Below, piece by piece: positions 1-64,000 of a DNA stretch of 64,000 bases. This DNA is from Oscillospiraceae bacterium. Lineage in GTDB: Bacteria; Bacillota; Clostridia; Oscillospirales; QAMX01. Positions within the stretch are counted from its first letter, which is position 1. The number at the start of each line of letters is the position of its first letter. The notes beneath the pieces are model-generated. The model saw only the letters and a program-made list of their open reading frames with translations, searched no databases and was not told where the DNA came from. Position numbers and translations under genes: made by a program. Location: positions 1 through 64,000 of the forward strand of contig SVLQ01000012.1 in assembly GCA_015067825.1 (NCBI GenBank), read 5' to 3'.

Positions 1-701
1 ATAAATTTATCCACAGCTTGTTTGTGTTCGTTGCTTTCTCCCCACTTTAGCAAGTAGCGTGGGCAAAGTAATGTGTTGAATGCTTGATACAATTGATATC
101 TACGCTCCGGCTCAAATTTTTCTGTATCACCGCGTCGGAAATACCTGTTAAACAACAGTGCACGCGCAGAGCAATCAAATGATGTGGTATATTGTTTAAG
201 AAAGCTTTCAATGTTTTCTTCTTCCTCAATCTCTGCCATTGTTTGGATCGTATGCGGATACATAGGATGCCGTTCAAGATATGCTTCTGCCAGCAAACGC
301 ACTTCGGGAAGAATTTTAGGATCACGAAAAACACGTTCGTTTCCTTCACTCCAAGGACGCCACGCATGATCACTGTTGAGATAATTTCTGCGAATATCAC
401 GAAGAAAGTTTACGATTTTATCAGCATCGTAATCTCTTTTCATACACTCACGGCGAAGTTCGTCAAATGCTTCCACAGCACGTTTTTCTTTCTCAAGTTG
501 AGGCATCCCCAGAAGCTCGTCAACAGTTACTGCAAGCACTTCGGCAATAGCAGGGATTAGCTCAAGGTCAGGATAAGTCGTGCCGTTTTCCCAGCGGCTG
601 ATAGATTGATATGTTACGCCCAAGCGATCGGCAAGCGCTTCTTGCGTTAAATCGTTTTTCTTTCGGAAGTTACGTATATTTTCCCCAATTGCAAGTTTCA
701 T
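1..701 (-). CDS. XRE-family HTH transcriptional regulator, truncated by the window edge
   Basis: The minus strand reads open from an ATG at 701, preceded by AAGGAGG, to the first base of the window, giving 233 codons without a stop, so the C-terminus lies outside. Residues 1-65 form a classic HTH_3 domain: a basic first helix (IRNFRKKNDLTQEALA), then the recognition region VTYQSISRWENG and the PDLELIPAIAEVL segment that closes the five-helix bundle. The remaining residues are charged, carry no motif I recognise, and may sense a ligand or mediate oligomerisation. Base composition is more AT-rich than that of the glycosidase genes next to it, which hints at a different origin. A palindrome lies between its promoter and start codon, so autoregulation is plausible. 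The family call is firm; the target is unknown. Confidence 0.88.
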   Translation of the reverse strand, partial: MKLAIGENIRNFRKKNDLTQEALADRLGVTYQSISRWENGTTYPDLELIPAIAEVLAVTVDELLGMPQLEKEKRAVEAFDELRRECMKRDYDADKIVNFLRDIRRNYLNSDHAWRPWSEGNERVFRDPKILPEVRLLAEAYLERHPMYPHTIQTMAEIEEEENIESFLKQYTTSFDCSARALLFNRYFRRGDTEKFEPERRYQLYQAFNTLLCPRYLLKWGESNEHKQAVDKF

Positions 702-724
702 TTTTTCCTCCTTGTGCAGGTGAT

Positions 725-738
725 TGCTTTGCAAAGCA
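725..738. promoter_or_regulatory. 14-bp perfect palindrome in the leader of the XRE gene
   Basis: TGCTTTGCAAAGCA is a perfect palindrome between the minus-strand -10 box (759-764) and the start codon of the regulator (701). Position and symmetry suit an operator for autoregulation by the HTH protein, but binding is inferred. Confidence 0.45.
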
Positions 739-758
739 TTTCTTTTGTCGACACCTAT

Positions 759-787
759 ATTATACTGTAAATTTTTCAAAATTCCAA
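759..787 (-). promoter_or_regulatory. Sigma-A promoter of the XRE regulator
   Basis: On the minus strand TTGGAA (787-782) and TATAAT (764-759) are separated by 17 bp. The expected start site is about 50 nt upstream of the ATG at 701. Confidence 0.65.
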
Positions 788-825
788 TAACGCATTACGA
801 GAGAAAAATTATCACTTTGTGTTAT

Positions 826-867
826 AGAATAAAACTTGGCGTACCTGCTTTATCACAGGTACGCCAA
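826..867 (-). terminator. Rho-independent terminator of the glycosidase operon
   Basis: A perfect 12-bp stem (836-847 with 856-867, eight-base loop) lies just after the stop of the GH20 gene. Read on the minus strand it is followed by GTTTTATTCT. On the plus strand a TTTTTT also follows after five bases, so it may work in both directions. Confidence 0.7.
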
Positions 868-899
868 GGAGCTTTTTTGTTTGCAAAACACTGTGTGGG

Positions 900-2327
900 T
901 TATTTGGGTTCGGAAAACGGTGCGAGTTTCGCGTCGATCATTTTGTGGAGCGCCTTGGCTGTCTTTGCCTTTTGCTCGGCGAAGGCTTCGTAGCCAACGG
1001 TTTGCTCTTCGTTCCAAAGCCGCTGCGCCAGTACTGCCGTGTTTTCCTCCACGATGGCTCCGTCGGATCGGTAATTTTGGCCTTCCCACAGGCAGATCTG
1101 TGCACCGAGTACGGCGTCCTTCTGCCTGACGATCATTTCTTCGCTGTCGTCGGTCGCCGTTTCGTAGAGCCACTTGTTATATCTCCAGCGATATACCTGA
1201 TCCGGCTCCCAGTATTTCGGTCGGGACGGAACGATGTAAAGCGGCTGCCAGGAGGTGTTGATGACCCGGAACCCGGCAGCGGCCAGCTCAATGGCCGTTT
1301 GATAGGTCGATTGGAATACCATAATGACGATCTCTCGCGAAAGACACTCCGAGCCTTCCTTGGGAAAGCCTTCCCAAACGATCGGTGTTCTGCCCCTGGC
1401 GAGCACCATGCGTGAGCAAAGGTCGACCATGTGCGTGTACATCTCTTTTGCGGAGGCGAGGTTTGCTTCTTGCATAAACTCCCTGCAATGAGGGCAGTCC
1501 TGCCAATGCTTGTAAACGACCTCGTCACAGCCGATATGGATATACGGGGAATCGGGGAATAGCTCGCATACCTCGCCGATCAGTGTCTCAAGGCCGTCAA
1601 ATAGTCGTCCGCTTCCGGGACAGACGGTTCCGGAATGCGCTCCTCCAAATATTTCGGGGTAAGTATTGGTCAGAATATTGGCGTGCCCCGGCATTTCGAT
1701 CTCGGGGAGCAACATGACCCCTCGCTCGGAGGCATATCTTCGGAGCTGCTCAATTTGGCGGGAGTCAAACGCGTTTCCGGTATCGAGCTTCGGGAACGCT
1801 TTCGAGGGAAGCTTGTAATCGTAACTGTCCGCAAAGTGCAGATGCAGCACGTTCAGACGGTAAAAATAGCAGATGTCCAGATATACAAGGACTTCCTCAA
1901 AACTGTAATTGCCCCTTGCGAGGTCTACCATCAGACCGCGCCAGGAAACGTCGGGGTAGTCGGATATCTCACAGCCGTTGATCTGCATTTTGCCCGCAGA
2001 GCCCTCTGCCGTCTGCAAAACGGCGGCACATCCGTGCGAAAAACCGGCGGTATCGCCCGCAAAAATCCGCACCAGCCCATTTTCGGAGAGAACCCGGTAG
2101 GATTCTCTTGGGGCGTTTTCGTCGACGCAGAGACAAATGCCGCTCTCGGGCTCGCCGCATTCGACCGAAAAATCCAGCCCGAACATCTGCCGGATATACC
2201 CTTGCAGAACTTTTGCGCAGTGCAGAAACTCTGCAGATGCCGCTATTTTTTTGTCAAGCTTGAAAAATGTCTCCTTGCAGAAAAACTGTTTTGGGGTCGG
2301 GATGGGGGTACGGGGATCCAAGGTCAT
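900..2327 (-). CDS. Beta-N-acetylhexosaminidase, glycoside hydrolase family 20
   Basis: This 475-residue protein should cleave terminal GlcNAc or GalNAc from host or microbial glycans by substrate-assisted catalysis. The catalytic barrel begins near residue 128 (VSWRGLMVDLARG) and includes NVLHLHFADSYDYKLPS, LLPEIEMPGH and the acid/base motif HIGCDEV, with the Asp-Glu pair at about 268-269. The usual second glycine of HxGGDE is a cysteine here. Residues 1-125 resemble the small alpha/beta domain that precedes GH20 barrels. No signal peptide is visible, so a cytoplasmic role on imported oligosaccharides fits. The ATG at 2327 has AAAGGAGG in front; the frame continues further upstream without a comparable site. 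It is the last gene of an operon with a permease and a GH106-like enzyme. Confidence 0.88.
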   Translation of the reverse strand: MTLDPRTPIPTPKQFFCKETFFKLDKKIAASAEFLHCAKVLQGYIRQMFGLDFSVECGEPESGICLCVDENAPRESYRVLSENGLVRIFAGDTAGFSHGCAAVLQTAEGSAGKMQINGCEISDYPDVSWRGLMVDLARGNYSFEEVLVYLDICYFYRLNVLHLHFADSYDYKLPSKAFPKLDTGNAFDSRQIEQLRRYASERGVMLLPEIEMPGHANILTNTYPEIFGGAHSGTVCPGSGRLFDGLETLIGEVCELFPDSPYIHIGCDEVVYKHWQDCPHCREFMQEANLASAKEMYTHMVDLCSRMVLARGRTPIVWEGFPKEGSECLSREIVIMVFQSTYQTAIELAAAGFRVINTSWQPLYIVPSRPKYWEPDQVYRWRYNKWLYETATDDSEEMIVRQKDAVLGAQICLWEGQNYRSDGAIVEENTAVLAQRLWNEEQTVGYEAFAEQKAKTAKALHKMIDAKLAPFSEPK

Positions 2328-2391
2328 GGTTTCTGCCTCCTTTGGGTGCGCGATTTCAAACAAGACCTGCAGCAATATGCGCGGACGCCTT

Positions 2392-4845
2392 TTATTGGGT
2401 ATATACCGTGACCGGTCCGTAGAGTCCACCTGCGACCGAATCCTTTGCGTATTCCAGCTCTCCGGCAAAATACGGTGAGAGCTCACTTGTCGTCCATTGA
2501 TCGAAATAATCCGTGTGGACGTACCAGTTGGCAGGGGTATTCGTGACGCGGATCTCCAATCGGTTTTCCGTGTCCAGCAAACCTGCCGGGATCCGGAAAC
2601 GATACGGCGGTGCCAAAACTGCGCCCAAGGGACAATCGTTCAAAGTGACTTCTGCCGCAAAACGAACGTCGCCGAGGTCGATCTCGCCCGGCTGACCGCG
2701 CAGCTCCGGCGGGAGAGAGAAGGTTTTTTTGTAAACGCAGCTCCCGGAGTATTCCTTGCCGACCACGCTTTCCCAATCGCCGAAGCGGATGGATACGGTC
2801 TCGGCGGGGTGAGCAACGGTTTTCCATCCGTTCTCGTCGGCGGTGAGCGATAACTCTTTGCGGAAACAAAACTCGCCGGAAAGCGGGATGCTCCACGTAA
2901 ATTCCGGATTGGCTTCCGCCGCAAAAGCATCGCTGCCGAGCAAGATCACGGCCGTTTCGCCGACGGCGAGCGTGAGTTCCAAAATGCCGTTTTCCGCGCG
3001 GAATCGCCGCAGCGAGCCGCTGGCCAGATCCAACAGGTATCCGCTCTCGGCGGGCAGCCGAACCTGGTATCTCCCGTCCTTGCCGCCTTCCCGGAAGAGG
3101 TAGAAGAGCTCGCCGTTTTCCATCCTGCGGTGCATTGCCCGCAAGCCGCTTCCCTCGACCGGCAGAACCGGCCCGAGACCGCCGAGATCATGCGAGACCT
3201 TGCCGCCGCTCTTTTGGAAGCGGAGGAGGATCTCTTTGGTTTCCGGTGGAAGATCGGCGTTTTCGGGGATCACGATACGGCGGTAGACGGCACTGCCGAT
3301 GCGAAGGCAGCCGTCGTCGCTCCCAACGGCCGCTTGCAGCACGTCATCGTCGACGACGTCAAAATCGACGAGCCGATCTTCGAGTGCTCGGCCGAGGGTG
3401 TCGAAGGAAGCTGCTGCGGCTTCGGCGTGCAGACCGCCGAGAAAATCGCGGATCGGGTAGTAAAGCGCCGTCTCACAAACACGCTTACCGAGCGCGGAGA
3501 CGTACGACAACCGCTCCATGTACGGGTTGAATTGGCAAAAATAGCGGTGATAGATCTGATCTTGCGTGAAAATCGGCAGCTCCTGCGCGAGCAGTGCGTC
3601 CTTTCGGCCGAGCGGGAAATTGAAAATATTGAAGACGGAGACCCCGCGAACGGCCAGATATCCGACGGTGTAGCGCATGACGTCGTACGTCAGCCCCGGG
3701 CCGGCGACGCCGAAAATCTCGGCCATCGCGAGATCCGTGCCGTTTTGCGCGGCGGCGGAGGCGGCGTACCGCGGGAAAAAGCCGTTGTACGCGTTCAGTT
3801 CGTCCTTCGTTTTCGTCCGGTCTTCGGGGTAGACCTGCCGCCAGATCACGTCGATGCCGGGCAGATCCATGCAGCGCAGCGCACGCATTAAATGGAAGTT
3901 TGCGCCGCCGCGGATGCAGCCGAGCGGGGCGTGGTCGACGTCCATGTGGCCGATAAAGGCCATGCCGTGCGCGTTGGCCCACCGCTTGCACGGGAGCAAA
4001 AAATGCTCGCACAGCATCCGGCTGCACAGATCGTACCACCGCTGCAAGATCTGTACGGTTTCTTTGGTCGGTGCGATTCGGTGGGCGAGCAGCGGCAGAT
4101 GCGGCAAGATCGATTCGCCGTAGAGGGCTTCGTACTGTTCCGCCAGCTCTTGGCGGAAGGCATTTGCAGGGGCTTTGGGCTCGTCGGTGAACACGGCCGT
4201 CGCGGTCTGACCGAGTGCGGACGGCATGGCGTCGGCGTAGCCCTGATGGGTGATCTTGATAAAATATTCTGTGGCGGCCTTATCGAGAAGATCGGGATAA
4301 TCGGTTGCCCCGCAGATCTCCTGCGCGACCGTATATTCCGTTACAACACCGTTTTCGGTAAAACGGTACCCGTCGGCGATCCTCTCTTTGTCCTGCCAAA
4401 ACGACGCCAAAACCTCCGGAGAAGACGTCTGGTATACGTCCCCGGCGAAAACGGCACGCTCTGTGACCCGCAGAACCTGCCGAGCGTATTCCGGGTGATC
4501 CCGGAGAACTCTGCCGCAGGCGCCGCCGGAAGGCCAACCGCCTTCGTCGTAGATCCAGCAGCGCATCCCGAGGGAACCGCCCTTTTCGATCGCGTAGGCG
4601 CACAGCGCGAAGTATTCCGGCGAGAGATAGTCCGGTTCAAGCTTCGTAGGCATGCTGTGCGGACGAAATTCCTTGGGCTCGGGGATGATGCAGAACGCCC
4701 GGATGCCGAGCGCTTGCATCTCGGCAAGCTGCGCGTCGATTCTGTCGCGGGTGCAAACGTCGTTCCATACCCAGTTATATACCGGCGCGCAGGAGATGTT
4801 GGGCGAGAGGAATTTGTCGGTCTGAAATTTGTTGTCAGTTTTCAT
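2392..4845 (-). CDS. Glycoside hydrolase, GH106 (alpha-L-rhamnosidase)-like
   Basis: This 817-residue protein has the architecture of large GH106-type or related orphan glycosidases. The N-terminus has YNWVWNDVCTRDRIDAQL, then a barrel strand with IPEPKEF, and YDEGGWPSG at about 99-107, which matches the YDE-W-G-WPSG signature of that family. The C-terminal 200 residues look like a jelly-roll carbohydrate-binding domain related to the GH2 sugar-binding fold (SGSCVYKKTFSLP ... RLEIRVTNTPANWYV). No signal peptide is present. The ATG at 4845 is preceded by AGTGAGG, while the longer in-frame extension overlaps the permease gene. It lies 22 bp downstream of the permease and 64 bp upstream of the GH20 gene. 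The exact substrate cannot be read from the sequence; rhamnosidase is a family-level guess. Confidence 0.7.
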   Translation of the reverse strand: MKTDNKFQTDKFLSPNISCAPVYNWVWNDVCTRDRIDAQLAEMQALGIRAFCIIPEPKEFRPHSMPTKLEPDYLSPEYFALCAYAIEKGGSLGMRCWIYDEGGWPSGGACGRVLRDHPEYARQVLRVTERAVFAGDVYQTSSPEVLASFWQDKERIADGYRFTENGVVTEYTVAQEICGATDYPDLLDKAATEYFIKITHQGYADAMPSALGQTATAVFTDEPKAPANAFRQELAEQYEALYGESILPHLPLLAHRIAPTKETVQILQRWYDLCSRMLCEHFLLPCKRWANAHGMAFIGHMDVDHAPLGCIRGGANFHLMRALRCMDLPGIDVIWRQVYPEDRTKTKDELNAYNGFFPRYAASAAAQNGTDLAMAEIFGVAGPGLTYDVMRYTVGYLAVRGVSVFNIFNFPLGRKDALLAQELPIFTQDQIYHRYFCQFNPYMERLSYVSALGKRVCETALYYPIRDFLGGLHAEAAAASFDTLGRALEDRLVDFDVVDDDVLQAAVGSDDGCLRIGSAVYRRIVIPENADLPPETKEILLRFQKSGGKVSHDLGGLGPVLPVEGSGLRAMHRRMENGELFYLFREGGKDGRYQVRLPAESGYLLDLASGSLRRFRAENGILELTLAVGETAVILLGSDAFAAEANPEFTWSIPLSGEFCFRKELSLTADENGWKTVAHPAETVSIRFGDWESVVGKEYSGSCVYKKTFSLPPELRGQPGEIDLGDVRFAAEVTLNDCPLGAVLAPPYRFRIPAGLLDTENRLEIRVTNTPANWYVHTDYFDQWTTSELSPYFAGELEYAKDSVAGGLYGPVTVYTQ

Positions 4846-4867
4846 GTGCAAAACCTCACTTTCAAAC

Positions 4868-6046
4868 CTAAGCCTCCGGGTCGAACCGTCCCTGCTTTTT
4901 GATCCGGCGCACAAAGGCGAGCAGCGCGGCGACCATGATCGCGTAAAGGATCGCCAGTACGACGGGGTATACGCCGATACCGAACAGGCGGTTTACCAGG
5001 CTGATGAGCGGCGGCGCGAGCATAACGCCCATGTAGGCGAAGGCGATCTGCGAGCCGATGATGGCCTGCGACAAGTCTTTGCCAAAATTGTGCGGAGTCA
5101 GATGCATCATGTTCGGATAAATCGAACCGTTGCCAAGTCCGATGAAGAAGAGCGCGGCAACCGCCACCGTGCCCGGCAACGGAAGCAGCATGACGACGAT
5201 GGCCGGTGCGAGGATCAGCGTGCCGATGGCAATGCGGTTCCACGTTTTGATCTTTTCGGCCAGAATGCCGGAAACAAAACGCCCGATCGACATGCCGGCG
5301 TAGTAGATACTCAAAGCGAGAGCACCGTCTTTGGCCTGAAAATTCTTGGCCATAACGAGATACGTGCTGCCCCAAATACCACAGGCGTATTCGATGGCGT
5401 TGGTGGCCAGCATGATGATCCAGACCAGCCGCACGTCCCGTTTTTTCGCCTGCTGCAAAAGCGAGAGGTTTGTGGCCGGTTCGTCTGCGGCTTGGTCGGC
5501 GGCAGCGGTCTTTTTCCAAAGCGGAAGGGAGACGATCAGCAGAAGCGTGATCGCCGCCTGTACGTAAAACGCGTAGCGATATCCCGCGCGCCAGCCTACG
5601 TTCGATAAGGCTTGCACCATCAGATATGGGCTGAGCGTGACGCCGATCCCGTAGAAGCAGTGCAGGAAGTTCATCTGACTGGCTTTGTAGTGGAGCGCGA
5701 CGTAGTTGTTGAGTCCGGCATCGATCGCGCCGGCACCGAATCCGACGACGATCGATAGGGGCAGCATGACCCAAAAAGAGGGGGCCACCGAGAAACCAAA
5801 CAGGGCGGCTGCCGTCATTGCCGTGCTGAAGGCGGTCACTTTGGCCGTACCCAGCTTGTTAAGAAGTCCCGTGCTGAACATACTCGAGAGCACCGTGCAG
5901 CCGGAGATCAGGAACGTGAGAATGCTCACAGCCTCGACCGGAACACCGATCTCAACGTGGGCTGCGGGCCAGGCCGAACCGATTAGGGAATCGGGGACGC
6001 CGAGACCGATAAATGCGATGTAGATCACGACCAGTAAGAATACCAT
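4868..6046 (-). CDS. MFS transporter, probable sugar permease
   Basis: This 392-residue hydrophobic protein has about twelve predicted membrane helices and the layout of the FHS/sugar branch of the major facilitator superfamily. The first helix (MVFLLVVIYIAFIGLGVPDSL) carries the GxxD-S pattern seen in such permeases, and NKLGTAKV fits the loop 2-3 motif. A central cytoplasmic loop (KKTAAADQAADEP) separates the two six-helix halves. Residues in the fourth to fifth helices (GFGAGAIDAGLNNYVA) resemble fucose-permease relatives. As first gene of the operon with GH106-like and GH20 enzymes it probably imports the oligosaccharide those enzymes act on. The ATG at 6046 has only a weak GGTGAT upstream, so the start is less certain than the family. 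Confidence 0.82.
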   Translation of the reverse strand: MVFLLVVIYIAFIGLGVPDSLIGSAWPAAHVEIGVPVEAVSILTFLISGCTVLSSMFSTGLLNKLGTAKVTAFSTAMTAAALFGFSVAPSFWVMLPLSIVVGFGAGAIDAGLNNYVALHYKASQMNFLHCFYGIGVTLSPYLMVQALSNVGWRAGYRYAFYVQAAITLLLIVSLPLWKKTAAADQAADEPATNLSLLQQAKKRDVRLVWIIMLATNAIEYACGIWGSTYLVMAKNFQAKDGALALSIYYAGMSIGRFVSGILAEKIKTWNRIAIGTLILAPAIVVMLLPLPGTVAVAALFFIGLGNGSIYPNMMHLTPHNFGKDLSQAIIGSQIAFAYMGVMLAPPLISLVNRLFGIGVYPVVLAILYAIMVAALLAFVRRIKKQGRFDPEA

Positions 6047-6073
6047 ATTATCACCGTTTATCGTTTTGAACTC

Positions 6074-6108
6074 GCGAAGATCTCCGGGAAAATGCGGAGA
6101 AGATTCGC
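6074..6108. promoter_or_regulatory. Imperfect inverted repeat in the leader of the permease operon
   Basis: GCGAAGATCTCCG (6074-6086) and CGGAGAAGATTCGC (6095-6108) face each other across eight bases, between the minus-strand -10 box and the permease ATG. It could be an operator or a leader RNA stem; nothing distinguishes these. Confidence 0.4.
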
Positions 6109-6117
6109 AACGATATT

Positions 6118-6146
6118 ATTATAACATAAAATAAACCGCATTGGAA
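6118..6146 (-). promoter_or_regulatory. Extended -10 promoter of the permease/glycosidase operon
   Basis: The minus strand reads TGTTATAAT (6126-6118), a consensus extended -10 element, with a poor -35 (TTCCAA, 6146-6141) 17 bp upstream. Weak -35 contact is compatible with an activator. Confidence 0.55.
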
Positions 6147-6200
6147 GAAGGACTCGCCGATGTTGGGCATACGGCAATGTTGGACGACGGCGGATTCTTT

Positions 6201-6235
6201 TTCAACTGCCAAAAAAATGGCGTTTGGCAGTTGAA
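6201..6235. promoter_or_regulatory. 13-bp perfect inverted repeat overlapping the dnaB promoter
   Basis: TTCAACTGCCAAA (6201-6213) is mirrored by TTTGGCAGTTGAA (6223-6235) across nine bases. The right arm contains five of the six bases of the -35 box TTGAAT at 6231-6236. The repeat lies between the divergent permease operon and dnaB and could control either. It lacks a good T run, so terminator function is unlikely. Confidence 0.5.
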
Positions 6236-6259
6236 TTTTGAGAAAAAATTATGTATAAT
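6231..6259 (+). promoter_or_regulatory. Sigma-A promoter of dnaB-tilS
   Basis: TTGAAT (6231-6236) and TATAAT (6254-6259) are 17 bp apart, about 67 bp upstream of the dnaB start. Confidence 0.75.
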
Positions 6260-6326
6260 ATAAATATCTATCGCCACTTCTGCGGAAGACGGCGAAATCG
6301 AAAAATCGACGAGAGGAGGCGGCGTT

Positions 6327-7649
6327 TTGGAAGACCTGGTACTGCGGCGGCAGCCGTACAGCGCAGAAGCAGAGCAATCGGTGCTCGGCAGTCTGCTGAT
6401 CGACCCGGCGTGCATTTCCGAAGCGATCGAAATCGTCTCTGCCGACGATTTTTATATCCCCGAAAACAAAAAGATCTTTGAAACGATGACCTCTATGTAT
6501 ACGCTCGGGCAGAAGATCGACCCGGTCATCCTGCTCGACGAGCTGAAAAGCCGCGAGATCTACGACGAAGCCGGCGGCAGAGCCTACCTTTATAAGCTCG
6601 TGGAGATCACGCCGACGGCTGCCAACGTCAAGGCGTACGCGGAGATCGTGCGGGCGAAGGCGAAACTAAGAAAGCTCGCGAAGGTGACGGGCGAGGCCAA
6701 CGAACGCGCGCTGGCCGAAGCCGGCGAGGTCAACGACCTTATCGAGTCGCTTGAGCAGCAGCTGTTTGAGATGCGCGGCGAGAAGACCGGCCAGGGCCTG
6801 CAGCACATCCGCTCGGCGATCATGGATTCGATCGAGATCTTAAACGAACTGTCCAAAACCAAAGGCAGCATGCCCGGTTTGCCCACGGGCTTTTCCGACC
6901 TCGACTATTATATCACCGGTCTGAATAAATCCGACCTCGTGCTTTTGGCGGCGCGTCCCGGTATCGGCAAGACCTCGGTCGCGCTCAACATCGCGCGCAA
7001 TGCCGCCAAAGAGGGCAAAAATATCGCAATCTTCAACCTCGAAATGGGCCGCACGCAGCTTGTGCAGCGTATGCTTTCCAGCGAGGGCATGATCGACCTC
7101 AAAAAAATCAAGACCGCCGACCTCACCGACGACGAATGGGATCGCCTTGCGCAGGCGTCCAAGGCACTGTCGGCGACGCCGATCTATATCGACGATACAG
7201 CCAACATTACCGTTGCCGAAATCAAATCGCGGTGCCGCCGTCTGCCTAATCTCGGCCTTGTCGTCATCGACTATCTGCAGCTCATCAGCGATACGCGCAA
7301 GGACGGCAACCGCCAGCTCGGTGTTTCCGAGATCTCACGTTCGCTCAAGATCATGGCCAAGGAGCTCAACATCCCGATCCTCTGCCTCTCGCAGCTTTCG
7401 CGTGCGTCCGACCAGCGCAAAGAGCGCCCGCGTCTTTCCGACCTTCGCGACTCCGGTGCGATCGAACAGGACGCCGATATCGTGCTCTTTTTGTACAAAG
7501 ACGAAGATTATAACCCCGATACCGCCGACAAAAACGTCTGCGAGTGTATCATTGCCAAAAACCGCCACGGCCAGACCAATACGGTGAAATTCCGTTGGCT
7601 CGGCCAGTTCACGCGTTTTGTCACGCAGGATAACCGCCATGCCGAATGA
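6327..7649 (+). CDS. dnaB: Replicative DNA helicase DnaB
   Basis: This 440-residue protein is the hexameric helicase that unwinds DNA at the fork (DnaC in Bacillus naming). Residues 8-110 are the helical N-terminal domain (RRQPYSAEAEQSVLGSLL), followed by a linker and the RecA-like motor with Walker A AARPGIGKTS at about 209-217, the VVIDYLQL Walker B region, PILCLSQLSR, and the DLRDSGAIEQDAD and KNRHGQT segments typical of the family. Length is normal. The start is a TTG at 6327 preceded by AGGAGG at 6314-6319. Its 3' end overlaps tilS by 11 bases, so the two are co-transcribed. Confidence 0.97.
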   Translation: MEDLVLRRQPYSAEAEQSVLGSLLIDPACISEAIEIVSADDFYIPENKKIFETMTSMYTLGQKIDPVILLDELKSREIYDEAGGRAYLYKLVEITPTAANVKAYAEIVRAKAKLRKLAKVTGEANERALAEAGEVNDLIESLEQQLFEMRGEKTGQGLQHIRSAIMDSIEILNELSKTKGSMPGLPTGFSDLDYYITGLNKSDLVLLAARPGIGKTSVALNIARNAAKEGKNIAIFNLEMGRTQLVQRMLSSEGMIDLKKIKTADLTDDEWDRLAQASKALSATPIYIDDTANITVAEIKSRCRRLPNLGLVVIDYLQLISDTRKDGNRQLGVSEISRSLKIMAKELNIPILCLSQLSRASDQRKERPRLSDLRDSGAIEQDADIVLFLYKDEDYNPDTADKNVCECIIAKNRHGQTNTVKFRWLGQFTRFVTQDNRHAE

Positions 7650-9051
7650 GGCCGACTGCCTGCGGCGGCATGAAGCGACCGTTTGTCGCTGGCTGGCGGA
7701 AAACGGGATCTCGCTGGAATCGCGTGCGGTATTGGCGGCGTTTTCCGGTGGAGCCGATTCGACTGCGATGCTGCTTTTGCTGCAGCGTCTGAGCGGGTCG
7801 CTGGGATTCCGTTTGGCCGCTTGCCACGTGGACCACGGGATCCGCGGGGCAGAAGCTGCACGCGATGCCGCCTTCTGCGCCGAATTCTGTGCGCGGCGGC
7901 AGATCCCCTTTGTGCTCAAGCGCGGCGATGCGCCGGCGTTGAATCGCGAAAAACATACGGGCATGGAAGACGCTGCCCGAACGCTGCGTTACCGCCTGCT
8001 TGCCGAAGCTGCGGCAGAACTGGGAATCGATGATATCGCCACGGCGCATACGGCCGAGGATCATCTGGAAACACTGCTTCTGCACTTGACGCGCGGCTCG
8101 GGTATGGCCGGTCTCGGCGGCATTCCCGCCCGAAACGGTGCGATCCTGCGTCCGATCCTGCCGCTGACGCGCGCCGATACCGAAGCGATTGTTTTTGCCT
8201 GCGGTGAGCAATTTGTCACCGATTCGACGAACGCGTCGGATCTCTATGCGCGCAACCGCCTGCGCTATCAGGTTGTGCCGGTGCTCCGGTCGCTGAATCC
8301 GGCGGTCGCGCAGACCGCGCTGGAAAACAGCCGCGTGATCTCCGCCGAAAACGCCTATCTCGACCACCTTGCCGCAGAGCTTCTGGAGAAAACCTGTGAA
8401 AACGGCGCGATCGTTGCCGAAAAGCTCCTTGTAGCCGATGCTGTTTTGCAGATGCGTGCGGTGCGGCTTTGGGCGAAGCTGGCCGGCGTGGGCCTTTCTC
8501 TCGAACGCACGCAGGCGGTGATGGCTCTTTTGCGGAGCGAAAAACCGTCCGCGCAGTGCGACGTCGGCGAAGGGCTTGTTGTCCGCAAGGCCGGCGGAAA
8601 GCTTTGGCTGGGTGTGCCGGCAAAAAAAGCGGAACCGTTTTCGTGGACGGTGCAGCCGGGAGAGACCGAACGGCTCAACCCCAGTTTTTCGGTCGGTGCG
8701 GAGCTGATCGACACGGAAAAGATCCACAGTGTTTATAAATTATTCAACCATTGCCTGGTGAACTGTGATACAATAAACGGCGAAATCAAGGTTCGTAGCC
8801 GTCTTTCGGGCGATACCTTTCAGAAAAACGCCAAATCCGGCACGAAAACCCTCAAGCAACTGATGATCGATCGCAAGATCCCAAGAGAGCTGCGCGGTCT
8901 GATCCCGGTCGTCGCCGACGACACCGGCGTGATTTGGGTCTGGGGACTCGGCTACAACGCCGCCCGCAAGCAAATCGGCGGAAACAAGTGGTATCATCTC
9001 AATTTCTGTGAGCATTCGGATCTGTGTATCCAAAACCATACAAATACATAG
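7639..9051 (+). CDS. tilS: tRNA(Ile)-lysidine synthase TilS
   Basis: TilS attaches lysine to C34 of the CAU-anticodon isoleucine tRNA so that it reads AUA. The 470-residue protein has the PP-loop SGGADS at residues 36-41, the CHVDHGIRG segment that follows in this family, ATAHTAEDHLETLLLHLTRGSG in the catalytic core, and a C-terminal substrate domain (about 360-455) containing the VRSRLSGD and GTKTLKQLMIDRKIPRELR signature. The ATG at 7639 lies inside the last codons of dnaB and has a modest AGGA site; an in-frame TTG at 7618 is less likely. The order tilS-hpt-ftsH is conserved across Firmicutes. Confidence 0.95.
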   Translation: MPNEADCLRRHEATVCRWLAENGISLESRAVLAAFSGGADSTAMLLLLQRLSGSLGFRLAACHVDHGIRGAEAARDAAFCAEFCARRQIPFVLKRGDAPALNREKHTGMEDAARTLRYRLLAEAAAELGIDDIATAHTAEDHLETLLLHLTRGSGMAGLGGIPARNGAILRPILPLTRADTEAIVFACGEQFVTDSTNASDLYARNRLRYQVVPVLRSLNPAVAQTALENSRVISAENAYLDHLAAELLEKTCENGAIVAEKLLVADAVLQMRAVRLWAKLAGVGLSLERTQAVMALLRSEKPSAQCDVGEGLVVRKAGGKLWLGVPAKKAEPFSWTVQPGETERLNPSFSVGAELIDTEKIHSVYKLFNHCLVNCDTINGEIKVRSRLSGDTFQKNAKSGTKTLKQLMIDRKIPRELRGLIPVVADDTGVIWVWGLGYNAARKQIGGNKWYHLNFCEHSDLCIQNHTNT

Positions 9052-9078
9052 GATAATATAGAAAAGGGGAAAACATCC

Positions 9079-9618
9079 ATGCAGGACAAAATTGCAAAAG
9101 TTCTCGTTACCGAAGAAGAACTCGCAGCCAAAGTTAAGGCGATCGGCGCGAAGATCAGCGAAGATTACGCCGGCAAGCGTCCGCTGCTCGTCAGCGTTCT
9201 GAAGGGTTCGATCGTCTTTATGGCCGACCTGATGCGCGCCATCACCATCGAATGCGATATCGATTTCATGAGCTGTTCCTCCTACGGCCGTAGCTCCAAG
9301 AGCAGCGGTGTCGTCCGTATCCTGAAGGACCTCGACAACGACATCAACGGCCGCCACATCATCGTCATCGAAGATATTCTCGACAGCGGCCTGACGCTTT
9401 CGTATATCCTCGAACTGCTGCAGACGCGCGGTGCGGCGTCGATCGCGCTGTGCACGCTGCTGGATAAGCCCGACCGCAGAAAGGTCGACATCTCCGTCAA
9501 CTATCCGGGCTTCACGATCCCGGACGAATTCGTCGTCGGCTACGGCCTTGACTATGGCGAACTCTATCGCAACCTCCCCTATATCGGCGTTTTGAAGCCG
9601 GAAGTCTACACGGACTAA
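9079..9618 (+). CDS. hpt: Hypoxanthine phosphoribosyltransferase
   Basis: This 179-residue purine salvage enzyme converts hypoxanthine or guanine plus PRPP to IMP or GMP. The PRPP loop IEDILDSGLT is at about 98-107, the flexible loop SCSSYGRSSKSSG at 65-77, and the LDKPDRR and DEFVVGYGLDYGE purine-binding segments follow. It starts at an ATG with AAGGGG upstream, 27 bp after tilS, and sits before ftsH in the usual order. Confidence 0.96.
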   Translation: MQDKIAKVLVTEEELAAKVKAIGAKISEDYAGKRPLLVSVLKGSIVFMADLMRAITIECDIDFMSCSSYGRSSKSSGVVRILKDLDNDINGRHIIVIEDILDSGLTLSYILELLQTRGAASIALCTLLDKPDRRKVDISVNYPGFTIPDEFVVGYGLDYGELYRNLPYIGVLKPEVYTD

Positions 9619-9770
9619 TATAAACTACGCAAATCTGCCGGAATCGCGCGGCAAAAGCGGTGTGCGGAATCCCTTTGTGATCTCCGCACCTTTCGCTTGC
9701 CTGCACGGCGGCAAAACCAGTTTTCGCGTCAGGAAACCGATGTTTTCTGGCGCAGAGAGGTGTGAATCCA

Positions 9771-11735
9771 TTGAAGAAAAACTTACGCGGGCTTTTGATG
9801 TATGCGATCATGCTGGGGGTTCTGATCCTGGCGTTGACTTATCTCTTTGATACGCCCCGGCAGAGCGAAATCGTGACGTATTCCGACGTGCTCGACTATT
9901 TCCGTGAGGGCAAGGTCGATGCGTTCGTCGTCGACGGCAACGATCTGAAAATGCAGCTCAACGATGGCACGGTCTCGGCGGAAGGTGTGGTCACGGGTGC
10001 TACGGTCGTCACATACGATATCCCGTACCTGTCGCTGTTTATCGACGACGTCAACTCCATCATGGATGCGCGGCGTGAGGCCGGCCTTGAGACCGTCAAG
10101 CAGTACGATTTTATCCCGCCGGCCGAAACGCCGTGGTGGGTGAGCTTCCTGCCGTACGTCATCCTCTTCGGCATCGTTTTGGTACTTTGGTTCTTTATGA
10201 TGCGTCAGGCGGGCGGCGGCCGAGGCGGCGCGATGTCGTTCGGCAAGGCCAAGACCCGCGTACAGACGGATAACAAAAAGAAGATCACGTTTGCCGACGT
10301 CGCAGGTGCGGAAGAAGAAAAAGCCGAGCTCTCCGAGATCGTCGATTTCTTAAAAGATCCGCGCAAGTACACCGATATCGGCGCGCGCGTTCCCAAGGGC
10401 GTGCTGCTCGTCGGCCCTCCGGGTACCGGTAAGACCTATCTGGCCAAAGCCGTTGCCGGTGAAGCCGGTGTGCCGTTCCTGTCGATCTCCGGTTCCGACT
10501 TCGTTGAAATGTATGTCGGTGTCGGTGCGTCGCGCGTGCGTGACCTCTTTGAGCAAGCCAAGAAAAATCAGCCTGCCATCGTCTTCATCGACGAGATCGA
10601 CGCGGTCGGCCGCCAGCGCGGTGCCGGCCTTGGCGGCGGTCACGACGAGCGCGAGCAGACGCTCAACCAGCTGCTCGTCGAGATGGACGGCTTTGCCACC
10701 AACGAAGGCGTGATCATCATCGCCGCCACCAACCGCCCGGATATCCTCGATACCGCCCTTCTGCGTCCGGGCCGTTTCGACCGCCAGGTCTACATCGGTC
10801 TGCCGGATCAGAACGCGCGTGAGGCGATCCTGAAGATCCACGCCCGCAACAAAAAACTCGAACCGAACGTCGATATGTCGGTCGTCGCCCGTTCGACAGC
10901 CGGATTCAGCCCGGCCGACCTCGAAAACCTCCTGAACGAAGCTGCACTGCTTTCGGCGCGTGCCAAGAAAAAAGAGATCTCGATGTCGACCCTCTCCGAA
11001 GCGATCATCAAAGTGATCGCCGGTCCGGAGAAAAAGAGCAAAGCGGTCTCTGAAAAAGAACGCCGCTTAACGGCCTATCACGAAGCCGGCCACGCCGTGG
11101 TCACGCGTTTCCTGCCCACGCAGCCGCCGGTGCACCAGATCTCGATCATTCCGCGCGGCATGGCCGGCGGCTATACGCTGTCGCTGCCGTACGAAGATAA
11201 GTCCTACGCATCCAAGAGCCAGATGCTCGAGGATATCGTCTCGCTGCTGGGCGGCCGCGTTGCCGAACAGCTCTTCCTCGACGATATCTCCACCGGCGCT
11301 TCCAACGACATCAGCCGTGCGACCGAAACCGCGCGCAAGATGGTTATGAAGTACGGCATGAGCGACGAGCTCGGTCCGATCGCCTTCGGTTCCGACCACG
11401 ACGAGGTCTTTATCGGCCGCGATTTCGGTACGATGCGCAACTATTCCGAGGAGATCGCCGCCAAGATCGACAAAGAGATCCGCGCGATCGTCGACAAAGC
11501 CTACGCGAAAGCCTGCGAGATCCTGCGCGAGAAATCCGATAAGGTCACCGAGGTCGCCGAATATCTGCTCGCCAACGAGAAGATGGAAGCCGACGCCTTC
11601 AACGCGCTCTTTGGCGAGGGCGAAGGCACGGCGGCGGTCGAATCGATGTCGCGTCAGCTCGAACGCGCGATGGCCGAAGCCGAAACGGAATCCGAACCGG
11701 AAACCGAAACGGCCGACAACGGAGAAACGCTCTGA
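9771..11735 (+). CDS. ftsH: ATP-dependent zinc metalloprotease FtsH
   Basis: FtsH is a membrane-bound AAA protease that degrades misfolded membrane proteins and selected regulators. The N-terminal helix (about 7-24), an external segment, and a second helix ([18 protein letters not shown]) precede the AAA domain with Walker A GPPGTGKT near residue 214, Walker [11 protein letters not shown], the second region of homology [20 protein letters not shown], and the zinc-binding HEAGH near 436. The acidic tail is low complexity. I place the start at the TTG at 9771 (MKKNLRG), because the in-frame GTG at 9762 is part of the ribosome binding site GAGAGGTG; this gives 654 residues. The stop overlaps the next gene by one base. 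Confidence 0.96.
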
Positions 11736-12625
11736 TGGCGCGGCCGCTTACGCTGACCGTCACAACAGAATACGAACATTGCAGACTGAGCTCGTTCCTG
11801 CGCCGCACCCTCGGCGCGGGAACGGCTCTTTTGCAGACGCTGAAAAAGGACGAAAATGCCGTTTTGCGAAACGGTGTTCCGTCCTTTTTGAACGTGTTCG
11901 TCTCTGCCGGCGACGTGATCACCGTGCAGATGCCGGAGACGTTTGCCGAATGCGGCCGCGAGGCGACGGTCGCACCGGTCGATCTGGGGATCGGCATTCT
12001 CTACGAAGACGATGATTTTGCCGTGATGGCCAAGCCCGCCCAAATGCCGGTCCATCCGTCGCGCGCCCACGTCTACGATACGCTCGCCAATGATTTCTGC
12101 TTTCGCCGCCCCGGTGTGGTCTTTCGTCCGCTGACCCGCCTCGACTACGATACGTCCGGTCTGGTGCTTGTGGCGAAAAATAAACTGGCCGCCGGCATCG
12201 ACCGCACGGGGCTCACGCGCATCTACTACGGTGTGACCGACCGCCCGGTACCCGAAAACGGAGGCGTGTGCAGAGCACCGATCGCGCGGGAGACCGAGGG
12301 GCAGCCGAAACGATGCGTCCGTGCCGACGGCAAGCCTGCCGTCACGCATTGGCGCGTGATCAAACGGCAGGGAACGCACACACTTTTGCGGTTCCGTCTG
12401 GAGACCGGCCGCACGCACCAAATCCGCGTCCACTGTGCGGCGATGGGGTTTCCGCTCTGCGGCGATACGCTCTACGGCGGCAGCGAGGGCGAGATCGCAC
12501 GGCAGGCGCTGCACGCGGCCTACCTGACCTTCCAAAACCCGATCAGCGGCAAAAAAAACACGGTCAAGGCGCCTTGGCCGGAGGATATGCGGCGTCTTTT
12601 GCAAAAAATTACGGAAGAAGCGTGA
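11735..12625 (+). CDS. RluA-family pseudouridine synthase
   Basis: This 296-residue protein should isomerise uridines in rRNA or tRNA. Residues 10-75 resemble an S4-like region, and the catalytic domain has PLTRLDYDTSGLVLVAKN at about 132-148; Asp137 is the expected catalytic residue. The histidine usually found in HRLDxxTSG is threonine here. The C-terminal GRTHQIRVHCAAMGFPLCGDTLYGG matches the family. The ATG overlaps the ftsH stop in an ATGA-like junction, so the gene is translationally coupled. Which RNA site it modifies cannot be told. Confidence 0.92.
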   Translation: MARPLTLTVTTEYEHCRLSSFLRRTLGAGTALLQTLKKDENAVLRNGVPSFLNVFVSAGDVITVQMPETFAECGREATVAPVDLGIGILYEDDDFAVMAKPAQMPVHPSRAHVYDTLANDFCFRRPGVVFRPLTRLDYDTSGLVLVAKNKLAAGIDRTGLTRIYYGVTDRPVPENGGVCRAPIARETEGQPKRCVRADGKPAVTHWRVIKRQGTHTLLRFRLETGRTHQIRVHCAAMGFPLCGDTLYGGSEGEIARQALHAAYLTFQNPISGKKNTVKAPWPEDMRRLLQKITEEA

Positions 12626-12631
12626 AACCGC

Positions 12632-12660
12632 TTGCACAAGTAGGGCGCATACAGTATAAT
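12632..12660 (+). promoter_or_regulatory. Sigma-A promoter of the DegT-family gene
   Basis: TTGCAC (12632-12637) and TATAAT (12655-12660) are 17 bp apart, about 39 bp before the start codon. Confidence 0.75.
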
Positions 12661-12698
12661 AGAACCAGACCCGAAAAACCAAACGTTGGAGGGAACTG

Positions 12699-14045
12699 AT
12701 GATGAAATCGGAAAAACTGGCAATTTTAGGCGGTGAGCCGACGATTCCGAACGGCTCGATCCCCGCAGAGACCTACGATAAGCTCTTCCGCGCGATGGTC
12801 CTGACCCCAGAGGCCGAGGACGCCGCGCTGGACGTGATCCGCAAGGGTTCGTTTTCCTATACCGACGTGACCGAAAAATTCCAGGAGGAATTTGCTGCGT
12901 GGCAGGGCACCGACTACGCCATTGCCTACTGTAACGGCACGATGGCACTGACCTCGGCGATGTTTGCGATCGGCCTCGGCGAAGGCGACGAGATCATCTG
13001 TCCCACCAAAACCTACTGGGGTAGCGTCTCACAGGCGATCAATTTCGGCGCGTCGGCGGTGTTCTGTAACATCAACGATATGCTGAGTATGGATCCCGCC
13101 GATATCGAGCGCTGCATCTCTCCGCGCACGAAAGCAATCATGGTCGTCCATTATTTTGCCTATCCGTGCGATATGGATCCGATCATGGCGATCGCAAAAA
13201 AGCATGGGCTGAAAGTGATCGAAGACGTTTCGCACGCGCAGGGCGGGATGTACAAAGGGAAAAAACTCGGCACGTTCGGCGACGTGGCGGCGATGTCGCT
13301 GATGAGCACGAAATCGCTCGCCTGCGGTGAGTTGGGCGTTCTCGCCACGAGTGATCGCCGCATCTACGAACGCGCGATGGCGTTTGGTCACTACGAACGC
13401 AACAACGCCAATTATATCACCGAATGCGACGAACTGAAGGATTATTTCCATATCGCCCTCGGCGGTGCCAAAGGCAGAGCCAATCAGGTCTGCACGGCGA
13501 TCGCCCGCGATCAGCTCAAGCACTACGACGAACGCAGCGCGGAGATCCGCCGCGCAATGAACTATTTTTGGGATCAGCTCGAAGGTCTGCCGGGCATCCG
13601 CGCCATCCGCGTCGACGAATCGACGGGGTCGAACATGGCCGGATGGTACTGTCCGCACGGCGCGTACTATCCCGACGAGCTGCACGGTCTGTCGGTCAAA
13701 CGCTTTGCGCAAGCTGTGGCGGCGGAAAACGGCGGTTTCTGCTACGATGGCGGCAACTTCTGCCTGCACACGCATCCGTTCTTCAAAACCTTCGATATGA
13801 CCCACCGCGGAACGCCTTCGCGCATCGCCTACAGCGACCGCGACGTGCGTGCGACCGACGCACTCTGCGATGCGTCGCTTGAAAAGTACTGCTTCTCGGT
13901 TCCGCGCTTCAATTACCTCGACAAAGAGATCATCGACCGCTATGCCGCCGGCTACCGCAAGGTCATTGAGAACCATCTCGACCTGCTGGAAAACGACCGC
14001 AAAGAAGCGCAGGGCGGCCGCTGGTACGGCTCGGAAAATCAGTAA
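12699..14045 (+). CDS. DegT/DnrJ/EryC1/StrS-family PLP aminotransferase
   Basis: This 448-residue protein belongs to the PLP enzymes that aminate keto-sugars. The start of the fold is clear (AWQGTDYAIAYCNGTMALTSAMFAIGLGEGDEIICP), the EDVSHAQGG motif holds the cofactor aspartate, and the Schiff-base lysine is expected at residue 205 in MSTKSLACGELG. Sugar aminotransferases of this group make amino sugars for cell-surface glycans or antibiotics, but no sugar pathway genes are adjacent and the gene has its own promoter and terminator. Two adjacent ATGs follow GGAGGG; either could be used. Confidence 0.88.
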   Translation: MMKSEKLAILGGEPTIPNGSIPAETYDKLFRAMVLTPEAEDAALDVIRKGSFSYTDVTEKFQEEFAAWQGTDYAIAYCNGTMALTSAMFAIGLGEGDEIICPTKTYWGSVSQAINFGASAVFCNINDMLSMDPADIERCISPRTKAIMVVHYFAYPCDMDPIMAIAKKHGLKVIEDVSHAQGGMYKGKKLGTFGDVAAMSLMSTKSLACGELGVLATSDRRIYERAMAFGHYERNNANYITECDELKDYFHIALGGAKGRANQVCTAIARDQLKHYDERSAEIRRAMNYFWDQLEGLPGIRAIRVDESTGSNMAGWYCPHGAYYPDELHGLSVKRFAQAVAAENGGFCYDGGNFCLHTHPFFKTFDMTHRGTPSRIAYSDRDVRATDALCDASLEKYCFSVPRFNYLDKEIIDRYAAGYRKVIENHLDLLENDRKEAQGGRWYGSENQ

Positions 14046-14050
14046 TTCCA

Positions 14051-14089
14051 AAACACCCGCAGACCCGATTTCGTCTGCGGGTGTTTTTT
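14051..14089 (+). terminator. Rho-independent terminator after the DegT-family gene
   Basis: A 14-bp GC-rich stem (14051-14064 with 14073-14086) merges into a run of six T ending at 14089. Confidence 0.92.
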
Positions 14090-14169
14090 CAAAAAAATCT
14101 TCCGCGCGCACAACAAAACCGTTCCCTTATGTGTATTCCTTATAGAAGACCGGCGAGGAGGTGAGACCG

Positions 14170-14661
14170 GTGGCAGAGAAGCATCGGCTGCAGACGAGCG
14201 ATTTTGCCGCGATCTACAATCGGCATTTCACACGGATCTACCGTGTGTGCTTTTTATACATGAAAAACAGAAGTGATGCGGAGGACGCCGTTTCAACGGT
14301 GTTTTTAAAGCTTTGCGAACGGAAAAAGCCGTTTGCCTCGGCAGAGCACGAGCTCGGCTGGCTGATCGTCTGTGCGCAGAACGTGTGCAAAAACGAACTC
14401 CGAAAGAAGCACCGTTCGCACCTGCCGATCGACGCCGCTTACGATCTCGCCGCCGATTCGGCGACCGACGAAACGCTGCCGGTGCTCTTTTCACTGCCGG
14501 AGAAGTACAAAGCGGCGCTGTACCTCTACTACTACGAGGGCTACTCCTCGGCGCAGACCGCACAGATCCTTGGGAAAAAGGAATCGACGGTGCGCACATG
14601 GTTGGCAAAGGGGCGCACACTTCTGAAAGAAAAACTCACGGATGCGGAAGGAAGTGTTTAG
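14170..14661 (+). CDS. ECF-type RNA polymerase sigma factor
   Basis: This 163-residue sigma-70 family protein has region 2 (YNRHFTRIYRVCFLYMKNRSDAEDAVSTVFLKL, about residues 13-45) and region 4 (LPEKYKAALYLYYYEGYSSAQTAQILGKKESTVRTWLAKGR, about 107-147) and no region 3, as in ECF sigma factors. The GTG at 14170 is preferred over the one at 14161, which is part of the ribosome binding site GAGGAGGTGAG. The next gene begins two bases after its stop and has a single membrane helix, the usual arrangement of a sigma factor with its membrane-bound inhibitor. The signal is probably envelope related, as three exported proteins follow. Confidence 0.92.
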   Translation: MAEKHRLQTSDFAAIYNRHFTRIYRVCFLYMKNRSDAEDAVSTVFLKLCERKKPFASAEHELGWLIVCAQNVCKNELRKKHRSHLPIDAAYDLAADSATDETLPVLFSLPEKYKAALYLYYYEGYSSAQTAQILGKKESTVRTWLAKGRTLLKEKLTDAEGSV

Positions 14662-14662
14662 G

Positions 14663-15688
14663 ATGACGGAAGAACGGTTGGATCAAACGATCAAAACGGC
14701 GTTTCAGGCGCTTTCGCCCGATGATTTCGCCAAAACGCGCGTTTGGGCAAAGGTGGAGGCAAAAGCCGCCGCACCGAAAAAAGCAAAATTTGCGTGGATC
14801 AAGTACGCTGTCCCGGCTGTGCTTTGTGCGCTTGTTGCAGTTGCGGGTGGACGCGGCTTGCTGGATGGCAGATTGGGTATCGACAAACTTGGGATTCATA
14901 AAAATGTGTCGGACAATGAGACGACTGGTGAGACGGCCGCGACGGACGAAGCCGTGACCGAAATGGCGACTTACCCGGCGACTGCTATGACCACGATCCC
15001 CGAAGGTGGGATCGCGACCTCGACGGTGCCGATGGGGAGTCAACTGGACGCGTACCTTCTGAGCGAAACGGACAACCTGATCACGGTCGGCGGCAAGCGT
15101 TATCTGCTCAGCTGGGGCGCGGAGGGCACGGGCGAGATCATCGGCACGGTCGAGGATGCGACGGCGACCGAACTGGTCGGCTGGGACGTGTACGCGACCG
15201 ACGTCGACGGCATGGTGGCGATCAAATGCTACGAGCAGCCGCTGGCGGCGCAGCAATGGCTGGTTTACCGCTACGTCGGCACGGTCGACGGCGATAGTAC
15301 GATGTCCGCCTGGCTGGCAGAATACGGGATCACGGCCGACACGGTGGAATCGATCCTCTTAAGTGACGACAGGCTGTCACGGGTCGTGAACGAGGACGTG
15401 CAGACGAAGATCATTCCGTGCCGTGTGACGATCACGGACAAGGCGAGAATTGCGACCATTTTAGCGGCGCTTTCTGCGGCGGAAGAAGATCTGTCGGAGG
15501 TCTGGAGCCGGCTGGAATCGCATTCGGGCGGACTGGATACGATCAAACTGGAGATCACGCTGAAGTCGAGCTCGCGGCGTATCGATCTTGCGCTGTGGCC
15601 GCACCTCAACTGCCTGCCGATGGGCTACGTGGCAGATGAGGCGCTGGAAGAATGTTTGGTGATTATGATTGATGAGGAGTGGAACTGA
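14663..15688 (+). CDS. Probable membrane-bound anti-sigma factor with novel ectodomain
   Basis: This 341-residue protein has a short cytoplasmic start (MTEERLDQTIKTAFQALSPD), which resembles sigma-binding tails but lacks a zinc-binding HxxxCxxC, then one membrane helix at about 50-66 and a long extracellular part. A Thr/Ala-rich linker leads to a globular domain from about residue 125. That domain contains GGKRYLLSWGAEG, VYATDVDGMVAIK, WLVYRYVG and a conserved TITDKARIATIL, and is recognisably related to the next gene product. The start is the ATG at 14663 after AAGGAAG. Its role as anti-sigma is inferred from coupling to the ECF gene; the ectodomain family is unknown to me. Confidence 0.72.
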   Translation: MTEERLDQTIKTAFQALSPDDFAKTRVWAKVEAKAAAPKKAKFAWIKYAVPAVLCALVAVAGGRGLLDGRLGIDKLGIHKNVSDNETTGETAATDEAVTEMATYPATAMTTIPEGGIATSTVPMGSQLDAYLLSETDNLITVGGKRYLLSWGAEGTGEIIGTVEDATATELVGWDVYATDVDGMVAIKCYEQPLAAQQWLVYRYVGTVDGDSTMSAWLAEYGITADTVESILLSDDRLSRVVNEDVQTKIIPCRVTITDKARIATILAALSAAEEDLSEVWSRLESHSGGLDTIKLEITLKSSSRRIDLALWPHLNCLPMGYVADEALEECLVIMIDEEWN

Positions 15689-15689
15689 T

Positions 15690-16469
15690 ATGAAGAATCG
15701 TGGTTGGAAACAACGTTTTGTTTGGATTTTGGTGCTTGTGCCGATGCTGCTGACGTTTGGCTGCGGAACAAAGGATGCCGAACAGACCACGGAAGCGACG
15801 GGGGAAACCGGCCGTGCGATGACCGAACTCGGCACCGAACCTGCGATCGGCTATGTGCAGATCGGTGACGATCAGATCACCGTCAACGGACAACTGTATA
15901 CTGCGGCGGCCCCTTGGGGCGCGAGAACGAATACGGTCGTCGGGATCGTCAGTGCGGCTGATGAGGTGGATCGGCTGGGTGTGGCCGCGTATGCGACGGA
16001 TATCCCCGGCTACGTGCGGGTCGACAACGGCGATCAGTCGTGGACGTACCGCTACGTCGGTGCGGTCGGCGGCGGGACGATGGCCGATTGGATTGCCGCC
16101 TACGGTGTGACGACAGAAACGGTCACGCGCGTGGATCTGCAGGACAAGGCGCGCGACAGCGAAGTGAATGACGGCCAGATCGTCACCTTCACGCCGCACC
16201 GCGCAACCGTGACGGATGCGGCGAAAATCGCAACCCTCTTGGATGCTATGTCTATGCTCCCGCGCGATGCGGCAGGGTATGAAGCGGCCTTGGCAGCGAC
16301 GGAAAAACCGTACGAAGGCCATATCCGTGTGACGCTTTTGCAGTCGAATCCCGACGGCAGCGTGCGCGAGTGGGGCAGCTTCGTCTGGTATCCGAAGCTC
16401 GGCTACGTCAACGACGGCTACAAGACCGATGCGGCGTTTGGCGAGCTGCTGAAATCGCTGCTCGGCTGA
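15690..16469 (+). CDS. Lipoprotein-like paralogue of the anti-sigma ectodomain
   Basis: The 259-residue product begins with a basic and hydrophobic export signal ending in LLTFGCG, an imperfect lipobox at about residue 24. The mature part repeats the pattern of the preceding protein: ITVNGQLYTAAAPWGA, AAYATDIPGYVRVD, WTYRYVGAVGGGTMADWIAAYG and ATVTDAAKIATLLDAM line up with the corresponding segments. It starts two bases after the preceding stop and is certainly co-transcribed. It could compete for the same ligand or act in signal perception. No enzymatic motif is visible. Confidence 0.7.
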   Translation: MKNRGWKQRFVWILVLVPMLLTFGCGTKDAEQTTEATGETGRAMTELGTEPAIGYVQIGDDQITVNGQLYTAAAPWGARTNTVVGIVSAADEVDRLGVAAYATDIPGYVRVDNGDQSWTYRYVGAVGGGTMADWIAAYGVTTETVTRVDLQDKARDSEVNDGQIVTFTPHRATVTDAAKIATLLDAMSMLPRDAAGYEAALAATEKPYEGHIRVTLLQSNPDGSVREWGSFVWYPKLGYVNDGYKTDAAFGELLKSLLG

Positions 16470-16484
16470 TGCGGGGGAAACGGT

Positions 16485-16967
16485 ATGAAATTGAGAATGA
16501 GCCTTTTGCTGGTGGCCTTGCTGCTTTTGCTGCCGGCTGCGGCCTGTCGGGCAGAGTCGCCGCTCGCTGAAAAGCCGCTGGCGGAGATCATGGATGCGCT
16601 GTATGAGCGGGCGACCGCTGAATACGGCTTTGCGCCGACGTGGAACCTTGAACTGATCGACATTCCGATCACGCCGGACAAAAACGACTGGTATTTCGGC
16701 ACAGAGATCGAATACGTCGAAGCGCTTGCTTCGGAATATATCATGATGCCGCCGGCGTACTCGGTCTGTCTGGTGCGGGTGCAGCCGGGCGACGATGCGG
16801 CAGCGATTGCCGAAACTCTGCGGGCAAGTGCCGATCCGTATAAGTGGGTCTGCACGAGTGCCGGTGCCGTTGCGGTCGAGTACAGCGGCGACCTTGTTTT
16901 GTTAGTAATGGCCGAACCGGAGAATACCGAGGCGCTCAGACAGGCGTTTACAGAGCTTTTCAACTGA
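16485..16967 (+). CDS. Small predicted lipoprotein of unknown function
   Basis: This 160-residue protein has a lipoprotein signal (LLLVALLLLLPAAAC, Cys at about 21) and a small mature domain without a family I recognise; it contains EIEYVEALASEYIMMPPAYSVCLVRVQPG and ends in EALRQAFTELFN. It is the last gene of the ECF sigma operon and is followed by a strong terminator. The content and position suggest an envelope function under the sigma factor. Confidence 0.7.
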   Translation: MKLRMSLLLVALLLLLPAAACRAESPLAEKPLAEIMDALYERATAEYGFAPTWNLELIDIPITPDKNDWYFGTEIEYVEALASEYIMMPPAYSVCLVRVQPGDDAAAIAETLRASADPYKWVCTSAGAVAVEYSGDLVLLVMAEPENTEALRQAFTELFN

Positions 16968-17006
16968 AAAAAGCGGTGCGGAACAACTTGTTTCGCACCG
17001 CTTTTT
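16968..17006 (+). terminator. Rho-independent terminator of the ECF sigma operon
   Basis: AAAAAGCGGTGCG (16968-16980) pairs with CGCACCGCTTTTT (16994-17006) and provides its own T run. Confidence 0.9.
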
Positions 17007-17034
17007 GCATCCGACAAAACTTTACGGAGAATGC

Positions 17035-17063
17035 TTGCAGTCTTGGGCGGATTATGCTATCAT
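17035..17063 (+). promoter_or_regulatory. Promoter of the DUF2079 gene
   Basis: TTGCAG (17035-17040) and TATCAT (17058-17063) lie 17 bp apart. The expected start near 17070 rules out upstream start codons and favours the ATG at 17110. Confidence 0.6.
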
Positions 17064-17109
17064 ATGCATGGGCAGGGCCGAAGAACCCGTCCGGAAAGCG
17101 CGATTTTTT

Positions 17110-18846
17110 ATGGATGAACTGCATCGACAATCGAATATCGAACGCTACTTGATGCGGGCTGTGGCGGCGTGGCTGATGGCCGTCGGCATCGCGTCCATCC
17201 TGACGCCGTGGGGTCAAACCGGCGGCAGCGCGGCGACGATCATTGTGTTTACTGCGGTCTGTGCCGCATTTCTGACGGCTGCGGTGTTTCTTTCGCGGCA
17301 TCCGCAGGCCGATACACGCCTCTTTTTCGCTGCGGCGGTGTTTGTGGCGGTTGCGCACGCCGGCGAACTGGACGACCCGTATTTTGCGTTTTTGGCCGCA
17401 GGAGTTTTGCTGCTGCTCGGGTGGCTGCTGGCGGTGCGTGGACGGCTGACGGTGCGGCTGCTGCAGATCTCCACGCAAACGGCCAATATCAGCATTGCGG
17501 TGATGGCAGCCCTGCTGTTTTTCTTCCTTGCTGTGCTGACCACGTTGCGCTATCTCTGCTATTATTGCCCGAATTTCGACTTCGGGATCTTCACCAATAT
17601 GTTTTACCACATGCGCACCGACCTGACGCAGACGGTTTCCTGCGAGCGGGATATGCTGATGTCGCATTTTCAGGTGCACATTTCACCGATTTACTACCTG
17701 ATGCTCCCATTTTACGCGCTGTTTCCGTCGCCGATCACGTTGCAGGTACTGCAGGCGGCGATTGTGGCGGCGGGGGTGATTCCGCTGGCGATCCTGGCGA
17801 AAAAACGCGGCCTTGCTCCGGCTGCGGTGGTCGCGGTGGCAGCGGTTTACGTGCTCTATCCGGCGTTTGCCGGCGGCTGTTTTTACGATCTGCATGAGAA
17901 CAAATTCCTGACCGTGCTCATTTTGTCGATGGTCTGCGCCTACGAAACAAAGCGCTTCGGCTGGATGTACCTTTTTGCCGCCTTGACCTTGCTGGTTAAG
18001 GAGGATGCGGCGGTCTACGTGGCGGTCTTTGGGTTGTACCTGCTGGTTGGACGAAGGGCATACCGCCGCGGCACGATCCTTCTGATCGGTGCGGTCGCCT
18101 ATTTTCTCTTTGCGGCGGCGATGCTCGAGTGGTTTGGGCTGGGTGTGATGAGCTGGCGGTATGCGAACATCTCCGACAGCGGTTTGGTCGGCGTCGTCTG
18201 GGCGGTTTTGACCGACCCGGGCAGAGTGCTGGCGGAATGTCTGTCGGCCGAAAAACTGGTCTTTTTGCTGCAAATGATGCTACCGCTGCTCTTTTTGCCC
18301 GTGCTGACCAAGCGTCCGGGAAGGCTTGTGCTGCTGATTCCGCTGGTGCTGGTGAACCTGATGCCCGGCTATGCCAATCAGTATTCGATCGATTTCCAGT
18401 ACACCTACGGTTCCGGCGCGCTACTGTTTTATGCGGCGGTTTTGAACCTTGCCGATCTGCGCGAGCGCACAATGGCGATGGTCGCAGCCGGTGCGGCGAC
18501 GACAGCTTTGGTGCTGGCGTCGGCCTTTACCTGGCCGCGGATCGGGATTGCCTCGATCTACCGCGACAGCCGCGAAACGCGCGCGGCGATCGCCGAGGTG
18601 CTCGCTGAGATTCCTGCCGACGCATCGGTGACAGCCGATACGTTCCTGCTTTCGCATCTGAGCGAGCGGGAGCTGATTTTTGAATACCCCTCGCAGCATC
18701 AAACAGAATACGTTGTTTTGGATTTGCGTTATCTCTACGGCGAGGCGCTGGCGGAGGCTGAGGCGGAACTTGCCGAAAGCGGATATGAATGCGTCTGTCG
18801 CAGAGAATGGGCGGCAGTGTTGTACAAACAGACAGAAACGGAGTGA
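17110..18846 (+). CDS. DUF2079 family multi-spanning membrane protein
   Basis: This 578-residue protein has about twelve hydrophobic helices and the DUF2079 hallmark CPNFDFGIFTNMFYHM after the fourth helix, followed by SHFQVHISPIYYLMLPFYALFP and DLHENKF. The C-terminal hundred residues (ETRAAIAEVLAEIPADASV ... YVVLDLRYL) form a soluble domain typical of the family. DUF2079 proteins resemble GT-C glycosyltransferases in topology, and a role in lipid-linked sugar transfer is sometimes proposed; this is not shown by the sequence. The ATG at 17110 is chosen from the promoter position, although no strong ribosome binding site is seen. Confidence 0.82.
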   Translation: MDELHRQSNIERYLMRAVAAWLMAVGIASILTPWGQTGGSAATIIVFTAVCAAFLTAAVFLSRHPQADTRLFFAAAVFVAVAHAGELDDPYFAFLAAGVLLLLGWLLAVRGRLTVRLLQISTQTANISIAVMAALLFFFLAVLTTLRYLCYYCPNFDFGIFTNMFYHMRTDLTQTVSCERDMLMSHFQVHISPIYYLMLPFYALFPSPITLQVLQAAIVAAGVIPLAILAKKRGLAPAAVVAVAAVYVLYPAFAGGCFYDLHENKFLTVLILSMVCAYETKRFGWMYLFAALTLLVKEDAAVYVAVFGLYLLVGRRAYRRGTILLIGAVAYFLFAAAMLEWFGLGVMSWRYANISDSGLVGVVWAVLTDPGRVLAECLSAEKLVFLLQMMLPLLFLPVLTKRPGRLVLLIPLVLVNLMPGYANQYSIDFQYTYGSGALLFYAAVLNLADLRERTMAMVAAGAATTALVLASAFTWPRIGIASIYRDSRETRAAIAEVLAEIPADASVTADTFLLSHLSERELIFEYPSQHQTEYVVLDLRYLYGEALAEAEAELAESGYECVCRREWAAVLYKQTETE

Positions 18847-18852
18847 AAGACG

Positions 18853-19287
18853 ATGAAAGTTGTTGTAATCGACGGTCAGGGCGGCCGAATCGGCAAGCTG
18901 GTCGTGGAAAAACTGGCAAAGAGCGGGCAATTTGACGGCGAGAAAAACGAACTGATCGCCATCGGCACCAATACGATCGCCACGGCGGCAATGCTCAAGG
19001 CCGGTGCGCCGCTTGGCGCGACCGGCGATAATCCGGCAGCGGTCAACTGCGTCGACGCCGACGTGGTCGTCGGGCCGATCGGCATCATTGCGGCCAATGC
19101 GCTTTTGGGCGAGGTGACGCCGAAAATGGCGTTTGCGGTGGCGAGCTGCCGGGCGCGCAAGCTGCTGATCCCCACGGGGCGGTGCAATATTTCCGTCCCC
19201 GGTATGAACGGCGTTTCGATCGCCGACTGCGTGCAGGCGGCTGTCGACTGGATTTTACAAAACCTGACAGAAAATTTTGCCCGCTGA
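18853..19287 (+). CDS. DUF3842 family protein
   Basis: This 144-residue protein has a Rossmann-like start (VVVIDGQGGRIGK), an IGTNTIAT segment, ADVVVGPIGIIAANALLGEV and LLIPTGRCNISVPG, which is the conserved core of DUF3842, a family common in Clostridia without known function. It lies six bases after the DUF2079 gene and is probably in its operon. Nucleotide or cofactor binding is likely from the glycine pattern. Confidence 0.85.
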   Translation: MKVVVIDGQGGRIGKLVVEKLAKSGQFDGEKNELIAIGTNTIATAAMLKAGAPLGATGDNPAAVNCVDADVVVGPIGIIAANALLGEVTPKMAFAVASCRARKLLIPTGRCNISVPGMNGVSIADCVQAAVDWILQNLTENFAR

Positions 19288-19288
19288 C

Positions 19289-19316
19289 TTGACACTTGCG
19301 CGAAAACCCTTATAAT
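19289..19316 (+). promoter_or_regulatory. Strong sigma-A promoter of the Gfo/Idh/MocA gene
   Basis: TTGACA (19289-19294) and TATAAT (19311-19316) are perfect consensus boxes with a 16-bp spacer, just after the DUF3842 stop. Confidence 0.82.
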
Positions 19317-19384
19317 TATATATGAAGATATCGCACATCAACTCCGATTCGATATTGAACGGGGATAAAGAGGAGAATGGTGTT

Positions 19385-20431
19385 ATGAAAAAGAATCTTG
19401 TTGTTGTCGGTTACGGCGGTATGGGCGGCTGGCATACGCAGCACGCGCTGAAGAGCGATTGCGTCAACCTCGCCGGCGTTTACGACATTCTTCCGGAAAA
19501 GAACGAACTTGCCCGCTCGCGCGGCATTTTTGCATATGATTCGCTGGAAGCGGTTTTGGCCGATCCGAAGGTCGATCTGATCACGATCGCCGTTCCCAAT
19601 GACTTCCACAAAGAGATCGCCGTTGCCGCGCTCAACGCCGGCAAAAACGTCATCTCCGAAAAACCGGTTACGCTCTCGAGCGCCGACCTCAAGGAAATGA
19701 TCGCCGCGGCCAACGCCAACAACCGCGTGTTCTCGGTGCACCAGAACCGCCGTTGGGACGTCGACTTCTTAGCGATGAAGAAAATCTACGACTCCGGCGA
19801 GATCGGCGAAATGTTCACGATCGAATCGCGCATCCACGGTTCGCGCGGCATTCCCAGCGACTGGCGCGGTGAAAAGGAACACGGCGGCGGTATGCTCTAC
19901 GACTGGGGCGTGCACCTCGTCGACCAGATCCTGCAGATCATCAAAGAAGACATCAAAACGATCTACTGCCGTTTTGAGCACCTGACCAACGACGAAGTCG
20001 ACGACGGCTTCAAGCTTGTCATCACCTTCGAAAGCGGCAAAGAAGCCTACGTCGAAGTCGGCACCTATAACTTCGTCGCGATGCCGCGCTTCTATATGCG
20101 TGCCAAAAAGGGCAGCGCCATCATTACCGACTGGCGCGAAAAATGCAAGATCGTTAAATGCAAGGCTTGGCACGAAAGCGAAGTCATCCCGGTGCAGACG
20201 GCTGCCGGCCTCACCAAAACGATGGCCCCGCGCGACAGCGTGACCGTCGACGAATACGAGATCGAACGCCCCGAAAGCGACGTCCACGACTACTACCGCA
20301 ACTTCTGCAAAGCCATCGACGGCGAAGCCACACAGCTTGTCACGCACGAAGAAATGATGAAGGTCATGCGCGTGATGGAAGAAAGCTTCCGCTCGGTCGA
20401 ACTCGGCCAGGTTGTTGAATTCAAACTGTAA
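19385..20431 (+). CDS. Gfo/Idh/MocA family NAD(P)-dependent oxidoreductase
   Basis: This 348-residue dehydrogenase has the N-terminal Rossmann fold (NLVVVGYGGMGGWHTQHAL), the SEKPVTLS motif at about 97-104 with the conserved lysine, and the C-terminal alpha/beta domain with GGGMLYDWGVHLVDQIL, the usual active-site His region of the family. Family members oxidise or reduce inositols, sugars and their derivatives. It has its own promoter and terminator, so the substrate cannot be inferred from neighbours. The ATG at 19385 is preceded by AGAGGAG. Confidence 0.93.
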   Translation: MKKNLVVVGYGGMGGWHTQHALKSDCVNLAGVYDILPEKNELARSRGIFAYDSLEAVLADPKVDLITIAVPNDFHKEIAVAALNAGKNVISEKPVTLSSADLKEMIAAANANNRVFSVHQNRRWDVDFLAMKKIYDSGEIGEMFTIESRIHGSRGIPSDWRGEKEHGGGMLYDWGVHLVDQILQIIKEDIKTIYCRFEHLTNDEVDDGFKLVITFESGKEAYVEVGTYNFVAMPRFYMRAKKGSAIITDWREKCKIVKCKAWHESEVIPVQTAAGLTKTMAPRDSVTVDEYEIERPESDVHDYYRNFCKAIDGEATQLVTHEEMMKVMRVMEESFRSVELGQVVEFKL

Positions 20432-20437
20432 CCGTTT

Positions 20438-20477
20438 CCGGAAGGAGAATGCCTTGGGTATTCTCCTTCCGGTTTTT
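20438..20477 (+). terminator. Rho-independent terminator after the oxidoreductase
   Basis: CCGGAAGGAGAAT (20438-20450) pairs with ATTCTCCTTCCGG (20460-20472), followed by TTTTTC. Confidence 0.92.
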
Positions 20478-20590
20478 CTTTGTTGAAAACAGATAGGCGT
20501 GATGCGTTTTGGGCAAAAACGTTTTGGAGAATTTGCCGCAAATGAAAAACGAATTCTGACAAAAAAATAAGATCATGTCGGAATTTGGGA

Positions 20591-20619
20591 TTGACGGCTT
20601 TTTTGAGAGTTTGTATAAT
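20591..20619 (+). promoter_or_regulatory. Strong sigma-A promoter of the solute-binding lipoprotein
   Basis: TTGACG (20591-20596) and TATAAT (20614-20619) are separated by 17 bp and leave a leader of about 65 nt. The 110 bp before it hold no gene. Confidence 0.82.
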
Positions 20620-20691
20620 AAAAATACAAAGGGGCTTATCGTGTTTTTTTGAGCCGAGCCCCTGAATCGAAACGAAGAAAAGAGGTACGTT

Positions 20692-22275
20692 ATGAAGAAG
20701 AGACTCCTTCCCTTGATCCTCGCGATCATGATGGTTGTGGCGATCTTTGCCGGCTGCGGCGGCTCCGAAGATCCGGCGACCACCACCACGGCTGCAACGA
20801 CGACCGCTGCGACGACGACTGCGGCCACCACGGAAGCGACCACCACGCAGGCTACAACGGCTGCGACGACGACCGCTGCCCCGACGACGGCTGCGACCAC
20901 TCCGGCGACCACCCCGGATCCGTTCGATCTCGCTTACAGCGCTGATTGGGATGCCGAACAGTGGCTTGCTTACGAACAGCAGCTCGACTTTGGCGGCCGT
21001 GTCTTCACGATCGCTGCCGACCTCGGTGACCGTTCGCCGTTTGCCGAAGACGGCACCGGTGATGTCCGCAATGACGAACTCTCCTACGAATGGTACGAAA
21101 TGTGGTGCCAGATCGAAGAAGACCTGAACATCGCGATCGAAATCATCGATGAAATCGGCGATCTCGATGAATTCCTCCCGTGGCTGCTCGCCGGCGATAA
21201 CGTCGCCGACGTCTATAACATCAAGACCCACACCTGGTTCCCGGTCTACGCCAAGGGTGCTCTTGTGAAGTGGAACTCCGATGCGATGCTCGCCAACGGC
21301 CTCGACATCAACAACGAACAGTTCTTCTACCAGCCCTTCACCCACGCTTGGGACATCAACGGCGACACCTACGGTGCCCGTATGGCTTCGAAGTACGTTC
21401 CGCCGGAAGCTGGCTGGGTCATGTACTTCAACAAGGGTCTTGTCGCCTCTGCTGGCTGTGAAGACCTCTACGAAGTCGTCCGCAACGGCGAATGGACCTG
21501 GGATTACTTCCTCGAACTCGCCGGCAACGTCACCAAGGATAACGACGGTGACGGCGTCAACGATACTTGGGGTATCGCCACCGGTTACCTCGGCTTCGGT
21601 GAAGAAGTCCTCCTCAACGGCGGTAAGATCGTTGACTGGGTCGACGGCAAGCTGACCTGTATGATCGACTCCGTCGAAGCCCTCGACACCTACGAATTCC
21701 TCGATAAGGTCGCCGAAAGCGGCTACCTCTGCGAAAACCTCACCGGCGCCAACGCCACCTACAAAGAAGGCCACCAGATGTTCCGCGACAACCAGGTCGG
21801 CTTCCTGTGGTCCGAAATGAGCCGTGCGGTTCGCGGCCTCTCCAGCAGCACCGCCCTCACCGGCGCTTCGATGGATTGGGGCACCGTCCCGACCCCGAAG
21901 GCCAACAAGGATGCGGAATACATGAACATCCTCGGCGGCGTTAAGTACGACGTTATGTTCACCACCAACAAAGAACAGGATGTCTCTGCGCAGATCTATG
22001 CGGCGTTTGCCCGCCGTCACAACGACGTCGACGTCAACAGCTGCCTGACCCGTTACCTGCAGTACGACGAAGACCTCGATTCGCTCGATATGCTCGAAAA
22101 CTACATCTTCGCCAAACCGGTGGCCAACTGGTCCTGGTGCTCCGAAGAACACAACGACACCTACCGTGCCGAAGTCGTTTACAAGATCTTCGACGAAACC
22201 CTTGCTCCGTCGGCTCTTGTTGAAGCCAATCTGCCGGTCCTGCAGAACATCCTCGACCAGCTGATGGGTCAGTAA
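20692..22275 (+). CDS. Extracellular solute-binding lipoprotein (ABC family 1-like)
   Basis: This 527-residue protein has a lipoprotein signal (VVAIFAGCGG, Cys22), then a linker of about 50 residues made almost only of Thr and Ala, then a periplasmic-binding-protein fold with EDLNIAIEIIDEIGD, LLAGDNVADVYN, WTWDYFLELA, DNDGDGVNDTWGI and FRDNQVGFLWSEM, as in carbohydrate-binding lipoproteins of Firmicutes ABC importers. No permease or ATPase genes flank it; it has its own promoter and two hairpins after the stop, so it works with permeases encoded elsewhere. Codon choice is strongly biased (GAA, AAC, CTC, GGC), unlike most neighbours, which suggests high expression. The Thr-rich linker may be glycosylated or act as a stalk. 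Confidence 0.88.
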   Translation: MKKRLLPLILAIMMVVAIFAGCGGSEDPATTTTAATTTAATTTAATTEATTTQATTAATTTAAPTTAATTPATTPDPFDLAYSADWDAEQWLAYEQQLDFGGRVFTIAADLGDRSPFAEDGTGDVRNDELSYEWYEMWCQIEEDLNIAIEIIDEIGDLDEFLPWLLAGDNVADVYNIKTHTWFPVYAKGALVKWNSDAMLANGLDINNEQFFYQPFTHAWDINGDTYGARMASKYVPPEAGWVMYFNKGLVASAGCEDLYEVVRNGEWTWDYFLELAGNVTKDNDGDGVNDTWGIATGYLGFGEEVLLNGGKIVDWVDGKLTCMIDSVEALDTYEFLDKVAESGYLCENLTGANATYKEGHQMFRDNQVGFLWSEMSRAVRGLSSSTALTGASMDWGTVPTPKANKDAEYMNILGGVKYDVMFTTNKEQDVSAQIYAAFARRHNDVDVNSCLTRYLQYDEDLDSLDMLENYIFAKPVANWSWCSEEHNDTYRAEVVYKIFDETLAPSALVEANLPVLQNILDQLMGQ

Positions 22276-22308
22276 TCGACAATTCTCCTCCCATAAAAAT
22301 AGTTTATC

Positions 22309-22339
22309 AAGAGGGCTGTTTCTTTGAAACAGCCCTCTT
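22309..22339 (+). terminator. First hairpin after the solute-binding gene
   Basis: A perfect 14-bp stem (22309-22322 with 22326-22339, three-base loop) lacks a T run. It probably protects the 3' end or assists the next hairpin. Confidence 0.55.
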
Positions 22340-22349
22340 GGCTTGTAAA

Positions 22350-22382
22350 AAAAGCTCCCGGAATCCAATTCCGGGAGCTTTT
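22350..22382. terminator. Bidirectional terminator between two convergent genes
   Basis: AAAAGCTCCCGGAAT (22350-22364) pairs with ATTCCGGGAGCTTTT (22368-22382). T runs on both strands fit ending the solute-binding transcript and, from the other side, the ClC gene that stops at 22387. Confidence 0.85.
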
Positions 22383-22386
22383 GCGT

Positions 22387-23997
22387 TTAGTGTGTGTGCT
22401 GGTGATAGTGGCGGTAATCGGTGATTTTGATCTCATGATCCTTGCCGACCAAACTGGCAAGGAGTGCACAGATTTCGTCCTTGTCGTAGTAACGCGAGCG
22501 GAGAACCAGCGTATCGCCGACGTAGAGGTGTTTTTCGCCGTCGTTATCGGTGTCGGTGCTTTGGTTGTGGGCATGCGTCACGCTGACGACGACCGAGGAT
22601 GCCGGCCAGAGAATATCGCGGATCGGCTTGCCGACGACGAATGCGCCGGGCGAAACCTTCATTTCAAAATAAGCGATGGTGGGCGTACGGCCTTCGTTCT
22701 GCGCTTCCAGCATGTTGTCGAGTGCCTGATCGTAGAAAGGCGTCAGGTGGAAGAGCTCGGTGATGAAGTTGACAGTGAAGATCACCAACGCGACATAGAA
22801 GAGGTCGGTGAACTGGCCGGTCAGCTCCACAAACAGCACGGCGGCCGTCAGCGGAGCGCGCAGTGTGCCGCCGATGAAGGCGCACATGCCGAGCAGTACG
22901 GTCAGGGCGTAGAGTTCCTGAGGCAGTCCGATAGCCGTCAGCAGACGGGCAGCCAACGCGGAGAAGAGTGCGCCGATCGCGAGCGTGGGGATGAAGATAC
23001 CGCCGGTGGCGCCGCTGTCGGTGACAAATAGCATCATTACCAAGCGGATCACCAGCAAGGCTGCCAAAAGGAGCAAGGTCGGGTGCATGGTGATCGCTTC
23101 CAGAATCGTATGGTGGCCACTGTAGATCGCGTCATGCAGCGTGAAGCCGAAGATGCCGACGATGAGGAAGAAGAGCACGAGCTTGACCGGGGCCGAGAGG
23201 AAGCGCTTGAAGTGCTTGTTCAGTGCGCCGAAAAGCGTGATCGAAATATCGAATATGGCGACGGCAATGGCGACGATCAGGCCCAAAAGCAGGAGATACC
23301 CGACGTGGCTGAGGGCAAAGCCGCCGAGCTCGGGCAGGTCAAAGAGCGTGGCGCTCATGCCGTAAATGGCGCAGAGCAGGCGATTGACCCAAGTGGCGGC
23401 GAGAACGGAAACGGAAACCGAAACCACCAGCATCGGCGTAAAGCGTTTGTGGATTTCTTCCAGTGCAAACAGGATGCCTGCGAACGGTGCACCCGTTGCG
23501 ACCGCAAAGCCTGCACCAGCACCGCCGGTCATGACGTAGCGTCCGCGGGCACCAAAGTGGCGTGAGGTGTGTGCGGTCATTGCGCCGAGCGCCGTACCGA
23601 TCAAAACAGCCGGACCCTCGCTGCCGACGGGAACACCGCAGAAAAAGCTGACCATGCTGCCAACGATTGTACCGATCAGCGTTTTAAACCAACGGAAGTG
23701 CAGCATTCCGCGCAGAACGCCTTCACTTCGCGGAATCCCGCCGCCCTTGACTTCGGCAATGTGCTTGTGCAAAAGCCACATGCCCAAAGCAAAGATCACG
23801 AGCGCAGCGAAAACAAGGGCGACATAGAGCGGCGATGTTTTCGCCGTGGCGTAGAGCCAAACAGACGCTTCTTCGGCTTTTTTTGCGCCGAATTTGAAGA
23901 GGAAAATCACAACGCCCGTGATCAAACCACAAGCTGCGCTGAATCCAACGCACGGAACAATGTTTTTCAGATACTCCCGATGTCGATATCGTCTCAA
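22387..23997 (-). CDS. ClC-family anion channel/antiporter with TrkA-C-like domain
   Basis: This protein of about 536 residues has the ClC fold: GGGIPRSEG, GVPVGSEGPAVLIG, GAGFAVATGAPFAGILFALEE and GGTLRAPLTAAVLFVELTG in order, with a C-terminal cytoplasmic RCK_C/TrkA-C-like domain (VGKPIRDILWPASSVVVSVT ... LYVGDTLVLRSR). The gating glutamate position is kept (GSEGP), but the first motif is GGGIP instead of GSGIP, so the anion-binding serine is missing, and the usual arginine of GREGP is serine. Anion choice may therefore differ from chloride. A consensus promoter places the transcript start next to an in-frame GTG at 24051, which would make that start leaderless; I prefer the TTG at 23997, which has AGAAGG upstream. 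Confidence 0.87.
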   Translation of the reverse strand: MRRYRHREYLKNIVPCVGFSAACGLITGVVIFLFKFGAKKAEEASVWLYATAKTSPLYVALVFAALVIFALGMWLLHKHIAEVKGGGIPRSEGVLRGMLHFRWFKTLIGTIVGSMVSFFCGVPVGSEGPAVLIGTALGAMTAHTSRHFGARGRYVMTGGAGAGFAVATGAPFAGILFALEEIHKRFTPMLVVSVSVSVLAATWVNRLLCAIYGMSATLFDLPELGGFALSHVGYLLLLGLIVAIAVAIFDISITLFGALNKHFKRFLSAPVKLVLFFLIVGIFGFTLHDAIYSGHHTILEAITMHPTLLLLAALLVIRLVMMLFVTDSGATGGIFIPTLAIGALFSALAARLLTAIGLPQELYALTVLLGMCAFIGGTLRAPLTAAVLFVELTGQFTDLFYVALVIFTVNFITELFHLTPFYDQALDNMLEAQNEGRTPTIAYFEMKVSPGAFVVGKPIRDILWPASSVVVSVTHAHNQSTDTDNDGEKHLYVGDTLVLRSRYYDKDEICALLASLVGKDHEIKITDYRHYHQHTH

Positions 23998-24059
23998 AAA
24001 GATCGCCTTCTGTTCTAAGTAGTAAAGTAACTGCGGTATATCGCGGCACACTGCGTATT

Positions 24060-24088
24060 ATTATAGAAAAGAATCATGAATTTGTCAA
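24060..24088 (-). promoter_or_regulatory. Consensus sigma-A promoter of the ClC gene
   Basis: The minus strand has TTGACA (24088-24083) and TATAAT (24065-24060), 17 bp apart. Confidence 0.82.
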
Positions 24089-24120
24089 TGGGGTAAATCA
24101 GCAAAGCTGATTTTTGCCGA

Positions 24121-24157
24121 AAAGATCGCCCTGCCTTTCTAGAGAAAGGCAGGGCGG
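24121..24157 (-). terminator. Terminator of the NlpC/P60 gene
   Basis: A perfect 14-bp stem (24128-24141 with 24144-24157) follows the stop at 24171 on the minus strand, with GATCTTTTC after it. The T run is short. Confidence 0.65.
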
Positions 24158-24170
24158 CTTTGGTGTTGGA

Positions 24171-26390
24171 TTAGTCCAGAATACGGGTCGCGCAGATGTA
24201 GCGGGTGGTGTAGTACTCAGAATCCAGTTCCGTGATGCAGACGGTTTTGCCTGTTGTCGGAGCGTGGATGAACTGGCCGTAGCCGATGTACATGCCGACG
24301 TGGCTGATGGTGTTGCCCGTTGTGTTGAAGAACACAAGATCGCCCGGACGCAGATCTTCTTTGGCAACGCGCGTACCAGCGTTGTACTGCTGCATCCGCG
24401 GAATCTCGATGCCAAACTGGGCGTAGACATACTTGGTAAAGCCGGAGCAGTCAAAACCGGTTTCCGGCAGGCTGCCGCCGTAGACGTAGGGGACGCCGAT
24501 AAACGTTTTGGCGTATTCGCAGATTTCCTCGGCCAATGTCAAAAGCCGTTCGTCTTGCGTGAAGTTGGAAATGAGGCCCTCGACTTCCGCGCCGCCGACT
24601 GCGTTGGCGATCGGTCGGGTGTAGGCGATCACGCCGGGGGCGACATAGGTGGCACTAATGTAGCCGGTGAGGGAACCGTAGTTGACCTGATACCAGTCTT
24701 CACCGACCGAACCGACGATCTCAACGTATTTGCCCTGAGCGATCAAGGCAACCACGCTCGATTCGGTGGTCGGGAGCTCGCGCAGATTGACGTAGGTGCC
24801 GGTGACAACGCCGGTGTCTTCGAGCGGTTCAACGGTAAATTCAAATTCCGTGGTTTCGGGTGTGGTTTCGGAAGGTTCTGTGGTTTCCGGCGGCGTCGAA
24901 TTCGGGGCAGTGGTTTCCGGCGGTGTGGTCACAACGGGTTCGATGTAAACGTATTCGCCGCTCACAAAACCGACTTGGCCGTTTTCGGTTTCGATTTTGT
25001 ACCAGCCGTCTTCCTCGCCCAAAATCTTGACCTTGTCGCCCTTGAAGGCCTGTCCGAGCTTGGCATGCCACGAGGCCGCACCGGCGCGGATGTTGACAAT
25101 GCTGCCGGTGATCGTGCCGTAGGTGGTGAAGGCTTCGGGGTCATCGAGCTCGAGATAATCACTGTGGATAAAGGCTGGCTGACCGTCGACGAAGAGTTCG
25201 TACCAGTCGCCGTCCTGGGCGACGATCAGGTAGCGCTCGCCTTGGCTTGCCTTGCCGACGATGGTTGCAGTCGTGGAGGCGGCGGAGCGAAGATTGACAA
25301 CCGTACCGGTGACCGTACCGTAGCAGCCGGCCGGCGAGGGCGTGGTTGCTTCGGTCGTGGTCTGCGGCGTGGTGGTCGCAGAGGTCGAAGCTGTGGTCGA
25401 TTCCGGTGTCGTGACCGGCGGAACCTCGCCGAGGGAAAGGTAATCGGCGACGATGAACGCGGTTATCGTGCCGTTGGTGACCTGATACCATCCCGACAGC
25501 GTTTTGAGCACGGTCAGCTTGGTGCCCTGCGTTGCCGTACCGACGATTTCCGCGGCCGACGATGCCTCAGCGCGCAGGTTGACGAGCGGGGCCGAAACCG
25601 TGCCGTTGACGGGCGTCGAAACCGTGAGATAGTCGGCGTGGATGTAGGCGAGAACATCGCCCTGACGGATCTGATACCAGCCGTCGGCGGAGCCGAGAAC
25701 GACGAGAACGTCATCTTTGGCCGCTTTGCCGACAATCGCAGCGGTCGTCGATGCGGTTGCACGCAGATTAACGAGCGAACCGGTGACGGTGCCGACTGTG
25801 GTGACATTGGTTCCGGCGACCGAGGCGGTTGTGGCTGGTGTGGTCGTTTGAGAAGGAGTCGTGGTGGCGGGAGTGGTCTCGGCAGGGGTATCGAGCTTCA
25901 GATATTCGGCGGAAATGTAGCCTTCCTGACCGTTTTCGGTGGAAACCTTGTACCATCCGTCCTTTTCGCCCAAAACGATCACCCGGTCGCCTTTTTTTGC
26001 CTGACCGACGCGCGCGTGCCATGAACCGGCGCCTGCGCGGATATTGACCACACTGCCGGTGACGGTGGCGTAGGCTGCATCTTCGGGAACGGTCGTCGTG
26101 ACCGGTGTGGTTGCGGCCGTTGTCTCTTCCGGCAACTCCGTGGAAACGTATTCCATCGAGACGTAGCCGGTCAGGCCGTTGACCGAGACCTTGTACCAAC
26201 CATCCTCTTCGCCCAAAATGACCAGATGGGTCCCCTGAGCGCATCCGCCAAGCTGGGCGTAAGAGGTTCCGGGGCCGGAACGCACAAAAACGTAGCTGCC
26301 GGTGACAACGCCTAGCTCGTCGCCGAAGGCGGGAACTGTCAGCATCGATGCGGCCAGCAGCGCGCAAAGTCCTCTCTTGAAAAATCGCAT
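24171..26390 (-). CDS. Secreted NlpC/P60 peptidase with seven SH3b domains
   Basis: This 739-residue exported protein should cleave peptidoglycan stem peptides. A signal peptide (MRFFKRGLCALLAASMLTVPAFG) is followed by seven bacterial SH3 repeats of about 55-60 residues, each with the pattern VTGS-V-N-R-GWY-V-G-YI--YL, separated by Thr/Pro linkers (for example TTTPSQTTTPATTASV). The NlpC/P60 domain covers about the last 130 residues with catalytic Cys648 (FDCSGF), His697 (SHVGMY) and His709 (FIHAP). Seven wall-binding repeats are more than the common one to four. The ATG at 26390 is preferred because it begins the signal peptide and follows AAAGGA. It may be co-transcribed with the small gene upstream. 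Confidence 0.92.
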   Translation of the reverse strand: MRFFKRGLCALLAASMLTVPAFGDELGVVTGSYVFVRSGPGTSYAQLGGCAQGTHLVILGEEDGWYKVSVNGLTGYVSMEYVSTELPEETTAATTPVTTTVPEDAAYATVTGSVVNIRAGAGSWHARVGQAKKGDRVIVLGEKDGWYKVSTENGQEGYISAEYLKLDTPAETTPATTTPSQTTTPATTASVAGTNVTTVGTVTGSLVNLRATASTTAAIVGKAAKDDVLVVLGSADGWYQIRQGDVLAYIHADYLTVSTPVNGTVSAPLVNLRAEASSAAEIVGTATQGTKLTVLKTLSGWYQVTNGTITAFIVADYLSLGEVPPVTTPESTTASTSATTTPQTTTEATTPSPAGCYGTVTGTVVNLRSAASTTATIVGKASQGERYLIVAQDGDWYELFVDGQPAFIHSDYLELDDPEAFTTYGTITGSIVNIRAGAASWHAKLGQAFKGDKVKILGEEDGWYKIETENGQVGFVSGEYVYIEPVVTTPPETTAPNSTPPETTEPSETTPETTEFEFTVEPLEDTGVVTGTYVNLRELPTTESSVVALIAQGKYVEIVGSVGEDWYQVNYGSLTGYISATYVAPGVIAYTRPIANAVGGAEVEGLISNFTQDERLLTLAEEICEYAKTFIGVPYVYGGSLPETGFDCSGFTKYVYAQFGIEIPRMQQYNAGTRVAKEDLRPGDLVFFNTTGNTISHVGMYIGYGQFIHAPTTGKTVCITELDSEYYTTRYICATRILD

Positions 26391-26519
26391 GGGTCTCATT
26401 CCTTTCTTCGGCGCAGATGTGCCGAACCTGTGGGAAGAAAAATCGCCGAACAGAGAAGCAACTGCCGCTCCAAACGGGGCAGGGCAGAAAAGCGTCATCG
26501 GTCCGGCGAGGTTTCAATG

Positions 26520-26822
26520 TCAGAATTTTTCGGCGAGTGCGCGTTCCAGCCAGACGGCACCGAGGTCGAGTGCGTCGTAAAGGCCCTTCTTTTCGCTTTT
26601 GCGCACGATCCGTTCTTTCGCGCGGACATTGGGATCGGTCTGCTGCAGCGAAATCGCCACACGCGACGGCAACGAAGTGCCGTTGACGGTGTTCTCTTCC
26701 AGAATCTGCAGCATGATGATATATTTGTCGGACATATTGCCGTAGTACAGGACATTGTCTTTCCGCAGCAGCGGCTTGCCCTTGTAGGTCAGAAAGTCCG
26801 TGGGTTTCTTTTCGTTGGCCAT
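26520..26822 (-). CDS. Small conserved clostridial protein of unknown function
   Basis: This 100-residue soluble protein contains YKGKPLLRKDNVLYYGNMSD, SLQQTDPNVRAKERIVRKSEK and GLYDALDLGAVWLERAL. I recognise the pattern as a small protein found widely in Clostridia but know no function for it. The ATG at 26822 follows GGAGGAAG. A consensus promoter lies upstream, within the end of the aldo-keto reductase gene, so it can be transcribed alone and may lead transcription of the NlpC/P60 gene 129 bp downstream. Confidence 0.8.
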   Translation of the reverse strand: MANEKKPTDFLTYKGKPLLRKDNVLYYGNMSDKYIIMLQILEENTVNGTSLPSRVAISLQQTDPNVRAKERIVRKSEKKGLYDALDLGAVWLERALAEKF

Positions 26823-26870
26823 ATTGCTTCCTCCATTCTCCAGGCGGTTGTTCAAAAAATACTACTATAT

Positions 26871-26900
26871 ATTATACCATACAAAGAAAGGCTCTGTCAA
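26871..26900 (-). promoter_or_regulatory. Consensus sigma-A promoter of the small conserved gene
   Basis: The minus strand has TTGACA (26900-26895) and TATAAT (26876-26871) with an 18-bp spacer. The -35 box overlaps the stop of the aldo-keto reductase gene. Confidence 0.8.
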
Positions 26901-27850
26901 ATAATCTTCAGGCAGGATTGTGGACAGGCCATGCCGCAGTAACCGCAGGTCACACATCGCGATGCATCGCAAACGGCAATTTTTTTCTCTGGATCGACCC
27001 GGATCGCAGCCTGCGGGCAGGCTTCTTCGCAGACACCGCAGCCCTCGCACCAATCTTCGACCAAGAGACGACGCTTTGTCGTCCGCAAAATCTGCGCGAG
27101 ATCGGCGGGGAATTCGCCGTGCTCGGCAAAGTGTAGGTTGGCATCGACCTCGGTCAGCGACTGCATGCCGACGGCGACCGATGCGGCGTAGTCGCGGCTG
27201 AAAGAATAGGCAAAGCATTCGCTCGTGCGCGCGAGCAGATTTCCGCCGCCGAACGGCTTCATCAAAAAAACACCCAGTCCGGCTTCAGCCGCATCGCGCG
27301 CGGCGGCGTCCATTTCGTCGCGTGTGCCGTCGAGAATCCCGTAGCCGGCGAAGTTCAGCAGTGGGTGGACGACATCGAGCTTGGCGGCTATCGCCGCCCG
27401 AACACCTGCGACATGGTGCGTCGAGAGGCCGACAGCACGGATGACTCCCAATGCCTTCAGCCGGTACAGCTCTTCCAAGGCCGGCGCGTGGCCGCGCAGC
27501 GTGTGCTCGCTTTCCTGCTCGTGCAAAAGGAAAATGTCGATCACGTCCCGGTTGAGTCCCTTGCGCGCTTCCTCGACCGCCTCAAAAGCCGCCTGCTTTT
27601 CGTAGGCGTAGGTCTTGGAAGAAATGATGACCTCGCGCGGCGTCGGCTTTTTGAGCGCGGCGGCGATGTGGGCGTAGGATCGGTAGAGCTGGGCGGTATC
27701 GACGAAGTTGACACCTTGTTCAAAGGCGTGGTGGATGATTTCACCGGCCGCTTCGGGCGAGAGGTTGGCCTGACAGGGGCCGACGGTCAGTGCGCCGAAG
27801 CAGATCCGCGAAACCTCCAGACCGGTAGTTCCGAGCGGGCGGTATTGCAT
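26897..27850 (-). CDS. Aldo-keto reductase with C-terminal 4Fe-4S ferredoxin domain
   Basis: This 317-residue protein joins an aldo-keto reductase barrel to a two-cluster ferredoxin. The barrel has MQYRPLGTTGLEVSRICFG at the start, NFVDTAQLYRSY with the catalytic Asp and Tyr, VIISSKTYAYEKQ with Lys, and a later VRAVGLSTHHV-like strand. The tail has CEGCGVCEEACP and CVTCGYCGMACP, each a 4Fe-4S site. Fusions of this kind are common in anaerobes and suggest electron transfer from ferredoxin or a flavin partner instead of, or besides, NADPH. The barrel is a little shorter than usual. The gene lies 15 bp downstream of ireB. Confidence 0.9.
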   Translation of the reverse strand: MQYRPLGTTGLEVSRICFGALTVGPCQANLSPEAAGEIIHHAFEQGVNFVDTAQLYRSYAHIAAALKKPTPREVIISSKTYAYEKQAAFEAVEEARKGLNRDVIDIFLLHEQESEHTLRGHAPALEELYRLKALGVIRAVGLSTHHVAGVRAAIAAKLDVVHPLLNFAGYGILDGTRDEMDAAARDAAEAGLGVFLMKPFGGGNLLARTSECFAYSFSRDYAASVAVGMQSLTEVDANLHFAEHGEFPADLAQILRTTKRRLLVEDWCEGCGVCEEACPQAAIRVDPEKKIAVCDASRCVTCGYCGMACPQSCLKII

Positions 27851-27865
27851 AGCGTTCGTTCCTGC

Positions 27866-28117
27866 TTATTTGAGGTTGAGATAGTTCTTGACAAGGGCCT
27901 GCAGGAGCTCATCGCGGTCGATGTGGCGGATGATGCTGCGGGCGTTTTTGTGGTTGGTGATGTAGCCGGGGTCTTCCGAGAGGATATATCCGACGATCTG
28001 GCTGATCGGGTCGTAGCCCTTTTCTTTCAGCGCGTCGTAAACCGCGGTGAGCAGGATCTTCATTTCGCTCTCGTTGTCCGCGGGGATATTGAATTTTCTG
28101 GTATCTCCTCCAAGCAT
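27866..28117 (-). CDS. ireB: IreB family regulatory phosphoprotein
   Basis: This 83-residue protein matches the IreB (formerly DUF965) family: [56 protein letters not shown] and the charged end [14 protein letters not shown]. In Enterococcus, IreB is phosphorylated by the kinase IreK and affects cephalosporin resistance. In Clostridia the gene often sits near alaS and ruvX, which are not here. The ATG at 28117 has GGAG nine bases upstream; the GTG at 28126 is too close to it. Confidence 0.9.
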
Positions 28118-28304
28118 CGTGTGCACTCCGTTCCGGCGGTGATGTGACAGGAAATCTCGGGCAAGCTCCGTCTACCGCCGGAGAAGGAGCTTATATTTCC
28201 ACTCTATAATAGGATATACCAAAAATGCAAACTTTGCAAGTGTTTTTCTGCTTATTTTCAAAAAAACTTTGTTCATGCGCCGGAAATAACCCATGTGGAA
28301 GTGC

Positions 28305-28333
28305 TTGCGCGGCAGAAACGGATGGTGTATAAT
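28305..28333 (+). promoter_or_regulatory. Promoter of the fucosidase gene
   Basis: TTGCGC (28305-28310) and TATAAT (28328-28333) are 17 bp apart, leaving a 65-nt leader. The rest of 28118-28405 holds no gene. Confidence 0.6.
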
Positions 28334-28405
28334 AAAACTGCACCGCGCAGAACCCTCCCACAGATCGTTTTCCGGCGGTAGAACACAGAAAAAAGGACTG
28401 GTTGT

Positions 28406-29380
28406 ATGGACAACAAAGCATGGTTTAAACAGGCGAAATACGGCATGATGATCCATTGGGGCCTGTATTCTCTGCCCGCGGGAGAATGGAAAGGCGAACG
28501 CATGGAAGAGATCGGTGAATGGTGTCAGCAGCGGTTCCGCATCCCTAACGCCGAATATCATCGGCTGGCTTCGGTGTTCAATCCGATCTTTTTTGATGCG
28601 GAGGAATGGGTAAAGCTTGCCAAAGATGCGGGCATGCAGTACATGGTCTTTACCTCCAAGCACCACGAGGGCTTTGCGATGTACCACTCGAAGGTCTCGA
28701 AGTTCAATATTGTCGACGCAACGCCGTTTGGCCGCGACGTTCTGGCCGAACTGGCCGAAGCCTGTTATAAGCACGGGCTCAAGCTCGGCCTCTACTACTC
28801 ACAGGATATCGACTGGAGCGAGCCCAACGGCGGCGGATATACGCGCGGCAAAACGTGGGTAGGAAAGCGAACCGGCGAGCCGATTGGGTATTGGACGAAT
28901 AACTGGGACTATCCCGACGATGCCCACAAAAATTATACGCAGTGCTTTGAGGATAAGATCAAACCGCAGGTCAAGGAGATTCTCACCGGCTACGGCGATA
29001 TCTGCCTGATCTGGTTTGATACCCCAGGCTGCATCACCCCGGAGCAGAGCGATGAGCTTTACCAACTGGTCAAGACCTATCAGCCCGATTGCCTTGTCAA
29101 CTCGCGCATTGGCAACGGCCGCGGCGACTATACCTCCGCCGGCGACAACGAGATCCCCGATGACGACAAGGGTACGATGCTGTTTGAGACTCCGGCTACG
29201 CTCAACGACACTTGGGGCTATAAATCGTTTGACAATAACTGGAAATCGCCGGAAAAGGTGCGCGAGATCCGCGAGCATCTGAATGCTCGCGGGATCAACT
29301 ATCTCCTGAATGTCGGCCCCGACTACCTTGGCCGTATCCCTGCTCCGGCAGCCGATATCCTGCGCAAAGCGCGTGTTTAA
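28406..29380 (+). CDS. Alpha-L-fucosidase, glycoside hydrolase family 29
   Basis: This 324-residue protein lacks a signal peptide and a C-terminal beta domain, so it is a compact, probably cytoplasmic GH29 enzyme. The start FKQAKYGMMIHWGLYSLPAGEW, then YMVFTSKHHEGFAMY and LKLGLYYSQDIDW are typical, and ICLIWFDTPG carries the expected nucleophile Asp. It releases fucose from mucin or plant glycans. Along with the GH20/GH106-like operon it indicates use of host or plant glycans, although the loci are far apart. It has its own promoter and hairpin terminator. Confidence 0.92.
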   Translation: MDNKAWFKQAKYGMMIHWGLYSLPAGEWKGERMEEIGEWCQQRFRIPNAEYHRLASVFNPIFFDAEEWVKLAKDAGMQYMVFTSKHHEGFAMYHSKVSKFNIVDATPFGRDVLAELAEACYKHGLKLGLYYSQDIDWSEPNGGGYTRGKTWVGKRTGEPIGYWTNNWDYPDDAHKNYTQCFEDKIKPQVKEILTGYGDICLIWFDTPGCITPEQSDELYQLVKTYQPDCLVNSRIGNGRGDYTSAGDNEIPDDDKGTMLFETPATLNDTWGYKSFDNNWKSPEKVREIREHLNARGINYLLNVGPDYLGRIPAPAADILRKARV

Positions 29381-29397
29381 TTTGAAAGCTATCCTTG

Positions 29398-29431
29398 AGC
29401 GGCCTTCGGAGAATCGTCTCCGAAGGCCGCT
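29398..29431 (+). terminator. Hairpin terminator of the fucosidase gene
   Basis: AGCGGCCTTCGGAGA (29398-29412) pairs with TCTCCGAAGGCCGCT (29417-29431). The T run is poor. Confidence 0.65.
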
Positions 29432-29462
29432 TGGGAAATTTAGAAAAATTTTGGATAGGGTA

Positions 29463-29491
29463 TTGACTTTTGAAAGACAATGTGATAGAAT
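29463..29491 (+). promoter_or_regulatory. Promoter of the tRNA cluster
   Basis: TTGACT (29463-29468) and TAGAAT (29486-29491) are 17 bp apart, 19 bp before the first tRNA. Confidence 0.7.
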
Positions 29492-29509
29492 ATCTAAGCT
29501 ACGAATTTT

Positions 29510-29583
29510 GCGGGCGTGGTTCAATGGTAGAACTTCAGCCTTCCAAGCTGGTAACGTGGGTTCGATTCCCATCGCCCGCTCCA
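29510..29583 (+). tRNA. tRNA-Gly (anticodon TCC)
   Basis: The acceptor GCGGGCG pairs with CGCCCGC, the anticodon loop is CTTCCAA, the T loop is GGTTCGATTCC, and CCA is encoded. First of five tRNA genes in a row. Confidence 0.96.
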
Positions 29584-29625
29584 ACAGTTCCGGCTGCTGT
29601 GCGCTTGCAAAAGTCCGGTTGATAC

Positions 29626-29702
<77 letters not shown>

Positions 29703-29714
29703 TTTTTCTCATGT

Positions 29715-29792
29715 GGTGGGTGTAGCTCAGTTGGTTAGAGTACCAGGTTGTGGCCCTGGGGGTCGTCGGTTCGAACCCGATTACCCACCCCA
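29715..29792 (+). tRNA. tRNA-His (anticodon GTG)
   Basis: The extra G at position -1 (29715) faces C73, the hallmark of histidine tRNA. The loop TTGTGGC holds GTG, and CCA is encoded. Confidence 0.96.
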
Positions 29793-29882
29793 TAAAGCCG
29801 CACCGGCGGACTTCCGCCGGTGCGTGCTCTTGCAAAAAGCATGGACAACTCTGTGTTTGAACCTTGCGCGAGCAGATGATAT

Positions 29883-29958
29883 TGGGATGTCGCCAAGTCG
29901 GTAAGGCACGGGACTTTGACTCCCGCATCCGCAGGTTCGAGTCCTGCCATCCCAGCCA
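29883..29958 (+). tRNA. tRNA-Gln (anticodon TTG)
   Basis: The acceptor TGGGATG pairs with CATCCCA, the anticodon loop is CTTTGAC between GGGA and TCCC, and CCA is encoded. Confidence 0.95.
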
Positions 29959-29998
29959 GTAATGAGCGGGACGGCGGAAAACGCGCCCGATTCTATAT

Positions 29999-30074
29999 GA
30001 TCCACTAGCTCAGCCGGCAGAGCACCTGCCTTTTAAGCAGGGTGTCCCGCGTTCGAATCGCGGGTGGATCACCA
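29999..30074 (+). tRNA. tRNA-Lys (anticodon TTT)
   Basis: The acceptor GATCCAC pairs with GTGGATC, the anticodon loop is CTTTTAA, and CCA is encoded. Confidence 0.95.
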
Positions 30075-30109
30075 AAAACGACAAGCCGCTCTTCGGCTTG
30101 TCGTTTTTT
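30075..30109 (+). terminator. Rho-independent terminator of the tRNA cluster
   Basis: AAAACGACAAGCCG (30075-30088) pairs with CGGCTTGTCGTTTT, and the T run extends to 30109. It begins directly after the CCA of tRNA-Lys. Confidence 0.92.
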
Positions 30110-30182
30110 ACGTATTTGCCCCAAAACGGACAATTTCTAAACCTCCTACCCGGCGCATACGCTGGATTGTGGGGGTGGCAGT

Positions 30183-30902
30183 ATGAAAAATTACAGACGG
30201 CGGTATCCGCTGATTGTGCCGTTGGCCGTGTTTTTGGCTGCGGTCGCCGTGCTCGTGCGGATCGGCCCAGTGGCGGCGGTGACGGCGGCGGGACCTTTGC
30301 CGCAGACGTATACCGTGGTGGTCGACGCCGGTCACGGCGGTGCCGACGGTGGGGCGATCGGGCGGTCGGGGACGCTGGAAAAAGAAATCAACCTGAAAAT
30401 TGCGCTGAAAACAGCGGCATTTCTTCGCTTGTTCGGCGTGAACGTGGTGATGACGCGCACCGACGACCGATCCCTGCATTCACCGAACGCGACAACGCTG
30501 CGCGAACAAAAAAGCGAGGATCTGAAACAGCGCTGCGCGATTGTGGAAGCGAGTAAAAATCCGCTGTACGTAGCGATCCACCAAAACTTCTTTGCCGACA
30601 CGGTTTCGCGCGGAGCACAGGCCTTTTATGCGGCCGGAAACGACGGCGGCAAGCTTATGGCCGAAACGCTGCAGGCCCATCTGCAGGCAATGCTGCCGCA
30701 GGCGGGTACACGCGATGCGGCGAAACTGCCGAATGCCAACTACATCATGCAGCACCTCTCTTGCCCGGCGGTGATTTTGGAGTGTGGATTCCTCTCGCAC
30801 CCGGAGGAGGAGATGCTGCTCTGTTCGGCGGATTACCAGACGGCGCTGGCATTTTGCGTGACGGCGGCGGTGCTGGATATTGCCCGGAATGGGGCAAATT
30901 GA
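30183..30902 (+). CDS. cwlD: N-acetylmuramoyl-L-alanine amidase, CwlD-like
   Basis: This 239-residue protein has one N-terminal membrane anchor (about 9-30) and an Amidase_3 domain. The zinc ligands are His51 (VVDAGHGG), Glu66 (TLEKEINL) and His133 (VAIHQNFF), and the catalytic Glu200 lies in VILECGFLSHP. This length with an anchor matches CwlD, which makes muramic lactam in spore cortex, and fits the spore protein gene 1.5 kb downstream. A vegetative wall amidase of the same family cannot be excluded. It starts at an ATG after GGGGGTGG, and radA follows after 48 bp. Confidence 0.85.
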   Translation: MKNYRRRYPLIVPLAVFLAAVAVLVRIGPVAAVTAAGPLPQTYTVVVDAGHGGADGGAIGRSGTLEKEINLKIALKTAAFLRLFGVNVVMTRTDDRSLHSPNATTLREQKSEDLKQRCAIVEASKNPLYVAIHQNFFADTVSRGAQAFYAAGNDGGKLMAETLQAHLQAMLPQAGTRDAAKLPNANYIMQHLSCPAVILECGFLSHPEEEMLLCSADYQTALAFCVTAAVLDIARNGAN

Positions 30903-30950
30903 CCCGAAACAAAAAGAAAGGCCGACAGAAATGCCGGACGGACAAAAGAT

Positions 30951-32321
30951 ATGGCCAAACAACCGAAAACAACTGCATATGTATGCGACAACTGCGGCTA
31001 CGACAGCGCCAAATGGTACGGCAAGTGCCCGGCCTGCGGCACGTGGGACTCGCTGAAGGAAATCACCATTGAGCCCGAAGCGCCGTTTGCGGTGCCGACC
31101 GGACGCATAGCGGCGGCAGATAAACCGGAGGCGCTGGATTCGCTCTCGACCGAAGATGCGCTCCGTTTCCACACCGGCTATGCCGAGCTCGACCGCGTGC
31201 TCGGTGGCGGCGCGGTCAAGGGTTCGCTCGTGCTGATCGGCGGTGAACCGGGCATCGGCAAATCGACGCTGATGCTGCAAATCTGTCGGGCACTGAGCTC
31301 AGCGGGCAAGATTCTCTACGCTTCAGGCGAAGAATCGAAGCGGCAGATCAAGCTGCGCGCCGACCGTTTGGGTGTGACGAGCAAAGAGATTTTGGTCATG
31401 TCCGAGACGAAGCTGGAAGCGGTTTTGGCGGCGTGCGAGGCTGAAAAACCGGCGGTCTGCGTTGTCGACTCGATCCAAACGATCTACAAAACGGGAATTT
31501 CTGCTGCGCCCGGCAACGTGACACAAATCAAAGAATGCGCGATGGCGCTGCTGCGGATGGCGAAAAACACGGGCATGATCGTGTTTGTGGTCGGCCATGT
31601 CAACAAAGACGGCGAGATCGCCGGCCCGAAAATTCTTGAGCATATGGTCGACTGCGTGCTCTACTTCGAAGGCGAACAGCAGAACGCTTACCGCATTCTG
31701 CGGGCGGCGAAAAACCGCTTCGGTTCGACCAACGAGATCGGTGTGTTTGAAATGAACGCAAACGGCCTGACCGAGGTGGAAAATCCCTCGGCGGCGCTGC
31801 TCTCGGGCCGTCCGGTCGGCGTGCCCGGCACGTGCATCACTGCGGTGATGGAGGGGACTCGCCCGATTCTCGCCGAGGTGCAGGCGCTGGTCGCGCAGTC
31901 GGTGTTTGGCAATCCTCGCAGAATGGCCTCCGGTATCGACTATAACCGCGCAGCACTCTTGTTGGCGGTTCTGGAAAAACGAGCGGGCATGCTCGTGAGC
32001 AATCAGGATGCCTATATTAATGTTGTCGGTGGGCTGAAGATCGACGAACCGGCGGCAGACTTGGCGACGGTGATCGCGTTGGCTTCGAGCTTTTCGGATC
32101 GGCCGGTGAGCGAGAACACGGTCGTGTTCGGTGAGGTCGGCCTGGCCGGGGAACTGCGGCGCGTGACGATGATGGAACAGCGCATCGCCGAAGCTGCGCG
32201 CATGAAGATCACGCGTGTGATCTGTCCGGCGTTTGGCGATACGCATATGCAGCCGCCGGAAGGCATGGAGATCGTGCGCGTGCGCTCGGTCCGGGAAGCA
32301 ATCAACGCCTGCTTGGCGTAG
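30951..32321 (+). CDS. radA: DNA repair protein RadA
   Basis: This 456-residue protein acts in branch migration and processing of recombination intermediates. It has the zinc finger Cys12-Cys15-Cys26-Cys29 (CDNCGYDSAKWYGKCPAC), Walker A GGEPGIGKST at 97-106, the RadA motif KNRFGSTNEIG, and a C-terminal Lon-protease-like domain (SVFGNPRRMASGIDYNRAALLLAVLEKR and VFGEVGLAGELR). Length is standard. It is probably co-transcribed with cwlD. Confidence 0.96.
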   Translation: MAKQPKTTAYVCDNCGYDSAKWYGKCPACGTWDSLKEITIEPEAPFAVPTGRIAAADKPEALDSLSTEDALRFHTGYAELDRVLGGGAVKGSLVLIGGEPGIGKSTLMLQICRALSSAGKILYASGEESKRQIKLRADRLGVTSKEILVMSETKLEAVLAACEAEKPAVCVVDSIQTIYKTGISAAPGNVTQIKECAMALLRMAKNTGMIVFVVGHVNKDGEIAGPKILEHMVDCVLYFEGEQQNAYRILRAAKNRFGSTNEIGVFEMNANGLTEVENPSAALLSGRPVGVPGTCITAVMEGTRPILAEVQALVAQSVFGNPRRMASGIDYNRAALLLAVLEKRAGMLVSNQDAYINVVGGLKIDEPAADLATVIALASSFSDRPVSENTVVFGEVGLAGELRRVTMMEQRIAEAARMKITRVICPAFGDTHMQPPEGMEIVRVRSVREAINACLA

Positions 32322-32328
32322 AGATAGG

Positions 32329-32364
32329 AAAAGGGCGGATACCGCGAGGTATCCGCCCTTTTTT
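32329..32364. terminator. Bidirectional terminator between radA and the spore protein gene
   Basis: AAAAGGGCGGATACC (32329-32343) pairs with GGTATCCGCCCTTTT, with T runs on the plus strand to 32364 and A residues in the left arm that serve the convergent minus-strand gene. Confidence 0.9.
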
Positions 32365-32377
32365 GCTTGAAAAGCGG

Positions 32378-32575
32378 TTATTTCAGACCGTTTTCGTAGG
32401 ATTCGATCATCTTCTTGACCATCTGGCCGCCGACCGAGCCGGCCTGCTTGGAGGTCAGATCACCGTTGTAACCCTGCTTGAGGTTGACGCCGACTTCGTT
32501 GGCGGCTTCCATCTTGAACTTTTCCATAGCTTCCTTCGCCGCCGGAACGACGATGCGATTACTCTTGCTGGACAT
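32378..32575 (-). CDS. Alpha/beta-type small acid-soluble spore protein
   Basis: This 65-residue protein coats and protects spore DNA. NRIVVPAAKEAMEKFKMEAA and the second conserved half KQGYNGDLTSKQAGSVGGQM with MVKKMIESYE match the SASP family; the EVGV stretch contains the germination protease site. It starts at an ATG after AAGGAG. A sigma-G-like promoter precedes it. Its presence shows the organism forms spores or descends from spore formers. Confidence 0.96.
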   Translation of the reverse strand: MSSKSNRIVVPAAKEAMEKFKMEAANEVGVNLKQGYNGDLTSKQAGSVGGQMVKKMIESYENGLK

Positions 32576-32627
32576 GTTTTTCTCCTTACTGTGTCGTGAA
32601 AAAAATTGATCTTTGGGGCTGCAAAGC

Positions 32628-32657
32628 TATCATGTGCACCACTCGTGCAAAATATGT
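32628..32657 (-). promoter_or_regulatory. Sigma-G-like forespore promoter of the spore protein gene
   Basis: The minus strand has CATGATA (32634-32628), a full match to the sigma-G -10 pattern CATnnTA, and ACATA (32657-32653), a near match to the -35, with an 18-bp spacer. The leader would be about 45 nt. Confidence 0.5.
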
Positions 32658-32833
32658 GAGAAACAGCATTTGCCAAATTTTTCGATTGTTATCCCCAAAA
32701 TGTCAATTGGCTTATCGATACGGACGCTTCAAAGAAAAACTGACACTATATAATATGGAAGAGAATAGGACTTGCCATCACTGAGAACCGATTTAAGTCG
32801 TGCAGACAGGACAAAAAAGGTTCTTGGTAGAAA

Positions 32834-33048
32834 TTAAAACCCAAACAACAAACTGACTTCGCATTCCAGCGGGGTCAGTTTTATTTTTAGTTGAATGTGC
32901 TGATGGTTATAGAAATATGTATTCGTCAATTCGATGACGAGCTTCGGCGAAAGTCTGCAGCTTTACCCGATGAATACACTCTGATTTGAGAATTGAGAAG
33001 ATATTCTTGGCTAAAACATTGTTATATGGATTATTGATGGTGAATAAT
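32834..33048 (-). pseudogene. C-terminal remnant of an IS3-family transposase (OrfB), frameshifted
   Basis: Read on the minus strand, the segment encodes NPYNNVLAKNIFSILKSECI then HRVKLQTFAEARHRIDEYI, and after a one-base frameshift near 32915, FYNHQHIQLKIKLTPLECE to a stop at 32834. This is the end of an IS3/IS150-type integrase domain: the NP-N-IFSILKSE block includes the position of the last catalytic glutamate (KSE), and the FYN-H-R-Q motif closes such proteins. The upstream two thirds of the gene are gone, so it is a dead relic, not a source of transposition. Confidence 0.75.
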
Positions 33049-33070
33049 CAACTTCTGATTGGTAAAATTT

Positions 33071-33204
33071 GTACACTTTTTTGACCAATAGAAGAAACCT
33101 CTGTAACAACTCAATATATGCACCATAATACCACCAATTTTATATATTCCATTATAACATCTATGATATTTTCTGTCAATGTTTGTATGGTAAAAAAAGT
33201 GTAC
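33071..33204. repeat. 134-bp MITE-like element with 16-bp terminal inverted repeats
   Basis: GTACACTTTTTTGACC (33071-33086) is repeated inverted at 33189-33204 with one mismatch. Both outer ends border TTT, which could be a 3-bp target duplication. The interior is AT-rich and non-coding as far as I can judge. The element lies 20 bp from the IS3 remnant and may derive from a related element; a single copy in the window limits the claim. Confidence 0.45.
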
Positions 33205-33342
33205 TTTCCTGATCATACAAATAGGAGCTATAGGTATGACTCTTTGTGAGTCGCTGGTTTTTGACGCAAAACGAAGTTGTTAGAACGTTGCTGCATGATT
33301 TTTCAGTCCTTGGAATAGGTTTTGGAAAATAGTAGTGGCAAG

Positions 33343-33370
33343 TTGTAGTAGATAAATACCGCAGTATTAT
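33343..33370 (+). promoter_or_regulatory. Possible promoter of the surface-protein block
   Basis: TTGTAG (33343-33348) and TATTAT (33365-33370), 16 bp apart, would give a leader of about 100 nt. The boxes are weak and other solutions exist. Confidence 0.3.
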
Positions 33371-33479
33371 ATTCTTACTATTTAATTGTGTATATACCGT
33401 GCATGATTGTGTTACGGTTTATGCTGATTGCTCTTGGAGCAATGAGGAAATATCTATCATAACAGGGGGAGAAGGAATA

Positions 33480-36400
33480 ATGACCAAGGATTCCAACTTT
33501 TTCAAGCGGACTCAGATATGGGTAGTCATTGTCGCTATGTTGATGACAGTGATCAGCCCCTTGTCTGGGTTGATGGTGTTCGCGTCGGACGAAGCACAAA
33601 AGACCGACGGTGAACTCGTCGCTGCCAACTATCCGTTGACGGCGAAAGAACAGGCTCTGTTGAGCTCGAAGCTGCTTGTCGGTGACACGCATACCTATGA
33701 AGTCCCGACAGCGGCAGAAAACCTGATCTCGGTGGATACCGATACGCAGACGATCAGCGTTTCGTCTTACGAAGGAACGTCCGGTTATCTGTGGGAACCG
33801 GTCTCTGCGAAGATCATGGTTGGCGGAGTAGAGCAGGAAGTCGTTGCGCTGACGGCGGGTGTCGGCACCTATGCCTATGACGGCAACGCTTTCTCGGTGG
33901 TTGTCTCTTTTGAACTGAACAAAGAGATCGACGCCGCTACGCAGGAACTGCTGCTGAATGCACCTGCCTATCTGGCCCAGGGTCTTGAGAACCTCAAGTT
34001 GGCCTATGCGCAGAGCGGCAACATGGACAGTATTACACTTGCTATGCCGTATCTGATGCCGCTGTGCGGCGTGGGCTACCCGGTCATGACTCCATGGTCA
34101 CCGGAACCGATAACCCTTTATTATGGTCCCACATCCGACCCGAAGGCCGTCAATGCGATCAACGCTACCAAGGAGCTGAACAACCAGATGACTGCCAACG
34201 GCGGCATTCTGGACCTTTCGGTCATGCTGAATGCGTACAACAGTGCTGCCAGCAAAGTGCAGTATCTGATGGAAAACGGTGCGGCACTGAAAGCCAAACT
34301 CGCGGAAACCAAAGCGTATATTCAGGACATCAATAACAACGATCTGTTCAGGCTGATTCTGAATATCGTCAGTGAGTCGATGGTCTCGGGCGAAACGCTT
34401 TCGGCTGTCAGAGCGCTGAAGACGTTCCGCAATGTCATGGAAGATATCATTGAGAACATCGAAGTTCTCGAAAACGACCCGTGGATCGCTCTGACTGCCG
34501 GCTGCCTGCGCGCCGGTCTGACGGATGCCGAGTACCTCACGTTGGACGGTCTGATGAGCGGCATGACCCTGACGGATCCGCTGCCGGCGGTTGAAGCCTC
34601 TCTGCTCGTCGACACGACGGAGATCCAGCACAACCTGAGCATGTGCAATGTTACGGTCAATGTTTCTCTGAAGCTGACTGACCCGAACAGCACTGCGGTG
34701 CAGTATGTGGATCACGACATTGTGAAGTCCGTTACGCTCACTCTGGCGGAAAACGCTACTGAAGCGGAAATCCTCGCAGCGGTGGACGCCAGCGGTATCG
34801 TGGCGGATGCGAAGGCTGCATGGGGCAGCGTTTACGACGATGCCCACTTTGCAGAAACGGCGTCTGAACTCCCCGGGACGCTGACGGAAGATACTACATA
34901 CAATATCGTTTACAAACCGAAACTCTATTCTGTGACCTCGAACTATGCGGCGGCGACGGAACTGCCCTATGGCTACCGCCTCCTGCTCGAAGTGAACGGC
35001 GCGGAACTGAAAGCCTACGACTACCAGGTGAACGGTAACTACTACGCCCAGGGCGCGTACTACACCATCACCGGTGATACGACGATCACCCGTACCGAAG
35101 GCAAGTCCTATGTGAAGGGCCAGCTCTATCAGATCGTTGCCGATAACTACCTGAACGGTACCACCGGCGAAGCGATTCTGACTTCCGGTGCTCTGTTTGG
35201 CGATGAAGTGGTTGCGGTCCGTTACCCGGACAACAACGGCGGCATCGTGACGCTGTCCGGCAGCACGCTGACGGCCCTGCCGTACGCGGCCAGCTATGAA
35301 GGCCTCTCCTGGAAGCCCTACAGCTACACGCTGGATACCAACGGCACCACCGGTTACTTCAACGGCGCGCCCTCCGTTATGATTGGTGAAAGCTTCGGCA
35401 CGGTGACGGTCACGTACCGCCTGTACCTGACGAACTTCGACGCGAGCGATATCGAAGATCTGGCGACCCTGCCGGGCGCTCTGGCGGCTGAAGCTGTGCA
35501 GCAGCTCTCTGCGATGGCCAGCATCGCCGGCCAGGAAGATAAGCTGGAGCTGCTCAACAACGCGATGCTTGGGGTCCTTGCCGGTTTGGTCGAAGAAGCT
35601 GTCCTGAACGCGGACGCGGCGAAGGATGCTGCTCTGAAAGCTTGCTTCACTGAAGTTCTCAACAAGATCAAGGACGAATGTATCGATACGTTCGCGGATA
35701 AAAAGCCGCTGAAGCTGTATACGATTGTTGCTGCCTACAACAATGCCGGCGACAAACTTCTGTACTACTACCAGAACCACGACGCGGTTCGCGCTGAAAT
35801 CGCGAAGTTTGCCGATTACATGACGATGCTTCTGGGCGCTGACGGAACTCTGACCGCCGACGAAAAGATCGACGCGCTGAAGGTCCTGATGAGCTCCGCA
35901 CCCAATATGACACCGGAAGACATCGAAAGATACAGCGAAAAGCTGACCTCTCTGGAAACCACGATGCAGTCTGTGAAGTCGAATCTCACGCCTCCGAATG
36001 CTGCGATCGATACCGAAAGCGCCAAGCTTGGCGTGCTGACGAGTACGCTCGTCGCCGGCGGTGAAGTCGATCCGTCGAACCTGAGTGTTGGCCTCTACCT
36101 CGCCGATTCGTCGATCGTTATGGTCGCCGATGACAAGGTCGCTCTGAAGGTTACCCTTCTGATCGAAGGCGGCGAAACGGTGACAATCGTTTCGGATACC
36201 GTTGACGGCAGCGTGGTGATCGATGCGGCGATGATCACGACCCTGAAGAATAAGGTCGCGGCCGCTCTGGATGCGCAGAGCATCGTTGGCGTTCTGTATG
36301 AAAACAACTACGATGCCACCGTTCTCGACGCTCTGGTCGGTCAGGCCGCAGAAGACCTTGCCCAGACCGCGTTTGAATTCGAATGGACCTATAAGCAGAT

Positions 36401-39400
36401 CGCAATCAACGTTCCGGGTATGACTGACCAGACGGTAAGCCTGGCCGATACGGTTATCGAACTGGCTGCCAGCTCCGACCCGGCTGAACGTTACGACTAC
36501 TATATCGGCGGCGTGAAAGTGGGCGGCAATCGCTACTCGCTCAGCCTCGTCGAACTGACCGAAGCGGCCAACGGCACGTTCGTTGTGACGCGTGAAGTGA
36601 TCAACATCGCTGAAGAAGAAGCCGCTCAGCGCAAACAGACGCTGATCGACTACGTCGATGGCCTCAACACCGCGATTGGCAACGATCAGCTGGCCTTTGT
36701 TCTTGTGGAAAACGGCAGCAGCTACTCGATCGTTCTGAAGGTCAAGTCGCTGGATCCGAGCTCGCTGATGAGCGCGGCGATGGGCATGGCGACCGGTATG
36801 GTCCAGGGTGCGTATTCGTATGTCGGTATCGACAACAACGCCTTCTGGGATGGCAAAGTCCACCTGCAGACCCTGGTCGACGCTGTGATGAACAGCGGCT
36901 TCGGTCTGAACACGCTGGTCAACGTGATTGATGCCAGCGGCAACATCCAGAACCAGCTCACGCTTGCCGGTACGGTGCTCTCCGCGGAAGTTGTCAATCC
37001 GTACGGCGGCAAACTGATCGAAACGACCATGCAGCTCGGCTCGACCGAGAGCGATGCTCTGAACGTTGCGTTCTACATCACCCTTGGCTCGGCGAACGAG
37101 ATGCTCGTGACTCTGCGCAATGCCTATGTCGATATGCTCGCGTCCTATGTTGACCTGGTCTGCGACAACGGCAAAGCCAACATCGCGCTGAATCTCCCGC
37201 AGAAGGCGTACGAAGCGCTGCTTGCCAGCCTGCTCGTCACCGGTGAGATCGATCTCTCTGAACTGAACGATGTGGACGGCGAAATCATCTTTGGCTTCAT
37301 CAATGATATGATTATGCCGCTGATCGATGCCGGCGCGACGCTTGAAACGATCGAAAATACCCTCGCACAGTTTGGCATGAACCTTGCGCTGTCCGGTCGT
37401 CGCGGCATGGACACCATCTACAGAGAACTGGTTCAGTTCTACACCGACGCGCAGTTTGTCTATGATGAAAACAGCGGCACTGCCACCGGCGTGATCATGA
37501 TCAATGGTCTGCTCAACTCGATGGATCTTGGTGCTCTGTCCAGCCTGATCGCCGAAAAGGATACCGGCCTGACTGTGACGGTCGATATCGAACTGTCCGA
37601 TCTTGGCAGCCAGTATGAAGCTCTGTTTGTTGACATCAACGCAGCCGGTATTGCCAACAAGATCGGCCTGACGGCGGATCTCGCCGCGAAACTCCCGTCG
37701 CTTGCCGGCGCCTCTGCTGTGGTCCTGCTGAGCGATGTGAACGAAAACCTCACCTTCGGCAAGACGACGCTTCTGAACCTGAACGGTTTCACGGTGACCG
37801 GTGACATCACGTCCAACGGCAAACTGATCATCGTCGATGCGAACACGCAGGCCGGCAAGATCGGCACGGTCGACGGTCAGGTTTCCGGCAACGCGATCGT
37901 TGTTTCCGGTAAATACACCGATGACGTTTCCGATCTCATCAAAGTCGGCTACGAACAGGGCGCTGACGGTGTTGTTGCCAACCGCTTCTATGATATCGAA
38001 GCCGACGGCGAAAACATCACGATCGTTTTGAACGCTGACATGATCCACACGAACTACGTCCCGAACCTGACGGCTCTGGTTGTGGACATCGCCTGCGATC
38101 TCCTGTTCAACGGCTATGCTTACAATTACCTCGAACTTGCCGGCAACAGCGTCTACGATATCACGCTCGATGATCTCGTTGGCCTGTACAAGAGCACGAA
38201 CCGCCTGAACACTGCCGTCAGCGAAGTCCTCGGCTTTGTCGACAGCGCGGATCTCTCGGCCCTGATCAATCTGGTCATGGATGATGTTGCGGATTTCGCG
38301 GCCATCAGCCAGGCCATCGAAAATGACGAAGCCATTTTCGAATATGAAATGGTCAGAAAGCCCTGGAACCTCGACTTCTCCATTGAGAGTGCGGGTAACT
38401 ACATTACCGCCGGTATCGGTTCCGGCGATGCGGTTTCGGGTAACTTCAGTGTTGTTGTTTCTGGTTCCGCGGCAGACAAGGCGTATCTTGTCGATCTCTT
38501 TGCCGAACTTGGCGAAATTGTGGATGCTGATATCAACCTGAACATGACGCACGGCCTCAACGGCAGCACGATCGAGCTGACAGTTGACGCGGACGCGAAC
38601 GTGTTTGTTGATCTGACGAATCCGGATTACGCCATCATGCTGAGCATTCTTGTTGCTGACGGTATCGGTGCTCCGGCCAATGCGGATCTGATCGCCGGCA
38701 TCGAAACCTACTACAGCACGGGCAGCACCGATGTTCTCAACCGTGCGTTCAACGCCCTGACGACCTCTCAGGTCGTGACGGCGCTTAAGAACCTGACGAC
38801 TGCGGATTCCTTTGCCAACATGGTCAGCGCCCTTGGCCTCGACGGCATCGTGGAAGACTCGGTCGAAGAGCTCGAAGCTCTGTACGATCGCTTTGGTAAG
38901 CTGGCTGCGGCGCTTGTCCGCAGAACCGACATCACCGGTGGCAGCCGTACGATCGGCAGCTATCTGGATGCCAACGGTGTCTATTCGATCGAAAGAAGCG
39001 ATTTGGAGAAGATGCTTGAAAGAGCGCTCTTCAAGGGCTACAAAGTGTCTGTTGAAGTCACTGTGACGGATGCCTATGCCGGTGTCCAGCTCTTTGGTGC
39101 GGTTGCGGGCGACGTGGACTACACCGAACTCGAAAACCAGATCGCGAGAGCGGAAAAACTGCTCGAGGACGAAGACGAGTACACTTCGAGTTCTTGGGCG
39201 AAGATGGAAGCTGCTTTGGAAGATGCGTATGAAGCGCGAAATTCTTTGGATCAGAACGAAGTCGACCGAATGGCCGATGCGCTGAAAAAGGCAATCAATG
39301 GTCTTGTGAAAAAGCACGTGCCGCCGACTCCGCCGAGTCCTCCAGTTGTGGACTATAGTGAACTGGAAAAACAGATAGCAAAAGCCGAGTCGTTGGAAGA

Positions 39401-40088
39401 GTCTAGCTACACTGCTGAATCTTGGGCAGTTCTGGCAACTGCTTTGGAAGAAGCTTACAACGCGTTGAATTCGAACAGCCAATCTATAGTTAACGCTGCA
39501 GCGAAAAATCTGAAAGATGCGATTGAAGCACTTGTTAAGCAATCTCAGCCGCCGATACTGCCAGATGTTGCTCCAGAATTTGTGGAAGGCACTGGCACCC
39601 CGGTGATTCTTGAATCGGATAAGGTTGCCGGCTACCAGGTCGACGAAACCGAAATGTACATCGAGATCGATACGCAGGCCTCCGGTCTGACTGTCGCTGA
39701 ACTTTGTGCTCTTCTGAAATTCAGCGTTAAGAACGCTGATTCCGTTACTCTGACCGTCGGCAACGGCACTTTGGCCGAAACCAGCCTTGTGTGCAACGGC
39801 ACAAAGGTCACTGCGGTTGCAGCCAACGCCTCGTCGTCGAAAGTGGCGGTTGTGGAATACACCATCATCATCATGGGCGACGTCAACAGCAACGGCCGTA
39901 TTGAAGTTGGTGATGCGGTTCTGATTAGCCAGGCGCTTGTTGGCCTGACGACTCTGGACGAACTGCAGATCATGGCTGCGGATATCAACAACAACGGCAG
40001 AACCGATATCGGCGACGCTACGCGCAACTCCAGCAAGATCGTTGATTGGGATAACTACGAATCCATGCTGGAGAATGCTGCGGAATAA
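33480..40088 (+). CDS. Giant secreted protein with FIVAR modules and C-terminal dockerin
   Basis: This 2202-residue protein has a signal peptide (about 1-36, ending MVFAS) and no membrane anchor. The bulk is unlike families I know. A module with LNAYNSAASKVQYLMENGAA near residue 250 recurs near 748 (VAAYNNAGDKLLYYYQNHDA), which shows an ancient duplication of about 500 residues. Residues near 1430-1500 (TTLLNLNGFTVTGDITSNGK) resemble beta-helix rungs. Two FIVAR modules follow at about 1879-1945 and 1957-2022. The end (about 2132-2202) is a type I dockerin: GDVNSNGRIEVGDAVLISQAL and AADINNNGRTDIGDA are the two calcium loops, preceded by the beta domain commonly found before dockerins. The ATG at 33480 follows AGAAGGA. 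It heads the surface block, and the next two genes encode possible docking partners. Confidence 0.85.
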   Translation: MTKDSNFFKRTQIWVVIVAMLMTVISPLSGLMVFASDEAQKTDGELVAANYPLTAKEQALLSSKLLVGDTHTYEVPTAAENLISVDTDTQTISVSSYEGTSGYLWEPVSAKIMVGGVEQEVVALTAGVGTYAYDGNAFSVVVSFELNKEIDAATQELLLNAPAYLAQGLENLKLAYAQSGNMDSITLAMPYLMPLCGVGYPVMTPWSPEPITLYYGPTSDPKAVNAINATKELNNQMTANGGILDLSVMLNAYNSAASKVQYLMENGAALKAKLAETKAYIQDINNNDLFRLILNIVSESMVSGETLSAVRALKTFRNVMEDIIENIEVLENDPWIALTAGCLRAGLTDAEYLTLDGLMSGMTLTDPLPAVEASLLVDTTEIQHNLSMCNVTVNVSLKLTDPNSTAVQYVDHDIVKSVTLTLAENATEAEILAAVDASGIVADAKAAWGSVYDDAHFAETASELPGTLTEDTTYNIVYKPKLYSVTSNYAAATELPYGYRLLLEVNGAELKAYDYQVNGNYYAQGAYYTITGDTTITRTEGKSYVKGQLYQIVADNYLNGTTGEAILTSGALFGDEVVAVRYPDNNGGIVTLSGSTLTALPYAASYEGLSWKPYSYTLDTNGTTGYFNGAPSVMIGESFGTVTVTYRLYLTNFDASDIEDLATLPGALAAEAVQQLSAMASIAGQEDKLELLNNAMLGVLAGLVEEAVLNADAAKDAALKACFTEVLNKIKDECIDTFADKKPLKLYTIVAAYNNAGDKLLYYYQNHDAVRAEIAKFADYMTMLLGADGTLTADEKIDALKVLMSSAPNMTPEDIERYSEKLTSLETTMQSVKSNLTPPNAAIDTESAKLGVLTSTLVAGGEVDPSNLSVGLYLADSSIVMVADDKVALKVTLLIEGGETVTIVSDTVDGSVVIDAAMITTLKNKVAAALDAQSIVGVLYENNYDATVLDALVGQAAEDLAQTAFEFEWTYKQIAINVPGMTDQTVSLADTVIELAASSDPAERYDYYIGGVKVGGNRYSLSLVELTEAANGTFVVTREVINIAEEEAAQRKQTLIDYVDGLNTAIGNDQLAFVLVENGSSYSIVLKVKSLDPSSLMSAAMGMATGMVQGAYSYVGIDNNAFWDGKVHLQTLVDAVMNSGFGLNTLVNVIDASGNIQNQLTLAGTVLSAEVVNPYGGKLIETTMQLGSTESDALNVAFYITLGSANEMLVTLRNAYVDMLASYVDLVCDNGKANIALNLPQKAYEALLASLLVTGEIDLSELNDVDGEIIFGFINDMIMPLIDAGATLETIENTLAQFGMNLALSGRRGMDTIYRELVQFYTDAQFVYDENSGTATGVIMINGLLNSMDLGALSSLIAEKDTGLTVTVDIELSDLGSQYEALFVDINAAGIANKIGLTADLAAKLPSLAGASAVVLLSDVNENLTFGKTTLLNLNGFTVTGDITSNGKLIIVDANTQAGKIGTVDGQVSGNAIVVSGKYTDDVSDLIKVGYEQGADGVVANRFYDIEADGENITIVLNADMIHTNYVPNLTALVVDIACDLLFNGYAYNYLELAGNSVYDITLDDLVGLYKSTNRLNTAVSEVLGFVDSADLSALINLVMDDVADFAAISQAIENDEAIFEYEMVRKPWNLDFSIESAGNYITAGIGSGDAVSGNFSVVVSGSAADKAYLVDLFAELGEIVDADINLNMTHGLNGSTIELTVDADANVFVDLTNPDYAIMLSILVADGIGAPANADLIAGIETYYSTGSTDVLNRAFNALTTSQVVTALKNLTTADSFANMVSALGLDGIVEDSVEELEALYDRFGKLAAALVRRTDITGGSRTIGSYLDANGVYSIERSDLEKMLERALFKGYKVSVEVTVTDAYAGVQLFGAVAGDVDYTELENQIARAEKLLEDEDEYTSSSWAKMEAALEDAYEARNSLDQNEVDRMADALKKAINGLVKKHVPPTPPSPPVVDYSELEKQIAKAESLEESSYTAESWAVLATALEEAYNALNSNSQSIVNAAAKNLKDAIEALVKQSQPPILPDVAPEFVEGTGTPVILESDKVAGYQVDETEMYIEIDTQASGLTVAELCALLKFSVKNADSVTLTVGNGTLAETSLVCNGTKVTAVAANASSSKVAVVEYTIIIMGDVNSNGRIEVGDAVLISQALVGLTTLDELQIMAADINNNGRTDIGDATRNSSKIVDWDNYESMLENAAE

Positions 40089-40102
40089 CGGGAGGTACAT
40101 AA

Positions 40103-41848
40103 ATGAAAGTTGCAAAAAGAATATTTGCCTTGATGCTTTCCGTGGTACTGGTGTTCTCTCTGACTGTTAACGCTTTTGCGGCAACCTCGAAAGAGGTTGC
40201 CGCGGAGGCGGGAGAAACCGTGACCGTTGAACTGCAATATACGAATATTGCAGGTATCCAAGGCACTCTGAAAACTTCCGGCGCTGACATTATTACAGGA
40301 ATTGCTGTTACGACGACCGGCCTGACCATTGGTAACTACAACGCTGCCAACGGTATGCTTGCGTACTTTGGTACGGCTCCTGTCAATTGTACCGTCAAAC
40401 TTGAGATCAAACTCGCAGCGGATGCGAAACCGGGCGAAGTCGGAAAAATCACCTTTGAGTACGAAACCACCGCTGACGGCAGCATGCCGTCCGAACCGGT
40501 CTATCAGTACGATTCGGTTACAATCCTTGTTCCTGCGATCGACTACACCGCGCTGAATGCGCAGATCGCCAAGGCTGAAAGCCTGAACGAAGCGGACTAC
40601 ACCGCGGCGTCTTGGGCGAAGATGGAAACGGCGCTTGCCGCGGCCATCGCTGCCAGAGAATCTCAGGACCAGAAGGTCGTCGACAACGCGGCCAACGCTC
40701 TGAAAGCTGCTATTGCCGCCCTTGTCCGGAAACAGGCGGGCGTTGATTACAGCGAACTGAACAAACAGATCGCCATTGCCGAAGGTCTGAACGAAGCGGA
40801 CTACACGGCCGAATCGTGGGCGAACCTGGAAAGCGCGCTGAATGCGGCGATCGCTGCCAGATCCTCGCAGAGCCAGTCCGTTGTCAACAATGCGGCGGCT
40901 GCCCTGAAGGCGGCTATTGCGGCTCTCGAAGCCGTTCCGGGTGTTGATTACTCTGAACTGGAACTCCAGATCCTGATCGCGTCGGGTCTCCGCGAAGCGT
41001 TCTACACGCCTGAAACGTGGGCGGACCTGGCCAGCGCACTGGAAACGGCTATTACTGCCAGAGAATCGAAGGATCAGGCCGAAGTCGACGCTGCTGCTGC
41101 GACTCTGAAAGAGGCCATTGCCGGTTTGGAACGTCTGCCGGTCATCAATTATGCGGAACTGAGCCTGCAGATCGCCATTGCCGAAGGTCTGAATGAAGCG
41201 GACTACACAGCGGAATCGTGGGCGAACCTCGAGATCGCACTGGAAGCGGCTCGTGCTGCCAGAGAATCGCTTGATCAGGCTGAAGTCGACAATGCCGCTG
41301 AAAACCTGAAGAATGCCATTGCGGCTCTGGAAGTTCCGGTTGCGATCGACTACACCGAACTGAATGCGCAGATCGCCATTGCTGAAGGTCTGAATGCTGA
41401 CGCGTACACGGCTGAATCTTGGGCGGCGCTGACCACGGCCCTGAATGCGGCCATCGACGCCAGAACTGCCGAGTCTCAGGATATCGTCGACAACGCCGCT
41501 GCGGATCTGAAGGCTGCTATCGCGGCGCTGCAGACGAAACCCGTTGAGCCGACGATCGACTACACCGTGCTGAATGCGCAGATCGCCATCGCCGAAGGCC
41601 TGAACAAGGACGACTACACGGCCGAATCGTGGAGCGCCCTCGAAACTGCCCTGAATGCGGCCATCGCTGCCAGAACGGCGAAGGATCAGACGGTTGTCGA
41701 CAACGCGACGCAGGCTCTTGCCAACGCGATTGCGGCTCTTGAAGAAAGCAGCTGTAGCTGGTGGTGGATCCTGATCGTTATCGCGGTGATCATTCTGGTC
41801 GCGCTTTGGTTCTACTACAACAAAAAGAAGAAGACGCCCAAAAAATAA
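40103..41848 (+). CDS. Membrane-anchored protein: cohesin-like domain plus six FIVAR modules
   Basis: This 581-residue protein has a signal peptide (1-26, NAFAA), a beta-rich domain at about 28-140 and six FIVAR repeats of about 67 residues, then a membrane helix and basic tail (WWWILIVIAVIILVALWFYY and KKKKTPKK). The first domain begins AGETVTVELQYTNIAGIQGT, has LAADAKPGEVGKITFEY and ends with YDSVTILV, the layout of cohesin domains. Each FIVAR starts with DYTALNAQIAKAESLNEADY-like sequence and ends with ALKAAIAAL. The protein is 15 bp downstream of the dockerin gene. I infer that it displays a cohesin on a stalk for that dockerin; cohesin identity is from pattern, not from search. Confidence 0.78.
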   Translation: MKVAKRIFALMLSVVLVFSLTVNAFAATSKEVAAEAGETVTVELQYTNIAGIQGTLKTSGADIITGIAVTTTGLTIGNYNAANGMLAYFGTAPVNCTVKLEIKLAADAKPGEVGKITFEYETTADGSMPSEPVYQYDSVTILVPAIDYTALNAQIAKAESLNEADYTAASWAKMETALAAAIAARESQDQKVVDNAANALKAAIAALVRKQAGVDYSELNKQIAIAEGLNEADYTAESWANLESALNAAIAARSSQSQSVVNNAAAALKAAIAALEAVPGVDYSELELQILIASGLREAFYTPETWADLASALETAITARESKDQAEVDAAAATLKEAIAGLERLPVINYAELSLQIAIAEGLNEADYTAESWANLEIALEAARAARESLDQAEVDNAAENLKNAIAALEVPVAIDYTELNAQIAIAEGLNADAYTAESWAALTTALNAAIDARTAESQDIVDNAAADLKAAIAALQTKPVEPTIDYTVLNAQIAIAEGLNKDDYTAESWSALETALNAAIAARTAKDQTVVDNATQALANAIAALEESSCSWWWILIVIAVIILVALWFYYNKKKKTPKK

Positions 41849-41899
41849 CTTCTGCCGGCTGAATCAGAACACTGATTGACAGCGAAAACAAATAAAGTA

Positions 41900-41941
41900 C
41901 CCCAGGCAGACCGCCCATTTTCTGAGGTGGTCTGCCTGGGG
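41900..41941 (+). other. Intercistronic hairpin without T run
   Basis: CCCCAGGCAGACC (41900-41912) pairs with GGTCTGCCTGGGG (41929-41941). No T tract follows, and the next gene starts 27 bp later, so it may tune mRNA decay or partial termination. Confidence 0.6.
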
Positions 41942-41967
41942 CACAGCGCTAAAACCGAGGGAGAACA

Positions 41968-43653
41968 ATGCAACTGAAAAAACGGATTTTATTTTTGTTT
42001 CTTGCTGTACTGATGGCCGCAAACCTTGTCCTGCCAGCCTACGCTGCTGTAGTCGCCGGAAAAACGGAGGGAGCAGCAGAGGAAATCATTACCGTTTCCT
42101 ACCAATATACCGACATCGCCGGGATCAGCGGAGCTTTTACCTACTCGAACCGCGCCATGTTCTCGGATGTCAAATTCTATATCGAGGGCCTGACCACGGG
42201 CCAGTATAACCCTGCAAATGGCCGACTGGCTTTTTTTGGATACGAACCTGTCGACTGTACCATCACACTTGTGCTGACCATTGCCGCAGATGTCGCGGCA
42301 GGGGATAGCTGCACCATTACCTTGGAATACGAAGCGACTTCCGACGGTGTGCTCCCGGAAGTCCCGGATTATAAATACGACGACGTGATCATCAAAGTCG
42401 TGGAAAAGCTGGATTTCAGCATTCTGAGACGGTTGATCGAAGAAGCATCCGCTTTGGATGCGACCAAATACACTGCCAAATCCTGGCAAGTTTTGGAAGA
42501 CGCGCTTCGTGCGGCGCAGGAAGCCCTGAACAGCACCACGCAAGAAGAAATCAACGCGGCCGTCGATCTGCTTCGTGACGCCATTGCGGCGCTCGAGCGA
42601 CTGCCGGAACCGCCTCTGATAGATTATGCCGAACTCCTGAAGCAAATCAAACTCGCAGAAGACCTGGACGAAGCCGACTATACGCCGGAATCCTTCGCCG
42701 TTTTGAAAGAAGCTCTGGCCAACGCCAAGAGCAAACGCCATTCCCTCGACCAAGTCGAAGTGGATGAGGCGGCGGCCGCGCTGAAAGCTGCCATTGCCCA
42801 ACTGGTGTGGATCCGCACTCCGGGAGAGGTCGACTACACCGAACTTGACCGCCAAATCCTGATCGCCCGCAGCCTGAACGAAGGCGAATACTCGCCCGAA
42901 AGCTGGGCGGCGATGATGACCGCACTGGATATCGCACAGGCCGCCCGATCCTCGAAGGATCAGAACGTCGTTGACAAAGCTGCCACCGGGCTGAAAGAGG
43001 CGATCGCCTCGCTGGTGCGGATCAAGCCTCCCGTCGATTTTACCGAACTGCGCGAACAAATCGCGATCGCCGAATCGCTGGAACGCGAACCGTACACCAC
43101 GCTGAGCTGGACGCAGATGCAGGACGCGTTGGAAAATGCCAGACAAGCACTCAACTCTTCGGAACAGAGCGAAGTCGATGCGGCGGCTAATCGCCTGCGC
43201 AACGCGATTGCCGATCTGGTCATTCTGGACCTGCAGCGCCTGCTGGATGCGATGGCTGCGGTGGAGGCCCACGCGCGGAACGAGGCGCTCTCTGAGCTTT
43301 GGTACCGCCTGCATCAACTGCTCAACGAAGCGGAACTCGCCATTTTGGAAGAAGACCAGGCAAAAATCGATGCCTGCGCCAACGAGATCGAACTGGTGCT
43401 CGCCGAGATCGAACGGTTGCTTGCCGAGATGAAAGAGCCGCAGACCGTGATCATCGAGCGGCCGATCCCGAGCGAACCCGACGGCGACTACTGCAATATC
43501 GAAGGCCACCCGTTTTGGCAGATCCTGTTCTGGATCAGCCTTGCGCTGAACATTTCCGCAGGTGGCTTTATCGGGATTTATTTCTTCCTGAAACGGAAAA
43601 AAACAACCGACGATACGCCGTTGGTCGATTACGACATTACGGATGACGAATAA
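41968..43653 (+). CDS. Membrane-anchored protein: cohesin-like domain plus four FIVAR modules
   Basis: This 561-residue protein is a paralogue of the preceding product. Signal peptide 1-26 (LPAYA), then a cohesin-like domain at about 27-143 (ITVSYQYTDIAGISGAFTYS, GRLAFFGYEPVDCTITLVL, YKYDDVIIKV), four FIVAR modules, a predicted coiled coil at about 420-485 (DLQRLLDAMAAVEAHARNEA and LVLAEIERLLAEM), a membrane helix (FWQILFWISLALNISAGGFI) and a short acidic cytoplasmic tail. It differs from its partner in codon detail and in the tail, so the duplication is not recent. It should place a second cohesin-like module at the cell surface. Confidence 0.78.
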   Translation: MQLKKRILFLFLAVLMAANLVLPAYAAVVAGKTEGAAEEIITVSYQYTDIAGISGAFTYSNRAMFSDVKFYIEGLTTGQYNPANGRLAFFGYEPVDCTITLVLTIAADVAAGDSCTITLEYEATSDGVLPEVPDYKYDDVIIKVVEKLDFSILRRLIEEASALDATKYTAKSWQVLEDALRAAQEALNSTTQEEINAAVDLLRDAIAALERLPEPPLIDYAELLKQIKLAEDLDEADYTPESFAVLKEALANAKSKRHSLDQVEVDEAAAALKAAIAQLVWIRTPGEVDYTELDRQILIARSLNEGEYSPESWAAMMTALDIAQAARSSKDQNVVDKAATGLKEAIASLVRIKPPVDFTELREQIAIAESLEREPYTTLSWTQMQDALENARQALNSSEQSEVDAAANRLRNAIADLVILDLQRLLDAMAAVEAHARNEALSELWYRLHQLLNEAELAILEEDQAKIDACANEIELVLAEIERLLAEMKEPQTVIIERPIPSEPDGDYCNIEGHPFWQILFWISLALNISAGGFIGIYFFLKRKKTTDDTPLVDYDITDDE

Positions 43654-43655
43654 AG

Positions 43656-43673
43656 CCCGATTTCCGAATCGGG
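43656..43673 (+). other. Small intercistronic hairpin
   Basis: CCCGATT (43656-43662) pairs with AATCGGG (43667-43673) between the stop of the cohesin-like gene and the next ribosome binding site. No T run. Confidence 0.4.
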
Positions 43674-43707
43674 AAACCTTCTGAAAAGAATCGAGGTGAC
43701 GCCTGCT

Positions 43708-45174
43708 TTGAGAGAGAAAAGCTGGAAACGAAAAGAATATGAAACATGGGACGAAGCGTTCCGCGGTCTGGCACCGATGATCCGACAGCAGTCGGTGCGT
43801 GTTGCTGCATACACGCAGGTACTGTTTTTGCAGGCCGTCAAGCTCCATTTTGGCGCAAACACCGCCGACGGACAGGAACGGATCAAAGGCCAGTACGCCG
43901 AACTGATGTACAAATGCGGTTTGTACCATCAGCTTGGAAAAGCGCTTGTCCCGCCGGAGTACCAGATCTGGCAGCAGGATTTTACCGAAGAAGAAGCTGC
44001 CGTATACAAAAAGTATACCACAGACGGCCGTTTGCTTGTGTCGAATTTGCAGGAGCGCGGCGCGCGCGCCAAACAGAAGCGCGGCACCGAATGGACGGAA
44101 CGCCCGACCAAAAATATCCCGTGGCTGATCCTGCGCGAATGCTGCGAACAGCACATGGAGCGCTGGGATGGCTCCGGCTACCCGTACGGCCGGCTGGGCA
44201 GCGATATCAGCACAGCGGCCCAGATCGTCGGTTTGGCGAAAGAGCTCGACCGTATTGCCGCTGAAACCAAGTCGGAAGAACCGTTTGAGGTCGCGTTCCA
44301 AACGCTTGTGGCCGCATCGGGCAAGGCCTGGTCTTCGGAACTGATCGAAGTTCTGAAAGCGGCGAAAGACAACTGCTACGCCGTTTACTGCAAGTACATC
44401 CACTATACCCGTACGATCCCCAAGACGATTCCTTTGGTCGAGCGCCGTCCCGACCGCATTATGGGCCTTTCCTATCGCCCGATGGCATCGGTCGAGGAGA
44501 GCTACATCACGATGTACGAAGCGACACCTTGGTTTGGCGGTGTGCCGGAACAGCCCGACGAAACCGAATCGGCCACCGACCTACGCGATTTGTTCGCCAG
44601 AACGAACCTTGTTGAAGATCTTTCGTGGTATTTCCTCTACGAAGCGACCGACACGCTTCTGCGGATGCAGAACTGCAGCCTCAGGCTCGAGGGCCTGCTA
44701 CTGGAGCTTCCGAGCGGTTTCTACCAATTGGGCACACAGCTCCAAAAGTTCAACACGCTGTTTACCGACCAACCGGTCGAGAAGAAACGGCTGCTGCTGA
44801 CGGTTCCCTTCGAGCTTTTGCGCTCCGTGAGCAAAACCCAACTGGAGATCATCGGCCGATATTTGCGCAACGGCATTTGCCTTGTCGTGGACGATTTCCG
44901 CCCCGACGAAGCTTGGCCGGCGGCGAAGCTGGCGGAACTGGGCTTCACCCACGCGCGCATTTCGCCGGAACTCTACCAAACGCCCGAAGGCCAGACCGCG
45001 ATCCAAGATCTGCGCCTGTGCGGCATGACCGTGCTCGGCAAAAACGCCGATTCGCCCGAAATTTTTGCTTGGCTCAATTCCTGCGGTGTGCAGTGCAGCT
45101 CGGGTATGCTCTGCGGTATTTCCGTTTCGGAGGATGAAATGATCCTCGATACGCTCGACCGCGAGCAGGCATAG
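43708..45174 (+). CDS. Degenerate HD-GYP-like protein with EAL-like C-terminus
   Basis: This 488-residue cytoplasmic protein has YHQLGKALVPPEYQIW and EQHMERWDGSGYPYGRLG, the frame of an HD-GYP cyclic-di-GMP phosphodiesterase. The metal-binding HD is HQ and the downstream GH pattern reads YKKYTTDG, so catalysis is doubtful. The last 170 residues (LLLTVPFELLRSVSKTQLEIIGRYL, CLVVDDFRPDEAWPAAKLAELGF, MTVLGKNADSPEIFAWLNSCGV, SGMLCGISVSEDE) follow the order of an EAL domain but without the EAL, DDFG-T or EGVE catalytic motifs. I infer a cyclic-di-GMP binding or scaffold protein that controls the surface block. The TTG at 43708 is preferred to the GTG at 43696, which lies in the ribosome binding site GAGGTG. 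Confidence 0.6.
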   Translation: MREKSWKRKEYETWDEAFRGLAPMIRQQSVRVAAYTQVLFLQAVKLHFGANTADGQERIKGQYAELMYKCGLYHQLGKALVPPEYQIWQQDFTEEEAAVYKKYTTDGRLLVSNLQERGARAKQKRGTEWTERPTKNIPWLILRECCEQHMERWDGSGYPYGRLGSDISTAAQIVGLAKELDRIAAETKSEEPFEVAFQTLVAASGKAWSSELIEVLKAAKDNCYAVYCKYIHYTRTIPKTIPLVERRPDRIMGLSYRPMASVEESYITMYEATPWFGGVPEQPDETESATDLRDLFARTNLVEDLSWYFLYEATDTLLRMQNCSLRLEGLLLELPSGFYQLGTQLQKFNTLFTDQPVEKKRLLLTVPFELLRSVSKTQLEIIGRYLRNGICLVVDDFRPDEAWPAAKLAELGFTHARISPELYQTPEGQTAIQDLRLCGMTVLGKNADSPEIFAWLNSCGVQCSSGMLCGISVSEDEMILDTLDREQA

Positions 45175-45191
45175 CCGGTCGGTGAATTGCC

Positions 45192-46229
45192 ATGGCAGCT
45201 GAACAGAGCAAACAAGCGGCGGCAGTCGAACCGCCGAAAAAGCAAAAACGGCTTTTTAAGCGCAAACGTGCCGGCGTCGTGCTGACGGCGCAGCAGGTCA
45301 AAGAGATCAAGCAAGGGCGCAAGAAATTGCGCCGCGAGCTGCGCAAACAGGGGATCAAGAAGAAGAAAGACTTCGAACTGACCGCCTCGTCGCTCGGCCT
45401 CTACTTCGACAAAAGCAAAAAGCTCGCCTTATTTTGGTGGTTGTTTTGGGGCAAAGGCAAATGGCTGTGGCTGACGGCCGCTGCTGTGCTGATCGGTGTC
45501 CTCTACGGGATGTCCTACGTGACCGATCTGCACGGCCACTTCACCGTCAGTATGTCCGACCGCCTGTTCCGCGACGGTTTCTCGATTTCCGAGATCCATA
45601 CCTTTGAAAACCCGACTTCCCATCTTTTTGCCAGCCCTGCGGATGGGGTGCCGTGCATTTCGATCACGCGCATCCCCGACAACATCGATGCTGACGAGCT
45701 GGGGGCCAGCGAGGAGTACTTCGCCTATACGTTCTACGTCAAAAACGAGGGCGATGTGGCGCAAAGCCTCGATTGGTCGCTGGATATCCGCTCGCAAAGC
45801 CAAAATCTTTCCGAAGCGGCATGGGTGATGATCTTCGTCGACGGCAAAGCCACGATCTATGCCAAAGCCGACGAAAACGGCGAAGTCGAGGCGCTGCCTG
45901 CCTTCGACGACAATACCCGCGGCTATACCCAACCGCCGCTGTGTGTCCACATGGCCGAACCCGAAACGCAGTTTGAGATGGTCGATACCGGCGGCGTCGC
46001 GGAGCGCTGGCGCGTGAAGCCCAAGCCTTTCCTGGCAGAAGCGCAGATTGCGTCCGGCCGGCTGGAAGATGTTTACCCAACGCAGTACCATAAATTCACG
46101 GTGGTCGTCTGGCTGGAAGGCGACGACCCCGACTGCACCGACGAACTGATCGGCGGCCACATCGGTCTGGACTTCGCGATGGAAGCGGTCGATGAATCGG
46201 AAGAAGAAGCGGAAGAAAATCAAGATTAA
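45192..46229 (+). CDS. Membrane protein of the TasA-like cluster with WLEG motif
   Basis: This 345-residue protein has a long basic cytoplasmic start (about 1-80, rich in Lys and Arg), one helix (WLWLTAAAVLIGVLYGMSYV, about 91-110) and an outer domain. Near its end YHKFTVVVWLEGDDPDCTDE followed by IGLDF matches the WLEGxDxDC motif of the two shorter fibre-type proteins downstream, so it is a relative without the STYAWF element. It could be the membrane base of the structure. It begins 17 bp after the HD-GYP-like gene, and 144 bp separate it from the first long TasA-like gene. The family is unknown to me. Confidence 0.65.
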   Translation: MAAEQSKQAAAVEPPKKQKRLFKRKRAGVVLTAQQVKEIKQGRKKLRRELRKQGIKKKKDFELTASSLGLYFDKSKKLALFWWLFWGKGKWLWLTAAAVLIGVLYGMSYVTDLHGHFTVSMSDRLFRDGFSISEIHTFENPTSHLFASPADGVPCISITRIPDNIDADELGASEEYFAYTFYVKNEGDVAQSLDWSLDIRSQSQNLSEAAWVMIFVDGKATIYAKADENGEVEALPAFDDNTRGYTQPPLCVHMAEPETQFEMVDTGGVAERWRVKPKPFLAEAQIASGRLEDVYPTQYHKFTVVVWLEGDDPDCTDELIGGHIGLDFAMEAVDESEEEAEENQD

Positions 46230-46373
46230 GTCCGCGCAGCAAACAACACGTATCGTGCTCCGGCAGAGCGAACGCTCCGCTTTGTCGGGATCACATAGCT
46301 TCGGCGGAAGCGGGGATCTCCCCAAAAACGCAGAAAGTTTCATCTGATTTTATGAAGAAAGGAAGAATGAAAG

Positions 46374-48707
46374 ATGGAAAATAGTGAACGCAGAGCTCAG
46401 TACGGGCTCCGCGGAAAACTGATCTCGGCGGTCGCCATGCTCATGGTCGCCGTGATCATGTGCGTCTCCTCCACGTACGCTTGGTTCACGCTGTCGACCG
46501 CGCCGGAAGTCACCGGTATTTCCACTGCGGTCGGTGCCAACGGTGCGCTGGAAATGAGACTGAACAGAACCAATCCCTTGAGCGAAGAAGTGAATGCGAC
46601 TTGGGGTAACTTGGTGGACCTGGGCGGCGATAGCGACCTCTACGGTTCGACTGCCATCACGCTCTATCCCTCGACGCTGAATCTCGATGCGACCGGAAAA
46701 CTGACCGGTGCGCTGCTGGGTACACCGGTTTACGGTGCGGACGGCCGCGTGCAGAACGTGAACCCCAACACTGTTACCAGCGGTACCTTTGCCAACAACA
46801 CCTTTGCGCCGGACAGTGCGCTCGGCTTCCGTACCGTCGGTACGGTTTCGGGCATGACGCCGCGTGAACTGGCTCACCGCAACGCCTACGTCAACATCGT
46901 CTCGCAGATGAGCATTGCCCAGAAGGGCGCGCAGGACTCGCTCAGCAAAAACGGTTCTGCGTTGGCGGCGATCGCGGTTGAAATCGCGTTCTCGAGCAAT
47001 CCGACTTACGAAAGAGAGGATGTCGTGGGTGTCGGCAATATGATCGCTGATCTCGAAGCGGCCTGCGTCAGCCTCGAAGAAGCCTATCGTCAGGCGTTCC
47101 TCGCGCTTGCGGCGAGCCAGATCGTCGGCGGCGAAACGGATACGTATTACGAAACCTTGAGCGGTCTGATTACGGCCAAAGTGGATGGTGTGTATACGAC
47201 TCCGCTGGCTACCCTGTATGAACAGATCAAAACCACGGTCGAGGGGCAGACTGCACTTGCCGGTTTTGTGAAAGGCATTGAACAGTATCTGAACGCAACG
47301 ATCACGTACACTGTGACGGAAAACGACGTACCCGTTGTGAAGACCGTTAAGGGTACGCGTGCGGCCATCGACGAAGCGAAAGATGAGTACACTGCGCTGC
47401 TCGCTAAGTTTGATGCCGAAACGGATCCGATTTCCTCCTGCAGCGACGACGACCTGATGGAAGCGCTGCGCCCGCTGGTGAACACCGATATGATCACCGT
47501 TAACGGCTACGCTGCGAAAGGTGAAAACAAAGAAGCGATCGCTTCTTCGGCGCTTTCCAACGGTATTCTGGTCTCCATGCCGAGCCACGGCGGTGTCTAC
47601 GCCGACTTTGCCGACCAGTGCGGCAACTATAAGGTCGCCATCTCGATCGACGCCGGCTCGATTTCTTCGACCCTGAACGGCATGAAAGTCAATGCCTACA
47701 TGGAAACGAAGAGCGACCAGGGCACGTCCTACCTGATCCAGACGAGAGACGCCGTGAAGGGTCTGCCCCTGCCCTCCAATTCGGATACGGTGCTCCCCAT
47801 CACGGAATACTACGGCTACATCATCGACCTTATGTTCCGCACGAATGCGTCGAACTCGAACCTGCTCCTCCAGCAGGATCCGACCGACCGTATCTACGAT
47901 GGCAACCAGAACGAAGAAACGATGGGCGGCGGCAGCAAGATGACCTTCAGAACCGAATCCAATACCCTTGGCTTCGACTCGATCGTCAACCTGATGTCCA
48001 AAATCCGTATCGTCTTCTTTGAAACGAATACCGGCGTGGTTCTGAAGTACGGCAAGCTGGATGTTTCGGACGGCAACATCGAAAACCTCGGTGACGGCGC
48101 GGCGGCAGAGATCTACCTCTATACGCCGGTTGCCAACAACCAGTATGAGTACGAGACCAAGCAGACGGTCGAAGTGTACTACGAAACGGTTGCGGGTACC
48201 ACAACGTATTACACCGATAATACCAAGGCCGACGTAGCGACGATTCCGGCCGGCGTGACCCCGACTCCGGCGGTGGCTGCTGCGACTGAGGGTGAAGCGA
48301 CCTACGAGACCACGATCAAGGTGACTGTGTACAGCAATGATGGTACTACCTTCTATACCGATCCTGCCTGCACGACCGAGAACGTGGCGACGATCCCGTC
48401 CGGCGTGACCCCGACGAAGGTCGCTGCCGCCGAAGACGTCGATGAAGAAAACGTCATTTGCGCGCTGACGCAGAACGAAGAAAAGGCGATCTCCGTCCTC
48501 GTTTACCTCGACGGCGAGAGCATCGAAAACAAAGACGTCGCGGCCGAAACCGCGAAATCGCTGGTTGGCACGATGAACATTCAGTTTGCCAGCAGCGCCA
48601 CGCTGGTTCCGATGGAATATGCGGACCTGCATACGCCCGGCGAATCGTCCTCGACTTCGGCCTCGACTGCGGCCACGGCTGCGGACCCGGCTGCGTCTAA
48701 CCCGTAA
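46374..48707 (+). CDS. Long TasA/camelysin-like surface protein
   Basis: This 777-residue protein starts with a short basic part, a membrane-signal helix at about 15-33 and STYAWFTLSTAPEVTG, the motif after which SipW-type peptidases cut TasA-like proteins. Mature landmarks are ATWGNLVDL, a long helical region (about 190-330), SVLVYLDGESIENKDVAAET and the end TMNIQFASSATLVP, then a Ser/Thr/Ala tail. Two 45-residue units with Y-T-D-VATIP-GVTPT (about 600-690) are an internal duplication. It is paralogous to the partial gene at the right edge. I infer a major fibre or surface-layer subunit. The ATG has AAGGA upstream. Confidence 0.75.
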   Translation: MENSERRAQYGLRGKLISAVAMLMVAVIMCVSSTYAWFTLSTAPEVTGISTAVGANGALEMRLNRTNPLSEEVNATWGNLVDLGGDSDLYGSTAITLYPSTLNLDATGKLTGALLGTPVYGADGRVQNVNPNTVTSGTFANNTFAPDSALGFRTVGTVSGMTPRELAHRNAYVNIVSQMSIAQKGAQDSLSKNGSALAAIAVEIAFSSNPTYEREDVVGVGNMIADLEAACVSLEEAYRQAFLALAASQIVGGETDTYYETLSGLITAKVDGVYTTPLATLYEQIKTTVEGQTALAGFVKGIEQYLNATITYTVTENDVPVVKTVKGTRAAIDEAKDEYTALLAKFDAETDPISSCSDDDLMEALRPLVNTDMITVNGYAAKGENKEAIASSALSNGILVSMPSHGGVYADFADQCGNYKVAISIDAGSISSTLNGMKVNAYMETKSDQGTSYLIQTRDAVKGLPLPSNSDTVLPITEYYGYIIDLMFRTNASNSNLLLQQDPTDRIYDGNQNEETMGGGSKMTFRTESNTLGFDSIVNLMSKIRIVFFETNTGVVLKYGKLDVSDGNIENLGDGAAAEIYLYTPVANNQYEYETKQTVEVYYETVAGTTTYYTDNTKADVATIPAGVTPTPAVAAATEGEATYETTIKVTVYSNDGTTFYTDPACTTENVATIPSGVTPTKVAAAEDVDEENVICALTQNEEKAISVLVYLDGESIENKDVAAETAKSLVGTMNIQFASSATLVPMEYADLHTPGESSSTSASTAATAADPAASNP

Positions 48708-48756
48708 CCCCGAACGATCGGTGTAGCCCACCGGTCTTCACAGGAAAAACGAATGT

Positions 48757-48802
48757 CCCTGCTGTCGGAAATGCCGTTTTTTCGGCGTTTCCGGCAGCGG
48801 GG
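48757..48802 (+). other. 20-bp intercistronic hairpin with T6 loop
   Basis: 48757-48776 pairs with 48783-48802 with a few G-U or mismatches; the loop is TTTTTT. No T run follows, and the next gene begins 52 bp later. It may stabilise the upstream fibre mRNA. Confidence 0.6.
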
Positions 48803-48854
48803 CAAAGCCACATCCCGGCCTTTGTGACCCCGGCAAGCGAGAAAGGTGGACGCT

Positions 48855-49865
48855 TTGGAGCCAATTTTGGAAGAACTGCGGAAGCAACCGAATAGCAAAC
48901 GCGGCAAGAAACGCATCGCCCTGTATTTCTACATGGTGCTGATCCTTCTGCTGTTGTCGACCGTTGCGTCCTACACCTGGTTTTCGCTGACGCGCCGACC
49001 GACGGTCAGTCAGATGGCGCTGTACATTGCCGCCCACAGCGGTTTGGAATTTTCCAAGGAGTTCGAGGGTGGGGAGTGGAGCAATCAGCTCGCCTATCCC
49101 GACCTGGTTTCCGAAACGACCCCGTTGCGTCCTGTCACGTGGTCGGAGAAAAACCAATCGTTTTTTGCCGCGACCTATGGCATAGACGGCAGGATCACCG
49201 ATCGTTGGTGGCCCCTGTCGGATGAGCGGAATGCCAACCGCGACGATTACGACGGTTACTATTGCATCGCATCGTTCTACGCCCGCGCCGGCGACGACGT
49301 CACGGTCTTTTTGGCCGAGGCCGCCGAACCGACCGCAGGAGTGAACGGCGTGGGAACCTATCTGGTCGGCAAACCCCAGTGGAGTGAATCCGAAGTGCGG
49401 CACCTGAACATCGGCCGCGGCGCCGAGAATGCCATGCGCGTCGGGATCGAAATCACGCCTCTGGATGAGAGCGGCCGCCGTCTCGAAGAGACGCAGCTCT
49501 TTTATATCTATGAGCCGAACTGCGATACGCATATCGACGGTTCGATCGGTTATGTTGCGACGCCCAGCATCGACGGCGAGGAATCGTTGGTGCCGGCAGA
49601 GCGGCTTTTGCCGCAAACCGTTTCCTCTTGGGTCGAGACCGATCCGGTTGAAAGGGGCGTCCAGTTTTACACGTACGGAAAGTTTACTGCCCCTGTTGAG
49701 CTGTTTACGATGAAAACAGGGGAGAAGGTGCAGATCCGGCTGTATTTCTGGCTGGAAGGCCAAGACGTCGACTGCACAAATGCGCTAATCGAATCGCAGA
49801 TTTTAGCGAACATCCAATTTGTTTCGGTGGGCGAAGGAGGATCCGGACTGGTGCCGGTGTCCTAA
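48855..49865 (+). CDS. Short TasA-like surface protein with SYTWF and WLEG motifs
   Basis: This 336-residue protein has a 20-residue basic cytoplasmic start, a helix at about 21-38, then SYTWFSLTRRPTVSQM, the expected SipW-type processing region. The outer domain ends in VQIRLYFWLEGQDVDCTN and ILANIQFVSV, the closing strands shared with other proteins of the block. The TTG at 48855 is preferred to the GTG at 48846, as the latter belongs to AGAAAGGTGG. It lies just before a SipW-like peptidase gene, the same order as seen at 54.5-56.6 kb. A minor or capping subunit is a reasonable guess. Confidence 0.7.
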   Translation: MEPILEELRKQPNSKRGKKRIALYFYMVLILLLLSTVASYTWFSLTRRPTVSQMALYIAAHSGLEFSKEFEGGEWSNQLAYPDLVSETTPLRPVTWSEKNQSFFAATYGIDGRITDRWWPLSDERNANRDDYDGYYCIASFYARAGDDVTVFLAEAAEPTAGVNGVGTYLVGKPQWSESEVRHLNIGRGAENAMRVGIEITPLDESGRRLEETQLFYIYEPNCDTHIDGSIGYVATPSIDGEESLVPAERLLPQTVSSWVETDPVERGVQFYTYGKFTAPVELFTMKTGEKVQIRLYFWLEGQDVDCTNALIESQILANIQFVSVGEGGSGLVPVS

Positions 49866-49980
49866 CCCATCGCGGAGTATTTCTCCAAAAGTCCCGGCGA
49901 CCTCAAGCGACCGCGCGACTATCGCGATTTCCCAATGATTAAGTGACTGTCCGTTTTGCGGATGGTGGGAAGGATCAACC

Positions 49981-50931
49981 ATGAACGAAAAAAGTGAAAC
50001 CGTAGGCGAAAAGCTCCGCGTGGAAAAACCTGTAGCTAAAAAAGAAAAAAAGAAGCGGAATGTAAAGAAGACGGTCAACACGATTATCAATGTCGTGCTG
50101 ATCGTGGCGATCATCGTCGCCGCCATCTGTACCTACATTTCGTTTGTCAATACGTCCGGTACCGGCGTGCCGAATATTTTGGGTCTGCGTCTGCTCTCGA
50201 TCCAGACCGATTCTATGTACCCGACCATTAAGGCCGGCGACTTGGTAATCGATGTCGGTGTGGGCGATGCGTCCGAATTGCGCAGTGGGGATGTCATCAC
50301 CTATTGGACGATGATCAACGGCGAACACGTCCTCAATACGCATAGAATCGTAGCAATTTATGATGGCGGCGAGCACCTCATCTTTGAGACGAAAGGTGAT
50401 GCCAACTCTACCGCCGACCCGATGACGGTCCATGAAAACAAGATCGTCGGCAAGTATAAGTTCCGGATTCCCGGTGTCGGTAAGGCCATCGACTATCTGC
50501 AGACGAGCACCGGCTTCCTGCTGGTGGTGCTGATACCGGTCTTCATCTTCTTTATCTTCCATTTGGTGCAGTTCTTCCGCGTGCTCTTTGAGTATCAGAA
50601 CGTCAAGAACCGTATCAAGTATGAGCAGGAGCGCGGCAAAACCGAGGATCTGATCGCCGCGCAGAAGGCCGCGGAGGTCAAGAAAGAAGTCGAGCGCGCG
50701 CAGATGGAAGCCGAACTGCGCGAAAAGCTCCGCGCCGAGCTGTTGGAATCGATGAAACAGGAACAGGCCGCGAAAGCCGCCGAAAAAGCGCCGGAAGAAC
50801 CTGTGAAAGAAGCCGCCGAAGAAACGGCGGAAGAACCTGCGAAGGAAGCCGCCGAAGAAAAAGCGGAAGAACCTGTGAAGGACACTGCCGAAGAAAAGAC
50901 CGAAGCATCTGCCGGTGAGCAGGAGGCGTAA
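49981..50931 (+). CDS. SipW-like (ER-type) signal peptidase I, first copy
   Basis: This 316-residue protease has a basic start, a helix at about 33-55, catalytic Ser78 (QTDSMYPTIKAGDL), His121 in place of the bacterial lysine (NTHRIVAI) and the ER-type signature ETKGDANSTADP. A second helix (about 177-197) is followed by an unusual cytoplasmic tail of about 115 residues, with a charged coiled coil and then Glu/Ala repeats (AEEPVKEAAEE type). SipW in Bacillus processes TasA and TapA for biofilm fibres. The gene lies between a TasA-like gene and the AAA ATPase gene. The tail is not found in ordinary SipW and may bind the ATPase machinery. Confidence 0.9.
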   Translation: MNEKSETVGEKLRVEKPVAKKEKKKRNVKKTVNTIINVVLIVAIIVAAICTYISFVNTSGTGVPNILGLRLLSIQTDSMYPTIKAGDLVIDVGVGDASELRSGDVITYWTMINGEHVLNTHRIVAIYDGGEHLIFETKGDANSTADPMTVHENKIVGKYKFRIPGVGKAIDYLQTSTGFLLVVLIPVFIFFIFHLVQFFRVLFEYQNVKNRIKYEQERGKTEDLIAAQKAAEVKKEVERAQMEAELREKLRAELLESMKQEQAAKAAEKAPEEPVKEAAEETAEEPAKEAAEEKAEEPVKDTAEEKTEASAGEQEA

Positions 50932-50986
50932 ATCGTCTTTGGCGGAAATCCTGCCGAAAAAGAAACGCAAAGAGTAAGGGTCAGAT

Positions 50987-52591
50987 ATGGATAATTTCTT
51001 CAGATATTTTTATCAGGATTTTGGGAATCTTTTCAACGCATTGGTGGATATGTTTGTGGCAATGGGCAATTTCTTGAACCATCTGCTGAATTTTCCGATG
51101 CGTATGGAACTGATCAAGAAATATGAGGAAGATTTCACCACGACCGACTGGATCATGCTGTTGGTGGTCAATCTGATCCTGATCGCGCTGATCATTTTGT
51201 TGGTGATCGCCGTCGTGAAGCTGATGCGGAAGATTTTCCGCGTCCGGGTTTCGCCGAAAAAGTACGATGCGGTCGTGAAGCAGGTGCGCAGCCTGCAGCG
51301 CGATCTCATCCGTGCCAATTACGAAAAAGATCGTCTGCTGGCCATGCGTGTGGATCAGTTGGGAGAATTTGGTTCGGAGCCCCAGCTCGATTTGGGCTCC
51401 GAACAGGGGCAGGAACATCCTGCCGCAGCAGCCGAAGAATCAGCCGCCGGCGAAGAGCTTGTTCTCAGCAACCGCAATACGCGTTTCTCACCCTGCGTCG
51501 ATCCGGCGGAAAGCCGTTTTTTCCGCCTGACCAGTGTCGACAACTTCTACAAAACCGAATACCGGCCGCCGGTTTACGAGCAGAACTTCACGCTGGAGGA
51601 ATTCTGCGACCGCTTCCGTCGGTTTACGGCATCGCGCCTGAAACTCTATTATGAAGAAGACATGATGCGGTTCTTCGTCGCCTCCATGGGCACGGCGCGT
51701 ATCATCATTCTTCAGGGTATTTCCGGTACCGGTAAGACGAGTTTGCCCTATGCGTTCGGCAAATTTGTGCAGAACGACTCCTCCGTTGTTTCCGTCCAAC
51801 CGTCCTGGCGTGAACGTACGGAATTGTACGGCTATTACAACGAATTCACCAAAAAATACTCCGAAACCGACTTCCTGCGCGCTCTCTATGAGAGCAACTA
51901 CTACCGCGATCCGCACGTCGTAATTCTCGACGAAATGAACATTGCGCGTGTCGAGTATTATTTCGCGGAAATGTTGTCGATCCTGGAACTTCCGCTGCAG
52001 GAAGAATGGAACATCGATATCGTCACGGCGGTTTGGGACAACGACCCGTGCCTGATCGAAGGCGGCAGCGTGCAGATCCCCAACAACGTCTGGTTTGTCG
52101 GTACGATTAACAACGACGACTCGACCTTTGCCGTCGCCGATAAGGTCTACGACCGTGCGATCCCCATCGACCTCGACAGCCGTGCCGATGCGTTTGAATG
52201 TGAGCCTGCCGACCCGATTTTCGTTTCGACCGACTATTTGAACGCGCTGTTTGCCAAAGCAAAAGAAGATTTCCCGATCTCCGAAGAGATCATCGAAAAA
52301 CTGGAAGTTGTCAACGCCTACGTGATCAAAGTGTTCCGTTTGGCGTTCGGTAACCGTGTTATGAAACAGATCCGCGAATTCGTGCCCTGCTTCATCGCCT
52401 GCGGCGGAACCGAGATTCAGGCTGTTGACTTTATCGTCGCCAAAAAGGTTCTGCGTAAGTTTGAATCGCTCAGCGTCGGCTTCATGAAAGACGAACTGAC
52501 GCGCTTCTCGAACTTCCTGGATAAGACCTTTGGCAAAAACCAAATGAAGATCTGCAAAGAATACATCGAAATTTTGAAGAAGACCAACTGA
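50987..52591 (+). CDS. Membrane-anchored McrB-like AAA ATPase
   Basis: This 534-residue protein has a helix at about 54-79, a charged linker and a C-terminal AAA domain from about 200. Walker A is ILQGISGTGKTSLP (about 241-253), Walker B VVILDEMNIARVEYYFAEML (about 310-330) and sensor 1 VGTINNDDST (about 371). The DEMN-AR-EYYF pattern is that of McrB-type ATPases of DUF2357/McrC systems. A membrane anchor is unusual for those. The next gene encodes a DUF2357-like protein, the normal partner. Embedding in a SipW/TasA cluster suggests work at the membrane on fibre proteins instead of DNA. Starts at an ATG after AAGGG. Confidence 0.85.
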   Translation: MDNFFRYFYQDFGNLFNALVDMFVAMGNFLNHLLNFPMRMELIKKYEEDFTTTDWIMLLVVNLILIALIILLVIAVVKLMRKIFRVRVSPKKYDAVVKQVRSLQRDLIRANYEKDRLLAMRVDQLGEFGSEPQLDLGSEQGQEHPAAAAEESAAGEELVLSNRNTRFSPCVDPAESRFFRLTSVDNFYKTEYRPPVYEQNFTLEEFCDRFRRFTASRLKLYYEEDMMRFFVASMGTARIIILQGISGTGKTSLPYAFGKFVQNDSSVVSVQPSWRERTELYGYYNEFTKKYSETDFLRALYESNYYRDPHVVILDEMNIARVEYYFAEMLSILELPLQEEWNIDIVTAVWDNDPCLIEGGSVQIPNNVWFVGTINNDDSTFAVADKVYDRAIPIDLDSRADAFECEPADPIFVSTDYLNALFAKAKEDFPISEEIIEKLEVVNAYVIKVFRLAFGNRVMKQIREFVPCFIACGGTEIQAVDFIVAKKVLRKFESLSVGFMKDELTRFSNFLDKTFGKNQMKICKEYIEILKKTN

Positions 52592-52642
52592 TTTTAGATC
52601 CATTACTCCCGGCAAATTTTCAGAGAAACAGGAGGAAACGGC

Positions 52643-54532
52643 GTGGCGGAAGCAAAACGAAATACCAAGAGCACTTCTGAAAACGGTGTCGATCTGATCG
52701 ATCCGTTGTATCAGAAGTTTACGAAAAGTGTTGTGCGAGCCCTTGGCAGCTCGGATTTTTACGCATATTTTATGCAGGCGATCGCGCAGGCCGATAACGA
52801 AATCCAGTTTTCCAACCGCCGAATGGAAAAAATCGTCGATCTCGAATGGGTTGATGCAATCGAATCCTCGCTGCCGGCATTCCAGCACATCATTGATTTG
52901 CCGCGAAACGTCATCCGCGAAGACGAGTTGATCGTGAATGTCGCAAATGCCAAAAAATCCGACAGCGCTGTGGTACGCCACCTCGCCATGCATGCGTCGA
53001 TGGTTGAAGATTTTCGGGAGGATACGGGCGATGTACGGCCGAACAAGCTGATGCAGAAGTACCGCGAAGAGTCCATCGGCAAGGTTTACGAAAATCGTCT
53101 GGTGTTTACGACGCTGGAAATCGCGTATCAGTTCGTCAAGATCCGCCACGATGCGCTGTTTGAGGCGATGAGCGACGAATTCGGCGCGAAGCTGAAGCTG
53201 AGGTCCGATATGGTGGGTTCGAACGAGCAGATGCATCTGGATATGTTTCTGCACATCCGCGATACCGAGAGCGCGCTGCAAACAGATGAGCGCAATCAAG
53301 ATGTTTTCGACCGGATTTCGCGTCTTTACCGTATTTTAGCGGTCAACATGAACTCGAATTTTGCGCAGCAGTTGGCAAAAGAGCCGCGTATCAAGGGCAC
53401 GGTTACGAAGACGAACGTCTTGAAGAAAAATAAAGACTACCGCGCTGTATCGCAGTTGCTGGAATTTCTCCGCGGCTATAATAACATTGGTTATACGATC
53501 AAAATCATCGAGCAGAATCCGGTGGTGGATGAGGCGTTTGAACAGAGCATTTACCATAATATTCTGTTCCAATACCTTGTTTTGAAGGGGCATTTGGAGC
53601 GCGATAAAGACCGCCGCCTGCCGGCCCCGCTGAAACAGAAAAAACGCGCACTGAAACCAAAATTCGTGAAGGAAATCATTGAAGAACTGACCGAGGATTA
53701 TGACCTTCCGGATGTTGAGATCCGCAAAGTTCTGATCGAAGAACTGACGAAAGAACAGTTGATGCGCGAAGAAGCTGCCGAACGCCGACGCTTGGTGGAG
53801 GAACAGGCACAGCGCAAAAAGGAAGAAGAAGCACGTATCCGCAAAGAAAAACAGGAAGAAAAAGAGCGGCTCCGCAAAGAACGCGAAGCCGAAAAAGAAC
53901 GGCAACGCAAAGAAGCCGAAGCAGAGGCGCAGCGCAAGCTGGTCGAGCGCATGGAGCGCGAACAGGAAGACCGTCGCCGGAGTGGGTTGTTCAAGAAAGA
54001 ACTGGAACACTTTACGGCGCACTTTGCGGAACGCTTGGAACTGCGCCACGAAACTGCGGAAGAAGAGCAGGTTGCCCGCCAGGACTTCGAAGATGCGGCT
54101 TTCATTTTGGAGGAGACCGAACGCCTCAAGCGAGAGGAAGCCGAACGCGCGCGGATTCGCCGCCGGGAAGAACAGGAACGCCGGATTCAAGCCGAACTGG
54201 AAGCACAGCAGCAGGCTTTGGCGGCCGAAAACGAGCGCCGGGAAAAACTCCGTCAGGAAAAACTGGCAGAGGAAGCGCGGCGTCAGCGGGAGATCGAGGA
54301 ACAGGAAGAGCTTGCCCGCCAGGAAAAAGCCCGCCGCGATATGGAGGCGGTGCGTCTGTACGCAGAAGAAATCGGACGATTCTGGCAGATGCGCGAATAT
54401 CGCCAGTATTTGCGCAACGATTATGCCAATGCCCAAATCCGGATGCAGCAGGCGCGGGAAGAAGAACGGCAGAAACTGCTGGATGCCCGCAATGTTTCCC
54501 AGAAGCGAAATAGGAGATTTTGGAGAAGATGA
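52643..54532 (+). CDS. DUF2357-like protein without nuclease core, with long coiled coil
   Basis: This 629-residue soluble protein has a DUF2357-like region at about 85-320: VVRHLAMHASMVEDF, KVYENRLVFTTLEIAYQFV (149-167) and TNVLKKNKDYRAVSQLLEFL are the expected landmarks of the McrC-like partner of McrB-type ATPases. In that family a PD-(D/E)XK nuclease follows; no D..(D/E)xK motif is visible here. Instead residues 350-620 are an almost continuous charged coiled coil, rich in Glu, Arg, Lys and Gln. I infer a structural adaptor driven by the ATPase. The GTG at 52643 has AGGAGG upstream; the stop overlaps the next gene by four bases (ATGA), which ties it to the fibre gene. Confidence 0.7.
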   Translation: MAEAKRNTKSTSENGVDLIDPLYQKFTKSVVRALGSSDFYAYFMQAIAQADNEIQFSNRRMEKIVDLEWVDAIESSLPAFQHIIDLPRNVIREDELIVNVANAKKSDSAVVRHLAMHASMVEDFREDTGDVRPNKLMQKYREESIGKVYENRLVFTTLEIAYQFVKIRHDALFEAMSDEFGAKLKLRSDMVGSNEQMHLDMFLHIRDTESALQTDERNQDVFDRISRLYRILAVNMNSNFAQQLAKEPRIKGTVTKTNVLKKNKDYRAVSQLLEFLRGYNNIGYTIKIIEQNPVVDEAFEQSIYHNILFQYLVLKGHLERDKDRRLPAPLKQKKRALKPKFVKEIIEELTEDYDLPDVEIRKVLIEELTKEQLMREEAAERRRLVEEQAQRKKEEEARIRKEKQEEKERLRKEREAEKERQRKEAEAEAQRKLVERMEREQEDRRRSGLFKKELEHFTAHFAERLELRHETAEEEQVARQDFEDAAFILEETERLKREEAERARIRRREEQERRIQAELEAQQQALAAENERREKLRQEKLAEEARRQREIEEQEELARQEKARRDMEAVRLYAEEIGRFWQMREYRQYLRNDYANAQIRMQQAREEERQKLLDARNVSQKRNRRFWRR

Positions 54533-55851
54533 ACAAGCTTGGCCCAAAACTGATTGCTGCGACGATGGCGGTTGTTTTGGCAGTTGTCATGTCCGTCATG
54601 GTAACGTATGCGTGGACGGTGCTTTCTACAGCGCCTGTGGCAGAAGGGATTCAAATCACGATCGGCGGTAGCAATACGATACTGGTCGCACCCGATCTGA
54701 CCAAAACCGTAGACGGAAAGACCTATCATTTCCCGGGTGGATTCAGCGGAAAACTGAATTTCTCGCATCATGAGGCGTATGCCTATCTGTCGGAAATTGC
54801 GTCGATGATGCCGGTTTCCACCGCAGACGGTAAGCATTGGATCATCCCGGAATATTACGATATTTTGGATGAGGCTGTGCTCAATGGCGAAGCTTGTGTT
54901 GGCGTTATGAAGCCAATGGAGGAGTTCACGGTCGATACGCAACTGCAATATGCGAACCTGACCGAATTTTCCGCAAGCGGCAGTTATGTTTACCTGGATT
55001 TCTGGGTCGTTTCTCCGGGAACGGAATATACGCTACGTATGTCGCACGGTGATGAAAACGGCGGAAGTTATCTGCTGGAACTGATGGATGCGGCAGAGAC
55101 TGCTGACGGCGGTTTTGTTTTGACGGCAACCGAAGGGACTGCGGCAGCAACAGCCAGAATTGGTTTTTTGGTCAATTCCAACCCCGCCGGGGAAACGGCA
55201 CTGTCCTGTTACCGGGAAAGTGCGACGTTTTCGGACCAATATCGAAAGCTTGTCGGTGTTTTTGAAGCAGAACAGACCGGTGGTGTTTGGCAGCAAGAAA
55301 ACTTTACGATCTACGAACCCAACGGTGATGTTCACCCGAACGGCGAAAACGGAACATACGTCCTCACGCGTCCTCTGGGCATTGTCGGCGGACGGGTGCA
55401 GGAAACCGATATTTGGAATTGTCTTTCGGTCTCTCTGGAGAACCGGTGGAAGCAGGCCGATGCATATACTCCGCCGATCGACGAGCTGTTTCAGGCGGCA
55501 TTGCTGGGCAAGAACATCAATTCTGCGCAGGAAGCAGAGCATGAGTTTTACAACAAATACCTGCAAGGGCAGTTTATGCCCTATGTCGACAAAGGACAAT
55601 TTATCCAAAGTACGGCTTCGTTGCAAGGGTATTGCTACGGCGACGGAATGGTCAGTATAGAGGAAATGCGTGCTTTGCAGACCGCAGGGGCAACAGATGA
55701 TATCTCCATTGTAACACTGCAGAAGAATGTTCCGCAGAGGATTCGGATGTTCCTTTGGCTTGAGGGTCAGGATGTTGACTGCGCCAATACGGAAAGCCCG
55801 ATCAACTTTGCGGTCAGTATAGAGCTGGCGGGGAGCAATTGGGATCATTAG
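54529..55851 (+). CDS. Short TasA-like surface protein with VTYAW and WLEG motifs
   Basis: This 440-residue protein has a membrane-signal helix at about 8-25 and VTYAWTVLSTAPVAEG, similar to STYAWFTLSTAPEVTG of the long protein. The outer domain includes YLDFWVVSPGTEYTLR and ends with QRIRMFLWLEGQDVDCANTE and FAVSIEL. The ATG at 54529 overlaps the stop of the DUF2357-like gene (ATGA), which indicates translational coupling. A SipW-like gene follows. It is a relative of the product of 48855-49865, with larger insertions. Confidence 0.72.
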   Translation: MNKLGPKLIAATMAVVLAVVMSVMVTYAWTVLSTAPVAEGIQITIGGSNTILVAPDLTKTVDGKTYHFPGGFSGKLNFSHHEAYAYLSEIASMMPVSTADGKHWIIPEYYDILDEAVLNGEACVGVMKPMEEFTVDTQLQYANLTEFSASGSYVYLDFWVVSPGTEYTLRMSHGDENGGSYLLELMDAAETADGGFVLTATEGTAAATARIGFLVNSNPAGETALSCYRESATFSDQYRKLVGVFEAEQTGGVWQQENFTIYEPNGDVHPNGENGTYVLTRPLGIVGGRVQETDIWNCLSVSLENRWKQADAYTPPIDELFQAALLGKNINSAQEAEHEFYNKYLQGQFMPYVDKGQFIQSTASLQGYCYGDGMVSIEEMRALQTAGATDDISIVTLQKNVPQRIRMFLWLEGQDVDCANTESPINFAVSIELAGSNWDH

Positions 55852-55865
55852 AAGATAATTGGAAA

Positions 55866-56657
55866 ATGAAGCAAAGTCAAACGAAAGACAAGAGCATAGG
55901 TAATTTGTGGCTGTCCCGAATTGTGACACTGATCCTTGGTGTTGCGGTTTGTTTCTGCCTGTTTGTTCTGGTGCAGGTGGTCAGTCGTGGATACGCGTCT
56001 CTCGGCGGATACAGTTTTTTCAAGGTCGTAACGGGGAGCATGGAACCCAACCTTTCTGTTGGTGAGTTGTTGCTGACCAAACAAATAGATCCGGCCGAAA
56101 TTGCAGTGGATGATATTATCAGCTTTCGTTCCCGTTCCCCGGGAATGATCGGGGCATTTATCACACATCGTGTCATCGGGAAAGATGTTGACGAAGGCGG
56201 CACCGTGCGTCTTTGGACGAAAGGGGATGCCAACTTGGTCGCAGATGTCGATCCGGTTACAACGGACAATCTGGTAGGAAAAGTCGTATGGAAATCGGGG
56301 GGGAGTTTTGTGTCAAAGATTATGTCATTTTTGTCCGGGCGATATGGATTTTTGGTCTGTATCGCGTTCCCCATGCTGTTAGGCGCTGCCTGGATTTTGC
56401 GTGAAAACATACGGGCGATGCGACGGGATATGCAGACCATATTGGAAAGCATAGAACAGTCGAACCCGGAAGCCGAGTCTTCCGCGCCTGCTGCCGGTGA
56501 GATGTCCGAGTCTGCATCTGAAGAGACACCTGATGCGGCGTCCACTGAGACATCTATGGAAGACGAAGAGTATCAACAACTATGCGAAAAAATTCGCGCT
56601 GAATTGATAGAGGAGCTAAAACACAGTGACGAACCCAAACAGCCGGAACAGGAATGA
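55866..56657 (+). CDS. SipW-like (ER-type) signal peptidase I, second copy
   Basis: This 263-residue protease has a helix at about 17-40, catalytic Ser58 (VVTGSMEPNLSVGELLL), His101 (FITHRVIGKD) and RLWTKGDANLVADVDP. A second helix (about 155-175) is followed by an acidic Ser/Glu-rich tail, shorter than in the first copy. The two copies are diverged, so they may process different clients. The start is uncertain: the ATG at 55866 has only a weak site, and an in-frame TTG at 55839 lies inside the previous gene. Its 3' end overlaps the next gene by 32 bases. Confidence 0.87.
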   Translation: MKQSQTKDKSIGNLWLSRIVTLILGVAVCFCLFVLVQVVSRGYASLGGYSFFKVVTGSMEPNLSVGELLLTKQIDPAEIAVDDIISFRSRSPGMIGAFITHRVIGKDVDEGGTVRLWTKGDANLVADVDPVTTDNLVGKVVWKSGGSFVSKIMSFLSGRYGFLVCIAFPMLLGAAWILRENIRAMRRDMQTILESIEQSNPEAESSAPAAGEMSESASEETPDAASTETSMEDEEYQQLCEKIRAELIEELKHSDEPKQPEQE

Positions 56658-58539
56658 AACCGGTAAAGGTGCGCCTGCTCAATTGAAGGTGCTGCGAAAA
56701 AGTGTATATTTGCGTGTCGGCATGGTGTTTCTGATTGTCGCCTTGACGATCATACTGGTTTTTGCGTTGACTGTGGCTTGGTATGTCAATGTTGTGCAAA
56801 GCAGCAACTTGAATTTTACTGCCGAAACCTGGAATTTTACCGGTGAGATCGATGTGGAGAATCCGGTTTTCTCTGCGGCTCCGGGCGACAACGGCGTGGT
56901 GTCTATGTCGCTGAAAAACGACAGTTCCAGCTTGGTTGCGGCGAGTGTGACGGTTTCCAAAGCGCAACTGAACGACGATATGCGCGATAAACTGTTTTTC
57001 TATGTGGACACGACAGCGACCAGAAACAGCGAGACCGTGGAGCGGGTCTATATCAGCTCTTCGGCGAGCTATACGTATACCATTTTCCCCTTTGGTGAAA
57101 TTGCGATGACAGATCATACGTATAATGCGGCCCGGATCATGTGGGAATGGCCGTATGATACTTTGGGGTATTATGTGCTGGGAACGGTGACACCGACCCG
57201 CCTTCCGGATATTGATGAGTATCTGCGCCCGATCGAATACGAGTACGACGAGCAGAATACAACATTCAACTCCGCCGGCGAACTTTTGACGATTGACGGG
57301 GTCACCCCGGCAACCGACTTTTTGGTGGAGCTGTCTCAAACAGACGGATACCGCGGTGTGATCGATCCGGGTGCTGCTGTCAGCGGCTATTACCCGGTGG
57401 ATGTAGATGCCAATGGTTACGGCGTTTGGGCGTATTTTTGCACCTACGCAGAAATTCAAAGCAATAACCGTATTTCGACGGAACTGGGGGAAAACAACGC
57501 GGATATAGGATCGGTCCAGCTTCAGGTGATCGGACAGAACAGCCGCGAAGAAGGCATTTCTGTGTCGTCGCCTGCAGAGCTTACGGCGGTTCTCTACCAG
57601 GATGGATTGCATATGGTGCGGATGGAACAGGATATCGAATTGTCGCAATCGATTCAGGTCGGCAGTAATACCGGTATTATGATCGATATGCAGGGGCATA
57701 CGTTGACCTCGACCGCATCCACCGTGATCGACGCGAAGCCCGGCTCCAATGTGATGCTTTATAATGGCACACTGGATGGTGCGAATCAGGCCGAAACCGC
57801 AATTTATGCCAGTGGTGGTGTCGTGACGCTGAACGGCGTAACGATTGAAAATGTGGAAGAAGGCCTGAAGATTTTTGACAACGAGAACAATTCCAATATG
57901 GATTCCACGATCCGCTTGTTTGACTGCAAGATCATGTGTGAGACGGATGGTTTGTGGATCAAAGGAAATGGTGCGAAGTCCGAGAAAAAGACCGTCGTTG
58001 TCATCGAAAACTGTGAGATGATGGGAGAAGGGTATGCCGGTTTGCTTTGTAACGGCACCTACTATGGCTGTGATATTCGTGTTAGCGGCGATAGTAAGAT
58101 CTCCGGTAAATACGCAGGGATCTATTTCCCGACGAAAGACAGTACCCTGACTGTTGAAAACAGTACAATAGAAGGCTATACGGGCCTGGTCGTCAAGGGT
58201 GGTTCTGTCGAGGTGAACAATTCCGTCATCATCGGCATTGGTGAGCGCAATGATCCGGATCCAGATGCGCTGTCGCAGAGTGGATGGACCGATACGGGTG
58301 ACGGTGTGTATTTGGAAGCGAACTACACCAATTGGCTGACCGATATCCGGATATCCGGAGAGAATACACGTGTTGTCAGCATGAATGCTGAGGCTGTGCG
58401 GATGTGTCCGGACGGGTTGGATACTGCGTCCATCACGATTACCGGCGGTTCGTTCAGCAGTGTTGTTGGGTATTTTAACAAGGATACGCACGAATTGGTC
58501 CAGTTCGCCGACGATGTCTATGTCGTCCGGGCGAAATAA
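56626..58539 (+). CDS. Membrane-anchored beta-helix surface protein
   Basis: This 637-residue protein has a basic start, a helix at about 32-50 ending FALTVAWYVN, which is similar to the TYAW elements, and an N-terminal beta domain (about 60-300). Residues about 330-620 form a right-handed parallel beta-helix: IMIDMQGHTLTSTASTVID, VMLYNGTLDGANQAETAIYA, GVVTLNGVTIENVEEGLKIF and later rungs repeat the short strand pattern of pectate-lyase folds. No catalytic set is clear, so binding or structural function is more likely than cleavage. The GTG at 56626 has AGGAG ten bases upstream and lies inside the end of the second SipW-like gene, a sign of coupling. Confidence 0.78.
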   Translation: MTNPNSRNRNETGKGAPAQLKVLRKSVYLRVGMVFLIVALTIILVFALTVAWYVNVVQSSNLNFTAETWNFTGEIDVENPVFSAAPGDNGVVSMSLKNDSSSLVAASVTVSKAQLNDDMRDKLFFYVDTTATRNSETVERVYISSSASYTYTIFPFGEIAMTDHTYNAARIMWEWPYDTLGYYVLGTVTPTRLPDIDEYLRPIEYEYDEQNTTFNSAGELLTIDGVTPATDFLVELSQTDGYRGVIDPGAAVSGYYPVDVDANGYGVWAYFCTYAEIQSNNRISTELGENNADIGSVQLQVIGQNSREEGISVSSPAELTAVLYQDGLHMVRMEQDIELSQSIQVGSNTGIMIDMQGHTLTSTASTVIDAKPGSNVMLYNGTLDGANQAETAIYASGGVVTLNGVTIENVEEGLKIFDNENNSNMDSTIRLFDCKIMCETDGLWIKGNGAKSEKKTVVVIENCEMMGEGYAGLLCNGTYYGCDIRVSGDSKISGKYAGIYFPTKDSTLTVENSTIEGYTGLVVKGGSVEVNNSVIIGIGERNDPDPDALSQSGWTDTGDGVYLEANYTNWLTDIRISGENTRVVSMNAEAVRMCPDGLDTASITITGGSFSSVVGYFNKDTHELVQFADDVYVVRAK

Positions 58540-58592
58540 TACGATGGTTTAGAAGCAGGGGGCAAACAGCCTTGAAAACAGGAGAAGAGTGA

Positions 58593-60452
58593 ATGAAAGG
58601 AAAAACTTCAAAACGCTGTCTGTTTAGAATCGGGCTGTCTGTTTTTCTGGCTTTTTGCAGCTTGCTGCTTGCAATTGGCACCACTTTAGGCAGGTACACG
58701 ACGACAATCGAAGGCGAAGTTCGTTTTCAGGCGAAAACGGTGGCCTCACTTTCTCTGTCGCGACCGGAAAATTTGCTCGACCAAGACGGGGAAGAGAATG
58801 TCCCGGAAACGCAAGAAGGATCCTTCTTACAGAATTGGCAGGCGGTCGGCGGCGAACAGTATTTGTCGTTTTTGATCAGCAATTCATCTGATGTGGGTAC
58901 TATTCCGGAACAGGATATCGCATTCCACATCCGTGTATTTGTTCCGGATATGGTAGAGACCAAACCCGTGGTAACCAGTGTTCCGACGAGTGAGATGCAG
59001 TCGGGGGAAGATCAAACCGATGAACCGCCGGAACTGTCGGGGTCCGTCACAGATGCTTCGACGGAGAGTTCCAGCGAGGCAGACGAGCCGCCAGCGGAAC
59101 CGTTTTCTACGGAGACTACCGAGCCGCCTGCAGAACCGACTTCTGCGGAGACTACCGAGCCGCCTGCGGAACCGTCTTCTGCGGAGGTTACCGAACCGAC
59201 TGCGGAACCGTCTTCTGCGGAGGCTACCGAACCGACTGCGGAACCGACTTCTGTGGAGGTTACCGAACCGACTGCGGAACCGTCTTCTGCGGAGGCTACC
59301 GAACCGACTGCGGAACCGACTTCTGCGGAGGACACCGAACCCTCTGCGGCAGAGACTAACGATGAACCGATAGAAACGGAGCAACAATTGATGCAGCAGC
59401 AGTTCCTGATGCCTGTATTATTGACTGATATTTTGGCAAACCACACGGAGACTGATGCAACCGAACCGCCGGCCGAGGCGACGACCTCCGCGAGCAGCGC
59501 GGAGACCGATGCAACCGAACCGCCGACTGAGCCGGCGACCCCCGCGAGCAGCGCGGAGACCGATGCAACCGAACCGCCGGCTGAGGTGATGACTTCCGCG
59601 AGCAGCGCGGAAACCGATGCGACCGAACCGCCGACTGAGCCGGCGACCTCCGCGAGCAGCGCGGAGACCGATGCAACCGAACCGCCGACCGCACCGGCGA
59701 CCTCCGCGAGCAGCGCGGAGACCGATGCAACCGAACCGCCGACCGCACCGGCGACCTCCGCGAGCAGCGCGGAGACCGATGCAACCGAACCGCCGGCCGA
59801 GCCGGCGACCTCCGCGAGCAGCGCGGAAACCGATGCAACCGAACCGCCGGCCGAGGCGACGACCTCCGCGAGCAGCGCGGAGACCGATGCAACCGAACCG
59901 CCGGCCGAGGCGACGACCTCCGCGAGCAGCGCGGAGACCGATGCAACCGAACCGCCGACCGCGCCGACGACCTCCGCGAGCAGCGCGGAGACTGATGCGA
60001 CCGAACCGCCGGAAGTGACAACTTCCGCAAGCAGTGAGGAGACCGACATTACATCGCCGCCATTTGCGGAAACGGAGACCTCGCAATCCGGTGACGTCGG
60101 AGATGAAGAGCCTCCGCTGCCGGACGAAGAACCGCTGTTGGTCAATGGTGGTCAATTGACCTTTACGCTGACCATAGAAACCGACAACTATACATACATG
60201 GCGGTTTCCGCGGTGGACTATCTCAGCAACCGTACACCCATGTACCGTGAACGCGGTGAAAATGGTTGGATATACAGCTTCTACCTGGTTTTGGATGCGG
60301 AGTTGGGCGAAACAGATCCCAACGAGTTTCTCTATACGTTCCGCCGTGGTGCCGTCCGTGAAATTTCGGTGACACTGGCGGTACAGAATACGATCGTAGA
60401 TTGTTCCTATTTCCAGATTCTGGTCGAGCGGATCGGCTATACCGGCCGTTGA
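58593..60452 (+). CDS. Repeat-rich surface protein with Pro/Thr/Glu stalk
   Basis: This 619-residue protein has a signal helix (about 11-29) and LGRYTTTIEGEVRFQAK, a motif seen after signal peptides of clostridial surface proteins in such clusters. A first beta domain (to about 130) is followed by seven 12-residue units (type EPPAEPTSAETT) and then ten full and one short 18-residue units (type ETDATEPPAEATTSASSA). The C-terminal 110 residues (LTFTLTIETDNYTYMAV ... YFQILVERIGYTGR) are globular. The stalk is Thr/Ser rich and may be O-glycosylated. There is no wall anchor. Repeat number is expected to vary between strains. Confidence 0.78.
   Translation: MKGKTSKRCLFRIGLSVFLAFCSLLLAIGTTLGRYTTTIEGEVRFQAKTVASLSLSRPENLLDQDGEENVPETQEGSFLQNWQAVGGEQYLSFLISNSSDVGTIPEQDIAFHIRVFVPDMVETKPVVTSVPTSEMQSGEDQTDEPPELSGSVTDASTESSSEADEPPAEPFSTETTEPPAEPTSAETTEPPAEPSSAEVTEPTAEPSSAEATEPTAEPTSVEVTEPTAEPSSAEATEPTAEPTSAEDTEPSAAETNDEPIETEQQLMQQQFLMPVLLTDILANHTETDATEPPAEATTSASSAETDATEPPTEPATPASSAETDATEPPAEVMTSASSAETDATEPPTEPATSASSAETDATEPPTAPATSASSAETDATEPPTAPATSASSAETDATEPPAEPATSASSAETDATEPPAEATTSASSAETDATEPPAEATTSASSAETDATEPPTAPTTSASSAETDATEPPEVTTSASSEETDITSPPFAETETSQSGDVGDEEPPLPDEEPLLVNGGQLTFTLTIETDNYTYMAVSAVDYLSNRTPMYRERGENGWIYSFYLVLDAELGETDPNEFLYTFRRGAVREISVTLAVQNTIVDCSYFQILVERIGYTGR
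59085..59336 (+). repeat. Seven tandem 36-bp repeats in the surface-protein stalk
   Basis: Units encode EPPAEPTSAETT and variants such as EPTAEPSSAEAT, in frame; an eighth partial unit (EPSAAET) follows. Copies differ from each other more than those of the 54-bp array. Confidence 0.85.
59448..60038 (+). repeat. Ten full 54-bp tandem repeats plus a 51-bp unit
   Basis: Units begin at 59448, 59502 and every 54 bp to 59988 and encode ETDATEPPAEATTSASSA and close variants; positions 9-13 of the unit vary (AEATT, TEPAT, TAPAT). Some units are almost identical at DNA level, so recent slippage or recombination is likely. Confidence 0.92.
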
Positions 60453-60498
60453 ACGTGGCGCGTCTGCGATTTCGACCGATTCCTGATGAGGTGACACA

Positions 60499-63400
60499 AT
60501 GGAAGACACACGTCAAAGAATAAAAGAATATACGGGGCGGTTGGTGCGACTGCGTGAAAAAGTTGTCGCAGTGGCCTTACTGCTGGTTATTTCTGCCTCT
60601 ATGCTGACCACGGTTTCGTTTGCGTGGCTGGCTCTTTCGACGAACCCGGAAGTTTCCAATGTCAGCACAAATATTGCTGCCAACGGTAACCTGGAAATTG
60701 CGTTGGCATCTGGCACGATGGGCGATCCGACAGTTGTCGGCCCGTCGAAGGCGGGCGACAGTAATTTGCCCCCGCTGGAACGCAACATTACGTGGGGTAA
60801 CCTCATCGACCTGTCCGATCCGGCCTACGCTCTGGATCGCCTCGTTTTGCGTCCGGCGCTGCTCAACGAATCCAATCTTCTTTCCAAACCGCTGTACGGT
60901 CCGGTCTACGATACGACCGGTCGTGTCATAGACAAGGATACAAGTTCTGGTTACGCCAAACTGCTGAACGGCGTTTTGACGTCGACAGACGAGCTCGGTG
61001 TCCGCGCTATTACCTCGATGCGTTACGGTGAAGCCGGTGCGGTTTCGGTTTACAACAATAAACTGAACGTCGTCGAATCTGCCAACGTGAGAAATAAGAC
61101 GAATTATCAGGGCTTGGCGGAGACTGAAGATTATATGGACGCGCTGGCCTCGATGATGACCGGCTATATGGTCCAGAATATCCTGAAAGTGAATTCTTCC
61201 GTCGGCAACATGGTCAGTGACGCGACGCTGAAAGGGGCTGACCTTACGCAGTTTGCGCTGATGTACGATGAGATGATCCTTCGCTACGAAGAACAGGCGG
61301 AAGTTTTTGCGTCGCTGCTGAATCTCTATGCGGAAGTGAACGCTTACGATGCGGAAAAACAGGCGGTCGTGGGAACACCGACATCGATCACCGGTGCGGA
61401 ACTGCTGGCGCTGGAATATAGCGTTGCCAATAAGACCGCTTACAACAAGCTTGCCACGCAATTTGGCTTGCTGGCCAACGGCAAGTATACCGGTGCGAAA
61501 AAAGGCTTTATCATCGCGATCGATCAATTCCTGGCCGACTATCATTTGATGGTCGCAGAATCTGTTCGTGTAAAAGACTTGCGCGACTACGTCAACAGAC
61601 AATCCGGCCAGTCGATCAAGTGGCCGAATTGTCCTACCTTAGAGAACAGTACCGTCAGAATTATCGACGATATCATCAATAACTTTACTGTGGTCAACAA
61701 CTGTACGATCTCCGGCAGCAGCTATGAGAACGGCAAAGCGATAAAGATCAGTTCTGTCGGCGCCGGGGTTGCGATGGCTCTGAAAAACAGCGTCTGCGAA
61801 ACCAAGATCACAAACGGTATTCTCTACAATTTCGATACCTTTACCGGTGCCCGTATCAGAAACCCGGAAGGCAAGCCTTTGACCTTGACGGTTCAGGCGA
61901 TGGGTACCCAGACCATTAAATCCAACGTTTCGACGAGTGCGGACGATGACTACTTTGAAAACGAACGTTTTGTTCTGGCGAACATTATCAAAACCAAAAT
62001 CGGTCAGCCCACAGAGATCGCGAAAGACTCCTATGGTTTTGCCGTGGACTTTTGGGTGCGTACCAATGCGCAGGGTTCCTTCCTGACGCTGCAGGGGAAC
62101 GTCCTGACAGAAACGGAGATCGTGGAAGTGATGGGCAAGGACCGCAACGGCGTGGAGGTTCAGCTCTATACGATCTCGGTCAAAGCGGAGACCGAAGAAG
62201 AAACCGACCCGGCCGAGACGACTGCTCCCGTCGGCGGCGGTATTTTAGACGATCTGGCAACGGCAACCTACGATATCTATATGTCGACGGATACGCGGCT
62301 TGTGCTCGACGACAAAGGTGAACCGGTCGTCGATGGCGAGGGGAATGCGGTGACCGAAGAGGTCCCGTGCTGGCGCTACGCCGATACCCATGCGATCGTT
62401 GCCGATGAGTATGTTGCAGAGTATAACTTCGAGGATAAGCTGCCGCCGAAGAAGATCGAAGAGATCGAACATGTCCTCTGTTTTGAAGGCGACAATCGCG
62501 TTTGGGACGACAGCGGATCGTTCCTGACCGTCAACAGCACCACGCAGGGTAGCGGCAGCTGCTACGTTTTCTATGCCGAAAACCCTGTCGACCAAGCGCG
62601 CATCATGGTTTTGCTGAAATCCATGAAGGTTGCCTTTGTTGATGCGCAGGGGAAGCTTTTGACAACTGCCTACATGGATACCGAGCATCACTATGCCACG
62701 ACCGGTAAGGTTATTGTGCCGCTTGTTTTGGATCCCGAAAGTTTGAATATCGGTGCGGACGATCAGGGCAATATCCGGTATGCGATTACCGCATTGGAAC
62801 AGAATGTGGCCACGCTGATCACCGCCGTTTTCTATCTCGACGGCGAAGAGATTACCAACGGCGACGTTTTGGCGGCTGCCGATATCCGCGGCCAAATGAA
62901 CCTCCAGTTTGGCAGTTCTGTTTCGCTCAATGCGATGAAGGATGAAACGCTCTATAACGCCGAACTGGTTGTGACCGGTGAGATCGACGGAAGAACCGAG
63001 TTTGAGTACGGTGTGGATACTGATCTGACGACCAAAGTCAAGATTCGTGTCAGCGGCGATACACCGGCTTCCATGAAGGCTTACTTTATCCGCAAGATTA
63101 ACTCTACCCAGGGTTCGCCGGAAGAATCCTTCATCCTGACGGATTCCGATAGGGATGGGATCTGGGAAGGGTCTTATACCTTTGCTTACCCGGGCGAATA
63201 CATTCTGCGCAGTGTTCAGGTCGATGGTACCGACCGCGAACTGAGCAATCCGACCGACCAGTTCCCGACCGTCAAAGTTAACGGCTTTTCTATCAGTCGT
63301 GTGATATATTCGGAAGCGGACGGCACTGAGATCATGACAGGCGCTGCGTCCTATCCGGTGGATGTTGAACTGTGGTTTGCGACGAGCGACCGCAGCAAAA

Positions 63401-64000
63401 TGCCGAATACGGTCGTCGGCCAGTTCATGCGCGAGGACGGTGCAGTTGCCACGGTACGTTTTAAATATGATGCGACCACCGGCAGCTGGCGCGGAAGAGC
63501 GGTCTTTGTCTCTTCCGGCGAATACAAGATGGAATTGGTAGAACTCAACGGCAAGTATGAGCCCCTTGGCGAAGACCAAACCTGTACGCTCGACCTAACG
63601 CTCGGTATGTACGTGGAGGTGGAAACGACCTCTCCGTCTGGGCAGGACACCATGATCTTCGGCGACCCGGCTACCCCGTCTTCTCTGCAGGTGCAGGTTG
63701 GGATCTACAACAACAACGGCGATCCCATCCGGGCGCTTGGCCGCGCGGGCTTGAACTACACGGCTGGCGGTTCGACCAATCTGTATACGGCGCTGACCTG
63801 GAACAGCGTGGAAGAATACTACGAAGGCGAATTCCACGTGGAGGCCGGTATCTGGCGCTTCCAAAACGTGAAGATCACGATGGGCGAAGGCGACGGTAAA
63901 ACCAATACGCTGACGTCGGTCAAGGGCGAACCTCCGGTCTTTACGGTGATTCCGCCGACTCCGCCGACGTACAAAGACCTTGGCACAGTCGGTGAAACTT
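60499..64000 (+). CDS. Long TasA-like surface protein, second copy, truncated by the window edge
   Basis: An open frame of at least 1167 codons runs from the ATG at 60499 (GAGGTGA upstream) to the end of the window. The start has a helix at about 21-38 and SFAWLALSTNPEVSNVST, the equivalent of STYAWFTLSTAPEVTG. ITWGNLIDLSDPAY, PLYGPVYDTTGRVID, AVFYLDGEEITNGDVLAAAD and QMNLQFGSSVSLN follow in the same order as in the product of 46374-48707, so the first 830 residues are a paralogue. The part beyond is new: repeated beta domains with TTKVKIRVSGDTPASMKAYF and DSDRDGIWEGSYTF suggest Ig-like modules. Probably a larger fibre subunit with an adhesive extension. Confidence 0.8.
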   Translation, partial: MEDTRQRIKEYTGRLVRLREKVVAVALLLVISASMLTTVSFAWLALSTNPEVSNVSTNIAANGNLEIALASGTMGDPTVVGPSKAGDSNLPPLERNITWGNLIDLSDPAYALDRLVLRPALLNESNLLSKPLYGPVYDTTGRVIDKDTSSGYAKLLNGVLTSTDELGVRAITSMRYGEAGAVSVYNNKLNVVESANVRNKTNYQGLAETEDYMDALASMMTGYMVQNILKVNSSVGNMVSDATLKGADLTQFALMYDEMILRYEEQAEVFASLLNLYAEVNAYDAEKQAVVGTPTSITGAELLALEYSVANKTAYNKLATQFGLLANGKYTGAKKGFIIAIDQFLADYHLMVAESVRVKDLRDYVNRQSGQSIKWPNCPTLENSTVRIIDDIINNFTVVNNCTISGSSYENGKAIKISSVGAGVAMALKNSVCETKITNGILYNFDTFTGARIRNPEGKPLTLTVQAMGTQTIKSNVSTSADDDYFENERFVLANIIKTKIGQPTEIAKDSYGFAVDFWVRTNAQGSFLTLQGNVLTETEIVEVMGKDRNGVEVQLYTISVKAETEEETDPAETTAPVGGGILDDLATATYDIYMSTDTRLVLDDKGEPVVDGEGNAVTEEVPCWRYADTHAIVADEYVAEYNFEDKLPPKKIEEIEHVLCFEGDNRVWDDSGSFLTVNSTTQGSGSCYVFYAENPVDQARIMVLLKSMKVAFVDAQGKLLTTAYMDTEHHYATTGKVIVPLVLDPESLNIGADDQGNIRYAITALEQNVATLITAVFYLDGEEITNGDVLAAADIRGQMNLQFGSSVSLNAMKDETLYNAELVVTGEIDGRTEFEYGVDTDLTTKVKIRVSGDTPASMKAYFIRKINSTQGSPEESFILTDSDRDGIWEGSYTFAYPGEYILRSVQVDGTDRELSNPTDQFPTVKVNGFSISRVIYSEADGTEIMTGAASYPVDVELWFATSDRSKMPNTVVGQFMREDGAVATVRFKYDATTGSWRGRAVFVSSGEYKMELVELNGKYEPLGEDQTCTLDLTLGMYVEVETTSPSGQDTMIFGDPATPSSLQVQVGIYNNNGDPIRALGRAGLNYTAGGSTNLYTALTWNSVEEYYEGEFHVEAGIWRFQNVKITMGEGDGKTNTLTSVKGEPPVFTVIPPTPPTYKDLGTVGET

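Follow-up and report, generated by a model that had tools for sequence, protein, structure and literature searches.

Does a membrane-bound anti-sigma factor keep a separate copy of its own sensing domain, and what would such a copy do? The question is raised by positions 14170-16967 of the window, which is the whole 64,000-nt stretch of Oscillospiraceae DNA analyzed here. This segment is a compact operon of four genes, all on the plus strand and flanked by two strong terminator hairpins. The gene order is ECF sigma factor, single-TM anti-sigma candidate, lipoprotein and small lipoprotein, with intergenic gaps of 1, 1 and 15 nt. An earlier sequence-only reading had placed an ECF sigma operon here, and the sigma domains confirm it, with the genes lying where that reading put them.

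14050..14087, plus strand: terminator-like hairpin of the upstream aminotransferase-type gene, taken as the left operon boundary (15-bp stem, -26.1 kcal/mol, z -8.1, 0/200 shuffles as stable)
14170..14661, plus strand: ECF sigma factor with sigma region 2 and region 4 (Pfam and NCBIfam matches)
14663..15688, plus strand: anti-sigma candidate, with an N-terminal part of ~45 aa, one TM (~residues 46-65), a Thr-rich linker and an ectodomain of ~200 aa (from the translation)
15068..15685, plus strand: ectodomain copy 1, on the membrane sensor (homology to copy 2)
15690..16469, plus strand: lipoprotein, with a signal peptide bearing a lipobox-like LTFGC (Cys 25), a Thr-rich linker and ectodomain copy 2 (from the translation)
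15861..16466, plus strand: ectodomain copy 2, on the probably tethered lipoprotein (36% identity to copy 1 over alignment A2)
16485..16967, plus strand: small lipoprotein-like protein with a lipobox-like PAAAC, a distant DUF4358 relative (profile-profile match)
16968..17006, plus strand: terminator hairpin closing the operon (18-bp stem, -28.2 kcal/mol, z -7.9, 0/200 shuffles as stable)

Because the spacing is as tight as 1 and 15 nt and two terminator hairpins enclose the genes, the four most likely form one transcript. A simple terminator scanner does not list the hairpin at 14050..14087; in our reading, pairing of its T-run with A's upstream probably hides it. A simple promoter scan, whose range excludes ECF promoters, showed none of the sigma-70 type at the operon. 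The GC content of the four genes is 0.547-0.609, versus 0.579-0.593 in two neighbors and 0.555 in the whole window, and this comparison gives no sign of horizontal acquisition.

The sigma protein has 163 aa from a GTG start at 14170, with an alternative in-frame GTG at 14161. Pfam matches over the cut-off are Sigma70_r4_2 (PF08281, E 8.4e-14) and Sigma70_r2 (PF04542, E 9.9e-10), and the NCBIfam sigma70-ECF superfamily (TIGR02937) scores 64.2 bits with a cut-off of 42.9. The protein is thus of the ECF type, being short with region 2 and region 4 only, and the gene of a membrane protein with one TM starts 1 nt after it.

The product of that second gene matches no Pfam family at E ≤ 1, so it has neither the DUF4179 nor the DUF3298 of the RsiV type. 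The hallmark of zinc anti-sigma (ZAS) proteins is a His/Cys zinc motif in the N-terminal domain, and residues 1-45 here contain no Cys or His. Among the first-downstream genes of other ECF operons, residues 1-66 find 14 matches in 95, versus 0 in 123 later genes (E ≤ 0.1). When the TM is left out, the N-terminus still matches 3/95 first-downstream genes, with 0-1/95 in six shuffled controls. These matches to the first genes downstream of ECF sigma genes make the gene 2 product a good anti-sigma candidate.

That this candidate and the next lipoprotein share an ectodomain, as had been claimed, is borne out. The two proteins match by blastp at E 3e-25, and the ectodomains alone reach a Smith-Waterman score of 236, against a mean of 34 (sd 5.8, maximum 67) in 2000 shuffles (z 35). 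By the method of the ECF survey described below, the pair has a z of 39.7. Identity is 34% in alignment A1 and 36% in alignment A2. Shared motifs are GGKRY / NGQLY and TITDKARIATIL / TVTDAAKIATLL, and the motifs are in register in both copies, including YRYVG and TD-x-A-x-IAT-x-L. Among the motifs named earlier, GGK-Y/NGQ-Y and others are present, but WxYRYVG is exact only in the lipoprotein (W-T-YRYVG), as the anti-sigma candidate has W-LV-YRYVG, one residue longer. The outcome that had been named as fatal to the claim was two ectodomains of different structural families. This reading, with motifs alike by chance, is refuted by the blastp and both z values and retains next to no probability; the copies are homologous by sequence, and nothing was found in favor of chance. 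Agreement between the copies is 0.51 at codon position 1 and 0.56 at position 2 versus 0.45 at position 3, which is in line with selection on the proteins.

Similarity might begin upstream of the ectodomain. The TM and signal segments score 38, whereas shuffles average 17.4 and reach that value in 0.04% of cases, and the linkers reach a score found in 0.5% of shuffles, a value biased by the Thr-rich composition. Because real TM segments of other operons also score as high (4/123 against the anti-sigma TM and 1/123 against the lipoprotein segment), a duplicated unit consisting of TM, linker and ectodomain is suggestive only.

By the lipobox rule, used for genes 3 and 4, both translations read by eye have lipobox-like signal peptides with a Cys, in LTFGC and PAAAC. 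With such a signal, the twin encoded by gene 3 is most likely tethered, not free. What had been described as a secreted copy of the sensing domain is indeed a duplicate of the sensor ectodomain, but it is probably a membrane-tethered lipoprotein. The twin should sit on the same membrane face as the anti-sigma ectodomain.

The domain could not be named in the sequence-only reading, and no Pfam or NCBIfam family claims it; this namelessness perhaps holds at the sequence level only, as a DUF5301-like fold is possible (see below). No convincing family match appeared in Pfam, NCBIfam or PHROG, and no credible match in the PDB by sequence. The whole genome of this organism holds only the two copies. 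With the lipoprotein as query, 3 of 99 genomes of relatives matched, namely its own, G047 (E 0.0055) and G065 (E 0.0045), the latter two rejected by eye as lipoprotein signal-peptide matches. Profile A1 was run on overlapping order, class and phylum samples, each including the own genome. The order sample (1/394) and the phylum sample (1/398) returned the own genome only, and the class sample returned two of 391, the credible own genome and G715 at E 0.013, whose gene reads by eye as an electron-transfer-flavoprotein subunit and was rejected.

Two pattern scans of genome contigs gave 13 and 55 stretches and one of viral contigs 70, with 0 confirmed in each, and plasmids and phages gave no match (tblastn, E ≤ 0.1). 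Against 2633 ORFs of the fetched loci, the best match of profile A1 was again the electron-transfer-flavoprotein-like protein (L096) at E 0.002, followed by 0.36, and no relative was confirmed. Of all genomes searched, this one alone yielded the domain. Without a relative of the pair outside this genome, there is no conservation argument for function.

Recurrence of the arrangement was surveyed at ECF loci of relatives and of the own genome. Out of 107 loci fetched, 100 were used, all but one (L143) with a sigma ORF; the other seven (L080-L085, L094) were not expected to contain a sigma and were left out. After duplicate removal there were 101 sigma ORFs, 95 with a downstream gene and 76 with a first gene product of 1-2 TM. 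The chains are ORF-based, and some loci stop at contig ends. An ectodomain pair between anti-sigma and neighbor was found in 0 of 58 other ECF gene chains with at least two downstream genes (212 pairs), where downstream neighbors only were compared and the similarity seen is that detectable by Smith-Waterman. The ectodomain-twin arrangement is therefore unusual in the surveyed sample. Literature search results, which gave their sources in part, likewise contained no comparable anti-sigma/lipoprotein ectodomain pair for ECF systems.

Similar pairs did turn up in two survey chains, made of flagellar-rod-like proteins at L137 and short leader-peptide-like proteins at L151; on inspection by eye neither involved an anti-sigma, and both were set aside. 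At L151 (1692-3273, oriented to the sigma gene), four tandem, near-alike short proteins lie downstream of an ECF-like sigma; their GG-type leader-like sequences resemble precursors of peptide natural products. Incidentally, anti-sigma-like proteins of ~1300 aa with one or two TM adjoin ECF sigma genes at four loci of relatives (L125, L129, L119, L124).

The fourth gene does not contain the shared domain, with Smith-Waterman z of -0.4 and 0.9 against the pair and an hhalign P of 0.69. It has no DUF4358 profile match over the curated cut-off. When its family (a 19-row alignment) was compared with a 35-row DUF4358 alignment, P was 2.1e-18 with a probability of 99.0 over 137 columns, signal peptide included, and by this profile comparison its product is distantly related to DUF4358. 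Its relatives occur in 14 of 59 genomes, the own included; the one in the own genome (G000:C4) has DUF4358 at E 0.098, below the cut-off.

That relative belongs to a second ECF operon of the own genome (L077, G000:C4, ~3000-6805, minus strand), with the order ECF sigma, single-TM anti-sigma, DUF4358-like lipoprotein with a long Thr-rich linker, MBOAT-like and DHHW-like. The layout is repeated at L076, L079 and L133. In G000:C4, G002, G004 and G006, a lipoprotein of the fourth-gene type follows the ECF/anti-sigma genes. After it come a polytopic membrane protein and an exported protein, which in G002 and G004 proved to be MBOAT and DHHW and in G000 and G006 were assigned by eye. These four operons share with the present one a candidate single-TM anti-sigma and a lipoprotein of the fourth-gene family, but they have no ectodomain twin, and the operon in the window has no MBOAT or DHHW. 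Recurrence with MBOAT and DHHW is a hint that the group as a whole acts at the cell surface, though not one that bears on the task of the twin. In addition, DUF4358 genes over the curated cut-off lie directly upstream of ECF sigma genes at L126 (G004:C42) and L117 (G005:C20).

Two AlphaFold models of the ectodomain, built from two-row alignments of the same two sequences, are of low confidence (pLDDT 46.6 and 48.6). In both, an all-beta part is followed by a beta/alpha part, which suggests a domain of two lobes. Foldseek gave no match at E ≤ 0.001 for either model; the kinesin, C2 and PCNA structures among its rows were discounted. By VIA, model 1 (pLDDT 46.6) has 4q0y on top (Z 5.0), then C2/FN3 folds. 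The C-terminal lobe of model 2 (pLDDT 48.6) matches 2mct (Z 6.5, rmsd 3.6, 92 aligned) and the clostridial lipoprotein 4r7r (Z 6.0, rmsd 3.5, 103 aligned), and the rows that follow drop to Z 4.9 and 3.5; model 1 matches neither structure.

A link between 2mct and DUF5301 comes from two DUF5301 proteins that match it, at 1.8e-10 and 4.6e-8. DUF5301 (PF17225) itself matches neither ectodomain at E ≤ 10, and a PF17225 search of the own genome found none. Compared profile to profile with 13 DUF5301 rows, the C-terminal lobe reached a P of 0.026, not significant, versus 0.12-0.79 in eight column-shuffled controls. A DUF5301-like fold of the C-terminal lobe is possible, as it appears in one of the two low-confidence models. 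DUF5301 is fused to an M56/BlaR1-type peptidase in three of four longer proteins scanned (L217, L222, L224), and other members are short separate proteins. Since it occurs in both forms, the sharing of a domain between a sensor and a separate protein has a parallel, although the operon ectodomains match no Pfam family at E ≤ 10.

Known systems resemble the operon in part, as far as the available portions of the sources tell. In Bacillus, the single-TM anti-sigma factors RsiV (of sigma-V) and RsiP (of sigma-P) are destroyed by site-1 and then site-2 cleavage; RsiV binds lysozyme directly, and the sensor protein PbpP of the sigma-P system is encoded immediately downstream (PMC8092216). The operon shares with them an ECF sigma and a candidate single-TM anti-sigma, and with sigma-P also a gene immediately downstream, but it has no DUF4179 or DUF3298, and its downstream protein is an ectodomain paralogue, not a penicillin-binding protein. 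RsgI anti-sigma factors of Clostridium thermocellum SigI/RsgI carry CBM (e.g., CBM3, CBM42), GH10, PA14 or unknown sensor domains (PMC12203970). These extracellular sensor domains are divergent and partly known modules, whereas the ectodomain here has no CBM, GH or PA14 match, and sigma-I belongs to a different sigma group from the ECF sigma of the window. The outer sensor domain of BlaR1 is structurally homologous to secreted class D beta-lactamases (PMC5957439), so there too a membrane sensor has an outer domain homologous to a separate protein, but the operon has no M56 protease and no beta-lactamase family in Pfam.

Judged from the sequence, the operon most likely encodes an envelope-sensing ECF module with a sensory pair, in which the twin would act as co-receptor or ligand competitor. 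Counted in support are the sigma domains, the single TM, the N-terminal similarity, the ectodomain homology, and the spacing with the hairpins. Our best explanation, to which we lean without calling it probable, is that the extracytoplasmic domain of the anti-sigma was duplicated into a separate lipoprotein, and that the twin joins the same sensing step by pairing or ligand competition. If established ECF biology applies, the sigma factor would be held by the N-terminal part of the anti-sigma and set free when the anti-sigma is lost through regulated proteolysis upon sensing, as with RsiV and RsiP. The least certain steps are that the ectodomain may sense an envelope ligand or partner, that the co-expressed tethered twin may pair with the anti-sigma ectodomain or compete for the ligand, and that it may thereby set the threshold of site-1 cleavage and give feedback. 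The full design, in which the twin is a duplicated anti-sigma that lost the sigma-binding part, exchanged its anchor for a lipoprotein signal, and gates proteolysis of its parent by pairing or competition, is unlikely in all its details.

Contact between the copies would not be needed if the first job of the domain were envelope binding by the lipoprotein, and the anti-sigma had borrowed the domain so that the ligand switches the operon on. This account is possible, if doubtful: the varied modules of RsgI and the presence of DUF5301 in both M56/BlaR1-type membrane proteins and short separate proteins speak for it, but Pfam and NCBIfam searches found no enzymatic or binding signature in the ectodomain, and no free relatives of the domain were found elsewhere to show an ancestral role. 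A second copy with no signalling role, left by a tandem duplication specific to the lineage and either drifting or retained by chance, would fit a domain seen in no other searched genome and the identity of only 34-36% between copies. Against such an incidental paralogue, which we consider rather unlikely, neither copy has lost its open frame, the motifs remain in register, codon positions 1 and 2 are more alike than position 3, and in both copies the export or anchor signals and the tight coupling are preserved.

ECF systems are very common in bacteria, and most anti-sigma ectodomains have no known ligand. A homologous pair in one operon offers a handle on this problem, as the purified lipoprotein could be a soluble stand-in for the sensor, making pairing or competition directly testable. 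A decoy or co-receptor feedback design, if true, would be one for which no ECF counterpart surfaced in literature search results that gave their sources in part. If the twin gates cleavage, partial duplication of a sensor gene would have produced a simple evolved feedback device.

Follow-up and report, generated by a model that had tools for sequence, protein, structure and literature searches.

A probable CoCoPALM-type gene cluster of Clostridia that unites a membrane-anchored McrB-like AAA protein, a DUF2357 protein and SipW-like signal peptidases with candidate surface-fibre subunits

Composition of the gene cluster

The window analysed here, a stretch of 64,000 nucleotides, covers the start of a contig of 99,368 bases from the genome of a gut bacterium, 2.7 Mb in size and 98% complete. 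From position 45192 onward eleven plus-strand genes follow one another; neighbours overlap or are separated by no more than 145 bases, and the final gene ends at 65622, past the end of the window (Table 1). The initial annotation had listed ten consecutive plus-strand genes: the strand and the near-contiguity were confirmed, whereas the number was one too low, the last gene being truncated by the window. Both coding overlaps reported there are genuine. The ATGA overlap at 54529 is preceded by AGGAGA, and the TTG start at 54520 and the ATG start at 54529 belong to one gene for which the ATG is preferred. The 32-bp overlap at 56626 recurs among relatives, with the same length in loci L010 and L012 and with 29 bp in L011. 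Sites resembling sigma-70 promoters were no more frequent across the region than chance allows (10 against an expectation of 8.5) and therefore no promoter is claimed.

The conserved block extends upstream to 33399, beyond the span of 45192 to 64000 that was delimited originally. Its upstream edge is the gene for the dockerin/FIVAR surface protein, of which homologous fragments were located upstream in 11 of the 16 loci L010–L025. Cohesin is the expected partner domain for dockerin; among the Pfam families listed for nine of the FIVAR proteins it did not occur.

Table 1. Genes of the conserved block, with positions in the window and the evidence for each assignment.
Feature	Position	Strand	Evidence
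Dockerin/FIVAR surface protein, 2229 aa	33399..40088	+	C-terminal Dockerin_1 E 1.6e-6, above cut-off; FIVAR matches
FIVAR-repeat surface protein	40103..41848	+	Signal peptide; C-terminal TM 552-570; FIVAR E 1e-13
FIVAR-repeat surface protein, C-terminal TM	41968..43653	+	FIVAR E 4e-17; equivalent position in L010–L025
Degenerate HD-GYP + EAL-like protein, cytoplasmic	43696..45174	+	HD_5 E 3.4e-13; EAL sub-threshold
A-type protein, membrane-anchored	45192..46229	+	Alignment over 17 loci; hhalign to C-type 88%
B-type subunit, TYAWF	46374..48707	+	hhalign B777-E1707 100%, E 3e-63; 16 homologues
C-type subunit, SYTWF	48846..49865	+	Beta-rich; WLEGQDVDC; alignment and structure model
SipW-like ER-type signal peptidase 1	49981..50931	+	NF046067 E 1.1e-31; TIGR02228 93 bits
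Membrane-anchored McrB-like AAA protein	50987..52591	+	McrB 6hz4 profile match E 1.1e-5; TM 56-74
DUF2357 (McrC N-terminal-like) protein	52643..54532	+	PF09823 in 5/13 family members; model helix 361-628
D-type subunit, TYAWT	54529..55851	+	hhalign to C-type 99.7%, E 3e-25
SipW-like ER-type signal peptidase 2	55839..56657	+	TIGR02228 82 bits
Beta-helix-like surface protein, TVAWY after TM	56626..58539	+	Beta_helix sub-threshold; 14 homologues, equivalent position
Proline/threonine-rich repeat protein	58593..60452	+	Signal helix ending TLGRYTT; SAETDATEPP-type repeats
E-type large subunit, SFAWL, 1707 aa	60499..64000 in window, to 65622 on contig	+	B-type family

The two proteins that had been taken for ER-type signal peptidases both scored above the cut-off of 51.85 bits for TIGR02228, the ER/archaeal-type signal peptidase model, and below the cut-off of the Bacillus-specific model NF046067. 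By inspection, the first protein retains Ser in TDSMYPT, His in THRI and Asp in KGDAN, and the same three residues are kept in the TGSMEP, ITHRVI and KGDAN motifs of the second. Two SipW-type genes were found genome-wide, both of them in this locus.

Five proteins possess a hydrophobic N-terminal helix that is followed by TYAWF, SYTWF, TYAWT, TVAWY or SFAWL, in agreement with the earlier prediction of at least four such proteins. The repeat protein, also foreseen, is the sixth with an N-terminal helix. A scan for the helix plus motif was passed by six of the eleven locus genes, comprising the five real cases and a false positive in the second SipW gene, compared to four of 45 genes elsewhere on the contig. 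The best match to TIGR04088, the model of SipW-dependent signal peptides, was at E 0.96 in a relative. Profile comparison separated the subunits into two families, C/D (99.7%, nearly full length) and B/E (100%, over most of the length), neither of which was matched by the AAA, DUF2357 and SipW controls. The signal region is common to the B-, C-, D- and E-type proteins, and the A-type protein matches the C-type at the C-terminus. The A-, C- and D-type proteins end in WLEG(Q/D)D..DC, and a related YLDGE motif is present in the B- and E-types. The A-type protein consists of a conserved basic cytoplasmic tail, one transmembrane segment (92-110) and a beta-rich extracellular domain that terminates in WLEGDDPDC, an arrangement that makes it a candidate membrane anchor or initiator. 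The beta-helix protein of the initial annotation is upheld in part: a Pfam Beta_helix match is present, but at E 7e-4 and 19.7 bits it lies beneath the cut-off of 25.9. The slot of the repeat protein is filled in relatives by a variable protein of ~200–660 aa.

Modelling of the C-type subunit gave a structure of moderate quality (pLDDT 72, pTM 0.71). Foldseek returned no significant match to this model, and searches of PDB sequences with the C-, D- and A-type profiles found nothing. VIA-align placed the archaeal thread 7pnb first (Z 6.0), followed by self-complemented FimA (Z 5.5), with wild-type FimA and CooA as further matches and the Pyrobaculum bundling pili 7ueg lower (Z 3.9), all of them values below the level that the tool trusts, as models without a clear match typically reach 7–8. 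The donor-strand pilins that head the list are no more than suggestive of a possible TasA-like or donor-strand fold in the modelled subunit, as the Z values fall within the warning range of the tool.

The AAA and DUF2357 proteins and their EAL-like neighbour

The AAA protein is arranged as a transmembrane segment, a charged linker that is probably a coiled coil, and the AAA domain. Compared by profile with the PDB, E. coli McrB was the only meaningful solved relative, and Pfam AAA_5 was recognised in all 13 members of the family. Walker A (GISGTGKTS), Walker B (ILDEMN) and GTINNDDS are invariant in 21 sequences. The invariant GT(I/A)NNDDS can be read either as NxD followed by D, the form given for CoCoPALM (PMC11090510), or as NxxD, and HMMER aligns it without gaps to NTAD of McrB. 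DivIC/FtsB was absent from the Pfam families listed for the 13 AAA members.

The adjacent protein of the window gave no Pfam match itself. As PF09823 was detected in five of 13 aligned relatives with a best E of 1.6e-13, the DUF2357 assignment made previously was right. Its C-terminal part is predicted to form a continuous, highly charged helix of ~270 residues. The structure model of this protein (pTM 0.36) matched only coiled coils and spectrin-like bundles, and the missing match to McrC is no counter-evidence because a model of this quality is too poor. A scan of the genome contigs with the DUF2357 protein recovered no relatives, probably because its peptide patterns came from variable regions or from the coiled coil, whereas the AAA protein as query did find them. 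A nuclease domain was not detected with Pfam or NCBIfam in either protein of the pair.

In several orders the gene that immediately precedes the A-type gene encodes an EAL-type domain, often a degenerate one, and an additional intact GGDEF-EAL protein is encoded downstream in some loci. EAL domains, scored at Pfam's own cut-off, were located within 7 kb of a AAA gene of the transmembrane type in 10 of 13 genomes, where the per-genome number of EAL domains predicts 0.34 (P ~4e-15, which is not to be taken literally because the 7 kb limit was set after the data had been seen and the genomes are relatives of one another). Despite these caveats, the excess is very large. In genomes G039, G134, G395 and G071 the EAL domain near the AAA gene is the only one in the genome. 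The EAL gene is absent from L068–L070, which belong to one family. In the protein encoded from 43696, the EAL catalytic motifs have been lost and the HD dyad reads HQ. With both parts degenerate, the role of a receptor or scaffold is likelier than catalysis, and the protein is a candidate for a receptor or scaffold of the c-di-GMP type.

Conservation, linkage and lineage specificity

The gene order is kept with a few substitutions on 16 further, independent contigs, mostly from metagenome genomes of gut Clostridia. This order runs dockerin/FIVAR, HD-GYP/EAL, A, B, C, SipW, AAA, DUF2357, D, SipW, beta-helix, variable slot and E. A match to the AAA protein was obtained in 35 of 391 genomes of a sample of the class, ~20 of them strong. 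Distant loci from this sample and from the same order retain a core of EAL, A-type, TYAWF, SipW, AAA, DUF2357 and SipW genes. In a sample of the phylum, which lies mostly outside the class, the AAA protein was found at E 1e-60 in one of 398 genomes, namely its own, a threshold that would miss more diverged relatives.

In a six-frame recount, each of the 32 loci with a transmembrane-type AAA protein had DUF2357 as a close downstream neighbour and one or more SipW genes. At least two SipW genes were present in all but two of these loci, the exceptions being L028, where the contig is cut, and L071; the A-type gene was found in 28. In L027–L029 no TYAWF proteins of the locus families were recognised nearby. 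The association of AAA, DUF2357 and SipW is real and is kept in many Clostridia. It was claimed at the outset that the AAA/DUF2357 pair is part of the fibre locus, and that the claim would fall if the pair were never next to SipW genes in other genomes; the 32 loci favour the claim.

A branch with support of 94/97 divides the 32 SipW-linked sequences from all others in the AAA tree. The sister group comprises six loci, of which five are tandem AAA-DUF2357-AAA arrangements and one is a lone AAA-DUF2357 pair. No SipW, A-type or TYAWF gene accompanies any of the six. Thus, the fibre genes follow the SipW-linked AAA branch specifically. Transglutaminase surface proteins adjoin two of the tandem sister loci, these being the two whose neighbours were scanned.

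The gene for RadA is situated 1 kb upstream of the conserved block. RadA is 70–71% identical to the proteins of G009 and G014, from the same family, and 48–50% identical to those of G071 and G395, which belong to other families of the class. The AAA protein, by contrast, shares 71% identity with its counterpart in G395 (L013, same contig) and only 42–43% with those of G039, G038 and G023 from the same order. The DUF2357 gene is absent from twenty genomes of the same family. The locus is likely to have been transferred between families or lost widely. A comparison with the empty site next to RadA in genomes of the same family was uninformative as the flanking genes are not syntenic there.

Relation to described systems and possible mechanism

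The initial annotation knew of no described system with this composition, a view that does not hold. The CoCoPALM class was named in 2024 by Bell et al. in a single paragraph that deferred its study (PMC11090510). The main text states as its features an McrB-like AAA protein with an NxD GTPase signature, an N-terminal transmembrane segment and an FtsB-homologous coiled coil, a neighbouring coiled-coil McrC homologue with DUF2357, and genes of the signal peptidase family (PMC11090510). An McrB-like AAA protein, an adjacent DUF2357 protein with a coiled coil, and signal peptidases are all found here, and thus most of these features. The locus is probably CoCoPALM-type and, on the main text of that paper, the pairing of AAA, DUF2357 and signal peptidase has been described already (PMC11090510). 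TYAWF/TasA-like substrates, an A-type anchor and EAL proteins are present here and are not in the main text of the paper (PMC11090510). No description was found of the substrates as a set, of the A-type anchor, of the EAL partner or of how the sister group differs in having no SipW, although the supplement of the paper may list some of these. No follow-up work on CoCoPALM was found in the open literature and, as far as this and the main text of the naming paper go, the class has no published substrate list, receptor or function. The present locus and those of its relatives add five TYAWF-type proteins as concrete substrates, a conserved membrane-anchored partner with a tail in the cytoplasm, and an EAL partner whose link is statistically strong.

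SipW-dependent operons provide the second comparison. In Bacillus subtilis the SipW substrates TasA and TapA give rise to donor-strand fibres (PMC9674648). The tapA-sipW-tasA operon resembles the locus in its SipW-type peptidase, dedicated secreted substrates and candidate anchoring or initiating protein, and its substrates are beta-sandwiches, whereas it has one SipW and no ATPase, DUF2357 or EAL protein (PMC9674648). Sequence similarity of the locus substrates to TasA was not detected. A clostridial SipW operon with several secreted proteins also was known, sipW-bsaABCRSD of C. perfringens, of which BsaA forms filaments; it is regulated by a two-component system and contains one SipW and no AAA/DUF2357 pair (PMC7395162). 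The archaeal thread (Saci_0406, PDB 7pnb, PMC9715654) and the bundling pili are structural neighbours of the C-type model at weak Z values, with no sequence similarity to the C-type found and no AAA partner described. Like E. coli McrBC, the locus has a AAA protein that is nearest to McrB among solved structures and DUF2357 in the partner; in contrast to McrBC, a membrane anchor replaces the DNA-binding domain, no nuclease domain was detected and the context is one of fibre genes. In McrBC the DUF2357 domain of McrC stimulates McrB, according to the main text of the CoCoPALM paper (PMC11090510).

The best explanation of the locus, to which we give an even chance, is a CoCoPALM-type surface-fibre locus with an NTP-driven, EAL-gated fibre machine. 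Beta-sandwich subunits, released outside the membrane by the signal peptidases, would polymerise through donor-strand exchange, with the membrane-anchored A-type protein as their base. Facing the cytoplasm, the AAA protein would form a hexamer, with the DUF2357 domain docked in its pore and, by analogy with McrC acting on McrB, stimulating NTP hydrolysis. The coiled coil could transmit the work to the cytoplasmic tail of the A-type protein, to precursors that are still tethered, or to both, such that subunit hand-over, fibre initiation or release would be NTP-driven. Gating may be exerted by the EAL-like protein through c-di-GMP or protein contact. The main argument against a motor is that no ATPase is known to take part in the polymerisation of TasA, of the archaeal threads or of BsaA from C. 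perfringens, and hence that such a machine is not needed for fibres of this kind generally. A more detailed version, in which a membrane NTPase derived from McrBC was recruited as a c-di-GMP-gated fibre motor, with DUF2357 and the coiled coil coupling hydrolysis to the assembly or release of SipW-processed donor-strand subunits and a catalytically dead EAL protein as receptor, is put forward tentatively and is rather unlikely to be correct in full.

Certain features of the pair would suit a quality-control AAA, one that extracts or unfolds stalled TYAWF pre-proteins or switches signal-peptidase access in the manner of FtsH or MoxR: the transmembrane anchor adjoins the AAA domain, the pair is placed centrally between the two peptidase genes, and the N-terminal helix holds substrates in the membrane until cleavage. 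This reading is doubtful, as neither a protease domain nor a VWA partner was found with Pfam and NCBIfam, and DUF2357 is known in the McrBC setting as an NTPase activator and not as a substrate adaptor.

The closest characterised AAA relatives, McrB and the CoCoNuT GTPases as treated in the main text of the same paper (PMC11090510), raise the prospect of surface-linked anti-phage defence, in which a CoCoNuT-like pair stationed at the membrane would sense a phage that attacks the fibre or envelope and shut the cell down with the fibre genes as bait or receptor. The AAA protein also matches the PADLOC candidate PDC-M26A at E 1e-42, whereas its DUF2357 partner matches no PADLOC model. Neither a nuclease, HEPN or methyltransferase domain nor any other effector domain was recognised in the locus (Pfam, and NCBIfam for ten proteins) and, unlike mobile defence genes, the pair has the same surface genes around it, in unchanged order, on one contig after another; defence is judged improbable. 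That the genes are merely co-located, the pair serving another envelope process such as division, for which the main text of the CoCoPALM paper proposes an FtsB-like N-terminus, is very improbable: the sister AAA-DUF2357-AAA loci beside transglutaminase surface proteins imply that pairs can work without TYAWF substrates, but SipW and DUF2357 occur together in every locus of the transmembrane branch down to ~42% AAA identity, and the coding overlaps within the cluster speak against independence.

Relatives of McrBC have been studied as nucleic-acid restriction systems, and a branch fixed among fibre genes would mean that such an NTPase has been turned to surface building. If the interpretation as a fibre motor is true, the locus would represent an energised fibre machine of a new kind in Clostridia. 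The guts of ruminants and herbivores are the source of many of the relatives, and in such habitats surface fibres, together with dockerins and FIVAR proteins, may be relevant to how cells attach to plant fibre.

History of the locus and its SipW-less relatives

Kinship deduced from RadA identities (gene at 30951-32321) conflicts with that from identities of the membrane-anchored, McrB-like AAA protein of the fibre locus (50987-52591), and the DUF2357 gene is absent from 20 genomes of the same family. Thus, horizontal transfer or wide loss likely shaped the history of the locus.

PDC-M26A, a candidate defence model in PADLOC, matched the AAA protein (E 1e-42) and likewise its relatives from systems without the signal peptidase SipW. 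The model may therefore partly gather AAA proteins that are unconnected with defence. One SipW-less sister system consists of a tandem AAA-DUF2357-AAA array (L073, L074, L076, L077 and L078); in L074 and L077, where this was checked, the next gene product is a large membrane protein that contains a transglutaminase core. Genome G395 harbors both this system and a SipW-type locus.

Cytoplasmic tail of the A-type protein

Residues 20-85 (45192-45460) of the membrane-anchored, TasA-like A-type protein comprise a basic cytoplasmic tail that is strongly conserved within the gut clade (KRAGVVLT..EV..IK.GRKKLR..., ...FELTASSLGLYFDK) and is absent from distant A-type proteins. The tail is a possible docking site.

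Accessory proteins in and around the locus

The stretch 33399-43653, immediately 5' of the fibre locus, encodes a giant protein of the dockerin/FIVAR type and two FIVAR surface proteins, each of these two with a transmembrane segment at its C-terminus; relatives keep these genes in the same position. On visual inspection the N-terminal domains of these proteins resemble cohesins, but they gave no match in Pfam.

A conserved coiled-coil-like protein with a motif of the type EKKR(A/T)RSQAALV recurs shortly 3' of the second SipW gene in a subset of loci.

Positions of the 74-76 aa coiled-coil-like protein
Locus	Coordinates
L063	10482-10712
L028	4062-4292
L029	7428-7655
L066	4989-5213

Past the end of the fibre locus, after a gap of 818 bases, lies the gene for a 582-aa surface protein with a C-terminal transmembrane segment (contig 66440-68188; L002:4440-6188). 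The homologue in L013 is situated within the locus, flanked by the D-type (TYAWT-motif) subunit gene and the second SipW gene, and adjoins an extra FIVAR protein.
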